This document shows, in pieces, positions 1 to 64,000 of a DNA stretch of 64,000 nucleotides (its first letter is position 1; each line of letters begins with the position of its first letter). Source of the stretch: Ensifer adhaerens (lineage in GTDB: Bacteria > Pseudomonadota > Alphaproteobacteria > Rhizobiales > Rhizobiaceae); NCBI RefSeq assembly GCF_002940685.1, contig NZ_PNFP01000003.1, positions 310,001-374,000 of the forward strand, written 5' to 3'. Position numbers and translations under genes: made by a program. The notes under the pieces were generated by a model. That model saw only the letters and a list, made by a program, of their open reading frames with translations, was not told the origin of the DNA and made no database searches.

Positions 1-2
1 CG

Positions 3-194
3 CTTCAGCCGGGAACGGCCGGTCTTTTCCTGCTGGTGCGAAAGATGACGACCGACAAGGTTCTGGCCGATCTCAAGGGTGTGGGCGGTGAACTCTTGCA
101 GACATCGTTCGACGAGACCAAGGAAGCCGCTTTGCGCGAAGCGCTATCCGCCGCCCAGTCCGAGGTCGAGAAGGTTCCAGCTGCGAACCTGTGA
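3..194 (+). CDS. C-terminal fragment of a DUF1269-like membrane protein (cut by window edge)
   Basis: An open frame enters from the left edge and ends at a TGA at 192-194, giving 63 residues. The segment LFLLVRKMTTDKVLADLK followed by GGELLQTSF resembles the C-terminal cytoplasmic part of DUF1269 (uncharacterised membrane protein) members, which usually end with a short acidic, alanine-rich helix such as the one seen here. The N-terminal glycine-rich membrane part lies outside the window. The next gene starts 126 bp downstream on the same strand, so a shared transcript is possible but not shown. The function of the family is unknown. Confidence 0.6.
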   Translation, partial: LQPGTAGLFLLVRKMTTDKVLADLKGVGGELLQTSFDETKEAALREALSAAQSEVEKVPAANL

Positions 195-320
195 GGGGAG
201 CCTGAAAAATCGCACCTCACTGAGGCCGGGCGTGATAGCCTCCTGTCTCGGCGCCACTTGCTGAGGCTTCAACCGGCCTGGGGTTCGCCGAGTGCGGCAA
301 CCACGCGCAGGGGATGAGTT

Positions 321-2126
321 GTGACCGAAATTCAAAGCACAGGTCTCATCATCTTTGCCACGATTGCGCTGTTTGCGTGGAACAGGCTTCCGGTTATCGC
401 CGTCGCCTTCGTTGCAGCTCTTTCCCTGTGGGCCGCTGACCTTGTCAGCCTCGAGCAGGCTTTCGCGGGGTTCGGTGACCGTGCCGTCCTGTTCATTGCC
501 AGTCTCTTCGTGGTGAGTGCCGCGCTCGAAAGGACGGGCGTGACGGCATGGGCCGGGCAGGTCCTAATGGCACGAGCAGGCGAGAACAATCGTGACCGGC
601 TTCTTCTCATTCTCATGATCGCCGTAGGCAGCCTGACTTCGCTCGTCAGCGGAAGCGGCGCGGTTGCGGCGCTGATGCCCGTCGCGGTGTTAGCGGCGGT
701 GCGTGTGGGTCACTCGCCCGCCCAGTTACTCATGCCGCTGGCCTTTTCCGCGCATGCCGGGGCCAACCTGCTCTTGACTGGCGCTCCGAAGAACTTTCTT
801 GTCTCGGAGGCGCTCGAAGAGGCGGGACTTGGAGGGTTCGCATTCGCCGAATTTTCCCTTGTCGGCGTACCCTTGCTTGCTGGAACCGTTCTCATCATCC
901 TCCTCCTCGGCAAGCGCCTGCTGCCCGGCCACAGCGGCGCGCGGCTACCCGCCGATTTCAGCCGGCACGCTCAAACCCTCGTCGAGCACTACGGTTTGAG
1001 CGATGGACTGTTTCGGCTGCGTGTCAGGAAGAGTTCCCAACTTGTCGGCCTATCGCCAGACGACATCGATCTGGGAGGCTTTGGCGATTTGCAGGTCATG
1101 GCCGTACAGGCCTCCGCGTCGGGCCTTCCGGTGCGAGGCCGCGCGATTACATCGGAAGATTACCTGCTTGTTCGCGGCGCTGCACAATCCGTCGCCGAAG
1201 CGGCGTCTCACCTGCATCTGGCCGTTCGCGAAGACGCTGAAGGCGGAAATCCAGCCTTCAATCGTCGGTCGGGTCTGGCCGAAGTGATGATCCCTCCGCG
1301 CTCCGGGCTGATCGGGCAGCCGATGTACCCCGGCGTGGCAACCGAAGATGGTGACCTGATCGTCCTGGCGGTGCAGCGGCGCGGCGAAGAAATCGACTAC
1401 ACCAAGCCGGAACTGAAGGCGGGAGACACCATCCTTCTCGAAGGGAGCTGGGAGGCCCTCGACCGGCGACTAGATGATCCCGATGTGCTCGTCGTCGATT
1501 CGCCTGATCTCGTCCGCCGGCAGGCCGTGCCCATGGGGCCGGGGGCGGGGATCGCCGTCGCCACGCTCCTCGGGCTCGTCGTCGTGCTGGTGGTGAACAT
1601 CGTGCCGCCCGCTGTCGCAGGCCTTCTGTCCGCCTGCATCCTCATTGGGGCGGGGGTGGTCACGGTTGAACAATCCTACCGCGCCGTCCACTGGACCACG
1701 GTAATCCTGGTTGGGGCGATGATGCCGATCTCGACGGCGATGATTGAGTCCGGCACGGCGGAGTTCGTGGCCGACGAGCTAGTGTCTGCAATCGGTTCCG
1801 CCGGGCCGACGGCGCTCCTTGGAGGGCTTTTCCTGCTCACTGCGTCCCTAGGACAGATAATGAGCAATACGGCAACGACGATGCTGGTCATTCCGATTGC
1901 GATGGCCGCAGCGGCGGGCATGCACATCGCGCCGCAGCCGGTCCTGATGAGCCTTTGCATCGCCAGTTCGGCATCGTTCATGACGCCGATCGCCACGACA
2001 ACAAATATGATGGTGATGGGGCCGGGTGGGTATAAGTTCGGTGATTACTGGAAGCTCGGCACACCACTCATGGCCTGGTACTTCGTCGTGGCCGTTTTCA
2101 TCGTCCCGTTGATCTGGCCACTCTAG
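321..2126 (+). CDS. SLC13-family permease with central RCK_C (TrkA-C) domains
   Basis: A predicted inner-membrane carrier of 601 residues with a GTG start and a GGGG-rich ribosome site about 8 bp upstream. Residues about 10-195 and 395-600 form two blocks of hydrophobic helices. Between them, residues about 205-375 are soluble and contain two TrkA-C-like repeats (ending ITSEDYLLVRG and LKAGDTILLEG). The C-terminal block carries SNTATTMLVIPIAMA, the type of Asn/Thr signature found in SLC13/DASS carriers. Members transport divalent anions such as sulfate or dicarboxylates with sodium or protons; the substrate cannot be read from sequence. The gene stands alone and is followed by a hairpin. Confidence 0.88.
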   Translation: MTEIQSTGLIIFATIALFAWNRLPVIAVAFVAALSLWAADLVSLEQAFAGFGDRAVLFIASLFVVSAALERTGVTAWAGQVLMARAGENNRDRLLLILMIAVGSLTSLVSGSGAVAALMPVAVLAAVRVGHSPAQLLMPLAFSAHAGANLLLTGAPKNFLVSEALEEAGLGGFAFAEFSLVGVPLLAGTVLIILLLGKRLLPGHSGARLPADFSRHAQTLVEHYGLSDGLFRLRVRKSSQLVGLSPDDIDLGGFGDLQVMAVQASASGLPVRGRAITSEDYLLVRGAAQSVAEAASHLHLAVREDAEGGNPAFNRRSGLAEVMIPPRSGLIGQPMYPGVATEDGDLIVLAVQRRGEEIDYTKPELKAGDTILLEGSWEALDRRLDDPDVLVVDSPDLVRRQAVPMGPGAGIAVATLLGLVVVLVVNIVPPAVAGLLSACILIGAGVVTVEQSYRAVHWTTVILVGAMMPISTAMIESGTAEFVADELVSAIGSAGPTALLGGLFLLTASLGQIMSNTATTMLVIPIAMAAAAGMHIAPQPVLMSLCIASSASFMTPIATTTNMMVMGPGGYKFGDYWKLGTPLMAWYFVVAVFIVPLIWPL

Positions 2127-2152
2127 ATGTGCAGACTCAATGGGTTACCCTG

Positions 2153-2183
2153 GATTGAGGCGATTGGCCGGTGTCGCTCAATC
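2153..2183. terminator. Hairpin after the SLC13-type gene
   Basis: GATTGAGGCGA at 2153-2163 pairs with TCGCTCAATC at 2174-2183, with one bulged G and a 10-base loop. It begins 27 bp after the stop codon. There is no clear U tract, so it may be a weak or Rho-assisted terminator or an mRNA-stabilising hairpin. Confidence 0.4.
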
Positions 2184-2580
2184 TAGACTGCCGTGAGGAC
2201 GGTGCCAACAGTAGGTATGGTCTACGCGCAAGCCGGCACATAAGCCCATTCCCTCAAGACAGTGGTCCGGATGAAACGCTGTGGGCCCCCAGCTAACGAA
2301 TTACAGACTCGGCCGGATTTGTGCCTTCGTCCGAGAAAGAGTTACGCGGCTGACGATCGCCGGCTCGATATCCGTTTCGAAGGAGCTATGCTTGCTGGTC
2401 AGACGCTGCATGCAAAGGTCGACGATCGTTGGCACATCCCTTTGCCGATAGTACACAAATAGAGACACAGCGCATGGCTTTGGGACAGGCAACTAGTTGT
2501 TCGCCCGCCGATATTTGCAAAGATATCTCGTCGCAATGCTGCGGCCCCGTAAAGGGAAGAGTTCATTTCGGAGAGGGAAA
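2184..2580. other. Intergenic stretch with no recognisable gene
   Basis: Only short open frames on either strand are present, and none shows family-like motifs or a convincing ribosome site. I see nothing here beyond spacer between the carrier gene and the decayed lipoprotein gene. Confidence 0.5.
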
Positions 2581-2825
2581 ATGCGAAAAGCGTCTTTGAT
2601 GCGTCCATGCTCGCAGGCTGTACCTCGAACGAACAGCGCGTGGAGGGAGCGACCGTCGCCGGAGTTGCCGCCGCGCCGCGATTTGGATCCCTAGTCGGTA
2701 CGGCAGTCGGTAGCGCGACGGGTGCAACGGTGGGCGCAGCCACCAAGCCTAGTGAGTGCCGGCTACGCGAAGGTGGGGTCATCGCGTCGGAGTACGTTGC
2801 TGACGCACGGCTATCTAAACGATGA
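2581..2825 (+). pseudogene. Frameshifted small glycine-zipper lipoprotein
   Basis: A frame opening at 2581 reads MRKASL and then loses sense. From about 2601 another frame gives ASMLAGCTSNEQ, a clear lipobox (LAGC). A glycine/alanine-rich stretch with GSLVGTAVGSATGATVGAA follows, then a Cys and a basic end, with the stop at 2823-2825. Small rhizobial glycine-zipper lipoproteins have this order: a short positively charged N-terminus, lipobox, Gly zipper and a short polar tail. The signal peptide start and the lipobox are in different frames, and the hydrophobic core of the signal is missing. I therefore call an inactivated gene. The alternative is a leaderless short product from 2607, which would lack a usable export signal. 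Confidence 0.45.
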
Positions 2826-3010
2826 AGGCCCGGAGCAATCGGCATTCAATTCAGCCCACGCTTGCCTGAACGGGGTACCGATTTACCCTCTGGCCATGCT
2901 GGTCTTTTGTGATGGCGGCGGTGGTCATACGTGGCGGTCAGTTGTAGCCTGCAATAACATTGCCTCTAGCCACCACAGTGCCGCCGGCGCTTCCAGGGAA
3001 CATCGTCATC

Positions 3011-4030
3011 ATGACCAGCCGAGCGCAGGTTGTCCCCCTCGTCATCATCGCAGTCATTGCGCTCGTATCTGCCTTGCAGCTGGCGGCTGCTGTCTTCGCT
3101 CCCGTTGCCGGTGCGCTCTTTATCATCGCGCTCGTATGGCCGTTCCAGAAGAGCCTGCAGCACTTTCTGCCTAAGCTGCTGGCCCTCGCACTGGTGGTCG
3201 CGGTTATCGTCCTTGTCTTCGTCATGCTGACGTCGATCGCAGCCTGGGGATTCGGGCGCATCGGCCGCTCCGTGGTTGCCGACAGTGCACGGTTCCAGGC
3301 GCTTTACGGTCAGCTTGCCGCCTGGCTCGAAGGTCATGGCATTGTCATCGCCGGTGCGTGGGCCGCACATTTCAACGTAGGATGGTTGCTGCATGTTTTG
3401 CAAGGCGTGACAGCTAGGTTGAACACGACGATTTCGTTCTGGATCGTCGTTGTCGTCTATGTGCTACTCGGCCTGCTCGATACGGAGGCCACCTCCCGGA
3501 ATATCCGAAGGGCTCTTTCCGGGGAAACCGCAAATGCCTTGATCGGCGGCGGCGCGCTCACGGCATCCAAGTTGCGGCGCTACATGCTTGTCAGGACGGT
3601 CATGAGCCTTGCCACTGGCGCGCTGGTCTGGGCTCTTTCCGCCGCGTTCGGACTCCGGTTCGCCGCAGAGTGGGGCGTGATCGCCTTTACACTCAATTAC
3701 ATCCCTTTCATGGGGCCGTTTGTATCGACGCTCCTGCCAAGCGCCTTTGCGCTGGCGCAGTTCGGATCACCGCAGGCGGCCGTCCTCATCTTCGCCGGCC
3801 TCAACATCATCCAGTTCGTCATCGGCAGCTACATAGAGCCAAGAGTGGCGGGCTACGCACTTGCGATGTCGTCCTTCCTGGTTCTCTTCTCGGTTTTCTT
3901 CTGGTCGTTCGTGTGGGGCCTGTTCGGCGCATTCATTGGCGTACCGATCACGATTGCGATCCTGACCTTCTGTGCGCAATTCTCGTCGACGCGATGGATC
4001 GCGGAGATTTTTGGCGCACCCACGGCGTAG
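3011..4030 (+). CDS. AI-2E family (PerM/YdiK-like) membrane transporter
   Basis: A polytopic membrane protein of 339 residues from the ATG at 3011; a TTG at 2960 would add 17 residues. I prefer 3011 because GGGAAC lies upstream of it and the following residues (MTSRAQVVPLVIIAV) begin directly with the first membrane segment, as in the family. It has an N-terminal helix pair, a soluble amphipathic middle around residues 85-135 and a C-terminal group of helices containing NYIPFMGPFVSTLLPS and EPRVAGYAL. The latter matches the conserved AI-2E_transport C-terminal pattern. Family members export varied solutes or act as Na+/H+ antiporters; a role in AI-2 transport is not implied. The gene is monocistronic as far as can be seen. 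Confidence 0.85.
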   Translation: MTSRAQVVPLVIIAVIALVSALQLAAAVFAPVAGALFIIALVWPFQKSLQHFLPKLLALALVVAVIVLVFVMLTSIAAWGFGRIGRSVVADSARFQALYGQLAAWLEGHGIVIAGAWAAHFNVGWLLHVLQGVTARLNTTISFWIVVVVYVLLGLLDTEATSRNIRRALSGETANALIGGGALTASKLRRYMLVRTVMSLATGALVWALSAAFGLRFAAEWGVIAFTLNYIPFMGPFVSTLLPSAFALAQFGSPQAAVLIFAGLNIIQFVIGSYIEPRVAGYALAMSSFLVLFSVFFWSFVWGLFGAFIGVPITIAILTFCAQFSSTRWIAEIFGAPTA

Positions 4031-4099
4031 GAAAACGAGCTGCAACGATAGCCCGGTTCTGAGCTACCGGCCGCGTTCCGCCGATGATGGCGGCGCAAA

Positions 4100-4353
4100 G
4101 CATCGCGTAAAAGCTTGCGGTAGCGTCGACGCCGATCCTCAGCCATCTGGTGCGCCGTCACGTGCCAGTAGCCCTCGGCGACGGGAACCTCACGGTCGTG
4201 CCAGAAATTCGGTCGCAACTCGCGGCAGATGGTCGAGTGGTCTCGGCGAAGCGTCCGTGCGATCTCTGCCTGGCTGATCTTCTTTTCATGCATCCGCGCA
4301 ATGACGCAGCGTTCATCCATACTCAACTGCACAAAAGAACGGGCCACATCCAT
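4100..4353 (-). pseudogene. Truncated IS30-family transposase, N-terminal HTH part only
   Basis: The frame starting at 4353 reads MDVARSFVQLSMDERCVIAR and continues with an HTH segment (ISQAEIARTLRRDHSTICREL), the typical N-terminus of IS30-group transposases. Sense is lost after about residue 85 (around 4100). The DDE catalytic core, normally another 200 or more residues, is absent and the frame runs into the 3' end of the AI-2E gene. I did not see terminal inverted repeats. This is a remnant of a past insertion, not an active element. Confidence 0.65.
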
Positions 4354-4850
4354 CCTCCTGAAACGATAGCCGATTTGTCCTTGTTACATTTGAAAATGGA
4401 ATCCGCCTCGTGACACAGAATGTCAAAGCTGGATGGAGATGCGACGCCGCTGGCCCGTTAGAAATGCGACACTGGCCGCGTTCTTGCGCTGACGGTCAGC
4501 CCTCGACCGGACCGGCTGGACCGGGTTGCAAGGGTAGGGAGGGGGCGGGTGAGGGGCACCCCTTCGGCTTTAGCTTCCTCAGTTGTGGTGACTGCTTTGT
4601 CCAATAGCGGTCATCAGACGAAAGCTCTAACCGCCAGAAGCTATCGGCAACGGTGGCAGAACTGCTTCCCGTAAAAGTCTTGATGCAGGGTGCTTTACTC
4701 CATCGAACCCTGCCGCATTGATCTTCTCTACAATGCCGCCTTCATCCAAAAGCAGACAAAGGTGATTTGAAGCATCACGCGAATGAATTTGCCAGTTTGG
4801 TGAGATGGGGGGTAGGGATTGTGTTAAACCTGTTTCCAAGGAACAACTAC
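4354..4850. other. Intergenic stretch with no recognisable gene
   Basis: About 500 bp between the IS30 stub and the PhzF-like gene. Open frames are short and lack motifs. The region probably holds the promoter of the downstream gene, but I cannot point to a convincing -35/-10 pair. Confidence 0.4.
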
Positions 4851-5717
4851 ATGCGCTCCTACAAAGTTGTCGATGCCTTCTCAAATAAGCCGTTCATGGG
4901 AAACCCGGTAGCGGTCATTCTCGACGCGGAGGGGATTAGCGACGCTGAGATGCAGACGATTGCTCGGTGGACCAACCTTTCCGAAACCACATTCCTACTT
5001 CCAGCAACATCTCCGGAAGCGGACTACAGGCTTCGTATATTCACCCCTCGCAGCGAACTGCCATTCGCTGGACACCCTACGATTGGCAGTGCCCATGCCA
5101 TCCTTGAGGCGGGCCTACATACTCCACGCGACGGGCAGCTCGTGCAGGAGTGCAAAGCAGGTCTGATCAGGATCGCTGTGTCTGGAGAAGGATCAGAGCG
5201 GACGCTCACCCTTTCGATGCCGCCCGCTAAACTCAGAACGCTTTCCGATGATGAGGTGGCCGAGCTTGAGGCGATCCTCGGCAGCTCTGTCCTCAAGGAT
5301 GAAGCGCCGGCGATCATCGACGTAGGCGCAGTGTGGGTCGTTGCTCGGCTCGACAGCGCTGAAGCTGTCCTTCAGTTGACGCCGGATTTCGCCCGCTCTG
5401 CAATGTTCGAGCGGAAGCTTGGTGCTACCGGTGTGACTGTCTTCGGCAAACACAACGACGGAATCACCGATATTGAAGTGAGGTCGTTCGCTCCTTCATG
5501 CGGCGTGGAAGAGGACCCGGTATGCGGTTCAGGCAACGGAAGCGTCGGTTACTTTCGTGCGAGCAGAGAGAGTGTTGCTGTCGGCCGCCTGACTTACACT
5601 GCGTCGCAGGGACGACAGGTCGGTCGGGACGGTCTTATCTCCATTATTGCCGAGAACGGGCTCGTCAGTGTTGGCGGAATGTCCGTCACCTGTGCTGAAG
5701 GGAAGCTCAACTGCTGA
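4851..5717 (+). CDS. PhzF-family isomerase/epimerase
   Basis: A cytosolic enzyme of 288 residues with the diaminopimelate-epimerase-like two-domain fold. The ATG at 4851 is chosen because MRSYKVVDAFSNKPFMGNP is the standard family N-terminus; the upstream in-frame ATG at 4767 adds non-conserved residues. Glu45 in NLSETTFLLP is at the position of the catalytic acid of PhzF. His74 in FAGHPTIG and the EDPVCGSGNG loop complete the active-site signature. No other phenazine genes are nearby, so a role in phenazine synthesis is unlikely; the substrate is unknown. The stop codon lies inside a long palindrome shared with the convergent gene. Confidence 0.9.
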   Translation: MRSYKVVDAFSNKPFMGNPVAVILDAEGISDAEMQTIARWTNLSETTFLLPATSPEADYRLRIFTPRSELPFAGHPTIGSAHAILEAGLHTPRDGQLVQECKAGLIRIAVSGEGSERTLTLSMPPAKLRTLSDDEVAELEAILGSSVLKDEAPAIIDVGAVWVVARLDSAEAVLQLTPDFARSAMFERKLGATGVTVFGKHNDGITDIEVRSFAPSCGVEEDPVCGSGNGSVGYFRASRESVAVGRLTYTASQGRQVGRDGLISIIAENGLVSVGGMSVTCAEGKLNC

Positions 5718-5762
5718 ATTCTTGACGGCGGCTTTGGGCCGAAAGCTGCCTTCATTCAGCAG
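5711..5762. terminator. Long palindrome between convergent genes (bidirectional terminator-like)
   Basis: Outer arms CTGCTGAAT (5711-5719) and ATTCAGCAG (5754-5762) are perfectly complementary. Inside them, GGCGGCTTTGGGCCGAAAGCTGCC is nearly self-complementary across its halves. The stop codons of the PhzF-like gene and of the convergent minus-strand gene each fall in one outer arm. A related core occurs near 29.25 kb. Confidence 0.6.
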
Positions 5763-6075
5763 CCTCCATTCGAGCGAGTGCCCTCTGTCGTCTCGCAATC
5801 ACCTCCGGATCGTTCATGAAATCCGTCCGCCGCCCAGGCTTGCGGCCGCGCTTTTGATATCCATTGCTCTGGCTGCCGTCCGGGATCTCAAACATGCTGT
5901 TGGTCTGTCCGGTTCGTCGCGGGCCACGTTTGCTCCGTTGCAAATCGCGGCCTTCCTGCATCTGAGCAAGCAGCGACAGCATATCGTCCAATCGTTTGTT
6001 CTCAACCACAGGCGACCGGTGAACCGAGCGAAGCGTGTCGAAGGTTCTGTAGGACAGGTTGAAACTCTCGTGCAT
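5752..6075 (-). CDS. Hypothetical basic protein
   Basis: A 107-residue frame with the ATG at 6075 preceded by GGAG at a spacing of about 5 bp. The product is hydrophilic and very basic towards the C-terminus, with the cluster KRGRKPGRR followed by PEVIARRQRALARMEAAE. I do not recognise a family. Support for reality comes from the ribosome site and from the stop codon sitting in a palindrome shared with the convergent PhzF-like gene. A longer version from 6201 is possible but has no ribosome site. It might bind nucleic acid given its charge, but that is only a guess. Confidence 0.4.
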   Translation of the reverse strand: MHESFNLSYRTFDTLRSVHRSPVVENKRLDDMLSLLAQMQEGRDLQRSKRGPRRTGQTNSMFEIPDGSQSNGYQKRGRKPGRRTDFMNDPEVIARRQRALARMEAAE

Positions 6076-6496
6076 GATCTCCAGAATGTACCCTCCCACA
6101 CAGAACGATCGCATAAGATAGCTTATGGAACTGCGCGGCAACCCGACGCTCGGGCTCGTGATCGCGAGCATTCTGGGCGGACCGATCGCGCGTCGACCCA
6201 TGGCGCCGCGCCGATTGTCTTCATCACTCTCTCACCGGTATCGGCATTCTTCATCGATATAGCCAACGCCGGGATCATTACGTTCATGGTGAGGTAAGCC
6301 GTCCGCACGCTGCGCACGCGAGCCGTCCCGCCTCGATAGCAGCGGGCGCTCCTGTCCGGGGTCGACGGCAGCGCCGATTAATCCCGAACACTGCGAGGGA
6401 TGCATCGTCGTAGTTTGGACGTCGGACAAACATTTTGCAGCTTGCGGACGTGCTTCGGGATAATATCGTCTCGCCCAACTACGAAAGGCTCCGAGC
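6076..6496. other. Intergenic stretch upstream of the AstE-like gene
   Basis: About 420 bp without a supported gene. It presumably carries the promoters for the minus-strand hypothetical gene and the plus-strand AstE-like gene. I could not assign a specific -35/-10 pair with confidence. Confidence 0.35.
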
Positions 6497-7567
6497 ATGG
6501 TAGATAGATCCGAAAAAAGCATCAAACGCCGCGATCTGATCAAGACATCCATTGCTGCGGTCGGGGCAGCAACGGTGCTTGCGGCCAATGCCAGCCCAGC
6601 GGCTGCGCAAACCTCGTCCTCCGCCGACGCGATGGCTGGAAAGAGAACGGTTTATACCGGAGAAACAATCCAGGGGAAGAAAGTCGTCAGCGCGCTCGAC
6701 GTCAACGATCTGGAACCCGGCAAGAAGCACCTCCTGTATCTTCAGGGCGTGCAGATGCGCACCGGAGAGCACTGGTACGTGTCCGTAATCGTCGCCAGAG
6801 GCGCAAAGCCGGGTAAACGCGTCGTCCTGACCAGCGGCGTGCACGGCGACGAGATGAGTTCGGTGCATACGGTCATGACCGTGATGAACCAGCTCGATCC
6901 GGCACAGATGTCGGGGACGGTGATGGCGGTCACGGACATAGCGCGCCCGGCCATGTTGGCCATCCAGCGCAAATGGCCCAACTCAAGCAGGAGCATCGAC
7001 CTGATCGATATGAACAGGGTATGGCCGGGGAACGAGAACGGCACAGCGCCCGACCGGCATGCCGCGCTGGTGTTCAACCGGCTGCTACGGCCAAATGCGG
7101 ACGCTGCGATCGACTTCCATACCGGGACGACCGGCTTCGAGGTCAGCGCATTCAATATCGCCAGCATGGATGTGCCGGAGACGAAGGCGATGGCCGAACT
7201 CTATCCGGTCGGCCAGATCCTCGACATGCCGCAAAATGCCTTTCCCACAACCCTGCACAATGCGCTCCTCGCCGCGGGCGTCCCTGCGATCTGCCCGGAG
7301 GTCGGCGCCGCGCGCGTCCTGGATCTCCCGATGATCGCGCAGTTCGTAGAGGGTACAATGAACGTGCTCAAGCAGCACGGGATCATCGCCGGCCCGTTGG
7401 GGCGTACCGGCAAGGATGTGCGCGTCTTTGTCGGCCGTGGCGCAGTCCCGGTTGCCGCAACCCACGGAGGGTTCGTCGAGCATCTGGTCAAGCTCAACGA
7501 CAAGGTCGAGGCCGGCCAGAAGATCGCCATCCAGCGCAACAGCTTCGGTGAAGTGGTCGCAGAATAA
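6497..7567 (+). CDS. Tat-exported succinylglutamate desuccinylase/aspartoacylase-like metallohydrolase (3' end cut by in-frame stop)
   Basis: A 356-residue M14-like zinc amidohydrolase. Residues 10-37 form a twin-arginine signal (KRRDLIK, hydrophobic core, ASPAAAQ), so the enzyme would be periplasmic. Zinc ligands are visible as His116 and Glu119 in GVHGDE and His208 in IDFHTG; Glu268 in CPEVGAARV is the likely catalytic base. After the TAA at 7565-7567 the same frame continues for 41 more codons to a second TAA at 7691-7693. The continuation (TGEVSGLRTDVMSEPGD, then FILFEKP) looks like the ordinary C-terminal beta domain of the family. The annotated stop is therefore probably a nonsense mutation removing the last beta-barrel strands. 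The substrate is unknown. Confidence 0.8.
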   Translation: MVDRSEKSIKRRDLIKTSIAAVGAATVLAANASPAAAQTSSSADAMAGKRTVYTGETIQGKKVVSALDVNDLEPGKKHLLYLQGVQMRTGEHWYVSVIVARGAKPGKRVVLTSGVHGDEMSSVHTVMTVMNQLDPAQMSGTVMAVTDIARPAMLAIQRKWPNSSRSIDLIDMNRVWPGNENGTAPDRHAALVFNRLLRPNADAAIDFHTGTTGFEVSAFNIASMDVPETKAMAELYPVGQILDMPQNAFPTTLHNALLAAGVPAICPEVGAARVLDLPMIAQFVEGTMNVLKQHGIIAGPLGRTGKDVRVFVGRGAVPVAATHGGFVEHLVKLNDKVEAGQKIAIQRNSFGEVVAE

Positions 7568-7693
7568 GCGAGCAGCGTGACCGGCGAGGTGTCGGGCCTG
7601 CGCACCGATGTGATGTCCGAACCCGGAGACAACCTGGCGTTTATTCTGTTCGAGAAGCCGGCTCCGTACGGCGAGGACGCCTATCAGGAGTAA
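7568..7693 (+). pseudogene. In-frame C-terminal remainder of the AstE-like gene after a premature stop
   Basis: Directly after the TAA of the preceding gene, the same frame codes for 41 residues ending YGEDAYQE and a TAA. Composition and motif (EPGDNLAFILFE) match the biotinyl-like C-terminal extension of AstE/AspA family members. No ribosome site or start codon suggests separate translation. Confidence 0.6.
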
Positions 7694-7793
7694 CGAGTGC
7701 CTCCAGACAAGAAGCCGTAAGCTGCGATGTTCTCAGCGGCCTGCGGCGCGCCGGACCCTGCCTTCTCTTGCCAACGCCCCTATTTGGAGCTCT

Positions 7794-8117
7794 ATGATGT
7801 TGAGAAATCTATCGATCGCGGCGATTGGTGCCCTGTTGCTTGCAAGCTCCGCGCATGCCGAAACCGGAGCGTCGATTGGCGGGGGCAACCCTTACCCCGT
7901 CAGCGACTACACGTGCCAGGACGGCACGCATTTGGCAGTGCGTCTGTTCGGCGACCGCGCTTCGGTATCCGTCAACGGCGCACCTGCGGTTGATCTGCTG
8001 GCCATGGGGACAGAAGGAACGACTTATTCAAACGGCCGGTGGACGCTGACCATCGTGCAGGGACAACTGTCGTGGGGCGTCGGCCGCGCCGTGCCGTCGC
8101 CATGCACCGGCGGTTGA
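7794..8117 (+). CDS. MliC-like lysozyme-inhibitor-domain secreted protein
   Basis: A small exported protein of 107 residues. Residues 1-22 are a Sec signal ending AHA. The mature part has YTCQDGTHLAVRLFGDRASVSV, then TTYSNGRWTLT, and ends VPSPC. This is the pattern of MliC/PliC domains, with two Cys that would form the family disulfide. Such proteins block host C-type lysozyme at the cell surface. There is no lipobox, so this one would be free in the periplasm, unlike classical lipoprotein MliC. ATG codons at 7794 and 7797 are both possible starts. Confidence 0.7.
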   Translation: MMLRNLSIAAIGALLLASSAHAETGASIGGGNPYPVSDYTCQDGTHLAVRLFGDRASVSVNGAPAVDLLAMGTEGTTYSNGRWTLTIVQGQLSWGVGRAVPSPCTGG

Positions 8118-8345
8118 GCGTCTCGTTGCAATAAAATCGGTATCGTGGGTATCTGCGCATGCGATGCGATCGAGCGTGCCATCGCCGGCATCTCGACCTC
8201 CGACGGTTTACGATCCGTCAACTAGAATGGGGAGGTCAGCAAAGATCGAGTCGCGTTTGCGAGCGTTCCAGGCATCTGTCGTTCAACCTGCACCAAACGC
8301 ACGAAGATATTTCGTACGCTCTGCATAGCCTGGGCCCTTCGCTTC

Positions 8346-8365
8346 GGTTAGGTTAGGTTAGGTTA
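8346..8365 (+). repeat. Four tandem copies of GGTTA
   Basis: GGTTA occurs four times without interruption, 37 bp upstream of the start codon of the next small secreted protein gene. The array lies where a promoter or 5' UTR would be, so a copy-number change could alter expression. Confidence 0.85.
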
Positions 8366-8402
8366 CCGCTGCTACAGACCCCCCATTTGTTGGAGTGACC
8401 CG

Positions 8403-8708
8403 ATGACATCTCGTTTTTTGGCAGTCCTTATGGTGGCTTCCAGCCTCGTTTCCGCACCGGTCGTTCTTCCCAACACCGCGCAGGCCGCCGTCGAAATTAG
8501 CATTGGTACAATTCTCAATGGCGGCCGCGGAATCACCTGTTCACAGGGCGAACGTATGCTGCGGCTACGAGGTTATCGGGATATACGTCGAGTCGATTGC
8601 CGCGGGCGGTTCTTTGTATACCGTGCTTGGCTCGGTGTGGGCAGATTTGAAATTGCCGTCCGTGCTCGGGATGGAAGAGTGGTGGACAAGCGCCGCCTTT
8701 GGCGATGA
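8403..8708 (+). CDS. Small secreted protein, uncharacterised rhizobial type
   Basis: A 101-residue product with a Sec signal peptide (hydrophobic core, cleavage after TAQA). The mature part carries ITCSQGERMLRLRGYRDIRRVDCRGRFF, two Cys separated by a basic stretch, then an FEIAVRARDGRVVD strand. This pattern, similar in size to PepSY-like domains, recurs in short exported proteins of Rhizobiales without known function. A GGAG ribosome site lies 7 bp upstream of the ATG. The start is clear, and no operon partner is evident. Confidence 0.6.
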   Translation: MTSRFLAVLMVASSLVSAPVVLPNTAQAAVEISIGTILNGGRGITCSQGERMLRLRGYRDIRRVDCRGRFFVYRAWLGVGRFEIAVRARDGRVVDKRRLWR

Positions 8709-9257
8709 GCCTGTAGCTGGCTCTGAGATGGTTAGCTATGTCATCAATAAGATTCCGACCTTAAATCCTGGGCAAAGCCCTCAGTATGGCGAACTCGACA
8801 AGCATGGCGATTTCATTTTCGGCCGGTCGAATACGCAGGCCCCGAAGCGCCCGTTGTCGACGCTATGAAAACACCTTCGGGGGTAACGATTGATCTACCC
8901 CCGGACGTCGCAGCATCGATGAGCGTTATACTGGTTAATCAACCCGCCGAGCGAGCGCGGCGTTCTACAGTGTTCTGGATCCTCTATCGGCGCGACATTG
9001 GCACGACGGTGGCGGTCGCCGACGCCGCGAAAGTCATCAGTCGATCATTTTACTCTAGCATAATCGAGTATTAGACCTTATCATCGCACTTCATCTGAGC
9101 ATTATTTAGTATGCGGACCCAGAAGAGGACGGCCTCTTTAACGCAGCGTAGCCATCGTTTCCGTTGAACACGCGGCACTGCGCTGTAGTGAAGAGCGCAT
9201 ATCAAGTTTCGTTCCTTTCACTACACTCACGTATACTACTGAAAATGGGGCCACTAC
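8709..9257. other. Intergenic stretch with no recognisable gene
   Basis: About 550 bp. Short frames exist (for example 8865-9074), but none has a ribosome site or a motif that I recognise, and their composition is unlike the neighbouring genes. It may be decayed sequence. Confidence 0.4.
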
Positions 9258-9452
9258 ATGGCTGGACATGGCAACTTCAACCTGATGAAAATGAAGCTGA
9301 TTGGCTTCGCTAGTATCGTTATCGGGTTCCTCGTCGTAGCGTCCGGCTACCGCTATGGCTCGTTCGGGTTCGGATTCGCAGGAGCGGTCCTCTTGCTTAT
9401 TGGAATAGCTTTCGTCATCGGCCACGTCCTCCGCCGAAATGAACGGCGGTAG
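9258..9452 (+). CDS. Small two-helix membrane protein
   Basis: A 64-residue frame with two hydrophobic segments (about residues 14-26 and 35-54) separated by GYRYGSFGFG, and a basic C-terminus (RRNERR). This fits a small inner-membrane protein with both ends in the cytoplasm. The start could instead be an internal Met codon, and the ribosome site is weak. No family is recognised. Confidence 0.45.
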   Translation: MAGHGNFNLMKMKLIGFASIVIGFLVVASGYRYGSFGFGFAGAVLLLIGIAFVIGHVLRRNERR

Positions 9453-9634
9453 GGCCATTGGCGCCACGTAGTCTATAGACGCAAAGCCAACTGACGCATT
9501 CTGTGCGCCCGGCAGATCGATACGACTGCGCAATCGACGGATTGCGCGCCCCCGGAGCGTATTCGGACTTTCTCCCAGCACTCTCCGCTGGTCGGGGAGG
9601 AGCGGCAAACGAACAGGGGAGTGACAACGAAACC

Positions 9635-10288
9635 ATGACTTCTCACGACACCATGCCGCGCAATGCAGGTGGCGATCCGACCGGCCCGCCGGCGTCAGTT
9701 CGCTTAGTGCTGGGCGGAGTTATGCTTTTAGCGGGATTGGTCGTCCTGACGGATGTGGCGTTTGCGTCATTCGTTGCTCCAGCCTTCATCGGAACCGCTG
9801 CCATCATGGTCGGCACATTCGAAATCGTCCACGCCTTGTGGGCAAGAACCTGGGTCGCCGTGTCGTGGCAGATGCTGCTGGGGTTTCTTTACATCGCCCT
9901 GGGCCTGATCCTTACTGACGCCGCCGGCTCGAGCGTGATGGAGATGTTGACGAACATTGTGGCCCGGTCCGGGCGTACACAAGAGCTGTTGCAAACCTAT
10001 GCGATCGGCCTGTTGTTCACCCTGTCGGGCATCGTCAGGATCTTGCTCAGCATCAGCCATTGGCGTGAGGCAGGATGGACGATGATGCTGTCGGGAGCCT
10101 TTGGCGCCGGGGCAGGATTAGTCATCTTGTCCGAGTTCCCAAAGTTAAGTCTGTGGATGCTAGCGCTCTTGCTCGGCATCGATTTCCTGACGCAGGGCCT
10201 AGCGTGGCTTAGATTTGCATTCTCCCCTCGGCCGGAGAGAGGTGGAGACGGTGCGAACCACCCGCGGAAGCGAACTCAAACGAAATAA
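9635..10288 (+). CDS. HdeD-family membrane protein
   Basis: A 217-residue inner-membrane protein with about six hydrophobic helices. It includes GGVMLLAGLVVL, GFLYIALGLILTDAA, TFLSGIVRILLSI-like and GIDFLTQGLAWL segments. Repeated pairs of helices with a conserved small-residue pattern are typical of HdeD/DUF308 proteins, which are linked to acid resistance in enterobacteria but are poorly studied in alphaproteobacteria. The ATG at 9635 is preferred over an upstream in-frame codon at 9503, because the extra N-terminal residues are not membrane-like and an AGGGGAG site lies upstream of 9635. The C-terminus is a hydrophilic basic tail. Confidence 0.7.
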   Translation: MTSHDTMPRNAGGDPTGPPASVRLVLGGVMLLAGLVVLTDVAFASFVAPAFIGTAAIMVGTFEIVHALWARTWVAVSWQMLLGFLYIALGLILTDAAGSSVMEMLTNIVARSGRTQELLQTYAIGLLFTLSGIVRILLSISHWREAGWTMMLSGAFGAGAGLVILSEFPKLSLWMLALLLGIDFLTQGLAWLRFAFSPRPERGGDGANHPRKRTQTK

Positions 10289-10302
10289 AGGTCAAGAATG
10301 CC

Positions 10303-10660
10303 TCAGTTCATCGGGGGGCGGACAAGACTCATGGCGGGGCGAGTATCCGAGAGTGCGGAGCGAAAATCATCCATCATGTTGCCTTGCGCGGCGAGGGCGA
10401 CTTCGGTGCGATTTGTCGCATTTAGCTTGCGCATGATGTTCGAGATGTGGACCTTTATCGTGTTCTCCGACAGGTTCAGCTGTTTGGCGATGACTTTGTT
10501 GGGCAGGCCGCGCTGCAAGCTTGCCAGCACCTGTCGCTCGCGTTCCGTAAATGCAACACGCGATTTGTCGGTACTGGAGGCCAACTCACCAGTCTCGTCA
10601 CCCGCCGGCAATTGCAGGGCACCGCTATTTCGGGCTAGACGGGGGCATGTGTCATACAGC
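10303..10660 (-). pseudogene. LuxR/NarL-type regulator remnant, HTH part only
   Basis: The minus frame contains FTERERQVLASLQRGLPNKV, then LSENTIKVHISNIMRKL and NRTEVALAAQ, a complete and well-conserved GerE/LuxR helix-turn-helix. Upstream, only a short linker (about 25 residues resembling the end of a receiver-domain linker) can be followed. The receiver domain, normally about 120 residues, is missing, and no start codon or ribosome site fits. The long open frame extending to 11289 is the wrong frame of the neighbouring ABC ATPase gene. I read this as a truncated response regulator. Confidence 0.6.
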
Positions 10661-10838
10661 CTACCCCGCCTCCAGTCGTAGATTGCGGAAAGTGGACACC
10701 GGCGCCCATGACATGGGTTTTCGGCACCCCGGCCATTCCTTTTCGAGCGCCCTGATCGCGCCCGAGGTGTGCATCTAAGGGTGGCGCCCGTGAGGTCAAA
10801 TTCACGATCCGATCGCACATCCTCGCTCGAACGTCGCG

Positions 10839-11627
10839 TCAGATGGCCTTCTGGTCCGGAACCACCAGCGGCCCGCCGGATATAGGATCCTCTATGATGA
10901 CGGCCGAAAGACCGAAGACATCGCGAACGAGGTCGGCCGTCACGATTTCCGTCGGTGGTCCCTCCGCCAAAATCGCTCCGTCGCGCAGGGCGATCACATG
11001 GGTCGCATAACGACAGGCAAGATTGAGGTCGTGCAGGACGGCAACCAGCGTCCGGCCCTCGCGATTGAGGTGCCGGCAGAGGTCGAGCAGCTCGACCTGA
11101 TGTGTGATGTCGAGGTAGGTCGTCGGCTCGTCGAGCAGCAGGATCTCGGTTTGCTGAGCCAGCACCATGGCGATCCATGTCCTTTGCCGTTGCCCGCCGG
11201 AAAGCCGATCGACGCGCTCCAATGCGAGATGCTCGACACCCGTTGCCGCCATCGCGTCTGCAACCGCTACCTCGTCCTGTCGCGACCAACGCCTCAAGAA
11301 CGTCTGGTACGGATAACGTCCGCGCGCCACCAATTCCGCAACAGTGATGCCCTCAGGTGCGACCGACGATTGCGGCAAGAGCCCAAGGCTTCGGGCGACC
11401 TCTCGCGAAGCGTAGGTGCCGATCGGTTTCCCCTTGAGGAAGATTTCCCCACTCTCCGGCTTCAAAAGCCGGGCGAGCGCTCTGAGCAACGTCGACTTGC
11501 CGCAACCATTTGGCCCGATGATTGCGGTGAAGGAGCCCTCAGGTATCGCAACGCTGAGGTTGCGCAGCACGGCGTCCCGATAGCCAACCGTGATGTCCAT
11601 TGCACGAAGCGGATGTGGGGATGTCAT
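10839..11627 (-). CDS. Siderophore ABC transporter ATP-binding protein (system A)
   Basis: A cytoplasmic ATPase of 262 residues of the FepC/FecE type that powers ferric-siderophore import. Walker A is GPNGCGKST (residues 38-46), the signature is LSGGQRQR, Walker B is ILLLDEPTTYLD and the switch His is in VAVLHDLN. The ATG at 11627 overlaps the TGA of the upstream permease gene by 4 bp, pointing to translational coupling. It is the last gene of the minus-strand system A operon. Confidence 0.92.
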   Translation of the reverse strand: MTSPHPLRAMDITVGYRDAVLRNLSVAIPEGSFTAIIGPNGCGKSTLLRALARLLKPESGEIFLKGKPIGTYASREVARSLGLLPQSSVAPEGITVAELVARGRYPYQTFLRRWSRQDEVAVADAMAATGVEHLALERVDRLSGGQRQRTWIAMVLAQQTEILLLDEPTTYLDITHQVELLDLCRHLNREGRTLVAVLHDLNLACRYATHVIALRDGAILAEGPPTEIVTADLVRDVFGLSAVIIEDPISGGPLVVPDQKAI

Positions 11628-12712
11628 GGCCTTGTCTCCCGAACGAGCAACCAGATGAAATAGAACCCACCGATAACGACCGTCATGACACCGACTGGGA
11701 GCTGGTTGCCGAAGGCCCGTTGAACCGCGAGGTCGGCCACGAGCAACAGCAGTCCGCCGCACAAAGCAGATGTGAGGATCGATACGCTCGCCGTCGCAGT
11801 CATCCGGCGTGCGACTTGCGGGGCCACCAGGGCGATGAAGGCGATCGGGCCGGCAAAGGCCGTTGCCGCCGCGGTGAGAGCGACGCCGACAAATGTCAAC
11901 GCGAACCGCATGCGCATAACCGGAACGCCAGTGGCTCTCGCCACGTCGTCGCCAAGTTCCATCTGGCGCATCGCTTGCGCAAGGTAGGCGCTCGCCGGCA
12001 GAAGCACCGCAAAGGCGAGAGCCGCAAACCGCAATTGGTCGAAACCGAGGCCGTTCAGCGATCCGGCCCCCCAGAATGCGGCTCCGAGCGCTGCCTGGAG
12101 GCTCGCCTGGCGGATCATCCACATGTTGAATGCGCCGAGCAGGGCAGACACACCGATTCCGATCAGGATCATGCGGAAGCCGTCGACGCCGCCGCGCCAG
12201 GCCAACGCGTAGACGAGCGCGGCTGCGCCGAACCCGCCCGCCACGGCACCACCTGCGGTCAGCCAGTAGCCTCCGCCGAGGTGCAAGAGAACAATCAGTG
12301 CGCCGGTGTAGGATCCGGCCGAGAAACCAATGACATCGGGGCTTCCGAGCGGGTTGCGGGTCAGCGATTGGAAGATGGCGCCGCTGACGCCGAGCGCCAT
12401 GCCGATGAGCACGGCGCCAAGGACGCGCGGCAACCGCCATTCGATCACGACGAGTTGCGCGCGCTCATCGCCAACACCAAGGAGAGCCGAAACGATATCG
12501 CCAACCCGCAGCGGAAATGCCCCGCCAGCCAGCGCAAGCGTTGCGACTGCCACGAGCGCAATGGCCAGCAGAAGCGCTGCAATGGCGGTGTGTGTTTCCA
12601 CCTTGAAGGAGAACGGACCACAACGGATCACGCGATGCGCCGGCCCATCTAAGGCGGTTGCGTCCACTTCATATCGACAATTGTCGCGCCGCATCGAGGC
12701 CGAGCTGTTCAT
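11624..12712 (-). CDS. Siderophore ABC permease 2, FecCD family (system A)
   Basis: A 362-residue inner-membrane permease. After a hydrophilic N-terminus of about 30 residues come the typical FecCD helices with RLPRVLGAVLIGMALGVSGA and QSLTRNPLGSPDVIGFSAG, the conserved signature of the family. GPIAFIALVAPQVARR near the C-terminus is the ATPase-contacting region. The start at 12712 is fixed by a 4-bp ATGA overlap with the upstream permease gene; an ATG at 12694 is possible but less coupled. It would form a heterodimer with permease 1. Confidence 0.92.
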   Translation of the reverse strand: MNSSASMRRDNCRYEVDATALDGPAHRVIRCGPFSFKVETHTAIAALLLAIALVAVATLALAGGAFPLRVGDIVSALLGVGDERAQLVVIEWRLPRVLGAVLIGMALGVSGAIFQSLTRNPLGSPDVIGFSAGSYTGALIVLLHLGGGYWLTAGGAVAGGFGAAALVYALAWRGGVDGFRMILIGIGVSALLGAFNMWMIRQASLQAALGAAFWGAGSLNGLGFDQLRFAALAFAVLLPASAYLAQAMRQMELGDDVARATGVPVMRMRFALTFVGVALTAAATAFAGPIAFIALVAPQVARRMTATASVSILTSALCGGLLLLVADLAVQRAFGNQLPVGVMTVVIGGFYFIWLLVRETRP

Positions 12713-13794
12713 GGTGCCATGGCCCCTCCTCGGCGCGCCAGCAGAATGAGCACAGGGGCGCCGATGCAGGCTGTGAGGATCCCCGCTTCGAGTTCGTCCG
12801 GATAGAGGGCGAACCGGCCGACAAGATCGGCCAAGAGCAAGAGGATCGGCGAGAGCACGATGGTGAAGGCGATGATCCAGCGCTGATCCGGGCCTGTGAG
12901 CAAGCGCACCGCATGAGGGACCATGAGCCCGATGAATGTGATCGGGCCGGCAGCCGCAGTCGCCCCGCCAGCAAGAAGGGTGACCGCGAGAACGACGACG
13001 ATGCGCAGATGGGAAAGCCTGGTACCGAAGGCCTGTGCGAGATCGTCGCCGAGTGCCATGGCATTCAGGGACCCGGCAACGGCGACTGCCAACACCAGTC
13101 CGAGCAGGATAACGGGGGCCGCGGTCAAGACCACCGTCATGTCGCGACCGCCCATCGAACCGATCGCCCAATGGCGCATGCCGTTAAACGTTGTCGGGTC
13201 AATCAGCGAGATCGACATGCTAAGGCCGCCGAGAACCGCCGAGAGCGCAACGCCGGCAAGGATCAGCCGCACGGGCTCTGCGCCGCCTCGGCCGACAGTA
13301 CCGATCGCATAGACAAGCGTCGCCACGGTCATCGCGCCAAGCAAGGCAAACCACATGTAGGCGCCGATCGAGTGCCAGCCGAAAACACCAACGGCAAGGG
13401 TGACGAAAAACGCAGCCCCGGCATTGACGCCAAGCAGGCCGGGGTCGGCGAGCGGGTTGCGCGTCATTGCCTGGATCAGGGCGCCGGCGACACCGAAGGC
13501 ACTGCCGCACAGGAGCCCCAGAAGCGTTCGCGGCACCCGGTACGCGCGAACGACAACATGGTCGACATTCGTCGAGTCGTAGGCAGTGAATGCTTGAAGC
13601 CCGGTCGGAAGGTCGATGGAGCGAGGCCCGGTCAGAATGCTGGCGGCCAACACGACGACGAGAACGGCAAGGGCGACAAGAAGCACCGGCAGCAACAGAC
13701 CAGCACGGCGCCGGCATCCCGAGCCAACTGCCCTGACCAAGGCCCGATCGGCCACGCCGAGCGCCCCGTCGTCTGCAGCACCGGTCACGATCAT
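12709..13794 (-). CDS. Siderophore ABC permease 1, FecCD family (system A)
   Basis: A 361-residue inner-membrane permease with the FecCD signature RVPRTLLGLLCGSAFGVAGA followed by QAMTRNPLADPGLLGVNAGA, and GPITFIGLMVPHAVR near the C-terminus. The start at 13794 is chosen because its ATG overlaps the TGA of the siderophore-interacting protein gene by 4 bp. Separate genes for two permeases distinguish system A from system B, which has a single fused permease. It transports the ferric siderophore delivered by the binding protein encoded upstream. Confidence 0.92.
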   Translation of the reverse strand: MIVTGAADDGALGVADRALVRAVGSGCRRRAGLLLPVLLVALAVLVVVLAASILTGPRSIDLPTGLQAFTAYDSTNVDHVVVRAYRVPRTLLGLLCGSAFGVAGALIQAMTRNPLADPGLLGVNAGAAFFVTLAVGVFGWHSIGAYMWFALLGAMTVATLVYAIGTVGRGGAEPVRLILAGVALSAVLGGLSMSISLIDPTTFNGMRHWAIGSMGGRDMTVVLTAAPVILLGLVLAVAVAGSLNAMALGDDLAQAFGTRLSHLRIVVVLAVTLLAGGATAAAGPITFIGLMVPHAVRLLTGPDQRWIIAFTIVLSPILLLLADLVGRFALYPDELEAGILTACIGAPVLILLARRGGAMAP

Positions 13795-14567
13795 ACCCGC
13801 GCCTGCCCTTCGACCCAGTAGCCGACGGCGTCTATCCTCGTCTTGTCGAAGCCGAGCGTATCGCGAAAGTGCTTGCGGGCTGCGGATGCCGCGCGCGCCT
13901 CGCCGGCGATATAGATGTAACCCGGACCATCCGGCAGCATGTCGATGCTGCGTGCGATCGCATGCAATTGCGTCGGCCCGTCGCGACCGGCCGCATGCCC
14001 ATGGGTGTGATGCCAGGTTAGCGACAAGGCGGCATCGCTTGACAGATCCTGCTCGTCTGCCGGCGCGGGCACCTCGACATGAACAATCACGGTAACCGCG
14101 TCCGGCATCTCCTCGAGAATGCGCCCTACCGCCGGCAGGCCGGTAATGTCCGTCAGGAGCAGGATCCATTGCGCATCCGCCGGCGGCTCATACCGCCCTT
14201 CCGGATTACAGAGACCGATGACATCGCCGGCCCTGGCATGTGTTGCCCAGCTTGCCGCGACACCCCCCTCATGCGCGACCAGGTCGACGGTCATTTCGCC
14301 GGTCGAGCCATCCCATCGGCGCACGGTGTAGGGACGGTTCGGGCAGGATGGAGAGCCGTCGAAGCGACCCCATCTCCCGTCCCTTTGCTGCGGCAAGGTC
14401 ACCGGCAGACCACCACCGGGAGAAAAGGCGAGCCGGACCCACTCATCGGCATGGTCGCTCGCCTGATACCGGCCATGGTCCTCGACCTGGAGGCGAACGC
14501 GGATCATGGAGGGCGTGAGGTGCCCGGCAGAGAGCACCTCTGCGAAAAAATAGTCCTCGTGATACAT
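13791..14567 (-). CDS. Siderophore-interacting protein (FAD-dependent ferric-siderophore reductase)
   Basis: A 258-residue cytoplasmic flavoprotein of the ViuB/YqjH group that reduces the imported ferric siderophore using NAD(P)H. The N-terminal FAD-binding barrel has RPYTVRRWD, the usual flavin-contact motif. The C-terminal SIP domain has WILLLTDITGLPAVGRIL and the YIAGEARAA segment. The ATG overlaps the stop of the binding-protein gene by one base (TGATG) and the 3' end overlaps the permease start, so it is embedded in the transport operon. System B lacks a counterpart. Confidence 0.9.
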   Translation of the reverse strand: MYHEDYFFAEVLSAGHLTPSMIRVRLQVEDHGRYQASDHADEWVRLAFSPGGGLPVTLPQQRDGRWGRFDGSPSCPNRPYTVRRWDGSTGEMTVDLVAHEGGVAASWATHARAGDVIGLCNPEGRYEPPADAQWILLLTDITGLPAVGRILEEMPDAVTVIVHVEVPAPADEQDLSSDAALSLTWHHTHGHAAGRDGPTQLHAIARSIDMLPDGPGYIYIAGEARAASAARKHFRDTLGFDKTRIDAVGYWVEGQARV

Positions 14568-15601
14568 CAAAGTTCCTCCGATTGGCCTTTTGTGCGGACA
14601 GCCGCGTCTGCGAGTGCCGGCACCAGCCTTGGAAAGACATGAGGGATGGAAAGAACGCTCGGCCAGGACGCGGCCCAAACAGACAAGGGGTCCTCAAGCG
14701 GGACATAGGCGCGACGCCTGACGGGCGAAAACATCTGGAACAGTGGTTCATTCTCCATCGCCTGGCGCGCACCTTCCTCGTACCAGGCGACAAGGACATC
14801 GGCATCGACGGTATCGAGTAGCTCCAGGCTGACATCGACCGAGGTGCGCCCCGGATTTGCCTTGGCAAGCCGATCGACGCCGGGCGCCACGGCCATTCCA
14901 AGCTCGATCAGCCAGTCGACCCGCGTCTCGCCCGGCAGATAGACCACCATCGAGCCTGAGCCTGCGAAATGCGTCGCGAAGGTGAAGGTCCTGCCCGCGA
15001 GTGAAGGATTTGCCGCGGCCAACTCGCCAATTGAGCCGCGCGTGCGGCTGATCAGCTGTTCGGCGTCGTTGTCGCGCCCAAGTGCTGCACCGATCAGGCG
15101 TGTCTGTTCGCGCCAGTCCGCCAGCCACGGGCCACTGCGATAGGTGATCGTCGGCGCTATCGTCGATAGTTTCCGGTAGACCAGTTCGTCAGCCCCGGAA
15201 AAGACGTTGATGATCAGGTCAGGCTCGAGCGCCAGGATCGCCTCGTAGTCAATACTGACGCCGTCGAGTAACACCGGCCTGCTTTCGCCGAGCAACGGTT
15301 CGCACCAGGGCGCGACACCGCTCTTAAACATGCCGCGCCGGACCATCGCGATCGGTCGCAGGCCGAAAGCCAGCAGGCTATCGTCGTCGCAAAAGCCGGC
15401 GCAGACGATGCGTCGCGGAAGACGCGGCACGACCGTCTTTCCGAAGGCGTGATCCACCGACACCGGGAACGACATCGCCCCGCTACCCGCGTACGCAGCT
15501 GTAGGCGGGCCGAACACGCCGCCAAGGCAAAGGCCCAGGAAAGCGCGGCGCCGAAAGCGAATTTCGTCGTCGATTGCGGCGCTCCCAGATCGGTGCATCA
15601 T
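14567..15601 (-). CDS. Periplasmic ferric-siderophore binding protein (system A)
   Basis: A 344-residue FecB/FhuD-type binding protein. The N-terminus has a twin-arginine-like signal (RFRRRAFLGLCLGG), suggesting export by Tat. The mature protein has PRRIVCAGFCDDDSLLAFGL and the YEAILALEPDLIIN segment typical of the Peripla_BP_2 fold, with a long connecting helix. It would hand the ferric siderophore from the TonB receptor to the permeases. It follows the receptor gene by about 50 bp and overlaps the reductase gene by one base. Confidence 0.88.
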   Translation of the reverse strand: MMHRSGSAAIDDEIRFRRRAFLGLCLGGVFGPPTAAYAGSGAMSFPVSVDHAFGKTVVPRLPRRIVCAGFCDDDSLLAFGLRPIAMVRRGMFKSGVAPWCEPLLGESRPVLLDGVSIDYEAILALEPDLIINVFSGADELVYRKLSTIAPTITYRSGPWLADWREQTRLIGAALGRDNDAEQLISRTRGSIGELAAANPSLAGRTFTFATHFAGSGSMVVYLPGETRVDWLIELGMAVAPGVDRLAKANPGRTSVDVSLELLDTVDADVLVAWYEEGARQAMENEPLFQMFSPVRRRAYVPLEDPLSVWAASWPSVLSIPHVFPRLVPALADAAVRTKGQSEEL

Positions 15602-15653
15602 CTTTCAGCCTTCAGGGCGCCGCGGTCCGCCTCGGCGCCCTCCCCATTCGATC

Positions 15654-18155
15654 TCAGAAGCGGAACTTAGTCGAAACGGTGAAGCTGCGCGGCTCGCCGT
15701 AGAAGCCCGTGTCGAAGTTGCCGAGAGCCGCGAAATACTTCTCGTTGAAAATGTTTTTCGCGTTGAAGGTGACATCGACCTTCTCGTTGAACGAATATCT
15801 CGCCATCACATCCACGAGCATGACGTTCTTCTGCTTGAACTCTTCGTAGACATTGGCCGGGCTCCACACATTGCCATAGATCGCGCTCTGCCAGCGCATG
15901 CCGCCGCCAATGGTCAGCTTTTCCCATTCTCCCGGCAGCCGGTAGGTGGTGAACAGCTTGAAGACGTTTTCCGGAGCACTCGTCTGGATGAAGGAATAGA
16001 CGCGCGTACCATCGGCCTTGCGCGCGTGGCTGTAGGTGTATCCGGCATAAAGGTTCCAGTTGGGCCGGATCTCACCAGATGCCTCTAGTTCAAAGCCCTT
16101 GGTCGTGACCCCATCGGCGGGCGTGTAGTAGGGATTGCCAGTGCCTGGATCGATGCCAACCTGCTCGGCAACATTGTCTTGCTTGGTCATGAACAGGGCG
16201 GCGCTGGTGTTGAGCGCACCGTCGAAATGCGAGCCCTTCAGTCCGACTTCGAAGCTGTGCCCCTCCTCTGGGTCGAGGTAGTTGCGGCCGATGTCCTGGT
16301 ACTCCTGCGGCTTGAAGATCGCCGTATAGCTGCCATAGACGGAATAGCTGTCGTTCAGGTCGTAGACGGCGCCCAGATAGGGTGTGAGCTTGGCGCTGAC
16401 AGAATAGTCCTTTGACGAGGACCAGGTATCCGTCGCGAAATCAAGCGTGCCCTTGTCGTCCATGTCCCACCAGCTCAAGCGACCGCCGAGAATGAAGGAG
16501 AGCTGGTCGGTGGGCTTCAGCCGCGCCGCGGCATAGGCGCCGTATTGCGTCAGGTCCTTGGCATACTTGCCGGTCTGCTCGAAATCCGGCTCGTTCGTCT
16601 TGCCGTCCCAGTCGAAGAAGTCGGGAATGTTCGGATCGTAGCCGATACCACCATAGCCGTACCATGGCCCCTTGTCGGTGCTGCGCGAAGCGGTCGCGCC
16701 GAACATCAGGTCATGCTCACGGCCGAACAGCTCGACCGGCCCGGACGCTTTCACGTCGAAGGTGTTCTGGACGACACGGCCGGCATATTTGCCGACAAAC
16801 TGGAAAACGCCTGCACCAGTGACCGGGTCCGGCCAGCCGCCGCCGGCAGAGCCGAGCACGCTGTCATGCCCGTTTCGCCGATGGTTGTAGACGGCCTCAA
16901 CGTTCCAGCCGCTGTCGAACTCGTGCGAGAGCTTGGCGAAATAGTTGTTGGTGTAGGTGTAGCGTCGGCTCCACTCGGTGGCGGGGTTCTTCGACACGTC
17001 CCAATCAGTGCGGGTGCCGTCGCTGAAGAACATCGGGAGGCCCGTCCAGGAGGTTCCGCGCGGCAGGTTGCGCTGGTAGTCCGAGCCGAGCGTCAGCATC
17101 GTCTGGTCGGTAATATCAGCCTCAAGCACGCCATAGAGGGTGAGCTTCTTGCGCTCGTAATGGTCGAGATAGGATTCGCCATCCTCATAGGCGCCGGCGA
17201 AGCGGCCGCGCAGCGAGCCATCGGCGTTCAGGGACCCAGAGAGATCCAGCTCGCTTCGGTAGGTCTGCCAGGATCCGATATCACCGGTCACCGAAGCCTG
17301 GAAATCATCCGTCGGCCGCTTGCGCACGAAGTTGACGGCGGCACCGGGGCTGCCGGCGCCCTGTAGAAGACCATTCGCCCCTTTCACGATCTCGACGCGG
17401 TCGTAGATGGTCATGTCGGCGTTGCTCAGACCATAATCGTAGACACCGTCGGTCTGCACCGACACCCCGTCATACTGGAACTCCGTCAGCGCGAAACCGC
17501 GCGAGAAGAACTCGGTGCGGTCGCTGTCGTAACGCTGCAGCGTGATGCCCGTCGTGCTGTCGAGCACATCGGCGATCGTTGTCGACTGCTGGTCGTCCAT
17601 GCGCTGCCTGGTGACAACCGTGACCGATTGCGGCGTCTCGCGGATGGTGAGCGGCAGGCCGGTCGCCGTGCTCATCTCGCCCGTCGTGTAGGAGCCGGTT
17701 CCCTCCGTGTTCATGCCGAGGCCCGTTGCCTGGATGGGGGCAAGCATCGTTGCCCCATCGACGGCGGCTCCCGTGGCGCCCGCACCGGCGCGCGGATCGA
17801 AGATCGTCACGGTGTTCGCATCGGTAAAGCGGTATGCGAGCCCCGAGCCGGCAAGAAGCTGCGCAAGCGCGGCTTCCCGCGACAGGGTTCCCGAAACACC
17901 CGCCGTCGACTTCCCGCGAACGAGATCGGCCGGATAGAGAACCTGGAGATTGGCGCTGTCACCGAAGCGCATGATTGCCGACCCGAGCGCGCCGGCAGGA
18001 ATGGAAAAGGCCTGAGACCCGGTCCGGGCACTCCTTGCCGGCTGCTCCTGTGCCAGCGCGGGCACGACGGCAACCGAAGACATCAACATAGCTGTCAGCC
18101 CGACAACAGTCGCTCGAGCGCCGAGCGAGGCGCCGCCCCTCATTCCCCTGACCAT
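15654..18155 (-). CDS. TonB-dependent siderophore receptor with N-terminal signalling (STN) domain (system A)
   Basis: An 833-residue outer-membrane receptor. The order is a signal peptide (cleavage near PALAQ), a secretin/TonB short N-terminal domain (IPAGALGSAIMRFGDSANLQ to ANTVTIFDP, about residues 48-120), the plug domain beginning with IRETPQSVTVVTRQRMDD, and a beta barrel ending in an aromatic residue (VSTKFRF). The STN domain marks it as a transducer that signals to the FecR/FecI pair encoded upstream. FxxDG and GAPGAAVNFVRKRPT-type plug motifs are intact. The ligand class is probably hydroxamate-like by resemblance, but this is inference. Confidence 0.93.
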   Translation of the reverse strand: MVRGMRGGASLGARATVVGLTAMLMSSVAVVPALAQEQPARSARTGSQAFSIPAGALGSAIMRFGDSANLQVLYPADLVRGKSTAGVSGTLSREAALAQLLAGSGLAYRFTDANTVTIFDPRAGAGATGAAVDGATMLAPIQATGLGMNTEGTGSYTTGEMSTATGLPLTIRETPQSVTVVTRQRMDDQQSTTIADVLDSTTGITLQRYDSDRTEFFSRGFALTEFQYDGVSVQTDGVYDYGLSNADMTIYDRVEIVKGANGLLQGAGSPGAAVNFVRKRPTDDFQASVTGDIGSWQTYRSELDLSGSLNADGSLRGRFAGAYEDGESYLDHYERKKLTLYGVLEADITDQTMLTLGSDYQRNLPRGTSWTGLPMFFSDGTRTDWDVSKNPATEWSRRYTYTNNYFAKLSHEFDSGWNVEAVYNHRRNGHDSVLGSAGGGWPDPVTGAGVFQFVGKYAGRVVQNTFDVKASGPVELFGREHDLMFGATASRSTDKGPWYGYGGIGYDPNIPDFFDWDGKTNEPDFEQTGKYAKDLTQYGAYAAARLKPTDQLSFILGGRLSWWDMDDKGTLDFATDTWSSSKDYSVSAKLTPYLGAVYDLNDSYSVYGSYTAIFKPQEYQDIGRNYLDPEEGHSFEVGLKGSHFDGALNTSAALFMTKQDNVAEQVGIDPGTGNPYYTPADGVTTKGFELEASGEIRPNWNLYAGYTYSHARKADGTRVYSFIQTSAPENVFKLFTTYRLPGEWEKLTIGGGMRWQSAIYGNVWSPANVYEEFKQKNVMLVDVMARYSFNEKVDVTFNAKNIFNEKYFAALGNFDTGFYGEPRSFTVSTKFRF

Positions 18156-18258
18156 GACCCCGATTTCACTCCATTTTCACGATGCATTCGGGCGCTCTTA
18201 AGCGCCTTTCGCCTCCAAGACGGATGGACTTCGGGACTCCCTCACCCCTAACTTGAAA

Positions 18259-18275
18259 ATAATCTTCAAGATTAT
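18259..18275. promoter_or_regulatory. 17-bp palindrome upstream of the system A receptor gene
   Basis: ATAATCTTCAAGATTAT is a perfect palindrome around a central C. It sits between the end of the FecR gene and the start of the receptor gene, in the AT-rich part where the receptor promoter is expected. It could be an iron-regulator operator or part of a FecI-type promoter; neither is proven. Confidence 0.4.
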
Positions 18276-18282
18276 GGTTGGC

Positions 18283-19233
18283 TCAGACCGGCCGTACCAA
18301 CACGAGATAGTCGGTCAGTCGGGTAAGGCGTACCGGCAGGGCGGCAGCGATCGCATCGAGCACGCCCTCGGGATTGCGGATATCGAAAATACCGCTGATG
18401 CGCAGGTCGTTGAGGCGTCGATCCGTGACCTTGATCGTTCCCTTGCGATAGCGATTGACGTCGGCCACCACCTGCCGCAGCGGCTTGTCCTCGAAGATCA
18501 GCTTGCCGCGTCGCCAGGCCATCTCGCTGGCAAGGTCAACCGCGCCTATCTCGCCCATGCCTTCCTCGCCGTAGGAAACATTCTGACCGACACCGATCGT
18601 CACGGTTGAGCGGTTGGGAGCAACCACAGAAACAGCACTTTCTTCAACGGCAATGGTCACCGTGCCATCCCATTCGTGTATCGCAAAGCGCGTGCCCAAC
18701 GCCCTCGTCGCGCCAGATGCGGCTTCGACGACAAACGGCCTTTGCGCATCCTTCGCGACGTCGAAGTAGGCACGCCCGCGCAAAAGCGTGATCCGTCGCT
18801 CCTTGCCGGTGAAGTCAACAGCAATCGCGCTATCGGCGTCCAGACTTACCGACGATCCGTCCGCAAGCGCGACGTCCAGTTGTTCGGCAGTGCCTGTGGC
18901 GAAGTCGCTCACCCAGAAATCCGGGAGCCCGGCGATCGCCACATAGCCTGCAACCCCAAGCGCTGCGACGCTTCCGGAAAGGAAGGCCCGACGCCCCATC
19001 GGCATTGCTGCAACCGGCATTCGTGTTGGCGCTAGCCGTGGGTCCGGCAGACCGTCAAGGTCCGTCCACACCTGCTCAAGGCGGGCGTAGGCACGGCGGT
19101 GCTCCGCCGAGGTTTCCATCCATGCGGCATGCGCGACGCGATCCGCCTCGGTCGCGTCGCCGGACTGCATGCGCGCAAACCAGGCGAGCGCCTCTTCCTT
19201 GTGTCTTTCCAACAATGGGCTGGCACTAGCCAT
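18283..19233 (-). CDS. FecR-family anti-sigma/sigma-regulator (system A)
   Basis: A 316-residue single-pass inner-membrane protein from the ATG at 19233; a GTG three codons earlier is also possible. Residues about 10-60 are the cytoplasmic DUF4880 domain (EEALAWFARMQSGDAT, AAWMETSAEHRRAYARLE). A GRRAFLSGSVAALGVAG segment forms the membrane anchor and resembles a Tat signal. The periplasmic FecR domain (ITLLRGRAYFDVAKDAQRPF) and the C-terminal STN-like domain follow. It conveys the ligand signal from the receptor to the sigma factor encoded upstream. Confidence 0.9.
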   Translation of the reverse strand: MASASPLLERHKEEALAWFARMQSGDATEADRVAHAAWMETSAEHRRAYARLEQVWTDLDGLPDPRLAPTRMPVAAMPMGRRAFLSGSVAALGVAGYVAIAGLPDFWVSDFATGTAEQLDVALADGSSVSLDADSAIAVDFTGKERRITLLRGRAYFDVAKDAQRPFVVEAASGATRALGTRFAIHEWDGTVTIAVEESAVSVVAPNRSTVTIGVGQNVSYGEEGMGEIGAVDLASEMAWRRGKLIFEDKPLRQVVADVNRYRKGTIKVTDRRLNDLRISGIFDIRNPEGVLDAIAAALPVRLTRLTDYLVLVRPV

Positions 19234-19342
19234 CAACAACACCGCGGTCTCGTGCGACCGGATACGTCCGCCAAGCGGTACCCGGACTCTGTCTTACTTG
19301 CATAGACGTTTGTCGCCTGCATATCCCTCACCCCTTCCCCCA

Positions 19343-19855
19343 TCAATCCAGCAGGCCATCGAGGCTGTCCCTGCAGGCGGCGAGCGCCTTCATGACCAGC
19401 TTTTCGACAGCGCTGCGCGTGATGCCCAGTTCGGCAGCAATCTCCTGATGGCTCAGCCCGTCGAACTTGTGCATGAGAAAGACTTGGCGCTGCCGGGACG
19501 GCAAATTGGCAATAGCCCGTTCGAGCACGGCCATCCGCTGGCGATAATCAACCACTCGCTCCGCCGAGGCGTCATCCGCCTCAACGTATTCAGCGTCGGT
19601 CGCCACCAGATGCCGGCCTCGCGCGACCCGGCTTCGCAGATGATCGGTCGCTACATTGTCCGCCATGCGGAACAGGTAAGAACGCGGGTTCTGAATGTCC
19701 GTGTCCTGCGGGATTTTCTGAACGCGGAGAAACGTGTCCTGGACGACGTCGTCGGCGTCGGCTGGTCCGCCGAGACGGCGCGTGACATGTCTCACCAGTT
19801 CGCTGTAGCTGTCGGTCAGCAACTGGACCATGGACGGTTTCTTTTTCTCGGTCAT
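19343..19855 (-). CDS. FecI-like ECF RNA polymerase sigma factor (system A)
   Basis: A 170-residue sigma-70 family factor from the ATG at 19855; a TTG at 19882 would add nine residues. Region 2 is visible as DADDVVQDTFLRV and PRSYLFRMADNVATDHLRS. Region 4 is LPSRQRQVFLMHKFDGLSHQ with the HTH IAAELGITRSAVEKLVMKAL. It would direct transcription of the downstream receptor and transport genes when released by FecR. It is the first gene of the minus-strand signalling set. Confidence 0.88.
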   Translation of the reverse strand: MTEKKKPSMVQLLTDSYSELVRHVTRRLGGPADADDVVQDTFLRVQKIPQDTDIQNPRSYLFRMADNVATDHLRSRVARGRHLVATDAEYVEADDASAERVVDYRQRMAVLERAIANLPSRQRQVFLMHKFDGLSHQEIAAELGITRSAVEKLVMKALAACRDSLDGLLD

Positions 19856-19882
19856 TCCTGGCAGCCGATAAGCGCGCAACAA

Positions 19883-20367
19883 CCAACCCAGGTCGGCCGC
19901 AGCGAAAAAGGTGGCCGCTCAATAACCCATAAAACTAGACTTTTGAACTCATATTTTTTAACGACCTAAAAAAGCTGTAACGCGATCCACAAAACACCTT
20001 GCCCCTCGCTCCGTCGGTTCGGGGTTTCGGAGATTGCAGCTTCACAGACCGCTTTCGGAACCAGTCGCGCAGCCAAGATCCTCCTGAGGCCCGAGCAGCT
20101 TCGCGTCGTTCCTGTCGCCCGGGGAACCGGATGGCGAATTCTAACGATCAAGCAGCTCGGTCCGCAGACACAAATCACCGTGGCGTGCGCAAACGGGCAG
20201 GCCGAACATCGCCTCTCCTTCAAGACGCCGAGCATCGACATCCCCCCCCGCGGGATCGACGGTCGCGCTCAAAATCTCCGGCCCGGCCCGTCGGTTTCCG
20301 TGACCTTGTTCAGCGCAGTCTCGAAGCGTTGGTATGCCGTCAGCCATTTAGCAGGCCTGCAAGTGTG
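19883..20367. other. Intergenic region between the two siderophore systems
   Basis: The part nearest the system A sigma gene is AT-rich (T and A runs near 19951-19979) and probably holds its iron-responsive promoter. The rest shows only short frames in opposing directions, without motifs. Confidence 0.4.
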
Positions 20368-20568
20368 CTATCGCGGCCGACCAAAAAAGAACACGTATCC
20401 ATTGGGATCAAGCAGCCCGAGGCCACATAGGCCGTCATGCGTATGCGCAATTGGCAAGCTGAACCAATGCCCGCGATCGGCATACTCTGCAGCAAGCGCG
20501 TCCGGGTCGGGCGCGCGTCCCAGCGCGTCACTGGATTTCAACCGGCCACGGCTGGGACGATGAGGCAT
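20368..20568 (-). pseudogene. VOC (glyoxalase/bleomycin-resistance) domain fragment
   Basis: The minus frame contains DPDALAAEYADRG and ends with DGLCGLGLLDPNGYVFFFGR before a stop. That C-terminal beta strand with DPNGYVFFF is typical of VOC-fold proteins, which normally have about 120-140 residues. Only about 50 residues of similarity remain and the N-terminal half is not found, so I call a relic. Confidence 0.5.
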
Positions 20569-20855
20569 TACTTATGCCGACAACGACGTCACCGATCTCT
20601 ATGTCGGTGACAAGCCGGGCTCGCCTGGCCTGCTGAGCCTAGCGACGCACAATCATTGATGCCAGGTCGCCGGCGCCGGGCTCGTGTTCCTCGCGGCCGT
20701 CGCTTGGCTTGACGTGTGAGATCCGAGTTGCAAAGTCTTCGAGCCCCTCGGGCCTACGATGCCGGCACGGATCCAGACGTATTGCCAAGAGTGGGCCGGG
20801 AAATATAGAGAGGTTTGCCGTCCTTTTGAGGCGGGCCTTGCAAGGTGCTTTCGCG

Positions 20856-21659
20856 ATGAATGAAACTGAAACCTCGTCCGCACCGCTTCACACGTTTTCG
20901 CTGGAGAATGTCGGCGTGGCAGTCGACGGGCGGGTGCTACTGCGTTCGATTTCGCTGGATATTGCGGAAGGCAGGTCGGTTGCGCTGGTCGGCCACAACG
21001 GGTCGGGCAAATCAACGCTTCTGAAACTTCTCGGCCGACTTGCCACGCCCACCACCGGCCACATCCACTTCGAAGGCGCGCCTCTTGAAACCTGGGATCG
21101 CCGGAAGTTGGCGCGCCGCCTCGCCCATCTCCCTCAGAACCTCCCGCATGCTCCAAACCTAAAGGTGAAGGAACTGGTGGCGCTCGGACGCTATCCCTGG
21201 CACGGCGCCTTAGGTCGCTTCTCGCAAGCGGATCGCCAAAAGGTAGACGAGGCGATCGAGCTCACCCAGCTCGCTCCGCTCGCCGACCGCATGGTCGACA
21301 GCCTTTCCGGCGGCGAGCGACAGCGCGCCTGGATCGCGATGCTGGTCGCCCAGGACGCCACTTGCATGCTGCTAGACGAGCCGATCTCCGCGCTCGACAT
21401 CGCTCACCAGATCGAAGTCCTTTCGCTCGTGCGGCGACTGACGGCGGAAAGAGGCGTCACGGTCATCTCGGTGCTGCATGATGTCAACATGGCGGCACGT
21501 TACTGTGATGTGACAATCGCTCTTCGAAACGGCGAAGTCGTCGCTATTGGAACGCCCGAAAGCATCATGAGGCCCGCGGAGCTCGGTCGCATCTTCGGGG
21601 TGGAAATGGGTGTTCTCAGCGAGCCGTTCTCCGGCCGTCCCCTCGCCTTCGCTCGGTAG
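20856..21659 (+). CDS. FhuC-like siderophore ABC transporter ATP-binding protein (system B)
   Basis: A 267-residue ATPase for ferric-hydroxamate-type import. Walker A is GHNGSGKST (residues 46-54), the signature is LSGGERQRAW, Walker B is CMLLDEPISALD and the switch His is in VISVLHDVN. The start at 20856 is preferred to upstream in-frame codons because family similarity begins right after it (HTFSLENVGVAVDGRVL). It leads system B, 116 bp ahead of the sigma gene, unlike system A where the ATPase comes last. It pairs with the fused permease encoded at the other end of the operon. Confidence 0.9.
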   Translation: MNETETSSAPLHTFSLENVGVAVDGRVLLRSISLDIAEGRSVALVGHNGSGKSTLLKLLGRLATPTTGHIHFEGAPLETWDRRKLARRLAHLPQNLPHAPNLKVKELVALGRYPWHGALGRFSQADRQKVDEAIELTQLAPLADRMVDSLSGGERQRAWIAMLVAQDATCMLLDEPISALDIAHQIEVLSLVRRLTAERGVTVISVLHDVNMAARYCDVTIALRNGEVVAIGTPESIMRPAELGRIFGVEMGVLSEPFSGRPLAFAR

Positions 21660-21775
21660 GGGTGCCTGTGCTGCCATTGCAACACCATCGATGCTGAAAT
21701 ATGAATTCTACAATCAAGTATTGAGAACCGTCGTCGCCGACCCTATGAAGACTGGGGCAACGGCGGGATGGGGCG

Positions 21776-22285
21776 GTGGCGGAGAAAGACGACGATCTGC
21801 TGGATGTGTTTCTGCGTTTGCAGCCGCATCTCATCCGCTACTTTTCAGCCCGAACCCGCTCTCGGGAGGATTCAGAGGACCTCGCACAGGAGGCCTGGAT
21901 AAAGCTCTCGCGAAACGGAGCCGCAGCCCTTGCTGCTCCGGCGCCGTATCTGCGGCGTATCGCCCGCAGTCTGGCCATCGACCACTCACGCGGTCCGTCG
22001 CGCTACCTGACGCCGACCGAGGTCGGAGTTCTGCTTAATGTTCCTGACCAACGCCCAACGCCCGAAAGGATGCTGGAGCATCGCGACACACTGGACCATC
22101 TGCGTCGGGCAATGGATGAACTCACGCCGCGCCAGCGCGCCATGCTGATAGCGTCACGCTTTGAAAAACAGCGCCACCGCGATATAGCAGAGAACTTCGG
22201 TGTCTCGATCCGCACAGTCGAAACGGAGATCCGCAAAGCAATCGATCATTGCGGCGAACGGCTTGCGAAACTAAACCGCAGATAG
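21776..22285 (+). CDS. FecI-like ECF RNA polymerase sigma factor (system B)
   Basis: A 169-residue ECF sigma factor with a GTG start. Region 2 shows SREDSEDLAQEAWIKLSRNG and PYLRRIARSLAIDHSR. Region 4 shows LTPRQRAMLIASRFEKQRHR and an HTH ending VSIRTVETEIRKAIDHC. It is followed after 73 bp by its FecR partner. It would activate the TonB receptor and transport genes of system B when the external siderophore is bound. Confidence 0.88.
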   Translation: MAEKDDDLLDVFLRLQPHLIRYFSARTRSREDSEDLAQEAWIKLSRNGAAALAAPAPYLRRIARSLAIDHSRGPSRYLTPTEVGVLLNVPDQRPTPERMLEHRDTLDHLRRAMDELTPRQRAMLIASRFEKQRHRDIAENFGVSIRTVETEIRKAIDHCGERLAKLNRR

Positions 22286-22358
22286 CGATTTCGCTTTTTC
22301 GCATCTGGTTCGTTAAGTCTATCGAACCCGTCGAGAGTGCGCGGGCTGAGGGCGTGTC

Positions 22359-23279
22359 GTGAACGATTTTGAATCGATTAAGAAAGAAGCGTCAGCCTGG
22401 GTCGTGCGCTTGACTTCGGGCGAGGCCACAGTGCGCGACGCCGACGCCTTGAATCGCTGGCGGGCGCAGAGCCCGGAGCATGAACGCGCGTTTCGCGAAG
22501 CCGCCCTCCTCTGGCAAACGCTGGAACAAACTGCAGCGCCACACGGGCAACGAGCGCGTATCACGCGTCGCAGCCTTCTTTCGGGAAGCATTGCCGCCGG
22601 CGGATTGCTTGCAACAGCCGGCCTGTCCGAACTTGGATACCTGCCCTCCTTGATCACGCTGACCGCTGACCACGCCACGGCAGTTGGCGAACAGAAAACC
22701 GTAAGACTGCCGGACGATTCCATCGCCACTCTCGACGGAGGAACGGCAATCGATCTTGATTTTACGGAGAAGCAACGGCGGCTCGTGCTGCGCACAGGTG
22801 CGGCACTGTTCGAAGTACGGCCGGAAGTGGAGCGTCCGTTTGTTGTTGCAGCCGCGACCGGCATCAGTGCAACCACGGGCGGATCTTTCGCGGTCGAACT
22901 TGGGCCTGCCGAAGTCGCCGTCGACTGTCTGGAGGGAAGCACCTCTGTCGATTGTGTAGGCATAGTCCGTCTCGCTACAGGCGAGGGCGTGCGCTACTCG
23001 AAGCACGGCCTTAGTGATGTCACGTACTCGGATGCCGAGGTGTCCGCATCCTGGCGCAGAGGCTTTCTGACGTTTCGTGATCGCACCGTGGCGGATGTGG
23101 TCTCTGACCTGAACCGACATCGTAAGGGCCGCGTCGTGGTCCCCGACCGCGCGGCTGGCGCGCGTCGCATTACCGGTGTGTTCCACCTCACGCGGCCAGA
23201 AGAGATTCTCTCCCATCTCGAGTCGATGCTGCACCTGCAGCGCCTGGATGCGCCTGGCGGCATCGTTCTCCTCATCTAG
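22359..23279 (+). CDS. FecR-family anti-sigma/sigma-regulator (system B)
   Basis: A 306-residue protein with a GTG start. Residues about 5-60 form DUF4880 (EASAWVVRLTSGEATVRD, RAQSPEHERAFREAALLWQ). TRRSLLSGSIAAGGLLATAG is both a transmembrane segment and a good twin-arginine-like motif. The FecR domain follows (LVLRTGAALFEVRPEVERPF) with a C-terminal STN-like part (VADVVSDLNRHRKGRVVV). It senses the receptor's STN domain in the periplasm and controls the sigma factor encoded just upstream. Confidence 0.9.
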   Translation: MNDFESIKKEASAWVVRLTSGEATVRDADALNRWRAQSPEHERAFREAALLWQTLEQTAAPHGQRARITRRSLLSGSIAAGGLLATAGLSELGYLPSLITLTADHATAVGEQKTVRLPDDSIATLDGGTAIDLDFTEKQRRLVLRTGAALFEVRPEVERPFVVAAATGISATTGGSFAVELGPAEVAVDCLEGSTSVDCVGIVRLATGEGVRYSKHGLSDVTYSDAEVSASWRRGFLTFRDRTVADVVSDLNRHRKGRVVVPDRAAGARRITGVFHLTRPEEILSHLESMLHLQRLDAPGGIVLLI

Positions 23280-23450
23280 ATCAACGTTTGTGCGCTCATC
23301 CAGCCCGGCACTTTGGCGCCAATCCGACGCTACGAACAGATGAGCAGAAGGCCCGCCCCAAGAAAATTTGCGGGTTTTCCGTTCTCCATCGTTTTGGCCT
23401 GTGACACGCGCGCTCAGCGAGCGCCGGAAACAGCAAGACGGGGCTAAACC

Positions 23451-25892
23451 ATGCACAACTCGAAGCGGCAAAAGCAGAGCGGGATCCACCGCCTGCGTAC
23501 AAAGGCCGTCCTTTATGCCAGCGTAACACTCGCGATCGGGCTGGCCGGCGTTTCCTTGTCCGCTTCTCCGGCTTTAGCCCAGGCAGCGACTGTCTACTCG
23601 ATCCCTGCCGGAGCCCTTGACACTGCGCTTACCCGCTTCGGCGTGGCGAGTGGCATTCAGGTCCTCTCTGACAGCGGGACGACCCGGCGTCTGACAAGCC
23701 GAGGCGTCAGTGGGGCGCATACTCCAAACGAGGCGCTGTCGGCCCTTCTTTCCGGTACGGGTCTTACCTATCGCTTCGCGGGCCCGAATAGTGTGACCAT
23801 CCTCGATCCCGCCCACGACGTCGGCGTCCAGACGGGCGCCACGCAGCTTCAGGCAATCGTCGCCCACGGCGAGCAGACGGGCTGGGGGCCGGTCGACGGC
23901 TTCGTCGCCAAGAATAGCCTGACCGGCACGAAGACCGACACGCCGCTCATGGAAACGCCGCAGTCCGTTTCCGTTGTCAGTGCCGCGCAGATTGAAGCAC
24001 AGAATGCGTCATCGATCGGCGCAACGTTACGCTACACGGCCGGCGTCGTCGGCGAGACCACCGGCGCAGCCGATACGCGGTACGGCGGGCTCCTGATCCG
24101 CGGCTTTGACATGACGGGAGAGGCCTTTTACCGCGATGGACTGAAGCTGCCGGCAACCAGCTACGGCGATTTCCAGACGCTTGACCCCTATGGTGCCGAA
24201 CGTATCGAAGTCTTGAAGGGACCGGCGTCGGTGCTCTATGGCCAGAACGGCCCAGGCGGTATCGTCAACTATGTCAGCAAGCGGCCGACCGATACGCCGT
24301 TCAACGAAATTGCGCTGGGCGCCGGAAATTTTGACACGTTCGAAACCCAGTTCGATTTCTCCGGACCCTTCAGCGAAGAGAGCGATTGGAGCTATCGTCT
24401 GACAGGCGTCGGTCGCAATGCCAAATCCCAGGTCGATTTCGTTGACGACGATCGCATTTTCGTTGCCCCGGCGCTGACCTACAGCCCCGATGAAAACACA
24501 ACGCTGACAATCCTCGGCAACTACCAGCGCGACCGGGCAGGCTGGGGACTTCAATTCATGCCGGCGCTTGGCACAGTCTTCGATAACGACGGGCGCAGGA
24601 TTCCGACGAACAGGTTCCTCGGCGAACCGGATTTCGATTACTACAACACGGATCAGGCATCGCTCGGCTATATGTTCGAGCACAAGTTTTCCGAGGATCT
24701 GACAGTCCGCCAGAACGTTCGCTATTCGCATCTCTCAAACGACCAGGCGATCATCTACGGCGGGGGTTACCTGGACGCAGCAACCGGCGAACTATCCCGG
24801 TGGTCAGACAAGGGCAGTTCGCGGCTCAATACGATCGCGATCGACAATCAGGTCCAGTACGAAGTCGATACCGGAGCTCTCTCGCACACCCTGCTCGGTG
24901 GTCTGGACTATCGTCGAACACGGTTTCACGACATCTCCGATGCCTATGCCGTCGACCCAATCAACGTCTTCGACCCTGTCTATGGTAGCGATCCGGTCTT
25001 CTCGCGCCATTCCAACAACACGGTCACATCGCAGAACCAGGTCGGTCTCTATGCCCAGGATCAGATAAAGATCGACAACTGGTCCTTTGCGCTGGGCGGC
25101 CGCTACGACTGGGCGTCGACCGACCTCGACAACCGGCTCGCCGGCACAGAGGTAGACAAGTCTGTTTCCGCGTTCACCGGACGCGCCGGTGCGCTCTATA
25201 CGTTCGACAACGGTATCGCACCCTATGTCAGCTATTCGGAATCCTTCCTGCCGCCTCTCGACGTGTCTGCAACCGGTAACCTGTTTGAACCGGAGCGCGG
25301 TCGGCAATGGGAAGCCGGCGTAAAGTACCAGCCGCCAGGCTTTGACAGTTACCTAACCGCCTCGGTCTTCGAACTGGTGCGCGAGAATGCGATCCGCTGG
25401 GATGCCGTGGGCGGCACTTGGCAGCCGCGCCAGACCGGCGAGATCACCTCACGTGGTCTCGAGATCGAGGCGGTGGCGAGCCTCGAGCACAACTTCGACC
25501 TGCGCGCCAGCTATACCTATCTTGATGTCGAGATCACCAAGGATCCCGACGGAGGCAACAAGGGGCGCTGGCCGACAGCAGTTCCGCAGCACACCGCCGC
25601 CCTATGGGCAGACTATCGCGTGGACAATGACGGTTTCCTCGATGGCCTCGGCATCGGCGCGGGCGTGCGTTACATCGGCTCCAGTTACGGCAACGACGCA
25701 AATTCGTTCAAGGTGCCGGCCAGCACCGTTGTCGATGCCTCGCTCAGCTACAAGATCGAAGACGTCACTCTCTCGGTGAACGCGACCAATCTGTTCGACA
25801 AGAAGTATGTGGCCTCGTGCTTCAATGAGACATTCGGCTGCTTCTACGGCGAACGACGTCGCGTCATGGCGAAGGCGACGCTTCGTTGGTAG
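23451..25892 (+). CDS. TonB-dependent siderophore receptor with STN domain (system B)
   Basis: An 813-residue outer-membrane receptor of the FhuA/FoxA type. A long basic N-region and signal peptide (cleavage after PALAQA) precede an STN domain (IPAGALDTALTRFGVASGIQ to NSVTILDPAH). The plug begins at METPQSVSVVSAAQI and contains RIEVLKGPASVLYGQNGPGG and NYVSKRPT. The barrel ends in KATLRW with a terminal aromatic residue. The stop overlaps the binding-protein start by one base. Together with the FecI/FecR pair upstream it forms a cell-surface signalling system. Confidence 0.93.
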   Translation: MHNSKRQKQSGIHRLRTKAVLYASVTLAIGLAGVSLSASPALAQAATVYSIPAGALDTALTRFGVASGIQVLSDSGTTRRLTSRGVSGAHTPNEALSALLSGTGLTYRFAGPNSVTILDPAHDVGVQTGATQLQAIVAHGEQTGWGPVDGFVAKNSLTGTKTDTPLMETPQSVSVVSAAQIEAQNASSIGATLRYTAGVVGETTGAADTRYGGLLIRGFDMTGEAFYRDGLKLPATSYGDFQTLDPYGAERIEVLKGPASVLYGQNGPGGIVNYVSKRPTDTPFNEIALGAGNFDTFETQFDFSGPFSEESDWSYRLTGVGRNAKSQVDFVDDDRIFVAPALTYSPDENTTLTILGNYQRDRAGWGLQFMPALGTVFDNDGRRIPTNRFLGEPDFDYYNTDQASLGYMFEHKFSEDLTVRQNVRYSHLSNDQAIIYGGGYLDAATGELSRWSDKGSSRLNTIAIDNQVQYEVDTGALSHTLLGGLDYRRTRFHDISDAYAVDPINVFDPVYGSDPVFSRHSNNTVTSQNQVGLYAQDQIKIDNWSFALGGRYDWASTDLDNRLAGTEVDKSVSAFTGRAGALYTFDNGIAPYVSYSESFLPPLDVSATGNLFEPERGRQWEAGVKYQPPGFDSYLTASVFELVRENAIRWDAVGGTWQPRQTGEITSRGLEIEAVASLEHNFDLRASYTYLDVEITKDPDGGNKGRWPTAVPQHTAALWADYRVDNDGFLDGLGIGAGVRYIGSSYGNDANSFKVPASTVVDASLSYKIEDVTLSVNATNLFDKKYVASCFNETFGCFYGERRRVMAKATLRW

Positions 25893-26770
25893 TGACCCAG
25901 GACCTTTACCGGCGAGCTTTCCTAATTGCCGCCGGCACAACGGTGCTCCTGCCCCGGATGTCACCAGCTCGCGCGGCCGATGCACTTTCCGTCGTCTGCC
26001 TGGAGTGGACGTCCGCTGAAATGCTTCTGAGCCTCGGCATCACGCCGCGCGCCGTTGCGGACGTTGCCGGTTATCGTGTCTGGGCCGCAGCACCGGACCT
26101 GCCGGAGAGCGTCCTTGATCTTGGCTCGCGGGGTGAGCCGAGCATGGAACGCATCGCCATAATCAAGCCCGACCTCATCGTCACCGCCTCGGGCTACGGC
26201 CTCGACGCCACCCGCCTTCAGCGTTTTGCTCCGGTCGAGACGCTGAAACTCTACGAAGGGTCCGCCACCGCACTTTTCGACACGGAGCGTGAGTTCCTTC
26301 GGCTTGCCGCGCAGATCGGACGGCGCCCGCAGGCGCAACAGATGCTTGCGAAGTTCTTCGCCGACCTTGCGGCAATGCGGGCCGAGCTCTCAACCAGGAA
26401 GCTTCCACGCGTCGCCGTCGTCAGTCTCTTCGACGACCGGCACGCCCGCGTTTACGGCCGCAACGGTCTGTTTCAGGACGTTCTGGACCTACTCGGCGTG
26501 GAAAATGCCTGGACCGGAGATACTTCCGCCTGGGGCTTTGCGACCGTGGGCTTTGAGAAGCTCGTGACCCTTGGCGATTGCGTCATCGTTTCCCTACAGC
26601 CCGTTCCAGCAAACGTTGAGATTCGCATCCGCCAAAGCCGCCTTTGGGCGGCGCTGCCTGCGGTCCAGCGGCAGCAGGTCATGAACATTCCGGCAGTCTG
26701 GCCGTTCGGAGGTATCGCAGCGGCCGATCGCTTTGCCCGCTTCCTGCAGGTAAGCCTGCTTCGCTTATGA
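25892..26770 (+). CDS. FhuD-like periplasmic siderophore binding protein (system B)
   Basis: A 292-residue binding protein. I use the GTG at 25892, which overlaps the receptor stop by one base; a TTG at 25886 is also in frame. The N-terminus (LYRRAFLIAAGTTVLLP) is an export signal with an RR pair, cleaved near ARAADA. The mature part has SVVCLEWTSAEMLLSLGI and ERIAIIKPDLIVTASGYG, typical of FhuD. It would bind the ferric siderophore in the periplasm and dock on the fused permease encoded immediately downstream (4-bp overlap). Confidence 0.88.
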   Translation: MTQDLYRRAFLIAAGTTVLLPRMSPARAADALSVVCLEWTSAEMLLSLGITPRAVADVAGYRVWAAAPDLPESVLDLGSRGEPSMERIAIIKPDLIVTASGYGLDATRLQRFAPVETLKLYEGSATALFDTEREFLRLAAQIGRRPQAQQMLAKFFADLAAMRAELSTRKLPRVAVVSLFDDRHARVYGRNGLFQDVLDLLGVENAWTGDTSAWGFATVGFEKLVTLGDCVIVSLQPVPANVEIRIRQSRLWAALPAVQRQQVMNIPAVWPFGGIAAADRFARFLQVSLLRL

Positions 26771-28746
26771 CCTCTCTTGTCGCCATTCGCGAACCCTTTC
26801 GCCTCGTTAGTCTGCTTCTTGGGGCTGCCGCCGGCGCCCTGACAGTCCGCGATGCACTCGCCATGCTTCCGGCGCGAAACTGGCTTGCACTGTTGTGGAA
26901 CGAGCCGGTGACGCCGGCTGAACTGCTCGCCCGTTTTGCCTTTGCGCCGCAGATCGCCATGGCGTTGCTAGCCGGAGCGGCACTGGCCATGTGCGGTGTG
27001 CTCCTGCAACAAGCGATGCGCAACCCGCTCGCCGAGCCGACAACGCTCGGCACCTCCGCCGGCTCTGCGCTGGCGCTTACGGCCGCGACAATCTTCACAC
27101 CCTCCTGGCTCGAGCACGGCCGCGAACTGATTGCGATCGGCGGAGGCGCCTTGGCGACGGCGGTGGTCATGCTCATCGCCGCGCGGGGGCGATTCTCAGC
27201 CTCCGCCATAATACTTGGCGGCATTGTGGTCGCCATGACCGCGGGCGCCGCGACGGGAATGCTGCTTGCATTGTTCACCGACTATCTCGCAGAGATCTTC
27301 GTCTGGCAAAGCGGATCACTTGTGCAAAACGGTGACGGCGTTGCACTCGCCCTCGCCTCCCGCCTTGCCGTCACCACGCTTCTCATCCTCGCCTTCCTGC
27401 GGCCGCTCGGGCTTCTCTCACTCCCAGATTCATCGATCGCGTCGCTCGGCGTGCGACCTTGGCTCGTGCGGTTGCTGACCGTTTGCCTCGGCGTCGCTTT
27501 GGCCGCAAGCGTCGCTGCGGCAGTCGGGGTGATCGCGTTCGTCGGGCTCGCGGCTCCAGCGTTCGCGCGGCTGACCGGGGCGCGCACCTTCGGCCGGCTT
27601 CTCACACGCTCCGCCCTGTTGGGTGCGCTTGGGCTGCTCGCCGTCGATCGCCTGTCGGTAGCCCTGTTCGACGGATTCCTCCCGATCGGAGCAATGACCG
27701 CGGTCATTGGCGCGCCGGTACTGATCCTGCTCATTCGAGCCTTGCCGCCCGACATGCCGGATCAGTCGGCCGGCTGGGTCAGCAGCTATGACGCGTCCCG
27801 GCTCAAACTCCCCCTGCTGGCGCTTGTCCTCATCCTTGCCGTCAGTGCAAGTCTTACCATCGGCCCTTCGGAGCACGGTGGCTTTGCCGTCACGCCGGTG
27901 GAGTGGCGCTATCTGCTTGAATTTCGCGGGGCGCGGGTACTGGCGTCCGCCGCGGCAGGCGCCTTGCTCGCCATCGCCGGCGGACTTCTCCAGCGCATGA
28001 CCGCGAACCCACTCGCCGCACCGGAGGCGCTCGGCGTATCGGGCGGGGCGATCATGGCCGTCCTGCTCGTAATCGTTGCGACTGAGGCTCTCGATCCGGT
28101 TTTGCTGTCAATTGGCGCGGGCGCCGGTGCCTTCGCGGTCTCTGCCGCACTTGGCGCTGCCCTGGTACGCGGGCGCGCAAGGCCGGAGCGCACCCTGCTC
28201 GGTGGTCTTGCCGTCACGATGATGGCGACAGGCTGGGCCTCCGTCTTCCTCGCCAGCGGCGACCCGCGCACGATTTGGGCGATGAGCTGGCTTTCCGGCT
28301 CGACTTACCGGGTGACGGGGGAGCAAGCACTGTTTTCGGCCGGCGCCGCAGTGTTTTCCCTGGCAATTGTTCCGCTCCTACGTCGGCCGATGACCGTGCT
28401 GCCGCTTGGAATAGAGACGGCCGCCGGTCTCGGCATGCGGGTGCAGACAGCGTGGAGCCTCGGCTTCTTGGTCGCGGCATCCTGTACCGCGGTCGCCACA
28501 ATGGTCGTCGGTCCCTTGAGTTTCATCGGTCTGAGTGCGCCCCATGTGGCGCGCCTTCTCGGCTTTCGCCACGCAACGCAACAGCTTTGGGCCGCCGCTT
28601 CTGTCGGTGCAATCATCATGGTGCTGGCGGACTGGCTCGGGCGAATTGCCATCTACCCTTGGGAGATCCCCGCGGGAATCATCGCCGCCGTGGTGGGGGG
28701 GCTTTATCTGGGACTGCTGCTTTGTAAGGGCTCACGATCCGCTTAG
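26767..28746 (+). CDS. fhuB: FhuB-type fused double permease (system B)
   Basis: A 659-residue inner-membrane protein made of two FecCD permease units in tandem, the architecture of FhuB for ferric hydroxamates. Half 1 has AGAALAMCGVLLQQAMRNPL and VIAFVGLAAPAFARL. Half 2 has AAAGALLAIAGGLLQRMTAN and GPLSFIGLSAPHVARLLG. The start at 26767 is fixed by an ATGA overlap with the binding-protein stop. It completes system B with the FhuC-like ATPase encoded 5 kb upstream. No ferric-siderophore reductase gene follows. Confidence 0.9.
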   Translation: MTSLVAIREPFRLVSLLLGAAAGALTVRDALAMLPARNWLALLWNEPVTPAELLARFAFAPQIAMALLAGAALAMCGVLLQQAMRNPLAEPTTLGTSAGSALALTAATIFTPSWLEHGRELIAIGGGALATAVVMLIAARGRFSASAIILGGIVVAMTAGAATGMLLALFTDYLAEIFVWQSGSLVQNGDGVALALASRLAVTTLLILAFLRPLGLLSLPDSSIASLGVRPWLVRLLTVCLGVALAASVAAAVGVIAFVGLAAPAFARLTGARTFGRLLTRSALLGALGLLAVDRLSVALFDGFLPIGAMTAVIGAPVLILLIRALPPDMPDQSAGWVSSYDASRLKLPLLALVLILAVSASLTIGPSEHGGFAVTPVEWRYLLEFRGARVLASAAAGALLAIAGGLLQRMTANPLAAPEALGVSGGAIMAVLLVIVATEALDPVLLSIGAGAGAFAVSAALGAALVRGRARPERTLLGGLAVTMMATGWASVFLASGDPRTIWAMSWLSGSTYRVTGEQALFSAGAAVFSLAIVPLLRRPMTVLPLGIETAAGLGMRVQTAWSLGFLVAASCTAVATMVVGPLSFIGLSAPHVARLLGFRHATQQLWAAASVGAIIMVLADWLGRIAIYPWEIPAGIIAAVVGGLYLGLLLCKGSRSA

Positions 28747-28797
28747 CCGGTTCCGGTCGATACATGGCCCTTATCAACCAAAGACAGCGGCTGCTGA

Positions 28798-29215
<418 letters not shown>

Positions 29216-29220
29216 ATCAG

Positions 29221-29280
29221 GGTTCGGTCAGCCGGCTCAAGGCTATCGTCCGCTTTGGACCGAAAGCTGACCAACGAACC
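29221..29280. repeat. Imperfect palindromic element related to the one at 5.7 kb
   Basis: The core GTCCGCTTTGGACCGAAAGCTGAC is nearly self-complementary across its halves and resembles the core of the palindrome at 5711-5762. GGTTCGGTCAGC at the left also pairs with GCTGACCAACGAACC at the right. It lies in non-coding sequence after the broken aldo/keto reductase. Confidence 0.4.
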
Positions 29281-29446
29281 TGTCGCCTTGAAGGGATCTG
29301 AACGGGCGACCTGCAGTTAGCAACAGCGCAATTTCCTCGCGGCCAGCGGTTCGCCGGCAGCACCGAATGAGAGCGGCGCCCGGCGCACGCGGCAAACTCA
29401 AACGGTTACGATGCAAAGCCGATCCCGACGATAGATTATGCGATCC

Positions 29447-30361
29447 TCACGGCGCACCGAGAGCAGAGACCGCGCGCAGCCACTCAATGAATAGCCGCCC
29501 ACTTTCCTTTTTCGGCTTCCTCGCCGGTACAACGACGAAATAGGCTGCCCTGGTGCGGATGGAGGCTTCGGTAAGCCGGACCAGGCGGGTCTGCTGGATG
29601 AGGTCGCCGACCAGGCGGTTCCATCCAAGCGCGATGCCCTGACCGTTCATCGCGGCATAAATCGCCTCCGTGTAGAAGCTGCATCGCAAACCACGGGCTC
29701 TCTTCGGCGCCTTCACGGAAAACGCAGCAAACCATTCGTCCCAACCGGTCCATGTCGGGTCGTCAATGTCGCTTGATATCAGGGGATGCCCAACAAGATC
29801 TTCGGGTGTGCGGATCGGGTCGGCCGTCAGCAAATAATCGGCGCTGCAAATCGGGAAAATCTCGTCCTCGAACAGAAATTCGGCCTGGCCGTCCGACCAG
29901 GTCCCGGTCCCATAGCGGATTGCGAGATCCACATCGCTAGCCTCGATGCGCGTCCTCGTATCCTGTGTGATGATGCGAAGTTTGATTTCGGGGTAGGCGC
30001 GCGAAAACGCGGCGATCCTTGGCAGCAGCCAGAAATGCGAAAAGGAGATGGTGGCGGAGATCGCCAACTCGTCGTCCGGTCCTTCCGCCCGCAGATCGGC
30101 GACCGTGTCCGCGATCAGATTGAACGCGTCGCCCGCCGCGGCTGACAGCAACCTGCCCTTCTCCGTCAGCTCGATCTTGCGGTGGAGCCGCCGAAACAAG
30201 GGGAAACCGAAGTCTTCCTCCAGCAAATGGATCTGCCGGCTTATGGCCGCCTGGGTCACGCCGAGTTCTGCCGCGGCGCGCGTGAAGCTGGACAGTCGTG
30301 CCGCTGCTTCAAACGCCGTCAGGGCGGTGAGCGGCGGCAGCTTCTTCCTGAGGTTCACCAT
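29447..30361 (-). CDS. LysR-family transcriptional regulator (GcvA-like)
   Basis: A 304-residue regulator. Residues about 8-66 are the winged HTH (LTALTAFEAAARLSSFTRAA, LGVTQAAISRQIHLLEED), followed by the LysR substrate-binding domain (ISATISFSHFWLLPRIAAF, LAIRYGTGTWSDG). It is divergent from the Rieske oxygenase gene with a 121-bp gap. By the usual LysR arrangement it is likely to control that operon in response to a substrate or intermediate and to repress itself. The ligand is unknown. Confidence 0.9.
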   Translation of the reverse strand: MVNLRKKLPPLTALTAFEAAARLSSFTRAAAELGVTQAAISRQIHLLEEDFGFPLFRRLHRKIELTEKGRLLSAAAGDAFNLIADTVADLRAEGPDDELAISATISFSHFWLLPRIAAFSRAYPEIKLRIITQDTRTRIEASDVDLAIRYGTGTWSDGQAEFLFEDEIFPICSADYLLTADPIRTPEDLVGHPLISSDIDDPTWTGWDEWFAAFSVKAPKRARGLRCSFYTEAIYAAMNGQGIALGWNRLVGDLIQQTRLVRLTEASIRTRAAYFVVVPARKPKKESGRLFIEWLRAVSALGAP

Positions 30362-30482
30362 CGTTTTGCCATTACATTTGGTATTGTCATGCGCGTATAT
30401 TTGTGCCGTTGAGCGACTAAAAATACTGAGCGATCCTGCCTTTCAGCCCGTCGGCTATTCGATCGGAACATAAGGTGGAATT

Positions 30483-31736
30483 ATGCTGCAGACATTTGCT
30501 TCTCCCATATCGACCCTGCTCGACGCAAGAGCCGAAGGACATTCCCTTCCGGCTGGCCTTTACACACGCGAGGACGTGTTCGAGGCGGATCTCGAGGTGT
30601 TCTTCCGCCGCCACTGGATCTGTATCGGTCTTGAATGCGATGTGCCGGAGCCCGGCGATGCGACGGTTGTCGATATCGGCAAGACCAGCCTCATTCTTCT
30701 TCGCGACGACGACGGCGAGATCCGCGTCATGCACAATGTCTGCCGCCACCGCGGCGCCCGGCTGCTCGATCCAGGCAAGACGATCGTTTCCAAGCTCGTA
30801 TGTCCCTACCACACCTGGACCTATGAACTGACCGGCGAGCTGAGCTACGCGCCTCACATGGGGAAGGGCTTCGACAAGGAATGTCGCAGCCTGAAGCCGG
30901 TGGCCTTCAGGTCGGTGGGAGGCCTCATCTATGTTTGCCTGTCAGACAGTCCGCCGGAAGACATCGGCCGCCTTGTCGACGTCATGGCCGAACGCCTTGC
31001 GCCCTATGACATCAGAAGCGCCAAGGTCGCGTATGAAACCGACGTAGTCGAGCGGGGCAACTGGAAACTCACCATCGAGAATAACCGTGAATGCTACCAC
31101 TGTTCCGCCAATCATCCGGAACTCTGCGTCTCCTTCGTCGATCTCGATTTCGGTTTCGACCCGGACGCACTGAGCCCGGAAGATCGCGCCCAGGCCGAAG
31201 AGCATTTTGCGCTCTACGAAGAACGCACCAAACAATGGGAGGCCGATGGCTATCCGTCCGCAGCCGTCGAGCAACTGCTCGACTGCACCACGAATTTTCG
31301 CACGCAGCGGCTGATTATCTCTGGTGCCGGCGAGTCCCAGACTCCCGATGCAACGGCGGCTTCGGCAAAGCTGCTTGGTACCATGTCACGCAAGGATCTC
31401 GGTGACATGCATCTCTGGGGGCACAACAGCTGGAACCACTTCATGGGCGATCATGCCGTCGTTTCGATCGTCATTCCGCTCTCCGCGGACAGGACGCTGG
31501 TGCGCACGAAATGGCTTGTGCACAAGGACGCCGTCGAAGGCGTCGACTACGATCTCGAGAAGCTGACCAACGTGTGGATCGCCACGACCGATCAGGACGC
31601 GGAACTCGTCGCCCGCTCCCATGCCGGCGTCGAGGATCCCGCCTATGTACCAGGCCCCTACTCACCCTTCTCCGAAACAAACCTCGACAAGTTCGCGTCG
31701 TGGTACATCGACCGGATGCGCGCTCATGGATACTAA
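30483..31736 (+). CDS. Rieske non-heme iron oxygenase, GbcA/Stc2-like betaine N-demethylase
   Basis: A 417-residue oxygenase subunit that would hydroxylate an N-methyl group of a quaternary betaine, releasing formaldehyde. The Rieske [2Fe-2S] ligands are Cys87 and His89 (CRHRG) and Cys107 and His110 (CPYH). The mononuclear iron site is NRECYHCSANHPEL, with two His separated by four residues. The length and the NWKLTIENNRECYHC stretch match the glycine-betaine and stachydrine monooxygenase group rather than aromatic-ring dioxygenases. The ribosome site is AAGGTGG. The 3' end overlaps the reductase gene by 11 bp. Confidence 0.88.
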   Translation: MLQTFASPISTLLDARAEGHSLPAGLYTREDVFEADLEVFFRRHWICIGLECDVPEPGDATVVDIGKTSLILLRDDDGEIRVMHNVCRHRGARLLDPGKTIVSKLVCPYHTWTYELTGELSYAPHMGKGFDKECRSLKPVAFRSVGGLIYVCLSDSPPEDIGRLVDVMAERLAPYDIRSAKVAYETDVVERGNWKLTIENNRECYHCSANHPELCVSFVDLDFGFDPDALSPEDRAQAEEHFALYEERTKQWEADGYPSAAVEQLLDCTTNFRTQRLIISGAGESQTPDATAASAKLLGTMSRKDLGDMHLWGHNSWNHFMGDHAVVSIVIPLSADRTLVRTKWLVHKDAVEGVDYDLEKLTNVWIATTDQDAELVARSHAGVEDPAYVPGPYSPFSETNLDKFASWYIDRMRAHGY

Positions 31737-32811
31737 GAACACCTTTTCTGCAGCCGAGCGTCTTGAGCTTGGCGACGTGTGGGATCGCGACACGGATGAA
31801 GATCTCGTTTGCGTCGATGTCCATCAGGAAACGCACGACGTGAAGACCTTCACCTTCGCGTCGACGCAGGGCAAGCGCTTTTCCTTCGAAGCCGGTCAAT
31901 ATTTCTCGTTCGACCTCGATGTCGACGGCGAACAGGAAAGCCGTTGCTACAGCATCTCGTCGTCGCCGAGGCGCAGCAATGCGTTTTCGGTTACGGTCAA
32001 GCGTGTGGCCGGCGGCAAGATTTCAAACTGGTTTCACGACGAGCTGGCGGTCAATGCCAAGATCAGGGCGAACGGCCCCCTCGGCCAATTCACGCGCCCG
32101 AACGCGAGGAAATATCTGCTTCTGTCCGCAGGATCAGGAATTACGCCCGTCATGGCGATGGTCCGGGAGCTTGCCGACACCTGCGAGCCTGCCGACGTCG
32201 TCTTCATGCATGCGGCGCGAACGCCGAAAGACCTCATCTTCCGCGATGAACTCGCCACGCTCGCCAATCGGGTGAAGGGCCTTCGGCTTCAGCTTCTGCC
32301 GGAAGTCGTTTCCGGCGAAGCCAATTGGCATGGCCTGACCGGCCGCATATCGGCAGCGTACATGTACCTTGCGGTTCCCGATATCGCCGAGCGCGTCGTG
32401 ATGTGTTGCGGTCCGGCGCCTTTCATGGCTGCAGCGCGCGCGATCACTGGCGAACTGGGCGTTCCCCCGTCGAACTATGTCGAGGAAAGCTTTGATGCGG
32501 CCGCGATCGACGACGCTGATGTTGCCGTTGACGAACAGCCTGTCACCCGATCATTCCAGGTCGAGTTCTCCAAGCAGGCCCGAAAGATCGAAGTTGCCGG
32601 AGAGCAGACCATTCTGTCCTGCGCAAAGAAGGCAGGCGTGAAGCTGCCATCATCCTGTTCGAACGGCGTCTGCGGCACGTGCAAGTCCAAGCTCGTATCC
32701 GGCTCGGTCGAGATGAACCACAATGGTGGTATTAGGCAGCGCGAGATCGATGCCGGGCTTTTCCTGCCCTGCTGTTCGAAGCCGCTGAGCGATCTCGTCA
32801 TCGACCGCTAG
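31726..32811 (+). CDS. Oxygenase reductase (FAD, NAD(P)H, C-terminal plant-type [2Fe-2S] ferredoxin), GbcB-like
   Basis: A 361-residue electron-transfer partner of the Rieske oxygenase. The FAD-binding barrel has RCYSISSSP and the NAD domain has LLLSAGSGITPVMAM and CCGPAPFM. After a linker, the C-terminal ferredoxin domain has CSNGVCGTC plus a distal Cys in LPCCSKP. This order is that of GbcB and related hybrid-cluster-like reductases. The ATG at 31726 lies within the end of the oxygenase gene; the in-frame start at 31621 adds residues with no family resemblance. Confidence 0.88.
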   Translation: MDTKNTFSAAERLELGDVWDRDTDEDLVCVDVHQETHDVKTFTFASTQGKRFSFEAGQYFSFDLDVDGEQESRCYSISSSPRRSNAFSVTVKRVAGGKISNWFHDELAVNAKIRANGPLGQFTRPNARKYLLLSAGSGITPVMAMVRELADTCEPADVVFMHAARTPKDLIFRDELATLANRVKGLRLQLLPEVVSGEANWHGLTGRISAAYMYLAVPDIAERVVMCCGPAPFMAAARAITGELGVPPSNYVEESFDAAAIDDADVAVDEQPVTRSFQVEFSKQARKIEVAGEQTILSCAKKAGVKLPSSCSNGVCGTCKSKLVSGSVEMNHNGGIRQREIDAGLFLPCCSKPLSDLVIDR

Positions 32812-32827
32812 GCGCGCGGGTTAAGGG

Positions 32828-32857
32828 ATCCCGACCCAGCCATCGCTGGGCCGGGAT
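32828..32857. terminator. Hairpin between convergent reductase and gfa genes
   Basis: ATCCCGACCCAGC (828-840 of this kilobase) pairs with GCTGGGCCGGGAT across a CATC loop, a 13-bp stem with one mismatch. It fills most of the 49-bp gap between two convergent stop codons and probably ends both transcripts. Confidence 0.7.
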
Positions 32858-32860
32858 ACG

Positions 32861-33433
32861 TCATGCCGGAAGCGCGCCGCTCTTCTTGGCAGCCCATGTG
32901 GCGATCACATCCATCAGGACCGGGTTGAGGCAATCATAGGGTTCGAGCCCCAGCTCGCGCAGCCGACCCCGCACGCCGTCCATCTTCGCTGGATCGTAGC
33001 CGCTCTCGATGATCGAGGAGACGAAGGCGGCAAAGCCGGGCTTCGCCCACCCCGTTTCCTGGAACCGTTCCGGATGCACGAAGGAGAGACCCTTGAACGC
33101 ATGGTCGCGTTCGACCGGGCCGTACATGTGAACGCCGCAGTCCTTGCAGGCATGGCGCTGGATCAGTGCGTTGGGATCAACGACCGCGAGCTTGTTGCCA
33201 TTTTCGAGCACCTCGACATTGGTCGTCGGGGCGACCGCGACGACCGAGAAAACGGCGCCATCGGGCTTCCAGCACTTGGTGCAGCCACAAACATGGTTGT
33301 GGGCGATGTCACCCTTGACGCGGACCTTCACGGGATTGCTCGCGCATTTGCAGACGAGCGTGCCGCCGGAAAAGGCGGCGTCCGTCGCCTTGAACCCGCC
33401 GTCGACGGATGGATGGATCGCTATGCTTGGCAT
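32861..33433 (-). CDS. gfa: Glutathione-dependent formaldehyde-activating enzyme (S-(hydroxymethyl)glutathione synthase)
   Basis: A 190-residue zinc protein that speeds condensation of formaldehyde with glutathione. Cys ligands are seen in [10 protein letters not shown], in [10 protein letters not shown] and in KDCGVHMYG, the Gfa/CENP-V pattern. The start [14 protein letters not shown] is the standard Gfa N-terminus and has a GGAGAAG ribosome site. It is followed on the same strand by the upstream-located formaldehyde dehydrogenase gene, which uses its product. In this island it would detoxify formaldehyde released by betaine demethylation. Confidence 0.92.
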
Positions 33434-33548
33434 TGGCTTCTCCTCCTTGTGGCCGGCGCACGATGCCCCGGCGCTCGTTGGCGCCGCCCGCAGGAGCGCG
33501 GCGGCGCGAAAATGCGCTTGCAGTCTGGGAACAGTCCTCAACCCGCAC

Positions 33549-34676
<1,128 letters not shown>

Positions 34677-34770
34677 TGTGGATCCCTCTTGTTGTTCGCT
34701 GAAGAGCAGGCTGGACCGGGCGCGCGCAGCGACCGGTCCCCCTTGGTAAAGTTGTTCGGCGCAAGACGCG

Positions 34771-35700
34771 TTAGAGCGTCTTTTCGACGTCCGGCAGGGC
34801 GTCGAAGAGATCGGCAACCAGACCGTAGTCGGCGACCTGGAAGATCGGTGCCTCTTCGTCCTTGTTGATCGCGACGATGACCTTCGAATCCTTCATGCCG
34901 GCGAGGTGTTGGATGGCGCCGGAAATGCCGCAGGCGATGTAGAGATCGGGTGCGACGACCTTGCCGGTCTGGCCGACCTGCCAGTCGTTCGGGGCGTAAC
35001 CGGCATCGACCGCGGCACGCGACGCGCCGACGGCGGCACCGAGCTTGTCGGCCACCGGCAGGATCACTTCCTGGAACTTTTCCGACGAGCCGAGCGCGCG
35101 ACCACCGGAGATGATGATCTTGGCAGACGTCAGCTCCGGACGGTCGGACGACGACAGGGCGTCGGCGACGAAGCTCGATACGCCCGGATTGGCGGCAGCC
35201 GAAACGCTTTCGATCGCCGCCGAACCGCCTTCAGCGGCCGAGGCAAAGGAGGCGGTGCGCACGGTGATGACGCGCTTGGCTTCGGTCGTCTGCACCGTCT
35301 GGATGGCGTTGCCGGCATAGATCGGACGCTTGAAGGTGTCGGCGGAGACGACCTCGATGATTTCCGAGACCTGGGAGACGTCGAGCAGGGCCGCGACACG
35401 CGGCATGACGTTCTTGCCGACCGAGGTGGCGGCCGCAACGATCGTGTCGTAGTTGCCGGCGAGCGAAACGATCAGGGCTGCGAGCGGCTCGGCCAGGTTG
35501 TTGGCAAGCGACGCGTCGTCGGCGACGAGCACCTTGGCAACACCCGCAAGCTTCGAGGCCTGTTCGGCCGCCTGCTTGGCGCCGGCGCCGGCGACGAGAA
35601 TGTGCACGTCGCCACCGATTTTCGAGGCAGCGCTCAGCGCCTTGGCGGTCTGGTCGGAAAGGTGGTTGCTGTCGTGGTCAGCCAGAAGAAGAATGGCCAT
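34771..35700 (-). CDS. Electron transfer flavoprotein alpha subunit (FixB/EtfA family)
   Basis: A 309-residue ETF alpha subunit. The N-terminal domain starts [14 protein letters not shown]. The C-terminal FAD-binding domain shows [30 protein letters not shown] and [17 protein letters not shown], the family signature. With the beta subunit encoded upstream it would accept electrons from flavin-dependent demethylases such as the StcD/DgcA-like enzyme in the same operon and pass them to ETF-quinone oxidoreductase. It is likely a pathway-dedicated paralogue because of its location. Confidence 0.92.
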
Positions 35701-35723
35701 GATGAGATCTCCCTTTCCTGAAC

Positions 35724-36473
35724 TTACAATACGCCGGCTTCGGTCTTGAGCTTTTCGACCAGCTCGGCGACCGACTTGACCTTGATGCCGGCCTTGCGGC
35801 CCGACGGCTCCTCGGTCTTCAGCACCTTGAGGCGGGCGGCGGTGTCGACGCCGAAATCGGCCGGCGACTTCTTGTCGAGCGGCTTCTTCTTTGCCTTCAT
35901 GATGTTGGGCAGCGAGGCGTAGCGCGGCTCGTTGAGGCGCAGGTCGGTGGTGACGACCGCCGGAAGCTTGATGTCGATGGTCTGCAGGCCGCCGTCGACT
36001 TCGCGGGTCACGGTCGCCTTGCCGTCGCCGATCTCGACCTTGGAGGCAAAGGTGCCCTGCGCCCAGCCGAGGAGGGCGGACAGCATCTGGCCCGTCTGGT
36101 TCGAATCGTCGTCGATCGCCTGCTTGCCGACGATGATCAGGCCCGGCTGTTCGGCGTCGGCCACGCCCTTGACGATCTTGGCGACGGCGAGCGGCTCGAC
36201 CTGGTCTTCGGTCTCGACCAGGATGGCGCGGTCGGCACCCATGGCAAGGGCGGTCCTGAGCGTCTCTTCGGCCTTGGCCGGACCGACGGAAACGACGACG
36301 ACTTCCTCAGCCTTGCCGGCTTCCTTCAGCCTGAGCGCCTCTTCGACCGAGATTTCGTCGAAGGGGTTCATCGACATCTTCACGTTGGCGAGCTCGACGC
36401 CCGTACCGTCTGCCTTCACGCGGATCTTGACGTTGTAGTCAACCACCCGCTTCACCGTCACAAGTATTTTCAT
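35724..36473 (-). CDS. Electron transfer flavoprotein beta subunit (FixA/EtfB family)
   Basis: A 249-residue ETF beta subunit starting [20 protein letters not shown]. It has the AMP-binding part with [30 protein letters not shown] and the adaptor loop [20 protein letters not shown]. The ATG at 36473 is preceded by GGAAGG at good spacing; an in-frame GTG or ATG further upstream lacks support. It ends 23 bp before the alpha gene. The two subunits form the usual FAD/AMP heterodimer. Confidence 0.93.
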
Positions 36474-36517
36474 GGCAACCTTCCTTCTGCGATCGGTCTG
36501 AGCCGAACGCATTCACA

Positions 36518-37123
36518 TCAATGTTTCGGTCGATCAGGCAACAGCGCCCAGAAGGCAAACAACGGTGTTTCGCCGGAACGCATGGCGTGCCGGACGCCAG
36601 GCGGATTGTAGAAGGAACCGCCGACCCCGGGTGAGAACCAGTCGGAGCTGCCGTGTTGAAACTCCCCCTCCGATAGGACCAGGTACGTTTCTTCCGGGGC
36701 GTGGTCGTGATCGGGATAACGCACCCTCGGCGCCATCAGCGTGGCGCCGAACCACAGGTCTCTTCGGTCCTCCAGCCCGCCCGGTCCGACGATCATCGTA
36801 TTGGCATGGCTCATCAGGAAATTCTCGCTGGCCGTATGGTCGTAGACCGAGCGCCACTTCCATTCGAGCATCGGTTCAAGGCTGACGAAGCGCTCGATAA
36901 GCGCGTCCAGGGACGGTCGCCCGGTTCTTGTTGCCAGAACGCTCTCAAGATGTCGTTGGCAGACCGGAAGACGTTTGCCGATGTTCAAGCGTTGGGGTTG
37001 CGGCGCTTTGAGTTGCGCAAATATCTCCATGACCGAGCGACGCGCTCTGAGATCCTGAGCGAACTGGTCGAACGCGACGAAAACTGCGTCCAGAAAAACC
37101 TGCAGAGCGTCGGACCGCTCCAT
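36518..37123 (-). CDS. Cupin of the DMSP-lyase-like (DddQ/DddL/Cupin-DLL) group
   Basis: A 201-residue protein. The N-terminal about 100 residues are helical; the C-terminal half is a cupin barrel. The metal set His139, His141, Glu145, Tyr147 and His179 (in YPDHDHAPEETY and GVRHAMRS) matches the DMSP-lyase cupin pattern, as does IVGPGGLEDRRDLWFGATLM. Known relatives cleave dimethylsulfoniopropionate to DMS and acrylate; many homologues have no tested function. Its ATG lies 2 bp after the stop of the StcD/DgcA-like demethylase gene and it precedes the ETF genes, so it is probably co-translated in betaine metabolism. The substrate is unproven. Confidence 0.75.
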   Translation of the reverse strand: MERSDALQVFLDAVFVAFDQFAQDLRARRSVMEIFAQLKAPQPQRLNIGKRLPVCQRHLESVLATRTGRPSLDALIERFVSLEPMLEWKWRSVYDHTASENFLMSHANTMIVGPGGLEDRRDLWFGATLMAPRVRYPDHDHAPEETYLVLSEGEFQHGSSDWFSPGVGGSFYNPPGVRHAMRSGETPLFAFWALLPDRPKH

Positions 37124-37125
37124 CG

Positions 37126-39162
37126 TCAGAGATCCTTGGCAAGACGCAGCGCGTCATAGATGGCGGCATGCGTGTTGCGGGCAGCGACCGCGTCGCCGAT
37201 CCGGAAGAGCTGGTAGGCCCCTTCGGGGTTGCGCTCAACCGATTGCGGCGTGCCGGAAATCAGCTCGTCGTAGGAGACCTCGCCGAGGTTTCTCGAGCCA
37301 GGCTTCAGTTCGAAATAGAGGTCGTCGAGCGGGATGGTGCCGTGATTGACGACGATCTGGTCGAAGGTCTGCTGCTTGGCCACACCGCCATAGTCACTGC
37401 CGACATGGGCGATGATCTGATTGCCGCTCTTTTCCGCAGCCTCCAGCCTGTAGGTGACGGTGAAGGTCACATCGAGCTTCTGCAGCGAGCGCATGTAGGG
37501 AACGAGGTTCATCGCCATGACCTCCGGTGCGAAGGAGCGATCCGGCGTCATGATCTCGACCTTGGCGCCCGCCTTGGCGAGGAACTCCGCAGCCTGCAGC
37601 CCCGCATGGTCGCCGGCGTCATCGAAAATGAGCACGTTGGTTCCAGGTTTTACATCGCCTGAGATGATGTCCCAGGAGGAAACGACGAGCTCGTTGCCCC
37701 TTGAAAGAACCTCCGTGTGCGGCAGTCCGCCCGTCGCGATGATAACCACGTCCGGCATTTCGGCAAGCACGGTGTCTGCCTCGGCCCAGGTGTTGAACCG
37801 GAAGGTGACGCCGAGTTTTTCGCACTGGCTCATGCGCCAGTCGACGATGCTGATCATTTCCCGCCGGCGCTCGCTCTGGGCTGTCAACCGGATCTGTCCG
37901 CCCGGATGGTTCGCGGCCTCGAAAACGACGACGTCATGTCCTCGCTCGGCGGATACACGAGCGGCTTCAAGACCGGCGGGGCCCGCCCCCACGATGACAA
38001 TCTTTTTCCGGGCAGCGGCCTTCGGGATCCGATGCGGCATCGTTTCTTCACGGCCGGTCGCGGCGTTATGGATGCAGAAGGCCAGTCCCCCTTGGTAGAT
38101 CCGGTCGAGACAGTAGTTGGCACCGACGCAAGGGCGGATATCATCCTCGCGCTTTTCCATGATCTTCCGCACGATATGCGGGTCGGTCATATGGGCGCGG
38201 GTCATACCGATCATGTCGACCTTGCCGGCAGCGATTGCGTGACGAGCCGTCGCCACGTCCTGGATCTTGGCGGCATGGAAGGTCGGGAACTTGGTTGCCG
38301 CACGCACATCGCCGGCAAAATCCAGATGCGGCGCGCTCGCCATCCCCTGAATCGGGATGACATCCGTCAGGCCCGGATCCGTATCGATATGACCGCGGAT
38401 GACATTCAGATAATCGATGAGGCCGCTTTCCTTGAGACGACGGGAGATCTCCAGGCCTTCGGCCTTTCCGGTCCCGCCGGGAAGACATTCATCTGCCGTA
38501 TAGCGAACGCCAAGGATAAAGTCGTTGCCGACCCTTTCGCGCATGGCTTTGAAGACGTCGAAACAAAAGCGCAAACGGTTATCGAGCGAACCGCCGTAGG
38601 GACCGTCGAGTTCGTTGGTAAGCGGCGAAGTGAACTGGTCAATAAGATGCCCGTAGGCTTCCAGCTCGACACCATCCATACCGCCCGCCTTCATCCGTTC
38701 GGCGGCGTCCGCAAAGTCCTTGATAATGCGCTCGATGTCCCAGTCTTCAAGCTTCTTCGGAAAGGCTCGGTGCGCTGCCTCGCGATGATGTGAGGGTGCA
38801 ACGACCGGGAGCCAATCGCCCTTGTCCCAGCGGGTACGCCTGCCGAGGTGCGTGAGCTGGATCATGATCGCAGCTCCCTCTTCATGGACCGCGTCGGTCA
38901 TTTGCCGGATCCACGGCACGATCTCGTCCTTGTAGGCGAGCAGGTTGTTGAAGACCGGAGGGCTGTCCTTGGAGACCGCCGCCGAGCCAGCGGTCATCGT
39001 CAGCGCCACGCCGCCCCTTGCCCGCTCAACCGTATAGGCGCGGTAACGGTCCTTCGGCATGCCGTCTTCGGGATAAGCAGGCTCGTGAGACGTGACAATG
39101 ATGCGGTTGCGCAGGGTCAAATGCTTCAACTGAAACGGCTGAAGCAGGGGATCGTTCGACAT
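37126..39162 (-). CDS. StcD/DgcA-like flavin-dependent N-demethylase (OYE/TMADH-type, FMN/FAD/Fe-S)
   Basis: A 678-residue enzyme. Residues 1-335 form an Old Yellow Enzyme TIM barrel (LRNRIIVTSHEPAYPEDGMP, IQLTHLGRRT, DGVELEAYGHLIDQF). A Fe-S region has Cys345, Cys351 and Cys363 (CVGANYC and the Cys in LAFC). The C-terminal half has an FAD domain (VIVGAGPAGLEAARV). This layout is that of dimethylglycine demethylase DgcA and N-methylproline demethylase StcD. It would demethylate a secondary or tertiary N-methyl compound and feed electrons to the ETF encoded downstream. It is divergent from a TetR gene that likely regulates it. Confidence 0.87.
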   Translation of the reverse strand: MSNDPLLQPFQLKHLTLRNRIIVTSHEPAYPEDGMPKDRYRAYTVERARGGVALTMTAGSAAVSKDSPPVFNNLLAYKDEIVPWIRQMTDAVHEEGAAIMIQLTHLGRRTRWDKGDWLPVVAPSHHREAAHRAFPKKLEDWDIERIIKDFADAAERMKAGGMDGVELEAYGHLIDQFTSPLTNELDGPYGGSLDNRLRFCFDVFKAMRERVGNDFILGVRYTADECLPGGTGKAEGLEISRRLKESGLIDYLNVIRGHIDTDPGLTDVIPIQGMASAPHLDFAGDVRAATKFPTFHAAKIQDVATARHAIAAGKVDMIGMTRAHMTDPHIVRKIMEKREDDIRPCVGANYCLDRIYQGGLAFCIHNAATGREETMPHRIPKAAARKKIVIVGAGPAGLEAARVSAERGHDVVVFEAANHPGGQIRLTAQSERRREMISIVDWRMSQCEKLGVTFRFNTWAEADTVLAEMPDVVIIATGGLPHTEVLSRGNELVVSSWDIISGDVKPGTNVLIFDDAGDHAGLQAAEFLAKAGAKVEIMTPDRSFAPEVMAMNLVPYMRSLQKLDVTFTVTYRLEAAEKSGNQIIAHVGSDYGGVAKQQTFDQIVVNHGTIPLDDLYFELKPGSRNLGEVSYDELISGTPQSVERNPEGAYQLFRIGDAVAARNTHAAIYDALRLAKDL

Positions 39163-39206
39163 GCGACGGGCTCCGGTTTATGGGAATTTATCGCAACGGT
39201 AAGCGG

Positions 39207-39271
39207 AAATGTACATAAGTGTCAATAATAAAAAACACCAGAGTTCATATATTCGACACACGTGTACATTT
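39207..39271. promoter_or_regulatory. Inverted repeat pair in the demethylase/TetR divergent promoter
   Basis: AAATGTACATAAGTGTC at 39207-39223 and GACACACGTGTACATTT at 39255-39271 are complementary at 14 of 17 positions. They flank an AT-rich stretch in the 147-bp gap between the demethylase and TetR start codons. They are good candidates for two operators of the adjacent TetR regulator. Confidence 0.55.
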
Positions 39272-39277
39272 TGCTTG

Positions 39278-39289
39278 AAACGGCCGTTT
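39278..39289. promoter_or_regulatory. 12-bp perfect palindrome before the TetR gene
   Basis: AAACGGCCGTTT is a perfect palindrome 20 bp upstream of the TetR start codon, next to the inverted repeat pair. It could be a further binding site; there is no direct evidence. Confidence 0.3.
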
Positions 39290-39309
39290 GTATTTGTTAG
39301 GAGGCAATC

Positions 39310-39939
39310 ATGGAACAGGCGATGACTGACACTGGCTGGCGCGGTTCTCAGGAGGGGTGGCTCGAAGCTGCCTATGACTCTCTGCTCGAGTCGGGCGTGG
39401 ACTCGGTGAAGATCCTGCCGTTGGCCAAACGGCTCAATCTTTCCCGGACCAGCTTCTATTGGTTCTTCAAGGACCGGGAGGAACTGCTGAGTGCCCTCGT
39501 CGCGCGCTGGAGGGAGAAGAATACCGGTAATCTGGTCAAGCAATCCGAAGCCTATGCGGAGTCCTTGGCCGAGGCGATGCTGAACGTCTTCGACTGCTGG
39601 GTCAACAAAGACCTGTTTGACTCCCAGTTCGAGTTCGCCGTTCGCAGCTGGGCGCTGCAATCGCCCGAGATACTGGCCGAAGTACATGAGGCCGATCAGG
39701 CGAGAATGGAGGCGCTGGGCCGCATGTTCATGCGGTTCGGATATGACGCGGGACCGGCGGACGTTCGCGCACGAACGACCTATCTGGTCCAGATCGGATA
39801 CATCTCGATGCAGTCCAAGGAGGATCTCGCGCTCCGCATGAAGCGTATTCCGGAATACATCGCGATTTACACAGGACAAACACCACAGCAGAGGGAGCTC
39901 GATCGCTTCTTCGCCCGGCATGGCTACAAACCAGAGTGA
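39310..39939 (+). CDS. TetR/AcrR-family transcriptional regulator
   Basis: A 209-residue regulator with a strong AGGAGG ribosome site. The N-terminal HTH is seen as LEAAYDSLLESGVDSVKILP and LAKRLNLSRTSFYWFFKDRE, followed by a helical ligand-binding domain. It is divergent from the StcD/DgcA-like demethylase gene and is followed by the ProC-like gene. It probably represses one or both sides through the nearby inverted repeats. Its ligand may be a methylated amino acid, but this is inference. Confidence 0.88.
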   Translation: MEQAMTDTGWRGSQEGWLEAAYDSLLESGVDSVKILPLAKRLNLSRTSFYWFFKDREELLSALVARWREKNTGNLVKQSEAYAESLAEAMLNVFDCWVNKDLFDSQFEFAVRSWALQSPEILAEVHEADQARMEALGRMFMRFGYDAGPADVRARTTYLVQIGYISMQSKEDLALRMKRIPEYIAIYTGQTPQQRELDRFFARHGYKPE

Positions 39940-39946
39940 GAAAAGC

Positions 39947-40747
39947 ATGGAAACGGGCGGGCCTTTGAGGGTTGGCGTAATTGGTGGTGCGGGATGGCTG
40001 GGCGGAGCAATCGCCGACGCCATTCTCGACGCCGGCGTCGTCAAGCCTCAGAACCTGTCACTCTCCTATCGCAGCGAGCGCCCCGACCGTTTCAACCGCT
40101 CCTTCTGGACAACGGACAATCAGGAGCTTGCCGACCGTTCGGACGTTATCGTTCTCTCCGTCCGTCCGGCCGACTGGCCCAGCCTGAACGTGGTTGCCGA
40201 GGGCAAACTTCTCATCTCCGTCATGGCGGGCATCCGCCTGAAGGCTCTGAGTGAGCACCACCGCACAGACCGCGTGGTCCGCACCTTGCCCAACGCCGCG
40301 GCCGAAGTTCGCAAGTCCTATACCCCATGGATCGCCAGCGCCGGTATGCAAGACAACGATCGGACGATCGTACGAGCAATCTTCGATGCCTGCGGTTTTC
40401 AGGATGAAATGCGCTCGGAGGCCGAGATTGACTATCTGACTGGCCTCACCGGATCGGGTCCAGCCTTTCCGGCGCTGCTCGCTGCCGCGATGATGGCAGA
40501 TGCCATCTCGCACGGACTGAAGCCCGAGATCGCCAAGCGCGCCGTCAACGCCCTCGTCGTGGGCGCCGGCCGGATGCTGGAACAGCGTGACGACTGTCCG
40601 ACCGACATTGTCCAGACCTTCCTCGACTACCGCGGCACCACTGCGGCCGCGATCGAGGAAATGCGCACGGCCGGCTTTGATGCCGCCGTTTCGCGCGGGC
40701 TGTCGGCAGCGTTCAGGAAATCGGTTCGCATGGGAGAAGCCTCCTAG
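39947..40747 (+). CDS. Pyrroline-5-carboxylate reductase (ProC family) paralogue
   Basis: A 266-residue NAD(P)H-dependent imine reductase. The Rossmann motif is VGVIGGAGWLGGAIADAIL, the middle has VIVLSVRPADW and RTLPNAAAEV, and the C-terminal dimer domain has LTGLTGSGPAFPALLAAAMM. I use the ATG at 39947; one at 39920 would overlap the TetR gene by 20 bp but has no ribosome site. Housekeeping ProC makes proline. In this setting the enzyme could instead reduce a cyclic imine arising from betaine demethylation or act in reverse; this is inference from context. Confidence 0.82.
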   Translation: METGGPLRVGVIGGAGWLGGAIADAILDAGVVKPQNLSLSYRSERPDRFNRSFWTTDNQELADRSDVIVLSVRPADWPSLNVVAEGKLLISVMAGIRLKALSEHHRTDRVVRTLPNAAAEVRKSYTPWIASAGMQDNDRTIVRAIFDACGFQDEMRSEAEIDYLTGLTGSGPAFPALLAAAMMADAISHGLKPEIAKRAVNALVVGAGRMLEQRDDCPTDIVQTFLDYRGTTAAAIEEMRTAGFDAAVSRGLSAAFRKSVRMGEAS

Positions 40748-40811
40748 CGCTGGAGGGCGGGTTTTGCGGCAACCCGTTCCAAAAGAAGAAGCCGCCAAAG
40801 AGGGAACGATA

Positions 40812-41813
40812 ATGAAAAGCTTGCTAGCATCGACATGCCTGTTCCTTGGAACCGTCGCCGGTTCGTCGCTTGCCAATGCGGCGGACTGTGGCAGCGTCAC
40901 CATCGCCAGCATGAACTGGCAAAGTGCCGAGGTCATTTCCAATCTCGACAAGATCATCCTCAATGAGGGTTACGGCTGCAGCGCCGAAATCACCATCGGC
41001 GACACTGTGCCGACGATCACCTCCATGGCAGAAAAAGGCGAGCCGGATATCGCACCCGAAGCCTGGATCGATCTGCTTCCCGACGTGGTCAAGAAGGGAA
41101 CCGAAGAAGGCCGTATCGTAAAGGTCGGGTCTCCGCTGCCCGATGGCGGCGTCCAGGGCTGGTGGATCCCGAAGTATTTTGCCGATGCCCATCCGGACAT
41201 CAAGAGCATTCCCGACCTTCTGAAACATCCCGACCTCATCAAGGATCCCGAAGACCCGAGCAAGGGTGCGATCTTCAACGGCCCACAAGGCTGGGGCGGC
41301 ACCGTCGTGACGGCGCAGCTCTACAAGGCCTTCGAGGCCGAGAAGGCCGGTTGGACCCTGGTCGATACCGGCTCGGCAGCAGGCCTCGATGGTTCGATCG
41401 CGAAGGCCTATGAGCGCAAGGAAGGCTGGGTCGGCTATTACTGGGCGCCGACTGCCCTCCTCGGCAAATACGAGATGGTACAGCTCGAAGCGGGCGTGCC
41501 CTATGACGCAGCTGAATGGAAGCGCTGCATCACGGTTGCCGAATGCACCGACCCGAAGCCCAGCGCCTGGCCCGTCGATACGATCGTGACACTTGTCGCC
41601 AAGCCATTTTCCGAAAAAGCTGGCCCCGAGGTCATGGAGTATCTCAACAAGCGCTCCTGGAGCAACGAGACCATCGCAAAGCTTATGGCCTGGATGACCG
41701 ACAACCAGGCGAGCGGCGAAGAAGGTGCAAAGCACTTCCTCGAAGAAAATCCGGACATCTGGAAAAAGTGGGTTTCGCCCGAGGCCGCCACGAAGATCGA
41801 GGCCGCGCTGTAA
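40812..41813 (+). CDS. Glycine/proline-betaine ABC transporter substrate-binding protein, copy 1
   Basis: A 333-residue OpuAC-type binding protein with a Sec signal (MKSLLASTCLFLGTVAGSSL to ANA). The mature part begins CGSVTIASMNWQSAEVISN and includes PEAWIDLLPD and GYYWAPTALLGKYEM, with aromatic residues of the kind that form the betaine cage. The ribosome site is GAGGGAACG. It heads the first importer set. Copy 2 at 51898 has identical length and, by eye, about 85-90% of residues in common. Confidence 0.92.
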   Translation: MKSLLASTCLFLGTVAGSSLANAADCGSVTIASMNWQSAEVISNLDKIILNEGYGCSAEITIGDTVPTITSMAEKGEPDIAPEAWIDLLPDVVKKGTEEGRIVKVGSPLPDGGVQGWWIPKYFADAHPDIKSIPDLLKHPDLIKDPEDPSKGAIFNGPQGWGGTVVTAQLYKAFEAEKAGWTLVDTGSAAGLDGSIAKAYERKEGWVGYYWAPTALLGKYEMVQLEAGVPYDAAEWKRCITVAECTDPKPSAWPVDTIVTLVAKPFSEKAGPEVMEYLNKRSWSNETIAKLMAWMTDNQASGEEGAKHFLEENPDIWKKWVSPEAATKIEAAL

Positions 41814-41834
41814 CCGGCACTGCCACAAGCCCGG

Positions 41835-41857
41835 TGCGGTTTGCTTCGCAGACCGCA
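41835..41857 (+). terminator. Hairpin between binding-protein and permease genes, copy 1
   Basis: TGCGGTTTGC (41835-41844) pairs with GCAGACCGCA (41848-41857) around a TTC loop, with one G-T pair. It lies 21 bp after the stop codon of the binding-protein gene. It is likely to stabilise or partly terminate the transcript so that the binding protein is made in excess. Confidence 0.5.
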
Positions 41858-41914
41858 TCGTTCCTGCCGACATAACAAGAAGAACGCATCGGCTCTTTCG
41901 AGAAGGGGAACCGA

Positions 41915-42802
41915 ATGGACTGGTTTTATCAATTTCCAAGCATGGACGACAACGCGCTTCGAAACCTCAAGAAAGTCATCGACGAAACGTTTCGCGGCTT
42001 TACCCGAAACTACGGTGATCTGATCGAGGGCTTCTTCGCGCCGCTCCAGCATTTTCTGATCGCCTCTGAACGGTTCATGACCAAGACGCCCTGGCCGATC
42101 ATCACGCTCCTCATCCTCGCCATTGCCTGGGGAGCGACCAGAAGCATTCGCATCGCCGCCGGCTGTCTCGTGACGCTGTTGCTGATCGGCTACTTTGACA
42201 TGTGGGACGATACGATGCGGACGATCTCGATGATCTTCGTCTGCACGATCCTGTCGATCGCGATCGGCCTGCCGATCGGCATTCTCATGTCTCGCTCCGA
42301 CAGGGTCCAACGGGTCGTCAACCCGGTGCTCGACGTCATGCAGACCATGCCGAGCTTCGTCTACCTCATTCCCGTCGTCATGCTGCTCGGCATTGGCAAG
42401 GTGCCGGGCCTGATCGCCGTCGTCATCTACGCCATCCCGCCGATGATCCGCCTCACCAATCTCGGCATTCGCCTGGTCGACAAGGATGTACTCGAAGCGG
42501 CCGACGCTTTTGGCGCCGACAACCGGCAGAAGCTGTTCAAGGTGCAGCTTCCGCTGGCACTTCCGACCATCATGGCCGGCATCAACCAGACCATCATGAT
42601 GGCGCTGGCCATGGTCGTCATCGCCTCGATGATCGGTGTTCAGGGTCTCGGCCAGCCGGTGCTGAAGGCGATCGCCAACCAGTACTTCACGCTCGGCATC
42701 TTCAACGGTCTTGCGATCGTCGGCATCGCCATCATGTTCGACCGGGTCAGCCAGGCCTATGGCGAACGATTGCAGAAGCACCGGGAGGTGGTCCATGGCT
42801 GA
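41915..42802 (+). CDS. Glycine/proline-betaine ABC transporter permease, copy 1 (ProW/OpuAB-like)
   Basis: A 295-residue inner-membrane permease. A cytoplasmic and amphipathic N-terminus is followed by helices and the transport-domain signature DVMQTMPSFVYLIPVVMLLG. The coupling loop EAADAFGADNRQKLFKVQLP contacts the ATPase. The ribosome site GAAGGGGAA lies before the ATG. Its stop overlaps the ATPase start by 8 bp. The copy at 52989 has the same length and near-identical helices. Confidence 0.92.
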   Translation: MDWFYQFPSMDDNALRNLKKVIDETFRGFTRNYGDLIEGFFAPLQHFLIASERFMTKTPWPIITLLILAIAWGATRSIRIAAGCLVTLLLIGYFDMWDDTMRTISMIFVCTILSIAIGLPIGILMSRSDRVQRVVNPVLDVMQTMPSFVYLIPVVMLLGIGKVPGLIAVVIYAIPPMIRLTNLGIRLVDKDVLEAADAFGADNRQKLFKVQLPLALPTIMAGINQTIMMALAMVVIASMIGVQGLGQPVLKAIANQYFTLGIFNGLAIVGIAIMFDRVSQAYGERLQKHREVVHG

Positions 42803-43874
42803 GCACGCTTTCGGCGGCATCGCGATCCGCCATCTCTATAAGATCTTCGGACCGAATGCCGGGGCTCATGTCGAGGCGGTCAGGAACGGCCTGACCAAGA
42901 CCGAACTGAACGAGCGTCACGGGCACGTGCTCGGCCTTCGCGACATCAACATCGAGATGCCGTCGGGCTCGATCCAGGTGATCATGGGGCTTTCCGGCTC
43001 GGGTAAATCGACACTCATCCGGCACATCAACCGGCTGATCGATCCGACTGCCGGCGAAGTTCTCGTCGACGGGGTCGATGTGGTGAAGATGCCAGAGGCG
43101 GAACTGCGCGAGTTCCGCCGCCATCAGACCGCCATGGTGTTCCAGAAGTTCGCACTGCTTCCGCATCGAAGCGTGCTCGACAACACGATCTTCGGCCTTG
43201 AAATCCAAGGCATAGCGCGCGCGCAAAGCATCGATACCGCCATGCGCTGGCTGGAGCGGGTTGGGCTCAAGGGCTTCGAGCACAAGTATCCCAATCAGCT
43301 CTCCGGCGGCATGCAGCAGCGCGTCGGACTTGCCCGGGCGCTTGCCAATGACGCACCGGTACTTTTGATGGATGAGGCCTATTCGGCGCTCGATCCGCTG
43401 ATCCGCACGGACATGCAGACGGTGCTTTTGGACCTTCAGAAAGAGATCAGGAAGACGATCGTCTTCATCACCCACGATCTCGACGAAGCGCTGAGGCTCG
43501 GTGACCAGATCGCCATATTGCGCGACGGCGAGGTCATTCAGCAGGGCACGAGCCAGGATATCGTGCTGAGGCCTGCCGACAACTATGTCGCCAATTTCGT
43601 CAAGGAGGTGAACAGGGGTCGCGTTGTCCATGTGGAAGCGATCATGGCACCGCTTGGCACAGCTGCAGCCGAAAGCGGGCAACGGATTGCCGCCGATCTC
43701 ACAATCGAAGAAGCGGTCCGTACGCTCGCCTCTGCACCCGAGGGTGATATCACGGTCGTCGATCCGTCCGGAAGGCCTCTCGGCACTGTCACCTTCCGCC
43801 AGCTCGCGGGCGCCATGGTCAATGCGCACGAGACGAACGATCACGCAACGGCGATCGCGGCCAACGCGGCGTAA
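42795..43874 (+). CDS. Glycine/proline-betaine ABC transporter ATP-binding protein, copy 1 (ProV/OpuAA-like)
   Basis: A 359-residue ATPase. Walker A is GLSGSGKST (residues 65-73), the signature is LSGGMQQRVG and Walker B is PVLLMDEAYSALD. The N-terminal 50 residues (KIFGPNAGAHVEAVRNGLTK) and the C-terminal CBS-like domain (about residues 290-355) are typical of ProV. The ATG at 42795 overlaps the permease stop. The C-terminal domain is 14 residues longer than in copy 2 and is the most diverged part. Confidence 0.92.
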   Translation: MAEHAFGGIAIRHLYKIFGPNAGAHVEAVRNGLTKTELNERHGHVLGLRDINIEMPSGSIQVIMGLSGSGKSTLIRHINRLIDPTAGEVLVDGVDVVKMPEAELREFRRHQTAMVFQKFALLPHRSVLDNTIFGLEIQGIARAQSIDTAMRWLERVGLKGFEHKYPNQLSGGMQQRVGLARALANDAPVLLMDEAYSALDPLIRTDMQTVLLDLQKEIRKTIVFITHDLDEALRLGDQIAILRDGEVIQQGTSQDIVLRPADNYVANFVKEVNRGRVVHVEAIMAPLGTAAAESGQRIAADLTIEEAVRTLASAPEGDITVVDPSGRPLGTVTFRQLAGAMVNAHETNDHATAIAANAA

Positions 43875-43903
43875 GCGCGGATCGGCCGGCGAATGCAATT
43901 CCT

Positions 43904-43926
43904 CCGGGCGGCGATCCTCCGCCCGG
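43904..43926 (+). terminator. Hairpin after the first ABC importer set
   Basis: CCGGGCGG (43904-43911) and CCGCCCGG (43919-43926) form a perfect 8-bp stem with a 7-base loop, 29 bp after the ATPase stop. There is no long U tract. It may attenuate transcription into the following flavoenzyme gene. Confidence 0.45.
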
Positions 43927-43996
43927 GAAAGCGCCATGGGTGGCTACCCCCACATTCCATTCCAGTCCCGATCCCCTCCCCGCCAGGAGTTGCGCC

Positions 43997-45982
43997 ATGT
44001 CCAAGAAATTTCCTCGGCTGTTTTCCCCTCTCAAATTGCGGTCGCACACGCTGAAAAACAGGATCGTGTTCGGCGCCCACACCGCGAACATGGCGGTCGA
44101 GGGGCTGCCTACCGAACGACATGCCGCCTATTACCGGGAACGGGCGATCGGCGGGGCGGCAATGATTGTCGTCGAGCCCATGCCGGTGCACGCCGCAGCC
44201 GTTTTGACCCGCGGCAATTTTCGCCACTCCGACGATAGCGTCATCCCCCATTTCAGGAAGGTGGTTGAGGCGATCAAGGAACATGGGTCCGTAGCGATCC
44301 AGCAGCTCTATCACGTCGGAGCGCACGGCGATTCCGACAACTCCTTTCATCCGCACTGGTCGCCTTCGGGCGGGCCTAGCTATCACGACAGCGACGGCTC
44401 GCATCCGATGACCGAGGGTGAAATCCTGGAGACGGTCGACGGGTTCGTCGAGGCGGCACGGCGATGTCGGGACGCCGGCTTCGACGGCGTCGAAGTCTGG
44501 GCGGCCTATCTTGGCATGGTGGACCAGTTCTGGACCCCCTGGTGCAATCGGCGCGACGACCAATGGGGCGGCTCGCTGGAAAATCGCACGCGGATGTCGC
44601 GAGAAATCCTGACACGGATCAGGCAGGTCTGCGGCCCAGACTTTATCGTCGGCCTTGCCGTCAGCGACGAACCGGACGTGAAGGTAGCGCTTCAACGCGA
44701 CGAGCTTGCCGAAATCATCCGCCTGCACGACGAGCTCGGCCTCATCGACTATGTCACCTGCGGCTCGGGCGGATACCTCGATTTCTACAAGCTGATGCCG
44801 ACGTTTCTCTATCCTGAGAAGCTTGGTGCCGACCTGGCATTGGTTCTGAAACGTGTCGTCAAGAATGCCCTTGTGATCGCCGAAAGTCACATCCGGACCC
44901 CGGAAAATGCCGAAACGGTGCTTGGCGAAGGATCAGCCGACCTCGTCTCGATCGTACGTGGCCAGATTGCCGACCCCCACCTCGCGACCAAGGCGGGCGA
45001 GGATCGGCCGGATGATATCCGCGGCTGCATTTCGTGCAATCAGATGTGCTGGGGACGCCGGTCGCGGGACTACTGGATCAGCTGTCTTATCAACCCCTCG
45101 GTCGGGCGCGAAGCCGAATGGAACGGTGATCGCTTTTTCAGGACCGGCGATCCGAAGCGCCTGCTGGTGGTCGGCGGCGGACCCGCCGGGCTGGAGGCGG
45201 CTCGGGTGGCTGCGGAACGCGGACACAAGGTCGTGCTTGCGGAAGCATCGAGCCGTCTCGGCGGCAATTTCCTTTTGGCGGGCATGCAGCCGAGAAGGGC
45301 ACAGATCCTCGATCTCATCGCCTGGTATGAACGGCAGCTCGACAAACTCGGCGTCGAGGTTCGCCTGAACTCCTATTTCGAGGCCGAGGACATCGACGTT
45401 GCCGAATTTGACCACGTCATCGTTGCCACAGGCTCCGATTCCCCGGAGACGGGTTTCCAGAAGGCACTTCCGACAGTCGAGACGATGCCGGGGCTGGAAA
45501 AGGGCAATGTCTTCACGGTCGAAGCGGTCGTGGCGCGGCAGGCGAGACCGGGCAAACGCGTGCTGCTCTTGGATGAAGGTGGCGGCTGGCGCGGCTGCGG
45601 CACCGCCTGGAAGCTTGCCGAGGAAGGCCACCAGGTGACGATCCTGACACCCGATCCGTTCGTCGGCAAGGAGCTGCAGAGAACCGCGGCCGACGTTCCC
45701 ATGCGACAGACGCTCCGGAAACTCGGCGTCAAATGGATCGTCGAGGCGAGCATCACCGAGTGGCATGGCAGTGGCGCTACGATCGTCGATCACATGACGG
45801 GAGAGCGCCGCTTCGTCGAGGCAGACGCCCTTGTCACGGCCACCACGAATTCCGCCGCCGACTGGCTGATGCCCGGGCTAGCCGAACGCAATATCGCCGC
45901 CCGCCAGATCGGTGACTGCGCCGCGCCGCGCCAGGCGCCCTATGCATTCTACGAGGGTCGCAAGGCGGGACTGGAGGTCTGA
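43997..45982 (+). CDS. OYE/2,4-dienoyl-CoA-reductase-like Fe-S flavoenzyme, second demethylase/dehydrogenase candidate
   Basis: A 661-residue enzyme with the same layout as the StcD/DgcA-like protein: an FMN TIM barrel (residues 1-335), a [4Fe-4S] site and a C-terminal FAD domain (VVGGGPAGLEAARV). Here the cluster has all four Cys in canonical spacing (344, 347, 351, 363; C-x2-C-x3-C-x11-C). The ribosome site is AGGAG and the start MSKKFPRLFSPLKL is family-like. It is followed with a 1-bp gap by the LDH2-type reductase gene, suggesting sequential steps on the same cyclic amino acid. The substrate is unknown. Confidence 0.85.
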   Translation: MSKKFPRLFSPLKLRSHTLKNRIVFGAHTANMAVEGLPTERHAAYYRERAIGGAAMIVVEPMPVHAAAVLTRGNFRHSDDSVIPHFRKVVEAIKEHGSVAIQQLYHVGAHGDSDNSFHPHWSPSGGPSYHDSDGSHPMTEGEILETVDGFVEAARRCRDAGFDGVEVWAAYLGMVDQFWTPWCNRRDDQWGGSLENRTRMSREILTRIRQVCGPDFIVGLAVSDEPDVKVALQRDELAEIIRLHDELGLIDYVTCGSGGYLDFYKLMPTFLYPEKLGADLALVLKRVVKNALVIAESHIRTPENAETVLGEGSADLVSIVRGQIADPHLATKAGEDRPDDIRGCISCNQMCWGRRSRDYWISCLINPSVGREAEWNGDRFFRTGDPKRLLVVGGGPAGLEAARVAAERGHKVVLAEASSRLGGNFLLAGMQPRRAQILDLIAWYERQLDKLGVEVRLNSYFEAEDIDVAEFDHVIVATGSDSPETGFQKALPTVETMPGLEKGNVFTVEAVVARQARPGKRVLLLDEGGGWRGCGTAWKLAEEGHQVTILTPDPFVGKELQRTAADVPMRQTLRKLGVKWIVEASITEWHGSGATIVDHMTGERRFVEADALVTATTNSAADWLMPGLAERNIAARQIGDCAAPRQAPYAFYEGRKAGLEV

Positions 45983-45983
45983 C

Positions 45984-47006
45984 ATGAAAGAGATCGAACT
46001 CAGCGAGAGAGAGTCACGAGATCTGGCGCTGAGAGCCTGCCTTGGTGCCGGCGCCAATCTGGCGAGCGCCCGATCGCTCGTGGACGCGACAGTGTCGGCC
46101 GCCCGCTTCGGCGCGAGCGCGGTCGGGTTTCCGCACCTGGTCGATTATCTGAACAGTTTTCGCGAGGGGCGCATCAATTGCGATCCTGCGCCGGTCGCCA
46201 GTCGCCCCTTGCCCGCTCATCTCGCCTGTGATGCCGACCGAGGCATCGCGCAGCTCGGCTTCGACCTTGCCTTTCGCGACTTCGTCGATGCCGCGCGCAC
46301 CTTCGGGGTTGCGCTCTTCACCCAGAAGAACAGCTATACAACGGGCGAACTCGGCTTTTACGTACGCCGGCTTGCGCTTGAAGGCTTGAGCGGACTTGCG
46401 GCGACCAACGCCAATGCCATGGTCGTTGCAAAGGCAGGAGGGCCGGCCGTCTACAGCACCAACCCGATCGCCTTCGGATTTCCGCTCGGCGCCAACCAGC
46501 CACCACTCATCATCGACCAGTCGTCGAGCGCGACTGCCTACGTCAACATTGCCGCTGCCGCCGCCGAGGGGCGACAAATCCCGGAGGGATGGGCGGTCGA
46601 CGCAGCAGGCGCCGATACGCAGGATCCCGGGAAGGCACTTGTAGGCGCGCTCCTCCCCTTCGGCGGCCGCAAGGGCGCAAATGTCGCGTTGGTCGTCGAA
46701 ATACTGTCAGCCGGTCTTTCGGGCGGGTCGTGGTCGCTTGACACGCCAAGCTTCCAGGCGGGCGATGCCTCTCCCGCCGTCGGCCTGACGGTGATTGCGT
46801 TGATGCCGGGTCCGGCAGGCAGCGACCACGTCGCCCGTGCCCACGACCAGATCCGGCGGTTGGAAGAACTCGGTGTTCACGTCCCGGGCGTCAGCGGCAG
46901 GCAGCCTCGCTCGACAGAGGAACCTCTGCGCATGTCCCGCGCTGCCTTCGACGCCATTAGTCGTTTCGCGTCGAATGAGGACCAATCGTCCAGCAGGCGA
47001 AGGTAG
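45984..47006 (+). CDS. LDH2/malate-dehydrogenase-family oxidoreductase (pyrroline-2-carboxylate reductase-like)
   Basis: A 340-residue NAD(P)H enzyme of the Ldh_2 family. Visible are ASAVGFPHLVDYLNSF, ATNANAMVVAKAGGPAVYST, NPIAFGFPLG and DQSSSATAYVNI. The family includes malate and lactate dehydrogenases and Δ1-pyrroline-2-carboxylate/Δ1-piperideine-2-carboxylate reductases. Given the ProC-like, DAO-like and DapA-like genes around it, reduction of a cyclic imine from proline or hydroxyproline is the best guess. The ATG follows the flavoenzyme stop by one base. The 3' end converges on the GntR gene with a 6-bp gap. Confidence 0.82.
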   Translation: MKEIELSERESRDLALRACLGAGANLASARSLVDATVSAARFGASAVGFPHLVDYLNSFREGRINCDPAPVASRPLPAHLACDADRGIAQLGFDLAFRDFVDAARTFGVALFTQKNSYTTGELGFYVRRLALEGLSGLAATNANAMVVAKAGGPAVYSTNPIAFGFPLGANQPPLIIDQSSSATAYVNIAAAAAEGRQIPEGWAVDAAGADTQDPGKALVGALLPFGGRKGANVALVVEILSAGLSGGSWSLDTPSFQAGDASPAVGLTVIALMPGPAGSDHVARAHDQIRRLEELGVHVPGVSGRQPRSTEEPLRMSRAAFDAISRFASNEDQSSSRRR

Positions 47007-47012
47007 ACTGCG

Positions 47013-47726
47013 TCACACACCGAGAGAAATCGCCATCCCTTCCGGGGCGGCATACATCGCCATGTTCTTGCGCGATAGATCGAGGTGAGCGCGGATCAAC
47101 GCCTCCGCTCGGTCAGCATCGTGGTTCGCGATCGCATCGATAATTTCGTCGTGCTGGCGCGACGCCTCATGTAATTCTTCCAACATGCGCGCGTTGCTCG
47201 GTCTGTAGAAAATCTTGCCGATACGCGCATGATCAATCAGCAGCCGGCGAAGGCTTGGAAGAACGTACGCATTGTTCGCGATCTCGCCGACCCGAAGGTG
47301 AAATTTGTCGTTGTAGAAGACGCGTCCGTCGACGTCATTGCTGTGGACCGCGTCGCGAAAGCTGTCCTGTATCTCGCGCAGGCCCGCGATATCAGCCTTC
47401 GACGCGTGTTCGGCGGCGAGCCGCGTGGCCGCAACATAGATCATCGGTGCGATCAAAAAGAAATCCCGAAGGGATTGGTAGCTCATTGAGGTCACACGGG
47501 CAGGTCGGTTCGCCTCAAGCTCGATGAACCCTTCCCCCGCAAGCTGCCGCATCGCTTCGCGCACTGGAGGGCGAGAGAGCCCAAATTCCTCGCTCAAGGC
47601 GACTTCGTCCAGAACCGATCCCGGCGCTATCTGCATCGTCAGGATGCGGTGGCGCAAGGTGTTGTTCAGCGCGGCCTTTCGATCCGGACCAACGCCTGCT
47701 TCAGGTGAGCTTTGATTGTGCGCCAT
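47013..47726 (-). CDS. GntR-family regulator with FCD domain
   Basis: A 237-residue repressor-type protein. The winged HTH is at about residues 20-80 (LDEVALSEEFGLSRPPVREA, MRQLAGEGFIELEANR), followed by the FCD ligand domain with metal-binding His residues (FHLRVGEIANN, ASRQHDEIIDAI). A strong AAGGAG ribosome site precedes the ATG. The palindrome TCTA-N7-TAGA lies 26 bp upstream of its start and recurs before the divergent aldehyde dehydrogenase gene, so auto-repression and control of that operon are likely. It resembles HypR-type regulators of hydroxyproline catabolism in context. Confidence 0.9.
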   Translation of the reverse strand: MAHNQSSPEAGVGPDRKAALNNTLRHRILTMQIAPGSVLDEVALSEEFGLSRPPVREAMRQLAGEGFIELEANRPARVTSMSYQSLRDFFLIAPMIYVAATRLAAEHASKADIAGLREIQDSFRDAVHSNDVDGRVFYNDKFHLRVGEIANNAYVLPSLRRLLIDHARIGKIFYRPSNARMLEELHEASRQHDEIIDAIANHDADRAEALIRAHLDLSRKNMAMYAAPEGMAISLGV

Positions 47727-47751
47727 GACAAACTCCTTCTGCGCGCAGAAT

Positions 47752-47768
47752 GTCTACAAAATGTAGAC
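47752..47768. promoter_or_regulatory. GntR operator O1 (perfect 17-bp palindrome)
   Basis: GTCTACAAAATGTAGAC is perfectly palindromic outside its centre and contains TCTA-N7-TAGA at 47753-47767. It lies just upstream of the GntR gene, suiting autoregulation. Confidence 0.7.
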
Positions 47769-47944
47769 TGGTCAACGTATTTCGATTTTCGTCGACTCTC
47801 CCCTACGACCACGCGGCTCCTTTTGCCCCCTCTTCAGACGATGCGCAAGGTCCGACCTGCAGCACTTGCGCGTTAATCCTTGCCGCATGTTCGGTCGCTC
47901 GCTCCGCAGGAGCAGCCGCCCGCCTTGCCGTCGCATTTCATGTG

Positions 47945-47959
47945 TCTATTGACAGTAGA
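47945..47959. promoter_or_regulatory. GntR operator O2 overlapping the aldehyde dehydrogenase promoter
   Basis: TCTATTGACAGTAGA has the same TCTA-N7-TAGA pattern as O1. The -35 hexamer TTGACA sits inside it, so a bound repressor would block RNA polymerase. Confidence 0.6.
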
Positions 47960-47978
47960 TCAAATGTCTATCTATTGT
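47949..47978 (+). promoter_or_regulatory. Sigma-70-like promoter of the aldehyde dehydrogenase operon
   Basis: TTGACA at 47949-47954 and TATTGT at 47973-47978 are separated by 18 bp, 75 bp upstream of the start codon. The surrounding DNA is the most AT-rich part of this gap. Confidence 0.55.
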
Positions 47979-48052
47979 ATTATATAGAACGAGACGAGCG
48001 GCGAGCCAGGTCGAACGTTGCGGATAAATTTCGGATCGATGGGAGCAGACGA

Positions 48053-49552
48053 ATGACGGAACTTCTGACCAGGGCGCAGTACGAGCAAATCGCGTCGCAA
48101 CTGTCCCTGCCCGCAAAGGCCATCATCGATGGTCGTTCTGTCGACGCGAGATCGGGACGCACGTTTGCGACGACCAATCCCGCGACAGGAGAGAAGCTCG
48201 CGGACTTGCCCGCCTGCGGCCCCGAGGACGTCGACGCGGCGGTTGCGAGCGCGCGGCAGTCGTTTGCCGATGGCCGCTGGGCAAAACAGCATCCCGCCGC
48301 CCGCAAGCAGGCTCTTCTTCGCCTTGCCCAGCTTATCGAAGACAACCTCGTCGAACTCTCCGTCATGGAAAGCCTGGACAGTGGCAAGACGATCCTCGAC
48401 TGCCAGACGGTCGACGTGCCCGAGACCGTCAACTGCCTGCGCTGGCATGCCGAAACCATCGACAAGATCTACGATCAGGTCTCGCCTGCCTCGAACGAGC
48501 ACATTGCGCTTGTCGTTCGCGAGCCCGTGGGTGTTGTCGGTCTGGTCCTGCCGTGGAACTTCCCGCTGCTCATGCTTGCCTGGAAGATCGGTCCGGCGCT
48601 GGCCGCCGGCTGCAGCCTGGTGGTCAAGCCTGCGGCTGAAACCTCGCTGACCGCGCTTCGGGTGGCTGAACTGGCGCTCGAGGCCGGCATCCCGGCCGGC
48701 GTCTTCAACGTGGTGACAGGCTCAGGTTCGCAGGTCGGCGAGCCGATCGGCCGGCACATGGATGTCGATGCCGTGTCGTTCACGGGCTCGACCGAGACCG
48801 GTCGACGCTTCCTGAAATATTCGGCCGAGTCCAACCTCAAGGAAGTCGTCCTCGAAATGGGTGGGAAGAACCCCTCGATCGTCATGGACGACGCCGACGA
48901 CCTGGACGCGGTCGCTGCGCATATCGTCAACGGTGCCTACTGGAACATGGGCGAGAATTGCTCGGCCATTTCTCGACTGATCGTCCACTCTGCCATCAAG
49001 GGGAAGCTGCTCGACAAGATCGTCTCCGAGGTGAAGAATTGGCGCGTGGGCGATCCGCTCGATCCGGGCAACCGTGTCGGCCCCCTCGTCTCCGAGGCGC
49101 ATTACCGGAAAGTTGCGAGCTATCTCGGCGATGGCGTGAAAGTTCTTCACGGCGGCGAAACCAGCAAGGGTCGCTTCGTTCATCCGACCATCGTCGAGGT
49201 CGAAAGCAACGCCGCACGGCATGCGAAGGAAGAAATCTTTGGACCGATCCTGACGGTCATCACGGTTGACAGCCTGAAAGAAGCGGTCGCGATCGCCAAC
49301 GAGACAGAATACGGCCTGACGGCTTCCGTCTTCACCGGCAACGGCAAACGGGCCATGCGCGCCGCACGCGCCCTTCGAGCAGGTACCGTCACAGTCAATT
49401 CCTTCGGTGAGGGCGATATCACCACTCCGTTCGGTGGCTACAAGCAATCGGGCTTTGGCGGGCGCGACAATTCCGTTCACGCCCACGACCAATACACCCA
49501 GCTCAAGACCATCTGGCTCGACCTCAACGACGACGAAACCGCGGACTTTTAG
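48053..49552 (+). CDS. NAD(P)-dependent aldehyde dehydrogenase
   Basis: A 499-residue ALDH. The catalytic Cys303 (NMGENCSAISR), Glu268 (VVLEMGGK) and the oxyanion Asn169 (LPWNFP) are all present, with the VSFTGSTETG nucleotide loop. It resembles the betaine-aldehyde and gamma-glutamyl-aminobutyraldehyde (PuuC) branch. In context it could oxidise 2-oxoglutarate semialdehyde made by the DapA-like deaminase, or another semialdehyde. The ATG at 48053 has a GGGAG ribosome site; the long upstream in-frame extension covers the promoter and is not coding. The DapA-like gene follows after 2 bp. Confidence 0.9.
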   Translation: MTELLTRAQYEQIASQLSLPAKAIIDGRSVDARSGRTFATTNPATGEKLADLPACGPEDVDAAVASARQSFADGRWAKQHPAARKQALLRLAQLIEDNLVELSVMESLDSGKTILDCQTVDVPETVNCLRWHAETIDKIYDQVSPASNEHIALVVREPVGVVGLVLPWNFPLLMLAWKIGPALAAGCSLVVKPAAETSLTALRVAELALEAGIPAGVFNVVTGSGSQVGEPIGRHMDVDAVSFTGSTETGRRFLKYSAESNLKEVVLEMGGKNPSIVMDDADDLDAVAAHIVNGAYWNMGENCSAISRLIVHSAIKGKLLDKIVSEVKNWRVGDPLDPGNRVGPLVSEAHYRKVASYLGDGVKVLHGGETSKGRFVHPTIVEVESNAARHAKEEIFGPILTVITVDSLKEAVAIANETEYGLTASVFTGNGKRAMRAARALRAGTVTVNSFGEGDITTPFGGYKQSGFGGRDNSVHAHDQYTQLKTIWLDLNDDETADF

Positions 49553-49554
49553 CC

Positions 49555-50439
49555 ATGACCAATTTCCCGTTTCCCGGACTGAACCTCGCAATCGCAACGC
49601 CCTTCGATGCCGAGGGCCGGATCGACTACACGAGGCTCGAGCAGAATATCGAGCGCTATCTGGCGCTCGGCGTGCCAGGCTTCGTGTTGAGCTCTGGCAC
49701 CGGCATGCATGTGTATTTGACGAAAGAAGAATCGAAGGAGCTCGTGCAGCGCGGCTCAAGGATCATCAATGGCCGAGCCAAGGTGATCGCCCAAACCTCC
49801 GCACTTTTGACCGCCGACGTGGTCGAGCGGACGAAATTTGCGGCCGATTGCGGCGCTGATGGCGTCATGGTCCTGCCGCCCTTCTTCGAGGGCCCGACGG
49901 ACGATGAGAGCATCATCGACTTCTACGCGGAAGTGGCGGCTGCCGGTCTTCCGGTCATCGGCTACAACGTTCCGCACGCCGTCGGCGTGACCGTGACGCC
50001 GGAGCTTCTCAAGCAGCTTTGCGCGATCCCGAACTTCTGTGCCGTCAAGGACTCGAGCGGTGATCTCGGCAAGCAGGCATCGCTCATTCGTACCGGCCTC
50101 CCGGTCATGAACGGCGCCGACCACCTCGTTCCCTTCGCACTCTGGTCCGGAGCGAGCGGCCTCATCTGGGGTGGCGCCAACTTTGCGCCGCGCACTGCGC
50201 TCGCGCTGGTCGCGGCTGCTGCCGCCGGCGAATGGGGCAAGGCGCGCGACATCTGGTCCCTGCTCGAACCGGCAATGTCGCTCATCTGGGAAGGCGACTA
50301 CGTGCAGTCGGTCTATGCCGCCGCCGAACTCACCAGCTTTGGTGCTGGCGCGCCGCGCAAGCCGCTCCGTCCGCTGCCTGCTCACCGGATCGAAACCATC
50401 CGCGCTGCCCTCGGCAGCCTCATCGAACGGGAAGCCTGA
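49555..50439 (+). CDS. DapA-like class I lyase/deaminase, copy 1
   Basis: A 294-residue DHDPS-family TIM barrel. The Schiff-base Lys165 (AVKDSSGD) and Tyr137 (GYNVP) are present. The usual GTTGE loop is altered to SSGTGMH (residues 46-52), so the pyruvate-carboxylate pocket differs from copy 2. Family members in hydroxyproline pathways deaminate Δ1-pyrroline-4-hydroxy-2-carboxylate to 2-oxoglutarate semialdehyde. That role fits between the oxidase encoded downstream and the aldehyde dehydrogenase encoded upstream. True lysine-pathway DapA is unlikely here. Confidence 0.85.
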   Translation: MTNFPFPGLNLAIATPFDAEGRIDYTRLEQNIERYLALGVPGFVLSSGTGMHVYLTKEESKELVQRGSRIINGRAKVIAQTSALLTADVVERTKFAADCGADGVMVLPPFFEGPTDDESIIDFYAEVAAAGLPVIGYNVPHAVGVTVTPELLKQLCAIPNFCAVKDSSGDLGKQASLIRTGLPVMNGADHLVPFALWSGASGLIWGGANFAPRTALALVAAAAAGEWGKARDIWSLLEPAMSLIWEGDYVQSVYAAAELTSFGAGAPRKPLRPLPAHRIETIRAALGSLIEREA

Positions 50440-50442
50440 GCC

Positions 50443-51789
50443 GTGAGCAGCCCCTCGAAAAAGGTCTTCGTCGCATCGAGGCTCCCGAAGAACACGGGCG
50501 TTTCCGGATGGGTGGCGATGCTCGCTGCCCGCCAGGCAGGACCCCGGCTCGAGGGGCATATCACCGCCGACGTCGTCGTCATCGGCGGCGGATTTGCGGG
50601 CCTTTCCGCAGCCCGCAGGATCATGGAGCTCGATCCGACACTCGATGTCGCCGTCCTTGAGGCCGGCGTCATCGGAGAGGCTGCGGCGGGACGGAACTCC
50701 GGTTTCATCATCGACCTGCCGCATGAGGTTTCCTCCGAGGATTACGGCGGGGACTCGACCATCAAAAGCCGCGAAGCCATCGAGATCAGCCGCACCGCGA
50801 TCGCTCTTGCGAGCACCGTTGCACAGGAACAGGGCTGGGGCCGCGAGGTCTTCGATCCGTGCGGACGCTATAGCGTAGCCATCAGCGACGAGGGCGACCG
50901 ACATCTGGTCGACTATGCCAAGGGATTGGTGAAGCTCGGCGAAAAGCATCAGCTGCTCAATGGGCACGAAATCGCCGACGTGACCGGCACGAGCACCTAT
51001 ACGTCAGCACTTTTTACGCCTGGAACCATCATGGTACAGCCGGCGGCCTATATCCGCGGCGTTGCAGACAGCCTGCGCGACCCCGTCAGGGTCTATGAAA
51101 ACACCCCTGCAGTGCAGCTGGAAAACGTCGGCCGCGGTTGGCTCGTCACGACACCCCAAGGCTCGATCAGCACAGGCCGGATCATCCTTGCCAACAATGG
51201 CCATGCCGAGAGTTTTGGCTTCTTCAGGAGCCAGTTGCTCCACGTCTTCACCTTTGCCTCGATGACCCGCGCGTTCGAACCGAGCCTGTTGCCCGGTCAG
51301 CGCAAATGGGCGGCAACGCCGGCCCTTCCGATGGGCACGACCGTCCGGCGTATTCAGGGCCAGGCTGGCGACCGGATCCTCATCCGCTCCCGCTACACCT
51401 ACCACCACAACATCGAGGCGAGCGAGAAAACCCTGCGGCGTGCGGGCGTGAAGCATGACCAGAAATACCACGCCCGCTTTCCCCAGTTGCCGGATGTCCC
51501 GATGGAGTATCGCTGGGGCGGAGCCATGGCACTGACATGGAACTCAGTGCCCGCGTTCGGGGAGCTCGAGCCCGGCCTGTTCGCAGCCTGCGGCTGCAAC
51601 GGCGTTGGTGCCACGAAAGCCACGGCAAACGGCATCGCAGCAGCGGACCTCATGCTCGGCATCAAATCACGACTGACGGAAATCTTCGCGCGCTTCGACG
51701 CACCGAAATCGCTGCCTCGCCAACCGTTTCGGACGATCGGTGCCAAGGCGAACCTCGCGTTTCGCGAATGGCGTGCCGGTGGCGAGTAG
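50443..51789 (+). CDS. FAD-dependent D-amino-acid-oxidase-like oxidoreductase, copy 1
   Basis: A 448-residue DAO-family flavoprotein with a GTG start 3 bp after the DapA-like stop. The FAD motif is VVVIGGGFAGLSAARRI, followed by GRNSGFIIDLPHEVSS, and ACGCNGVGATKATANGIAAA near the C-terminus. The family includes cis-4-hydroxy-D-proline and N-methyl-amino-acid oxidases or dehydrogenases. Together with the DapA-like and aldehyde dehydrogenase genes it fits oxidation of a (hydroxy)proline stereoisomer. Copy 2 at 55994 has identical length. Confidence 0.87.
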   Translation: MSSPSKKVFVASRLPKNTGVSGWVAMLAARQAGPRLEGHITADVVVIGGGFAGLSAARRIMELDPTLDVAVLEAGVIGEAAAGRNSGFIIDLPHEVSSEDYGGDSTIKSREAIEISRTAIALASTVAQEQGWGREVFDPCGRYSVAISDEGDRHLVDYAKGLVKLGEKHQLLNGHEIADVTGTSTYTSALFTPGTIMVQPAAYIRGVADSLRDPVRVYENTPAVQLENVGRGWLVTTPQGSISTGRIILANNGHAESFGFFRSQLLHVFTFASMTRAFEPSLLPGQRKWAATPALPMGTTVRRIQGQAGDRILIRSRYTYHHNIEASEKTLRRAGVKHDQKYHARFPQLPDVPMEYRWGGAMALTWNSVPAFGELEPGLFAACGCNGVGATKATANGIAAADLMLGIKSRLTEIFARFDAPKSLPRQPFRTIGAKANLAFREWRAGGE

Positions 51790-51897
51790 ATAGTCGCCGC
51801 GAACAGGGCGCGGCAGCAGATCCTTTCGATAACTAAAGCCGGTGGTCGCGGCACTCCGGTTTTGATGGAACACGCCGCCAAAAGAGGGAACGGAAAA

Positions 51898-52899
51898 ATG
51901 AAAAAGCTGCTTGCATCCACCTGCCTGATGTTCGGCCTGCTTGGCGGAGCATCGGTGTCACATGCCGCGGAATGCGGAAGCGTGACCATCGCCAGCATGA
52001 ACTGGCAGAGCGCCGAGGTGCTCTCGAACCTCGACAAGTTCATCCTCAATGAGGGTTATGGCTGCAGCGCCGAGATCACCATCGGCGACACCGTGCCGAC
52101 CATTACTTCCATGGCAGAGAAGGGCCAGCCCGACATCGCTCCGGAAGCGTGGATCGACCTTCTACCCGACATCGTCAAGAAGGGAACGGAAGAAGGCCGG
52201 ATCATCAAGGTCGGCTCGCCGCTGCCCGATGGCGGCGTGCAGGGCTGGTGGATCCCGAAATATCTCGCCGATGCCCATCCGGACATCAAGACGATTGGCG
52301 ACGTGCTGAAGCATCCGGAACTCTTCCCCGATCCGGAAGACGCGAAGAAGGGCGCCATCTTCAACGGCCCGCAGGGCTGGGGCGGCACGGTGGTCACCGC
52401 CCAGTACTTCAAGGCGTTTGAAGCCGAGAAGGCCGGCTTCACCCTGGTCGATACCGGTTCGGCCGCAGGTCTCGACGGCTCCATCGCCAAGGCCTATGAG
52501 CGCAAGGAAGGATGGGCGGGCTACTACTGGGCGCCGACCGCGCTGCTTGGCAAGTACGAGATGGTCAAGCTCGATGCGGGTGTGCCGCTCGATGCCGCCG
52601 AATGGAAACGCTGCATCACCGTTGCCGATTGCTCGGATCCGAAGCCGAGTGCCTGGCCGGTCGATACGATCGTGACGCTGGTCGCCAAACCGTTTTCCGA
52701 AAAGGTCGGGCCTGAGGTGATGGACTACCTCAACAAGCGCGCCTGGAGCAACGACACGGTCAGCAAGCTGATGGCCTGGATGACCGACAATCAGGCAAGC
52801 GGCGAAGAAGGCGCCAAGCACTTCCTCGAGGAAAACGAAGCGGTCTGGTCGAAGTGGGTCTCGCCGGAAGCGGCGGAGAAGATCAAATCGGCCCTTTAA
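51898..52899 (+). CDS. Glycine/proline-betaine ABC transporter substrate-binding protein, copy 2
   Basis: A 333-residue paralogue of the protein at 40812, with a Sec signal (MKKLLASTCLMFGLLGGASV to SHA). Nearly all aromatic and charged residues of copy 1 are kept, including ASMNWQSAEV, PEAWIDLLPD and GYYWAPTALLGKYEM. Differences cluster near residues 130-150 and at the C-terminus. The ribosome site GAGGGAACGG lies before the ATG at 51898. A similar or slightly shifted substrate range is expected. Confidence 0.92.
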   Translation: MKKLLASTCLMFGLLGGASVSHAAECGSVTIASMNWQSAEVLSNLDKFILNEGYGCSAEITIGDTVPTITSMAEKGQPDIAPEAWIDLLPDIVKKGTEEGRIIKVGSPLPDGGVQGWWIPKYLADAHPDIKTIGDVLKHPELFPDPEDAKKGAIFNGPQGWGGTVVTAQYFKAFEAEKAGFTLVDTGSAAGLDGSIAKAYERKEGWAGYYWAPTALLGKYEMVKLDAGVPLDAAEWKRCITVADCSDPKPSAWPVDTIVTLVAKPFSEKVGPEVMDYLNKRAWSNDTVSKLMAWMTDNQASGEEGAKHFLEENEAVWSKWVSPEAAEKIKSAL

Positions 52900-52909
52900 G
52901 CCTCGTCCC

Positions 52910-52937
52910 GGTGCGGTGAGCCCAGGCACACCGCACC
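52910..52937 (+). terminator. Hairpin between binding-protein and permease genes, copy 2
   Basis: GGTGCGGTG (52910-52918) and CACCGCACC (52929-52937) form a perfect 9-bp stem with a 10-base loop, 10 bp after the stop codon. The same kind of hairpin is present in copy 1 at the same place. Confidence 0.55.
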
Positions 52938-52988
52938 CTTTGCCAAAATCGAAATCTTGCGCCGGCTTCTTCAAAAAGGAGGAACCGA

Positions 52989-53876
52989 ATGGAATGGCTT
53001 TATGAATTCCCACACATGAACGACGACGCTCTTCGCGCGCTGAAGAAAGCGATCGACGAAGGTTTCCGGTCGTTCACACGCGCCTATGGCGACGTCATCG
53101 AGGGCTTCTTTTCGCCCTTGCAGCACTTCTTGATCGCTTCCGAGCGCTTCATGACCCAAACGCCCTGGCCCATTATTATCATCATCATCCTGGCGATCGC
53201 CTGGGGCGCGAGCAGAAGCTTGAAGGTCGTGCTCGGCTGTCTGGTGACCCTCTTGGCGATCGGCTATTTCGACATGTGGGACGACACGATGCGGACGATC
53301 TCGATGATCTTCGTCTGCACGCTGCTGTCGATCGCCATCGGCATTCCGATCGGCATTCTGATGTCTCGCTCCGACCGCCTCCAGCGGGTCGTCAACCCGG
53401 TGCTCGACGTCATGCAGACCATGCCGAGCTTCGTCTACCTGATCCCTGTCGTCATGCTCCTCGGGATCGGCAAGGTGCCGGGCCTCATCGCCGTCGTCAT
53501 CTATGCCATCCCGCCGATGATCAGGCTCACCAACCTTGGCATTCGCCTGGTCGACAAGGATGTTCTCGAAGCCGCTGACGCCTTCGGCTCGTCGAGCTGG
53601 CAAAAGCTCAAGAACGTGCAGCTGCCGTTGGCGCTCCCGACGATCATGGCCGGCATCAACCAGACGATCATGATGGCGCTTGCCATGGTGGTCATCGCCT
53701 CGATGATCGGCGTACAGGGCCTAGGCCAACCGGTGCTGAAGGCGATCGCCAATCAGTACTTCACGCTCGGCATCTTCAACGGGCTTGCGATCGTCGGCAT
53801 CGCCATCATCTTCGACCGGGTCAGCCAGGCCTACGGCGAGAGACTGCAGAAGCACCGGGAGATCGTCCATGGCTGA
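52989..53876 (+). CDS. Glycine/proline-betaine ABC transporter permease, copy 2
   Basis: A 295-residue permease, same length as copy 1. It shares the MWDDTMRTISMIFVC helix, DVMQTMPSFVYLIPVVMLLG and the coupling segment EAADAFGSSSWQKLKNVQLP; the AFG-to-KL stretch in that segment is one of few diverged spots. The ribosome site AGGAGGAA is strong. The end overlaps the ATPase start by 8 bp. It forms the membrane channel of the second importer. Confidence 0.92.
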   Translation: MEWLYEFPHMNDDALRALKKAIDEGFRSFTRAYGDVIEGFFSPLQHFLIASERFMTQTPWPIIIIIILAIAWGASRSLKVVLGCLVTLLAIGYFDMWDDTMRTISMIFVCTLLSIAIGIPIGILMSRSDRLQRVVNPVLDVMQTMPSFVYLIPVVMLLGIGKVPGLIAVVIYAIPPMIRLTNLGIRLVDKDVLEAADAFGSSSWQKLKNVQLPLALPTIMAGINQTIMMALAMVVIASMIGVQGLGQPVLKAIANQYFTLGIFNGLAIVGIAIIFDRVSQAYGERLQKHREIVHG

Positions 53877-54906
53877 CACCACCTTCGGCGGCATCAAGAT
53901 CCGCCACCTCTACAAGATCTTCGGCCCGAACGCCTCCGCGCATGTCGAGGCCGTGCAAAAGGGTTTGACGAAGACCGACCTCAACGAGCGGCACGGGCAT
54001 GTCTTAGGCTTGCGGGACATCAACATCGAGATCCCGTCCGGTTGCATCCAGGTGATCATGGGCCTGTCGGGGTCGGGAAAGTCGACCCTCATCCGCCATA
54101 TCAACCGCCTGATCGATCCGACCGCCGGCGAAGTGCTCGTCGACGGTGTCGATGTCGTCAAGATGGGCCAGCCGGAACTGCGCGAGTTCCGGCGCCACCA
54201 GACGGCAATGGTGTTTCAGAAGTTCGCGCTGCTCCCGCATCGCAACGTTCTCGACAACACGCTCTATGGTCTTGAGGTTCAGGGCGTCGAGCGTGCGAAG
54301 GGCGTCGACATCGCCATGCGATGGATCGAGCGCGTGGGGCTGAAGGGCTTTGAAAGCAAATACCCCAATCAGCTCTCCGGCGGCATGCAGCAGCGCGTCG
54401 GGCTTGCCCGCGCGCTTGCCAACGATGCACCGGTGCTTCTGATGGACGAGGCCTATTCGGCGCTCGACCCGCTCATCCGCATGGATATGCAGACAGTGCT
54501 TCTCGACCTGCAGAAGGAAATCAAGAAGACCATCGTCTTCATCACCCATGATCTCGACGAAGCCTTGAGATTGGGCGACCAGATCGCGGTCCTGCGCGAC
54601 GGCGAGGTCATCCAGCAGGGCACCAGCCAGGACATCGTCTTGAGGCCAGCGGACGACTACATCGCCAACTTCGTCAAGGAGGTGAACCGTGGTCGCGTCG
54701 TTCATGTCGAGGCCGTCATGACACCGGTCGCCGCCGATCACGCCGTCAATGGCGCGACGCTGAGAACGGGAAGCACGATCGAAGCTGCGCTGAAGATCCT
54801 GGCGCACAAGGAGGCCAAGGATCTGGTGGTGGTCGATGCCGGCGGAATGCCCGTCGGCACCGTCGATCTGAAGCGGCTGGCTGCAGCGGTCGTAACGCCG
54901 CACTGA
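53869..54906 (+). CDS. Glycine/proline-betaine ABC transporter ATP-binding protein, copy 2
   Basis: A 345-residue ATPase with Walker A GLSGSGKST (residues 65-73), signature LSGGMQQRVG and Walker B PVLLMDEAYSALD. The nucleotide-binding half is almost the same as in copy 1, while the C-terminal regulatory CBS-like segment (about residues 290-345) is clearly different and shorter. It ends the second importer set; a 112-bp gap separates it from the DapA-like copy 2 gene. Confidence 0.92.
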   Translation: MADTTFGGIKIRHLYKIFGPNASAHVEAVQKGLTKTDLNERHGHVLGLRDINIEIPSGCIQVIMGLSGSGKSTLIRHINRLIDPTAGEVLVDGVDVVKMGQPELREFRRHQTAMVFQKFALLPHRNVLDNTLYGLEVQGVERAKGVDIAMRWIERVGLKGFESKYPNQLSGGMQQRVGLARALANDAPVLLMDEAYSALDPLIRMDMQTVLLDLQKEIKKTIVFITHDLDEALRLGDQIAVLRDGEVIQQGTSQDIVLRPADDYIANFVKEVNRGRVVHVEAVMTPVAADHAVNGATLRTGSTIEAALKILAHKEAKDLVVVDAGGMPVGTVDLKRLAAAVVTPH

Positions 54907-55018
54907 GCGGCGGGAGCCCTGCATTTATCCAACGAGAACCTGAAAAGCCGGGCCAGGCGTCGCCCCACGGCTGGGGCCGTTCGTCCAAAATTCCGGCACG
55001 ATTGATGGAGAAGACAAC

Positions 55019-55930
55019 ATGAAGTTCGAAGGCATCTACACCCCGGCCATCACCCCGATCGAGCAAGACGGGAAGATCGACCGCAAGGGTTTTGCAGTCG
55101 TGCTCGAGTCCCTGATTGAAGCGGGCGTTCACGGCATCATCATTGGCGGATCAACCGGCGAATATTACGCCCAGAGCGCGGAGGAACGCTTCGCCCTCGC
55201 CGCCCTCGCCAGGGATGTGATCGGTTCACGCCTGCCGCTTGTCGTCGGGACGGGTGCCACCAGAACGGAGGACTCCGTGGCGTTTGCCAAGGCGGCCAAG
55301 GAGATCGGCGCCGACGCCATTCTCGTGTCGTCGCCACCTTACGCACTGCCGACCGAGGAGGAGAACGCGGTCCACGCGCTGACGGTGGATCGGGCAGCGG
55401 GTCTCCCGATCATGCTCTACAACTACCCGGCCCGCATGGGCGTGATGATGGGGGACGCATACTTCTCCCGCGTCAGCGAATCCAGAAACGTCGTGGCGAT
55501 CAAGGAAAGCTCCGGCGACATGGCCAATCTCCACCTGCTCGCCCGCAAGTACCCGCATATCGCTCTTTCCTGCGGCTGGGATGACCAGGCACTCGAATTC
55601 TTCGCCTGGGGCGCAAGGAGCTGGGTCTGCGCCGGCTCCAACTTTCTGCCGAAGGAACATGTCGCCCTCTATGAGGCCTGCGTCATCGAGAAGAACTTCG
55701 ACAAGGGACGGGCGATCATGACGGCGATGCTGCCGCTCATGGATTTCCTCGAATGCGGCAAGTTCGTCCAGTCGATCAAACACGGTTGCGAACTGAAAGG
55801 CCTGCCGGCGGGACCGGCCCGGGCACCGCTCGGTCCGCTCAACACCAATGAAAAGGAAACACTCGAGACGATCGTCGCGACTCTGAAACGCGATGTCGCC
55901 CAAATTGTCGCAGGAAATCGCCATGCGTGA
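55019..55930 (+). CDS. DapA-like class I lyase/deaminase, copy 2
   Basis: A 303-residue DHDPS-family protein with the canonical loop GSTGE (residues 44-48), Tyr134 (LYNYP) and Schiff-base Lys162 (AIKESSGD). It is thus closer to the standard DHDPS/deaminase pattern than copy 1 and only distantly similar to it. It is followed 63 bp later by the second DAO-like gene, repeating the DapA-DAO pairing. Likely substrates are cyclic imino acids from (hydroxy)proline isomers, but this is inferred from context. Confidence 0.87.
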   Translation: MKFEGIYTPAITPIEQDGKIDRKGFAVVLESLIEAGVHGIIIGGSTGEYYAQSAEERFALAALARDVIGSRLPLVVGTGATRTEDSVAFAKAAKEIGADAILVSSPPYALPTEEENAVHALTVDRAAGLPIMLYNYPARMGVMMGDAYFSRVSESRNVVAIKESSGDMANLHLLARKYPHIALSCGWDDQALEFFAWGARSWVCAGSNFLPKEHVALYEACVIEKNFDKGRAIMTAMLPLMDFLECGKFVQSIKHGCELKGLPAGPARAPLGPLNTNEKETLETIVATLKRDVAQIVAGNRHA

Positions 55931-55993
55931 GCGAATGATCGCAACCAGAGCAATCACCAGGTTGCGCCTTCAGAGAATGAGGGAGACGCCCCG

Positions 55994-57340
55994 ATGATCA
56001 CGCGGCCCGTCAAACGCTTGCCTGTCGAAAATGGCATCTCGGGCTGGGAGGCGATCAGCCGACGTTCGTTTTCGGTCCGCAGTCTCGACAGCCACGTGAA
56101 CGCCGACTGGCTGATCATCGGGGCAGGCTTTGCCGGGCTTTCTGCAGCGCGCCGCCTGCTGCAACTGCGTCCCGATGACAAGATCGTTGTTCTCGAGGCG
56201 AGTGAGGTCGGCAAGGGCACGTCGGGTCGGAACTCCGGCTACATGATCGACGTGCCGCACAACCTGTCATCCGGCGAATATTCAAGCGGAGGCGCTGACA
56301 GCACGCGCCGGGAAATGGCCCAGAACCGCTACGCGATCGAGTTCGCCAGCCAAGCGGCGGAAGCCTATGGGATGTCGCGCGAGACCTTCGACCCGGCAGG
56401 CAAGATCAACGCAGCTGCGACGGCCCGCGGCATGAAGCTCAACAGGAGCTTTGGCCAGTCGCTCAAGGTCGCGGACGAGAAACACACCCACCTCGACGCC
56501 GCAGAGATGCGCGCGATAACGGGCTCGAACTATTACCTCGGCGGCCTTTACACGCCCGGCGCAGTGCTTATCCAGCCGGCGGACTACGTGCGCCAGTTCG
56601 CTGCCGGCCTTTCACACGACATCAATCTCTTCGAGCGATCTCCGGTGACGTCGCTCCAGCGCGAAAACGGCATTTGGACGGCATTGACCGCGCATGGTTC
56701 GGTCAGCGCGCCCAAGGTCATTCTCGGCGTCAACGGCCATGTGGAGGATTTTGGCCATTTCGGCGGGCGGCTGATGCACATCTTCGCCTACGCCTCGATG
56801 ACCGCGCCGTTTTCCGCCGACGGTATCGGGCGCAAAGCGTCCGGTCGGGATCGCTGGGCCTTGCTCCCGGCCGACGCAATGGGTGCCACCGTGCGCAAGA
56901 TCACGTCAGGTGGCCAGTCGCGGATCGTGATCCGCACCAAATACACCTACGACACGACGCTCACCCTTTCGCAAAGCCGCCTCTCGAAAATGGCGCAAGC
57001 GCATCGACGTTCGATGGATGCGAGATTTCCCGACCTTGCGGGAATACCGTTCGAGCACAGTTGGGCAGGTCGTCTTTGCCTCAGCCTCAACCACGTACCA
57101 GCCTTCGGCGAGATCGACGAAAGCCTCTTTTCCGCCTGCTGCGAGAATGGGCTTGGCACCGTCAAAAGCACACTTGCCGGCATCATGGCCGCCAACCTGG
57201 CGACAGGGTCCGCCTCACGGGAACTCGAGGAATACATGAACCACCGCGACCCAGCCCGGCTCCCGCCCGAGCCATTTGCCTGGCTCGGCGTAAACTCGGT
57301 GATCCGATTGCAAGAACTGCGCGCGGGCCGGGAGGGGTGA
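55994..57340 (+). CDS. FAD-dependent D-amino-acid-oxidase-like oxidoreductase, copy 2
   Basis: A 448-residue DAO-family flavoprotein paralogous to the one at 50443. FAD motif WLIIGAGFAGLSAARRLLQL, then GRNSGYMIDVPHNLSSGEYS, and ACCENGLGTVKSTLAGIMAA near the C-terminus. The shared N-terminal segment before the FAD motif (about 45 residues, with GISGWEAI like GVSGWVAM of copy 1) marks the two as one subfamily. It probably oxidises a different isomer or methylation state than copy 1. Confidence 0.87.
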   Translation: MITRPVKRLPVENGISGWEAISRRSFSVRSLDSHVNADWLIIGAGFAGLSAARRLLQLRPDDKIVVLEASEVGKGTSGRNSGYMIDVPHNLSSGEYSSGGADSTRREMAQNRYAIEFASQAAEAYGMSRETFDPAGKINAAATARGMKLNRSFGQSLKVADEKHTHLDAAEMRAITGSNYYLGGLYTPGAVLIQPADYVRQFAAGLSHDINLFERSPVTSLQRENGIWTALTAHGSVSAPKVILGVNGHVEDFGHFGGRLMHIFAYASMTAPFSADGIGRKASGRDRWALLPADAMGATVRKITSGGQSRIVIRTKYTYDTTLTLSQSRLSKMAQAHRRSMDARFPDLAGIPFEHSWAGRLCLSLNHVPAFGEIDESLFSACCENGLGTVKSTLAGIMAANLATGSASRELEEYMNHRDPARLPPEPFAWLGVNSVIRLQELRAGREG

Positions 57341-57438
57341 CCTTCACTGAGTGAACAGGCACGTAGGGTGAATTTCAACGGGGTCTCTCGATCACGAAGA
57401 ACTCGCCACCAGACAGTGGACATCAAGGTAGGCTTGAA

Positions 57439-58452
57439 ATGATAACGACCATGAAATCCAGTGTACCGCCGACGAACCGCCTCAGGATCGGCTTCGTGCT
57501 TGCGCGGTCCTTCACGCTTTCCGCCTTTGCTCTCTTCGTCGACACGCTCAGGCTTGCGAGCGACGAACTCGACAAGTCGGGGCGTGTCCGCGCCGACTGG
57601 CAGGTGCTTGGCAACACCCGGCATCTGATCAGCTCCAGCTGCGGAGTGCAGGTGGCACCGACGTCGGATCTCGTCGATCCCGCGCAGTTCGGCTACATCG
57701 TCGTGGTCGGTGGCCTGCTCACCTGTGAGAGCCCAATCGACAACGAAACCGTCAGCTTCCTCAAGAAGGCAGCCGCGCGAAAGGTGCCGTTGATCGGTCT
57801 TTGCACCGGAACGTTCATCCTGGCCGACGCTGGCCTGATGACGGGGCACAATGTCTGCGTCAGCTGGCTCCACTACCAGGCGTTCCGCGAACGTTTCCCG
57901 GATCTCAAGGTTCGTTCGGACCGCCTGTTCAATCTCGACCGCACCCGTGGCTCCTGCGCCGGTGGCAGCAGTGCGGCCGACATGGCCGCCCATATCGTGC
58001 GACTGCATATCAGCAAAGAAGCGGAGCGAAATGCACTCGAAGTGCTGCAGATCGACAAGGCGCGGTCGCACCTTCATGTCCAGCCGAGAAAGCCGCTGGC
58101 GATCGAGAGCAACGATCCTCGCTTAAACGCGGCCCTCATCATCATGGAACAGCATATCGAGAACACAATTTCGATCCCGGAACTGGCCTCGTCGGTCGGC
58201 TTGTCGCGGCGGCAGCTTGAGCGCCTGTTCATGGGAAAGGCGAAAATGTCGCCAGCGCTCGTCTACCGGAAGTTTCGGCTGGAGCGCGCCAAACATCTCC
58301 TCACCCAGACCGATGCATCGCTGATCGAAATCGCCCTTGAAGTCGGCTTCGAAAGCGCCGGGCACTTCTCCAGAATATTTGCCAGGACCTACGGACAAAC
58401 ACCGAACCAGCTCAGAGCGCAAACGCCGCAGACTTCCAGTGGCAGCGCCTAA
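57439..58452 (+). CDS. GlxA-family AraC transcriptional regulator (DJ-1/PfpI-like domain + AraC HTH)
   Basis: A 337-residue regulator. Residues about 15-200 form a DJ-1/PfpI-like domain with LIGLCTGTFILADAGLMTGH. The C-terminal 100 residues form an AraC double HTH (ISIPELASSVGLSRRQLERL, LIEIALEVGFESAGHFSRIF). This architecture is that of GbdR, CdhR and ArgR, which respond to glycine betaine, carnitine or arginine in pseudomonads. Its place at the end of the betaine island makes a betaine-responsive activator likely. Confidence 0.9.
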   Translation: MITTMKSSVPPTNRLRIGFVLARSFTLSAFALFVDTLRLASDELDKSGRVRADWQVLGNTRHLISSSCGVQVAPTSDLVDPAQFGYIVVVGGLLTCESPIDNETVSFLKKAAARKVPLIGLCTGTFILADAGLMTGHNVCVSWLHYQAFRERFPDLKVRSDRLFNLDRTRGSCAGGSSAADMAAHIVRLHISKEAERNALEVLQIDKARSHLHVQPRKPLAIESNDPRLNAALIIMEQHIENTISIPELASSVGLSRRQLERLFMGKAKMSPALVYRKFRLERAKHLLTQTDASLIEIALEVGFESAGHFSRIFARTYGQTPNQLRAQTPQTSSGSA

Positions 58453-58716
58453 AGCAGTGGATGCCACATGTCGCAATCAGACCTCCCCTACCGTCACCTT
58501 CCCGGCCGCGCCAGCAACCGGCAATGTCGACGATGTCGTCACGCGACGCGGTCGGGTCTACGAAGCCCGAGGGGTCATCTTCATTGAGAGCGGTACCCCA
58601 CCGGATGGCGGTCCAGACGTCCAGCCGCTGTGCCGAACCAAAGCCTTACTCGCGTCAGCGCCACCGGAATACGACCTTCATGTCAGAGAGAGTGGCAGAG
58701 GTGGGTTGTGTCGCGT

Positions 58717-59685
58717 TTATGGACTCAAGTGGTGAGAACTTTGATTGAAGGCCGTTTCTAACCGCGTCCGCGCATGCGCGATATCTGCAACAACGGAGAT
58801 GGCAAGTGCACGTGCATCCCTTGCTTTGTCGAAAAGACCTATCGGCGCTTTGATACGGTCAAGCACGCTTTCCGCTTGTCCGCATGCACGTAGGGCCTCG
58901 CAACGCTTGGCATGCGTGCGGCGACTGCCAAGTGCGCCGACGTAGAAGGCGTCGGACACGAGCGCCGTGGTAAGAACCGGTAACTCACGGTCGACATCGT
59001 GAAACAAAAGCGCGACCGCCGTGTCAGCGTCGAGCTCGCTTGGCGTCGGCACTTGGCCACGCTCAAGCTCAACGATCTCATAGCCCGCCGCGACAGCAAC
59101 GCGTGCAACCGCTCCAACCTCCAGCGGCGCGCCGGCAACGACTATCCGTGGCTTGGCCCTGTAGGCCCGCACGAAACACTCACCATCCCAGCCGCTTGCT
59201 CCGCCGCCCTTTCGCAAAGTGAGCGATCGCTTGCCCGGATTATAGCGCAGACATACCGGCTTTCGGCGATCAAGGGCGGCCAGCGCCTGCCGCAAGACCG
59301 CGGCGTCCGCTAACACGTGGATCGCAAGCGTAATGCCGCCGCCACAGGGCAGGACAATATCAAAAAACGGCGAGCCTTCGCCAAGGCGAAGGAGACGATC
59401 CATGCCCTTGTTCAGGGCAGTCATCGCATCGGCGGCGACGGCCGCTTCGGTGCAGCCACCGGAGACGAAACCGCAATAGAGACCATCACTTCGCACGACC
59501 ATTTGCGCGCCAAGGGCGCGCGCTGCGCCGCCACGGATATCGACGAGCGTGATGAGGGCTGTCGGTTGCCCCTCTTCGAGCGATTGCGCGGCGAAGGACA
59601 GTATCTCGATCGCATCGTCCGACAGGAAGGCGGCGCGCGGCTCCTTCGCAAGCGTTTCCGGATCGGCGGCAATGCGGATCGTCAT
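58717..59685 (-). CDS. XdhC/CoxI-family protein
   Basis: A 322-residue protein. The N-terminal XdhC_CoxI domain has CGFVSGGCTEAAVAADAM. The C-terminal Rossmann-like domain has DAFYVGALGSRRTHAKRCEA. XdhC proteins insert or sulfurate the molybdenum cofactor of xanthine-dehydrogenase-type hydroxylases. No such hydroxylase is encoded in the window. The ATG at 59685 follows the UbiX stop by one base and has a GGAG site. The usual GAGHVG-like loop is replaced by AGAPLEVG, so nucleotide binding may differ. Confidence 0.85.
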   Translation of the reverse strand: MTIRIAADPETLAKEPRAAFLSDDAIEILSFAAQSLEEGQPTALITLVDIRGGAARALGAQMVVRSDGLYCGFVSGGCTEAAVAADAMTALNKGMDRLLRLGEGSPFFDIVLPCGGGITLAIHVLADAAVLRQALAALDRRKPVCLRYNPGKRSLTLRKGGGASGWDGECFVRAYRAKPRIVVAGAPLEVGAVARVAVAAGYEIVELERGQVPTPSELDADTAVALLFHDVDRELPVLTTALVSDAFYVGALGSRRTHAKRCEALRACGQAESVLDRIKAPIGLFDKARDARALAISVVADIAHARTRLETAFNQSSHHLSP

Positions 59686-59686
59686 C

Positions 59687-60268
59687 TTACTCCACTCCCT
59701 GCGTTCCCCGCCAGCGGCGTACGATACCCGGGTCGAGATCAAAGAGATCGAGCACGCGGCCGACGGTGTGGTCGACCATGTCTTCGATGCTTTGAGGCTT
59801 CGCATAGAAGGCGGGCACCGGCGGATAGATGATGCCGCCCATTTCGGTCACCTGCGCCATGTTGCGGATATGGCCGAGATGAAGCGGCGTTTCTCTGAGC
59901 ATCAGGACAAGGCGACGGCGTTCCTTTAGTACCACGTCGGCCGCACGGGAAATGAGGTTGTCCGTCGTGCCCGTGGCGATCTCGGCCAGCGTCTTGACCG
60001 AACAGGGGGCGACGATCATGCCCAGAGTTTTGTAGGAGCCGGAGGAGCAGACGGCGCCGATATCCTTGTTGGAATGGGTCGTCGTCGCCAGCGCTTCGAG
60101 GTTCTGCCTGGAAAACGTCGCCTCGGCCGCAAGCGTGATACAGGCCGCACGCGACATGATCAGATGGGTCTCGATCTCGAGGTCACGCAACAGTTCGAGG
60201 ATGCGCTTGCCGTAGACCACGCCCGACGCGCCCGAAATGCCGACGATCATGCGTTTTGGATGGGTCAT
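59687..60268 (-). CDS. UbiX-family flavin prenyltransferase
   Basis: A 193-residue enzyme that makes prenylated FMN for UbiD-type decarboxylases. The N-terminal motif is VGISGASGVVYGKRILELL, and the later motif IVAPCSVKTLAEIATGTTDN is the conserved flavin/phosphate-binding part. It starts 3 bp after the UbiD-type gene stop, so the two are co-translated. It is a pathway-linked copy rather than the ubiquinone housekeeping one, judging by its location. Confidence 0.92.
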   Translation of the reverse strand: MTHPKRMIVGISGASGVVYGKRILELLRDLEIETHLIMSRAACITLAAEATFSRQNLEALATTTHSNKDIGAVCSSGSYKTLGMIVAPCSVKTLAEIATGTTDNLISRAADVVLKERRRLVLMLRETPLHLGHIRNMAQVTEMGGIIYPPVPAFYAKPQSIEDMVDHTVGRVLDLFDLDPGIVRRWRGTQGVE

Positions 60269-60271
60269 CGC

Positions 60272-61645
60272 CTATCCCACGTTTCTCAAGAGGGTCGCGG
60301 CGCGTGCACTTGCCTCGTCGCTGATGCGGGCGCGCACGCCATGGAAATTCGGGCCGCGCGTCGCATCGAGCCCCATCCGCGAGGTCGTACCGATGCCGCT
60401 CGCCGAGGGATCGAGCGCATTGCCCGGTAGGCCTTCGATGATGACGACGTCCTTGTGCGGCTGGAAATGCGTGGCAAGCGCCCAGAGCACCTCACTGTCG
60501 CGGGTAATATCGACGTCCGCGTCCACCACCACGACGGTCTTCAAGTACTGGTCCCAGCCAAGAAGACCGAGCATGACCTGCCGCGCCTCCCCCTCGCGCG
60601 TCTGGTTCATGGCGATGTAGGCATGAAAATGCGTGCCCGACGAGGGGTAGTGCACGGCGGTAATCGAGGGAAAGCGCGCCTTCAGCTTCTCCACCACCTC
60701 GGCCTCGCGCGGCACGCGGCCGAGGTTCAAGTGTTCGGCCGAATTGCCGCCCGCCACGCTGACGAGGATGGCATTGCGCCGGCGCATCACGGTTTCGACC
60801 GTGAAAAGGTTGTTGGTCGAGCGGTCGGAGGAATAGCCGGTGAATTCGCCGAAGGGGCCCTCCTCGACATGCGCCTCGGGATCCAGCACGCCTTCGAGCA
60901 CGATCTCGGCATGGGCAGGAACGCGGATACCGTATTTCGGGGTGCGCACGACCTGAAGCGGTTCACCCATCAAGCCGCCGGCGACGTCGCGTTCGTCTTC
61001 ACCGAAGGCAAGTCGGGCAGAGGCTGCGATCATGAAGAGCGGATGGCCGCCGATGACCATCGCGACCGGCATCGGCCTGCCCTTCTCCTTGGCCATGTTC
61101 ATCAGCCGCCAGAGATGGCCGCGCGAATGCAGCGAGGTGGCGAGCGCATTCTTCGAATGGATCATCGCGCGATGGTAACTGAGATTGCCGGCGCCGGTTT
61201 CCGGATGCTCGCCGATGATGATGCCGCTGGTGATGTACTTCGCCCGGTCCGTGTCAAAGTGCTTGAGCATCGGCAGCGCGTTGAGGTCGACGGCATCGCC
61301 CGAGATGATCTCCTCGGTGATCGGACCTTCTTTCAGGAGCTGCGGCGTGAACGGTCGGTTGGCGCGCGCCTGGTAGGCCTCGTGCAGCCTGTCGGCGGTC
61401 GAACCGAGCAGACGGGCGATACGATCTCGCGAGGCAAAGATGTTGCAGAGCACTTCGCTGCCGATGCCGCTGACGTTCTTCAGGTGCAGCATGGGGTGTC
61501 GCCCCCGCTCAGCCAGATTCCAGATCAGTGCCGTTGCATCCTGATCGTCTGAGACCGGCCGGTCGATGGTGATGACATCTTCTGGGTGCTCCGCCCTGTA
61601 GTCGGCGAGGAAGCTGCGGACATCTTGCTTGTGGTACTGGGTCAT
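60272..61645 (-). CDS. UbiD-family prenyl-FMN-dependent decarboxylase
   Basis: A 457-residue (de)carboxylase. The motif EEGPFGEFTGY contains the two active-site Glu residues of the family, and the metal/prFMN-binding part is seen around SGIIIGEHPETGAGNLSYHR. Members remove a carboxylate from aromatic, heteroaromatic or cinnamic acids. The substrate cannot be deduced. The operon with two amidohydrolases, UbiX and XdhC suggests an aromatic or N-heterocyclic acid. It is preceded by a 61-bp gap to the amidohydrolase gene. Confidence 0.9.
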   Translation of the reverse strand: MTQYHKQDVRSFLADYRAEHPEDVITIDRPVSDDQDATALIWNLAERGRHPMLHLKNVSGIGSEVLCNIFASRDRIARLLGSTADRLHEAYQARANRPFTPQLLKEGPITEEIISGDAVDLNALPMLKHFDTDRAKYITSGIIIGEHPETGAGNLSYHRAMIHSKNALATSLHSRGHLWRLMNMAKEKGRPMPVAMVIGGHPLFMIAASARLAFGEDERDVAGGLMGEPLQVVRTPKYGIRVPAHAEIVLEGVLDPEAHVEEGPFGEFTGYSSDRSTNNLFTVETVMRRRNAILVSVAGGNSAEHLNLGRVPREAEVVEKLKARFPSITAVHYPSSGTHFHAYIAMNQTREGEARQVMLGLLGWDQYLKTVVVVDADVDITRDSEVLWALATHFQPHKDVVIIEGLPGNALDPSASGIGTTSRMGLDATRGPNFHGVRARISDEASARAATLLRNVG

Positions 61646-61706
61646 ATCTCGGGCCTCGACGCGACTGGAGGGTGACGGCGCCCGGAATGGGCGCCGTCGT
61701 CTTTAC

Positions 61707-62651
61707 TCAGGCAAATTCCTTGTGCTTGCCCGTGGCCCGGTCGACACCGGCGTAGCTATCCTTCAGGCGCGCTTGCGCGTCCCTCAGATCGCGCGGCGGC
61801 GGCGACGGATCGATGCCGACGAGCTTGGCGATGTTGTTGCCGAGATAGCCTTCGAGATCGTCCTCGGAGAGGTTGATGCCGTGCGGCGGATCCTTGCAGA
61901 GCACTTCCAGTTCGCGCAGCCACATGCCCGGATCGTTCGGCGGACTGTCCGTGCCGAAGACGATCTTGTTCTTCGGCAATTGCTGGGCGAACTCCACGAT
62001 GCGCGACTGGAAGCACCAGCCGGACTCGCAGTAAACGTTCGGCGTATCCATCGCCATCCAGAAGGATTCGAACGAGTAGTTGCCGCCGGTCTGGATGCCG
62101 AAATGACCGATGATGAAGTTGACCATCGGAAACTCGCGAATGATCGGGTAGAACATCGTCGGGATGGTGTACGGGCCGTCGCCGGTGTGGATGAGAACCA
62201 CGACGCCGAGTTCTGCGCACTTCTTCATCGCCGGACGCAGCCAGTCGAGCGCGCGGTCAGGACGATAACCGTGCATGTTGGCGTGCAGCTTCAGCATCTT
62301 GAAGCCGTATTCCTTGACGTGGAATTCCAGCTCCGCCGCGCCGTTTTCCGGTCCCCAGCGCGGGTTGTAGTTGAAGTTGCCGATGAAGCGGTCCGGGTAT
62401 TTCTGGCACAGCTCGGCGCAATAGGCCATGTAGTCGCGAATGCCGTCGCGGCCCTTGCGGTTACCGTCGCGGTAGCCGGTGTTGCCGGGCGGCGGCTGGA
62501 TGAAGCCCATGTCAATCCGGCGCGGCTTGCCGTTGATCATGTAGGGACCATCCATCAGCTTGAGCATCCGCTCGCCGGTGAAGGGCTCGCCCGTGTGACG
62601 CCACGCCTCGTCGACGAGGTTGGTCGGGTGAAGATGGGTATCAATGATCAT
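61707..62651 (-). CDS. Amidohydrolase-family protein with intact metal site (amidohydrolase_2/ACMSD-like)
   Basis: A 314-residue TIM-barrel protein of the amidohydrolase_2 group, which includes ACMSD and gamma-resorcylate decarboxylase. Metal ligands appear as His6 and His8 (DTHLHP), His155 (LIHTGDG), His183 (IGHFGIQ) and Asp235 (FGTDSPP). It could hydrolyse or non-oxidatively decarboxylate a substrate of the UbiD pathway. It is 18 bp downstream of its paralogue. Confidence 0.87.
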   Translation of the reverse strand: MIIDTHLHPTNLVDEAWRHTGEPFTGERMLKLMDGPYMINGKPRRIDMGFIQPPPGNTGYRDGNRKGRDGIRDYMAYCAELCQKYPDRFIGNFNYNPRWGPENGAAELEFHVKEYGFKMLKLHANMHGYRPDRALDWLRPAMKKCAELGVVVLIHTGDGPYTIPTMFYPIIREFPMVNFIIGHFGIQTGGNYSFESFWMAMDTPNVYCESGWCFQSRIVEFAQQLPKNKIVFGTDSPPNDPGMWLRELEVLCKDPPHGINLSEDDLEGYLGNNIAKLVGIDPSPPPRDLRDAQARLKDSYAGVDRATGKHKEFA

Positions 62652-62669
62652 TGTTCACTCCGTTCAAAT

Positions 62670-63593
62670 TTACGCGGCAAGTGCTACGCCGTGTTGGCGC
62701 AGATACGCTTCGGCTTCCTCGACGGTGGCCGGTGGTTTCGTCGCTTCCAGCCCGATCATGCGGGCGACATTGTTGCCGAGGTAATCTTCGAGCGTATCCT
62801 CATCGAGGTTCAGGCCCTGCGGCGGCTCGTGGCAGAGGACTTCCAGGAGGTTGATCCACATGCCCGGCTCGTTCGGCGGCGTGTCGGAGCCGAAGAGGAT
62901 CTTGTGCTTGGGGAGCACCTTGGCGAATTCGACGATGCGCGACTGCAGGCACCAGCCCGATTCCACGTAGACACTCGGCGTGTCGAGCGCCATCTGCATC
63001 GGCTCGAAGACGTAGACGCCACCGGTCTGGACGCCAAAATGCGCCAGGATGAAGTTCACTTCCGGGAACTCGCGGATGATCGGGTAGAACTCCGTCGGGA
63101 TCGAGTACGGACCGTCACCGGTATGCACCTTCACCATCAGGCCGAGATCGGCGCACTTCTTCATGGCCGGACGCAGCCAGTCGAGCGCACGGTCCGGGCG
63201 ATAGGCGTGCATGTTCGCCTGCAGCTGCACCATCTTGAAATCGAACTCCTTGGCGTAGCGTTCGATTTCTTCGGCGCCGTTCTGGGTGCCGTAGCGCGGG
63301 TTGTAGACGAAGCAGCCGAGGAACCGGTCGGGATGCTCGGTCACCATCTTTTCCGTGTAGGCCATGTACTGGCGGATGGCGGCCTTGCCTTCGAGATCCA
63401 TCACCTCGTGGGTGTAGATGGTGTTGCCTTGCGGCGGCTGAATGAAGGCCTTGTCGATCCGGCGCGGCTTGCCGTTCACATAGTACGGGCCATCCATCAT
63501 CTTTAGCAGTTTGTCGCCGGTGAACGCCGGTCCGTCGTGTCGCCAAGCCAGGTCCACCAGGTCGGTGGGATAGCAGCTCAGGTCAATAATCAT
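62670..63593 (-). CDS. Amidohydrolase-family paralogue lacking the HxH motif
   Basis: A 307-residue paralogue of the next gene, similar along its whole length. The N-terminal metal motif is lost: positions 6-8 read Ser-Cys-Tyr (DLSCYP) instead of His-x-His. The later ligands His157 (KVHTGDG), His185 (LAHFGVQ) and Asp237 (FGSDTPP) remain. It may bind metal differently or serve as a non-catalytic partner subunit. It is the first gene of the minus-strand operon. Confidence 0.87.
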   Translation of the reverse strand: MIIDLSCYPTDLVDLAWRHDGPAFTGDKLLKMMDGPYYVNGKPRRIDKAFIQPPQGNTIYTHEVMDLEGKAAIRQYMAYTEKMVTEHPDRFLGCFVYNPRYGTQNGAEEIERYAKEFDFKMVQLQANMHAYRPDRALDWLRPAMKKCADLGLMVKVHTGDGPYSIPTEFYPIIREFPEVNFILAHFGVQTGGVYVFEPMQMALDTPSVYVESGWCLQSRIVEFAKVLPKHKILFGSDTPPNEPGMWINLLEVLCHEPPQGLNLDEDTLEDYLGNNVARMIGLEATKPPATVEEAEAYLRQHGVALAA

Positions 63594-64000
63594 AGGTTTC
63601 TCCTGTCGTAGAGGGTCCGGTCGATGCGGGGCCGCGCGATGAACGCCATGCCGGCCGAAGCCGGGCGTGGATCCGCGATCTCAGGAAATGCCGAAGACGG
63701 AGAGAACGGGCCGGCGCATAAGCCCCCAGGACAGGGCAACCGGGCGTTCCTTTTGTGATCAGCAACGACATCGCAGCCTCATCTTCCAACAGACGGTGAG
63801 CAATTGTCGGTGCTTCTACTCGCCTCCAAGGGAACCACTGCGCGTGATCCGTGTCAACTCGAAAATTCCAGTTAAGCCATTATTTTTGAACGTCTTTTCG
63901 AAAGAAACGGCAGCGACCGCCCGCGCTGGAGGGGCGCGGGCGGCTCAGACAGAAAGGCTTACGCAAGCGCCGTCCGGCGTGGAGACTCGCTGCTAGGGCA
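63594..64000. other. Region upstream of the amidohydrolase-UbiD operon
   Basis: About 400 bp. The part next to the operon presumably holds its promoter; an AT-rich patch (TTATTTTTGAACG near 63880) is the best candidate area. The right end carries a strong hairpin and possibly the last codons of another minus-strand gene cut by the window edge (frame ending TAA at 63959-63961 with residues TALA). Confidence 0.4.
63917..63943 (-). terminator. Strong GC-rich hairpin near the right edge
   Basis: CCGCCCGCGC (63917-63926) and GCGCGGGCGG (63934-63943) form a perfect 10-bp stem with a 7-base loop. It lies 15 bp beyond a possible minus-strand stop codon (63959-63961). It could end transcription of a gene located to the right, although a U tract is not adjacent. 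Confidence 0.5.

What the first reader, a model, noticed from the sequence alone, without database searches (positions are those of the whole stretch)
29447..58452. A 29-kb island that looks like a complete betaine-to-2-oxoglutarate route
Seen: Rieske oxygenase plus reductase, gfa, frmA, ETF alpha and beta, StcD/DgcA-like demethylase, second OYE-type enzyme, ProC-like and LDH2-like imine reductases, two DAO-like and two DapA-like enzymes, an aldehyde dehydrogenase and two betaine importers. Known: stachydrine and hydroxyproline-betaine pathways use Rieske demethylation, ETF-linked demethylation, a DAO-type oxidase, a DapA-like deaminase and 2-oxoglutarate semialdehyde dehydrogenase. Inferred: the substrate is proline betaine and/or 4-hydroxyproline betaine. 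I find no enolase-superfamily or proline-racemase-type epimerase, so this step would be encoded elsewhere or not be needed.
Basis: partly seen in the sequence, partly recalled or inferred. Interest (0 to 1): 0.7.

Follow-up and report, generated by a model that had tools for sequence, protein, structure and literature searches.

The report
Betaine-eating island with DMSP-lyase-like enzyme
A root-associated bacterium carries a gene island that seems to import and strip down proline-type betaines made by plants, and in its middle sits an overlooked enzyme that databases call a marine DMSP lyase but that probably does something else there.

Summary
Same-genus genome G001 has the whole island, G002 all that its contig shows. 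"Complete route" is only partly supported: of six same-genus genomes with the core, three have the DAO/DapA/ALDH part at the locus, and no HpbD-type 2-epimerase was found in island or genome.

Its model matches DddQ lyases best, and seven residues shared with DddQ are invariant in the 42 sequences aligned. It lies near OYE1 in 73 of 80 loci and ProC in 69, mostly in rhizobia, where it is often named DMSP lyase, although R. leguminosarum 3841 has no known DMSP catabolism (PMC3338564, passages).

Best reading: a proline-type betaine island whose cupin acts on the alpha carbon of a (hydroxy)proline or its betaine, as 3-hydroxyl eliminase or epimerase. That step is inferred.

The parts
29447..30361 (-). 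LysR regulator
   Evidence: PF03466/PF00126; beside the Rieske gene also in G001, G010, G014
30483..31736 (+). Rieske oxygenase, predicted first N-demethylation of a betaine
   Evidence: PF00848/PF00355; 4qup, 3vca (Stc2, name recalled) and 3n0q at 342-343 bits; own clade apart from Stc2-like rows
31726..32811 (+). Rieske reductase (FAD, NAD, 2Fe-2S)
   Evidence: PF00970/PF00175/PF00111; GbcB model 326.3 bits, cut-off 500; start moved by eye
32861..33433 (-). gfa, S-(hydroxymethyl)glutathione synthase
   Evidence: TIGR02820 311.6 bits over cut-off 234.55; start moved by eye
33549..34676 (-). frmA, glutathione-dependent formaldehyde dehydrogenase
   Evidence: TIGR02818 583 bits over cut-off 543.95; start moved by eye
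34771..35700 (-). ETF alpha
   Evidence: PF01012/PF00766
35724..36473 (-). ETF beta
   Evidence: PF01012; start moved by eye
36518..37123 (-).
   Evidence: PF16867 177.5 bits; model pLDDT 92.7; six best Foldseek matches are DddQ-type lyases; residues shared with DddQ invariant in the 10 and 42 sequences aligned
37126..39162 (-). OYE1, StcD/DgcA-like flavoenzyme, predicted second N-demethylation with ETF
   Evidence: PF00724; homologues at 72-83% beside Stc2-like Rieske genes in L098, L103, L104, L106
39310..39939 (+). TetR regulator
   Evidence: PF00440; in 73 of 80 cupin loci
39947..40747 (+). ProC-like cyclic-imine reductase
   Evidence: PF14748/PF03807; in 69 of 80 cupin loci; start moved by eye
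40812..41813 (+). betaine-type binding protein, importer 1
   Evidence: PF04069; best PDB match 7yle, 241.2 bits; start moved by eye
41915..42802 (+). importer 1 permease
   Evidence: PF00528
42795..43874 (+). importer 1 ATPase
   Evidence: PF00005; start moved by eye
43997..45982 (+). OYE2, second OYE-type flavoenzyme with four-Cys FeS motif
   Evidence: PF00724; motif; in 21 of 80 cupin loci; start moved by eye
45984..47006 (+). LDH2-like imine reductase
   Evidence: PF02615; best PDB match 1wtj/2cwf/2cwh, delta1-piperideine-2-carboxylate reductase, 133.5 bits; start moved by eye
47013..47726 (-). GntR regulator
   Evidence: PF07729/PF00392
48053..49552 (+). aldehyde dehydrogenase, predicted 2-oxoglutarate semialdehyde dehydrogenase
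   Evidence: PF00171; no cut-off reached in the 25 of 39 NCBIfam families shown; start moved by eye
49555..50439 (+). DapA1, predicted imine deaminase
   Evidence: PF00701
50443..51789 (+). DAO1, FAD amine/imino-acid oxidase
   Evidence: PF01266
51898..52899 (+). binding protein, importer 2
   Evidence: PF04069; start moved by eye
52989..53876 (+). importer 2 permease
   Evidence: PF00528
53869..54906 (+). importer 2 ATPase
   Evidence: PF00005; start moved by eye
55019..55930 (+). DapA2
   Evidence: PF00701; homologues at 81-85% in 12 of the other 296 family genomes searched
55994..57340 (+). DAO2
   Evidence: PF01266
57439..58452 (+). AraC/GlxA-type regulator, GbdR-like
   Evidence: PF12833/PF01965; GbdR model 219.5 bits, cut-off 480

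Best explanation
A probably inducible island for uptake and catabolism of plant proline-type betaines (proline betaine and hydroxyproline betaines). Importers take up the betaine. The Rieske/reductase pair removes the first N-methyl as formaldehyde; OYE1 with ETF removes the second; Gfa and FrmA detoxify the formaldehyde. A separable module (DAO, DapA, ALDH) oxidises the D-configured 4-hydroxyproline product to 2-oxoglutarate. ProC- and LDH2-like enzymes reduce cyclic imines to proline. The DMSP-lyase-family cupin uses its metal and tyrosine to pull off the alpha proton of a (hydroxy)proline or its betaine. I commit to beta-elimination of a 3-hydroxyl giving the imine for ProC/LDH2 (about 0.3), with 2-epimerisation next (about 0.2). 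Shown: gene content, operon layout, conservation, predicted fold, residues shared with DddQ. Inferred: every reaction and substrate.
For: Families and operon order. Same island in G001 and, as far as its contig reaches, G002; close counterpart on pRL12. Cupin near OYE1 in 73 of 80 loci, ProC in 69, an SBP1-type binding protein in 66; median gap cupin-OYE1 56 bases. In 42 of the 80 loci, those with at least 8 kb on both sides, an imine reductase is present in 34, a DAO in 11, a reductase without DAO in 23, a DAO without reductase in 0. In 40 chosen OYE1 neighbourhoods, some cut by contig ends, ProC occurs in 4 of 6 with the cupin and 0 of 34 without (p=1.6e-4, not corrected for kinship). Fold and shared residues. 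DAAO/DHDPS/ALDH for 4-hydroxyproline and OCD/MLD2 reductases for 3-hydroxyproline dehydration: PMC4113996 (passages).
Against: No activity is shown and no substrate is fixed. Importer 1's nearest solved relative is 7yle, DMSP-binding DmpX (PMC10030565; the passage naming 7yle was not shown, residue numbers fit). Two cupin loci also hold HpbD (L169, L205), and the cupin co-occurs with the Cys/Gly racemase-family gene in 6 of the 13 family genomes that have it, so it is not a simple substitute for either. L160, L193 and L195 hold the cupin with no island homologue above threshold; 8 of 42 loci have no imine reductase by the script's thresholds, and L094 and L095 have cupin but no ProC. The 80 loci were found by peptide patterns that include Y136, H139 and H141, so invariance of these three is partly selected. 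OYE2 has no clear place. Of 19 island proteins scanned against NCBIfam only Gfa and FrmA pass a cut-off.
Confidence: 0.5

Rival explanations
1. The cupin is the missing 2-epimerase: it racemises proline or hydroxyproline betaine in place of HpbD or a proline-racemase-family enzyme, so that the D-specific DAO branch can work.
For: No HpbD found in the genome and no proline-racemase-family gene in the island. Of 13 family genomes with DapA2 at 81% or more, 12 have the Cys/Gly racemase-family gene; the exception is the window's genome, which has the cupin. In L202 and L205 the run DapA2-ALDH-DAO2-importer-ProC is followed by the cupin and lacks that gene.
Against: HpbD and cupin share loci L169 and L205. 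Cupin and Cys/Gly gene co-occur more than by chance, 6 of 13 genomes with the gene against 11 of 284 without. Of 19 cupin genomes that I chose because no DAO was seen at the locus, 11 have no DAO2 homologue at E<=1e-60, so a D-product would need another oxidase. Known lyase relatives use a single base (recalled).
Confidence: 0.2
2. The cupin is a true DMSP lyase and the island also handles imported DMSP.
For: Six best structural matches are DddQ-type lyases; aligned active-site residues conserved; the binding protein's nearest solved relative is DmpX; public annotation says DMSP lyase.
Against: R. [quoted passage not shown] the genes may have been uninduced there. Operon partners are N-demethylases; the sequence match to solved lyases is weak (best E 2e-5).
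Confidence: 0.08
3. Two unrelated pathways lie side by side: a stachydrine-to-proline core and a 4-hydroxyproline module; the cupin is auxiliary (sensor, side-product removal).
For: The module is separable; racemase-family genes lie elsewhere in the genome, one (C4) near distant ALDH, LDH2, DapA and GntR homologues; degenerate paralogues of the cupin also occur, showing that forms without the metal site exist.
Against: The module recurs beside the core in several rhizobial loci, and the island cupin keeps the residues shared with DddQ in all sequences aligned.
Confidence: 0.25
4. The substrate is another quaternary amine (glycine betaine, carnitine, pipecolate betaine).
For: Rieske and reductase match the GbcA and GbcB models best, below cut-off; the Qat3 system was credited with residual glycine betaine uptake (PMC6421345, section 33).
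Against: GbcA score 408.7 against cut-off 670; the genome has a second Rieske protein with a better GbcA score, 516.3, also below cut-off; imine reductases, DAO and DapA do not fit glycine betaine or carnitine.
Confidence: 0.15

Closest known systems
Hydroxyproline/proline betaine pathway with HpbD (Zhao 2013, Kumar 2014; not seen, recalled and as cited in PMC4113996)
   Same: Rieske demethylation, second demethylase, DAO-type oxidase, DapA-type deaminase, aldehyde dehydrogenase, betaine importer
   Different: No HpbD found; a DMSP-lyase-family cupin and ProC/LDH2/OYE2 are present
Stachydrine catabolism of Sinorhizobium meliloti (Stc2, StcD)
   Same: StcD-like OYE1, Rieske distantly related to Stc2
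   Different: Rieske about 40% identical to Stc2-like proteins beside OYE1 homologues elsewhere; L098, L103, L104 and L106 lack cupin and ProC in the fetched stretch
DddQ/DddL/DddW/DddK/DddY cupin DMSP lyases and lyase-like cupins
   Same: Family PF16867, predicted fold, aligned active-site residues
   Different: 18-22% identity in the six best structural matches; operon of N-demethylases; hosts mostly soil and plant bacteria by name
trans-4- and trans-3-hydroxyproline operons (PMC4113996)
   Same: DAAO, DHDPS, ALDH and MLD2 families
   Different: No proline-racemase-family gene in the island; betaine importers and demethylases added
R. johnstonii 3841 pRL12, about 557-585 kb
   Same: Cupin, OYE1, ETF, ProC, importer 1, Ldh, FrmA, Gfa, DapA2-ALDH-DAO, Rieske
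   Different: Has a Cys/Gly racemase-family gene, fghA and another importer; no OYE2 or DapA1-DAO1 set in the stretch shown

Membership tests
DMSP lyase (cupin type) | Match to the DMSP_lyase family and cupin fold of DddQ | tested here: met
   PF16867 177.5 bits, cut-off 27; Foldseek ranks 1-6 all DddQ-type lyases, TM 0.70-0.73 of query length
DMSP lyase (cupin type) | Metal ligands and catalytic tyrosines | tested here: met
   Y136, H139, H141, E144, E145, Y147, H179 align with identical residues of DddQ 4la2, invariant in 10 of 10 and 42 of 42 (pattern-selected in part); which of them bind metal is recalled, Y131 is in the title of 4la3
DMSP lyase (cupin type) | DMSP or acrylate genes alongside | tested here: not met
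   no hit over cut-off to an acrylate enzyme in the 19 island proteins scanned; ETF and FrmA match acryloyl-CoA-reductase models far below cut-off
DMSP lyase (cupin type) | Releases DMS from DMSP | not testable with these tools
   needs an assay; indirect evidence in 3841 is against
Hydroxyproline-betaine pathway | Rieske demethylase, second demethylase, DAO, DapA, ALDH in one cluster | tested here: met
Hydroxyproline-betaine pathway | HpbD-type betaine 2-epimerase | tested here: not met
   best-scoring own-genome match to the L205 homologue 27%, none over 32%; the homologue matches 4e8g at 557.7 bits (HpbD identity of 4e8g recalled)
Stc2 stachydrine demethylase | Orthology of the Rieske protein to Stc2 | tested here: not met
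   supported 18-row clade without the Stc2-like rows (long branches flagged by the tool elsewhere in the tree)
GbcAB glycine betaine monooxygenase | NF058607 and NF058606 over cut-off | tested here: not met
   408.7 of 670 and 326.3 of 500
trans-4/trans-3-hydroxyproline catabolism | Proline-racemase-family epimerase or dehydratase in the cluster | tested here: not met
   none in the island; three elsewhere

The most novel reading that the evidence does not exclude
A large clade of so-called DMSP lyases in soil bacteria, mostly rhizobia, are not DMSP lyases but enzymes of plant betaine catabolism: metal cupins that take the alpha proton of a proline-type betaine or its demethylated product and eliminate a 3-hydroxyl or invert the centre, a job that to my knowledge is known only from enolase-superfamily, proline-racemase-family and aconitase-X enzymes. 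They would give the cupin lyase-like family a function on land.
Probability: 0.4. Interest if true: 0.7.

Novelty: new variant of a known kind. Interest (0 to 1): 0.5.

Why it matters
Proline betaine is exuded by Medicago seeds and tied to nodulation in S. meliloti (PMC12239276, passages). A binding protein (QatX3) that probably belongs to this island's importer in R. leguminosarum is raised about 7- to 30-fold in bean and pea bacteroids (PMC6421345, section 33). If the cupin is a betaine enzyme, rhizobial genes named DMSP lyase (10 of the 25 plasmid rows listed, out of 209 records) are misnamed and would mislead surveys of DMS production in soil. It would also give a testable function to lyase-like cupins and could explain the missing alpha-carbon step.

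Tried and rejected
Cupin as plain replacement for HpbD: weakened by two loci with both. Cupin as plain replacement for the Cys/Gly racemase-family gene: weakened by positive co-occurrence, 6 of 13. An enolase-superfamily gene next to the Labrys loci (L094-L096) was considered as epimerase and rejected by eye for lack of the second lysine. The own-genome MR_MLE proteins were read by eye and then tested against an HpbD homologue. ProC relatives at 37-42% (L235-L241) have no other close island homologue nearby. A class-wide HpbD search at E<=1e-80 found 1 of 385 genomes, too few for a co-occurrence test; no cupin was seen in the 20 kb around it (L242). Paper searches for a link between cupin DMSP lyases and proline or hydroxyproline betaine found none in their listings; the library lacks most subscription papers, so this does not show that it is unpublished. 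A 2018 Biochemistry paper on lyase-like cupins is recalled, not seen. The single-sequence structure job was useless (pLDDT 33.6); a second job used an alignment.
Full report
WHAT IS THERE. Pfam finds, in order: LysR; Rieske oxygenase and reductase; on the other strand gfa, frmA, etfA, etfB, a cupin and the OYE1 flavoenzyme; then TetR, ProC-like, importer 1 (binding protein, permease, ATPase), OYE2, LDH2-like; GntR; aldehyde dehydrogenase, DapA1, DAO1, importer 2, DapA2, DAO2, AraC. Of 19 island proteins scanned against NCBIfam, Gfa and FrmA pass a cut-off; the others match only at family level or not at all. It starts 2 bases behind the end of OYE1 and lies before etfB, so OYE1-cupin-etfB-etfA-frmA-gfa look like one operon.

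BOUNDARIES AND MODULES. Of 16 same-genus genomes (own included), 6 carry the cupin at 73-100% identity: G000, G001, G002, G010, G013, G014. G001 has the whole island; G002 has it from etfB to AraC, where its contig begins (permeases were not among the queries). In G010, G013 and G014 the fetched stretches lack the ALDH-DapA-DAO part; G010 and G014 have no DAO2 homologue anywhere at E<=1e-60, G013 has one elsewhere. In G014 the locus is reduced further: etf and frmA not found, gfa and OYE2 partial. The XdhC-UbiX-UbiD-amidohydrolase genes after 58.7 kb were not found behind the island in G001 and G002, so I leave them out.

THE CUPIN. It scores 177.5 bits to PF16867 DMSP_lyase but is only distantly like solved lyases by sequence (5cu1 E 2e-5). 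A model from 42 sequences has pLDDT 92.7, and its six best PDB matches are DddQ-type lyases (TM 0.70-0.73 of the query length). In the alignment with DddQ 4la2 Y136, H139, H141, E144, E145, Y147 and H179 meet identical residues; counted along that chain the first six are Y120, H123, H125, E128, E129, Y131 (H179 meets H163 by recall). The title of 4la3 is a DddQ Y131A mutant with DMSP. All seven are invariant in 10 sequences from synteny and in 42 (the window plus 41 of the 80 loci). The scan used the peptides VRYPDHDH and G[IV]GGSFYN, so Y136, H139 and H141 are in part selected; E144, E145, Y147 and H179 lie outside both. Paralogues at about 35-37% in G003, G004, G008, G013, G015 and L091 have lost most of these residues; a more distant one in G008 keeps several.

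WHO HAS IT. The scan (one genome for each of 84,980 species) found 117 relatives, of which the tool kept 80: mostly Rhizobium, Ensifer/Sinorhizobium and Shinella, with Neorhizobium, Mesorhizobium, Phyllobacterium, Labrys and Ancylobacter, and single loci in Amaricoccus and Marinobacterium. On plasmids 209 of 72,556 records match at E<=1e-20. In the 80 loci, by the thresholds: OYE1 73, TetR 73, ProC 69, SBP1-type binding protein 66, EtfB 30, OYE2 21, Rieske 20, LDH2 18, DapA2 14, ALDH 14, DAO2 11, MttB 4, HpbD 2. Many contigs end next to the cupin, so these are lower bounds; with at least 8 kb on both sides (42 of 80) Rieske is in 18 and ProC in 32. Three loci (L160, L193, L195) show no island homologue at all.

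CONTRAST WITH STACHYDRINE LOCI. I fetched 40 OYE1 neighbourhoods, chosen from the matches in 297 order genomes; some are cut by contig ends. Six have the cupin. ProC is in 4 of 6 with it and 0 of 34 without (p=1.6e-4); OYE2 in 4 of 6 and 1 of 34 (p=7.8e-4). The genomes are related, so these p-values are optimistic. L098, L103, L104 and L106 pair OYE1 with an Stc2-like Rieske (39-42% to ours) and show neither cupin nor ProC. In a tree of 33 rows (31 different) the window's Rieske sits in a supported clade of 18 apart from those rows; the GbcA-like protein of its own genome (C55) is outside too, but on a long branch whose place is unsure. Both Rieske types occur with the cupin: of the 20 loci with a Rieske, 15 have our type (76-90%) and 5 the Stc2-like (40-41%).

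WHAT THE CUPIN MAY DO. DMSP lyases take the alpha proton and lose the beta group (recalled). In hydroxyproline operons that kind of chemistry is done by proline-racemase-family enzymes: 4-hydroxyproline epimerase with DAAO, DHDPS and ALDH, and trans-3-hydroxyproline dehydratase with OCD or MLD2 reductases (PMC4113996, passages). The island holds both sets of partners, DAO/DapA/ALDH and MLD2(LDH2)/ProC, but no racemase-family gene. The LDH2 protein's best solved relative is delta1-piperideine-2-carboxylate reductase. An imine reductase goes with the cupin more often than a DAO does (34 against 11 of 42; DAO without reductase 0), and 11 of 19 cupin genomes without DAO at the locus lack a DAO2 homologue at E<=1e-60 (I did not submit every such locus, and distant D-amino-acid dehydrogenases were not sought). 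That favours elimination giving an imine over epimerisation. For epimerisation: no HpbD found, and two loci, L202 and L205, where the cupin follows a DapA2-ALDH-DAO2-importer-ProC run that lacks the Cys/Gly racemase-family gene; L205 has HpbD and another racemase-family gene further on.

THE RACEMASE-FAMILY GENE THAT IS MISSING. In Rhizobiaceae genomes a racemase-family protein with Gly for the second catalytic Cys (PMCGA plus SPGGTG in 13 of 13 at 76% or more; PMCGH plus SPCGTG in the 17 of 17 lower-ranked ones examined; the roles of the Cys are recalled and from PMC4113996) lies in an operon with a betaine-type importer: of 13 fetched loci, DAO2 and the binding protein are in 13, DapA2, ALDH and GntR in 12, AraC in 11, ProC in 4. 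Of 13 family genomes with DapA2 at 81% or more (own included), 12 have it; the window's genome does not. It co-occurs with the cupin in 6 of its 13 genomes, so the two are not strict alternatives.

DMSP LYASE? Public annotation says so (RL_RS35500; 10 of the 25 rows listed). [quoted passage not shown] leguminosarum J391) as unable to catabolise DMSOP (PMC10686828, passages; that J391 derives from 3841 is recalled). The genes may not have been induced there. The importer's nearest solved relative is 7yle, which I take as RnDmpX: the paper names 7yle once in a passage not shown, and the residue numbers fit. DmpX binds DMSP and hardly betaine, choline, carnitine or TMAO (PMC10030565, passages); proline betaine is not among the ligands named in the passages I saw. 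Of the eight pocket residues named there, six are kept in importer 1; Glu113 is Gln and Ala153 is Gly, by my reading of the alignment.

BIOLOGY. The 3841 counterpart spans about 557-585 kb of pRL12. Qat3 (pRL120514-6) was credited with residual glycine betaine uptake, and a QatX3 orthologue rises about 7- to 30-fold in bacteroids (PMC6421345, section 33). That Qat3 is RL_RS35470-35480 is my inference from gene order and position; no call maps the old tags.

VERDICT. Observation confirmed, interpretation partly supported. The island is a variant of known proline-type betaine catabolism. The real find is the conserved, probably misnamed DMSP-lyase-family cupin in its demethylase operon.

Noticed in passing
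L251-L263; L233:8803-9801; L250:32452-33450: A proline-racemase subfamily with the second catalytic Cys replaced by Gly and CGH by CGA, in a betaine-importer/DapA/ALDH/DAO operon; named 4-hydroxyproline epimerase in strain 3841. It may act on betaines.
   Followed up: partly
L250:20290-20985 and second cupin hits at about 12.6 kb in L146, L149, L152, L155, L158, L161, L177, L178, L182, L192: A second, degenerate DMSP-lyase-family paralogue after etfA in Rhizobium; in 3841 it lacks most residues shared with DddQ yet is annotated as DMSP lyase family protein.
   Followed up: partly
37126-39162 and L060-L089: OYE1 and homologues have Cys-x-x-Ala-x-x-Cys where OYE2 has Cys-x-x-Cys: 29 of 30 loci matched the search pattern, so the FeS cluster may have three Cys ligands.
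   Followed up: no
L209:11880-12527; L169:16723-18285: Trimethylamine-methyltransferase (MttB)-like genes, named by eye, in or near cupin loci; 4 of 80. They could replace the Rieske demethylase.
   Followed up: no
58717-63593: XdhC, UbiX, UbiD and two amidohydrolases next to the island but not found behind it in G001 and G002.
   Followed up: no
28834-29088: Small ORF that by eye resembles a fragment of an aldo/keto reductase.
   Followed up: no
23451-28746: TonB receptor, periplasmic binding protein and FecCD permease, by family an iron-siderophore uptake set, just before the island.
   Followed up: no
L131:1119-1493: Short racemase-family piece (124 aa, SPGGTG) in a cluster that has the cupin; may be a decayed gene or a contig-end effect.
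   Followed up: no
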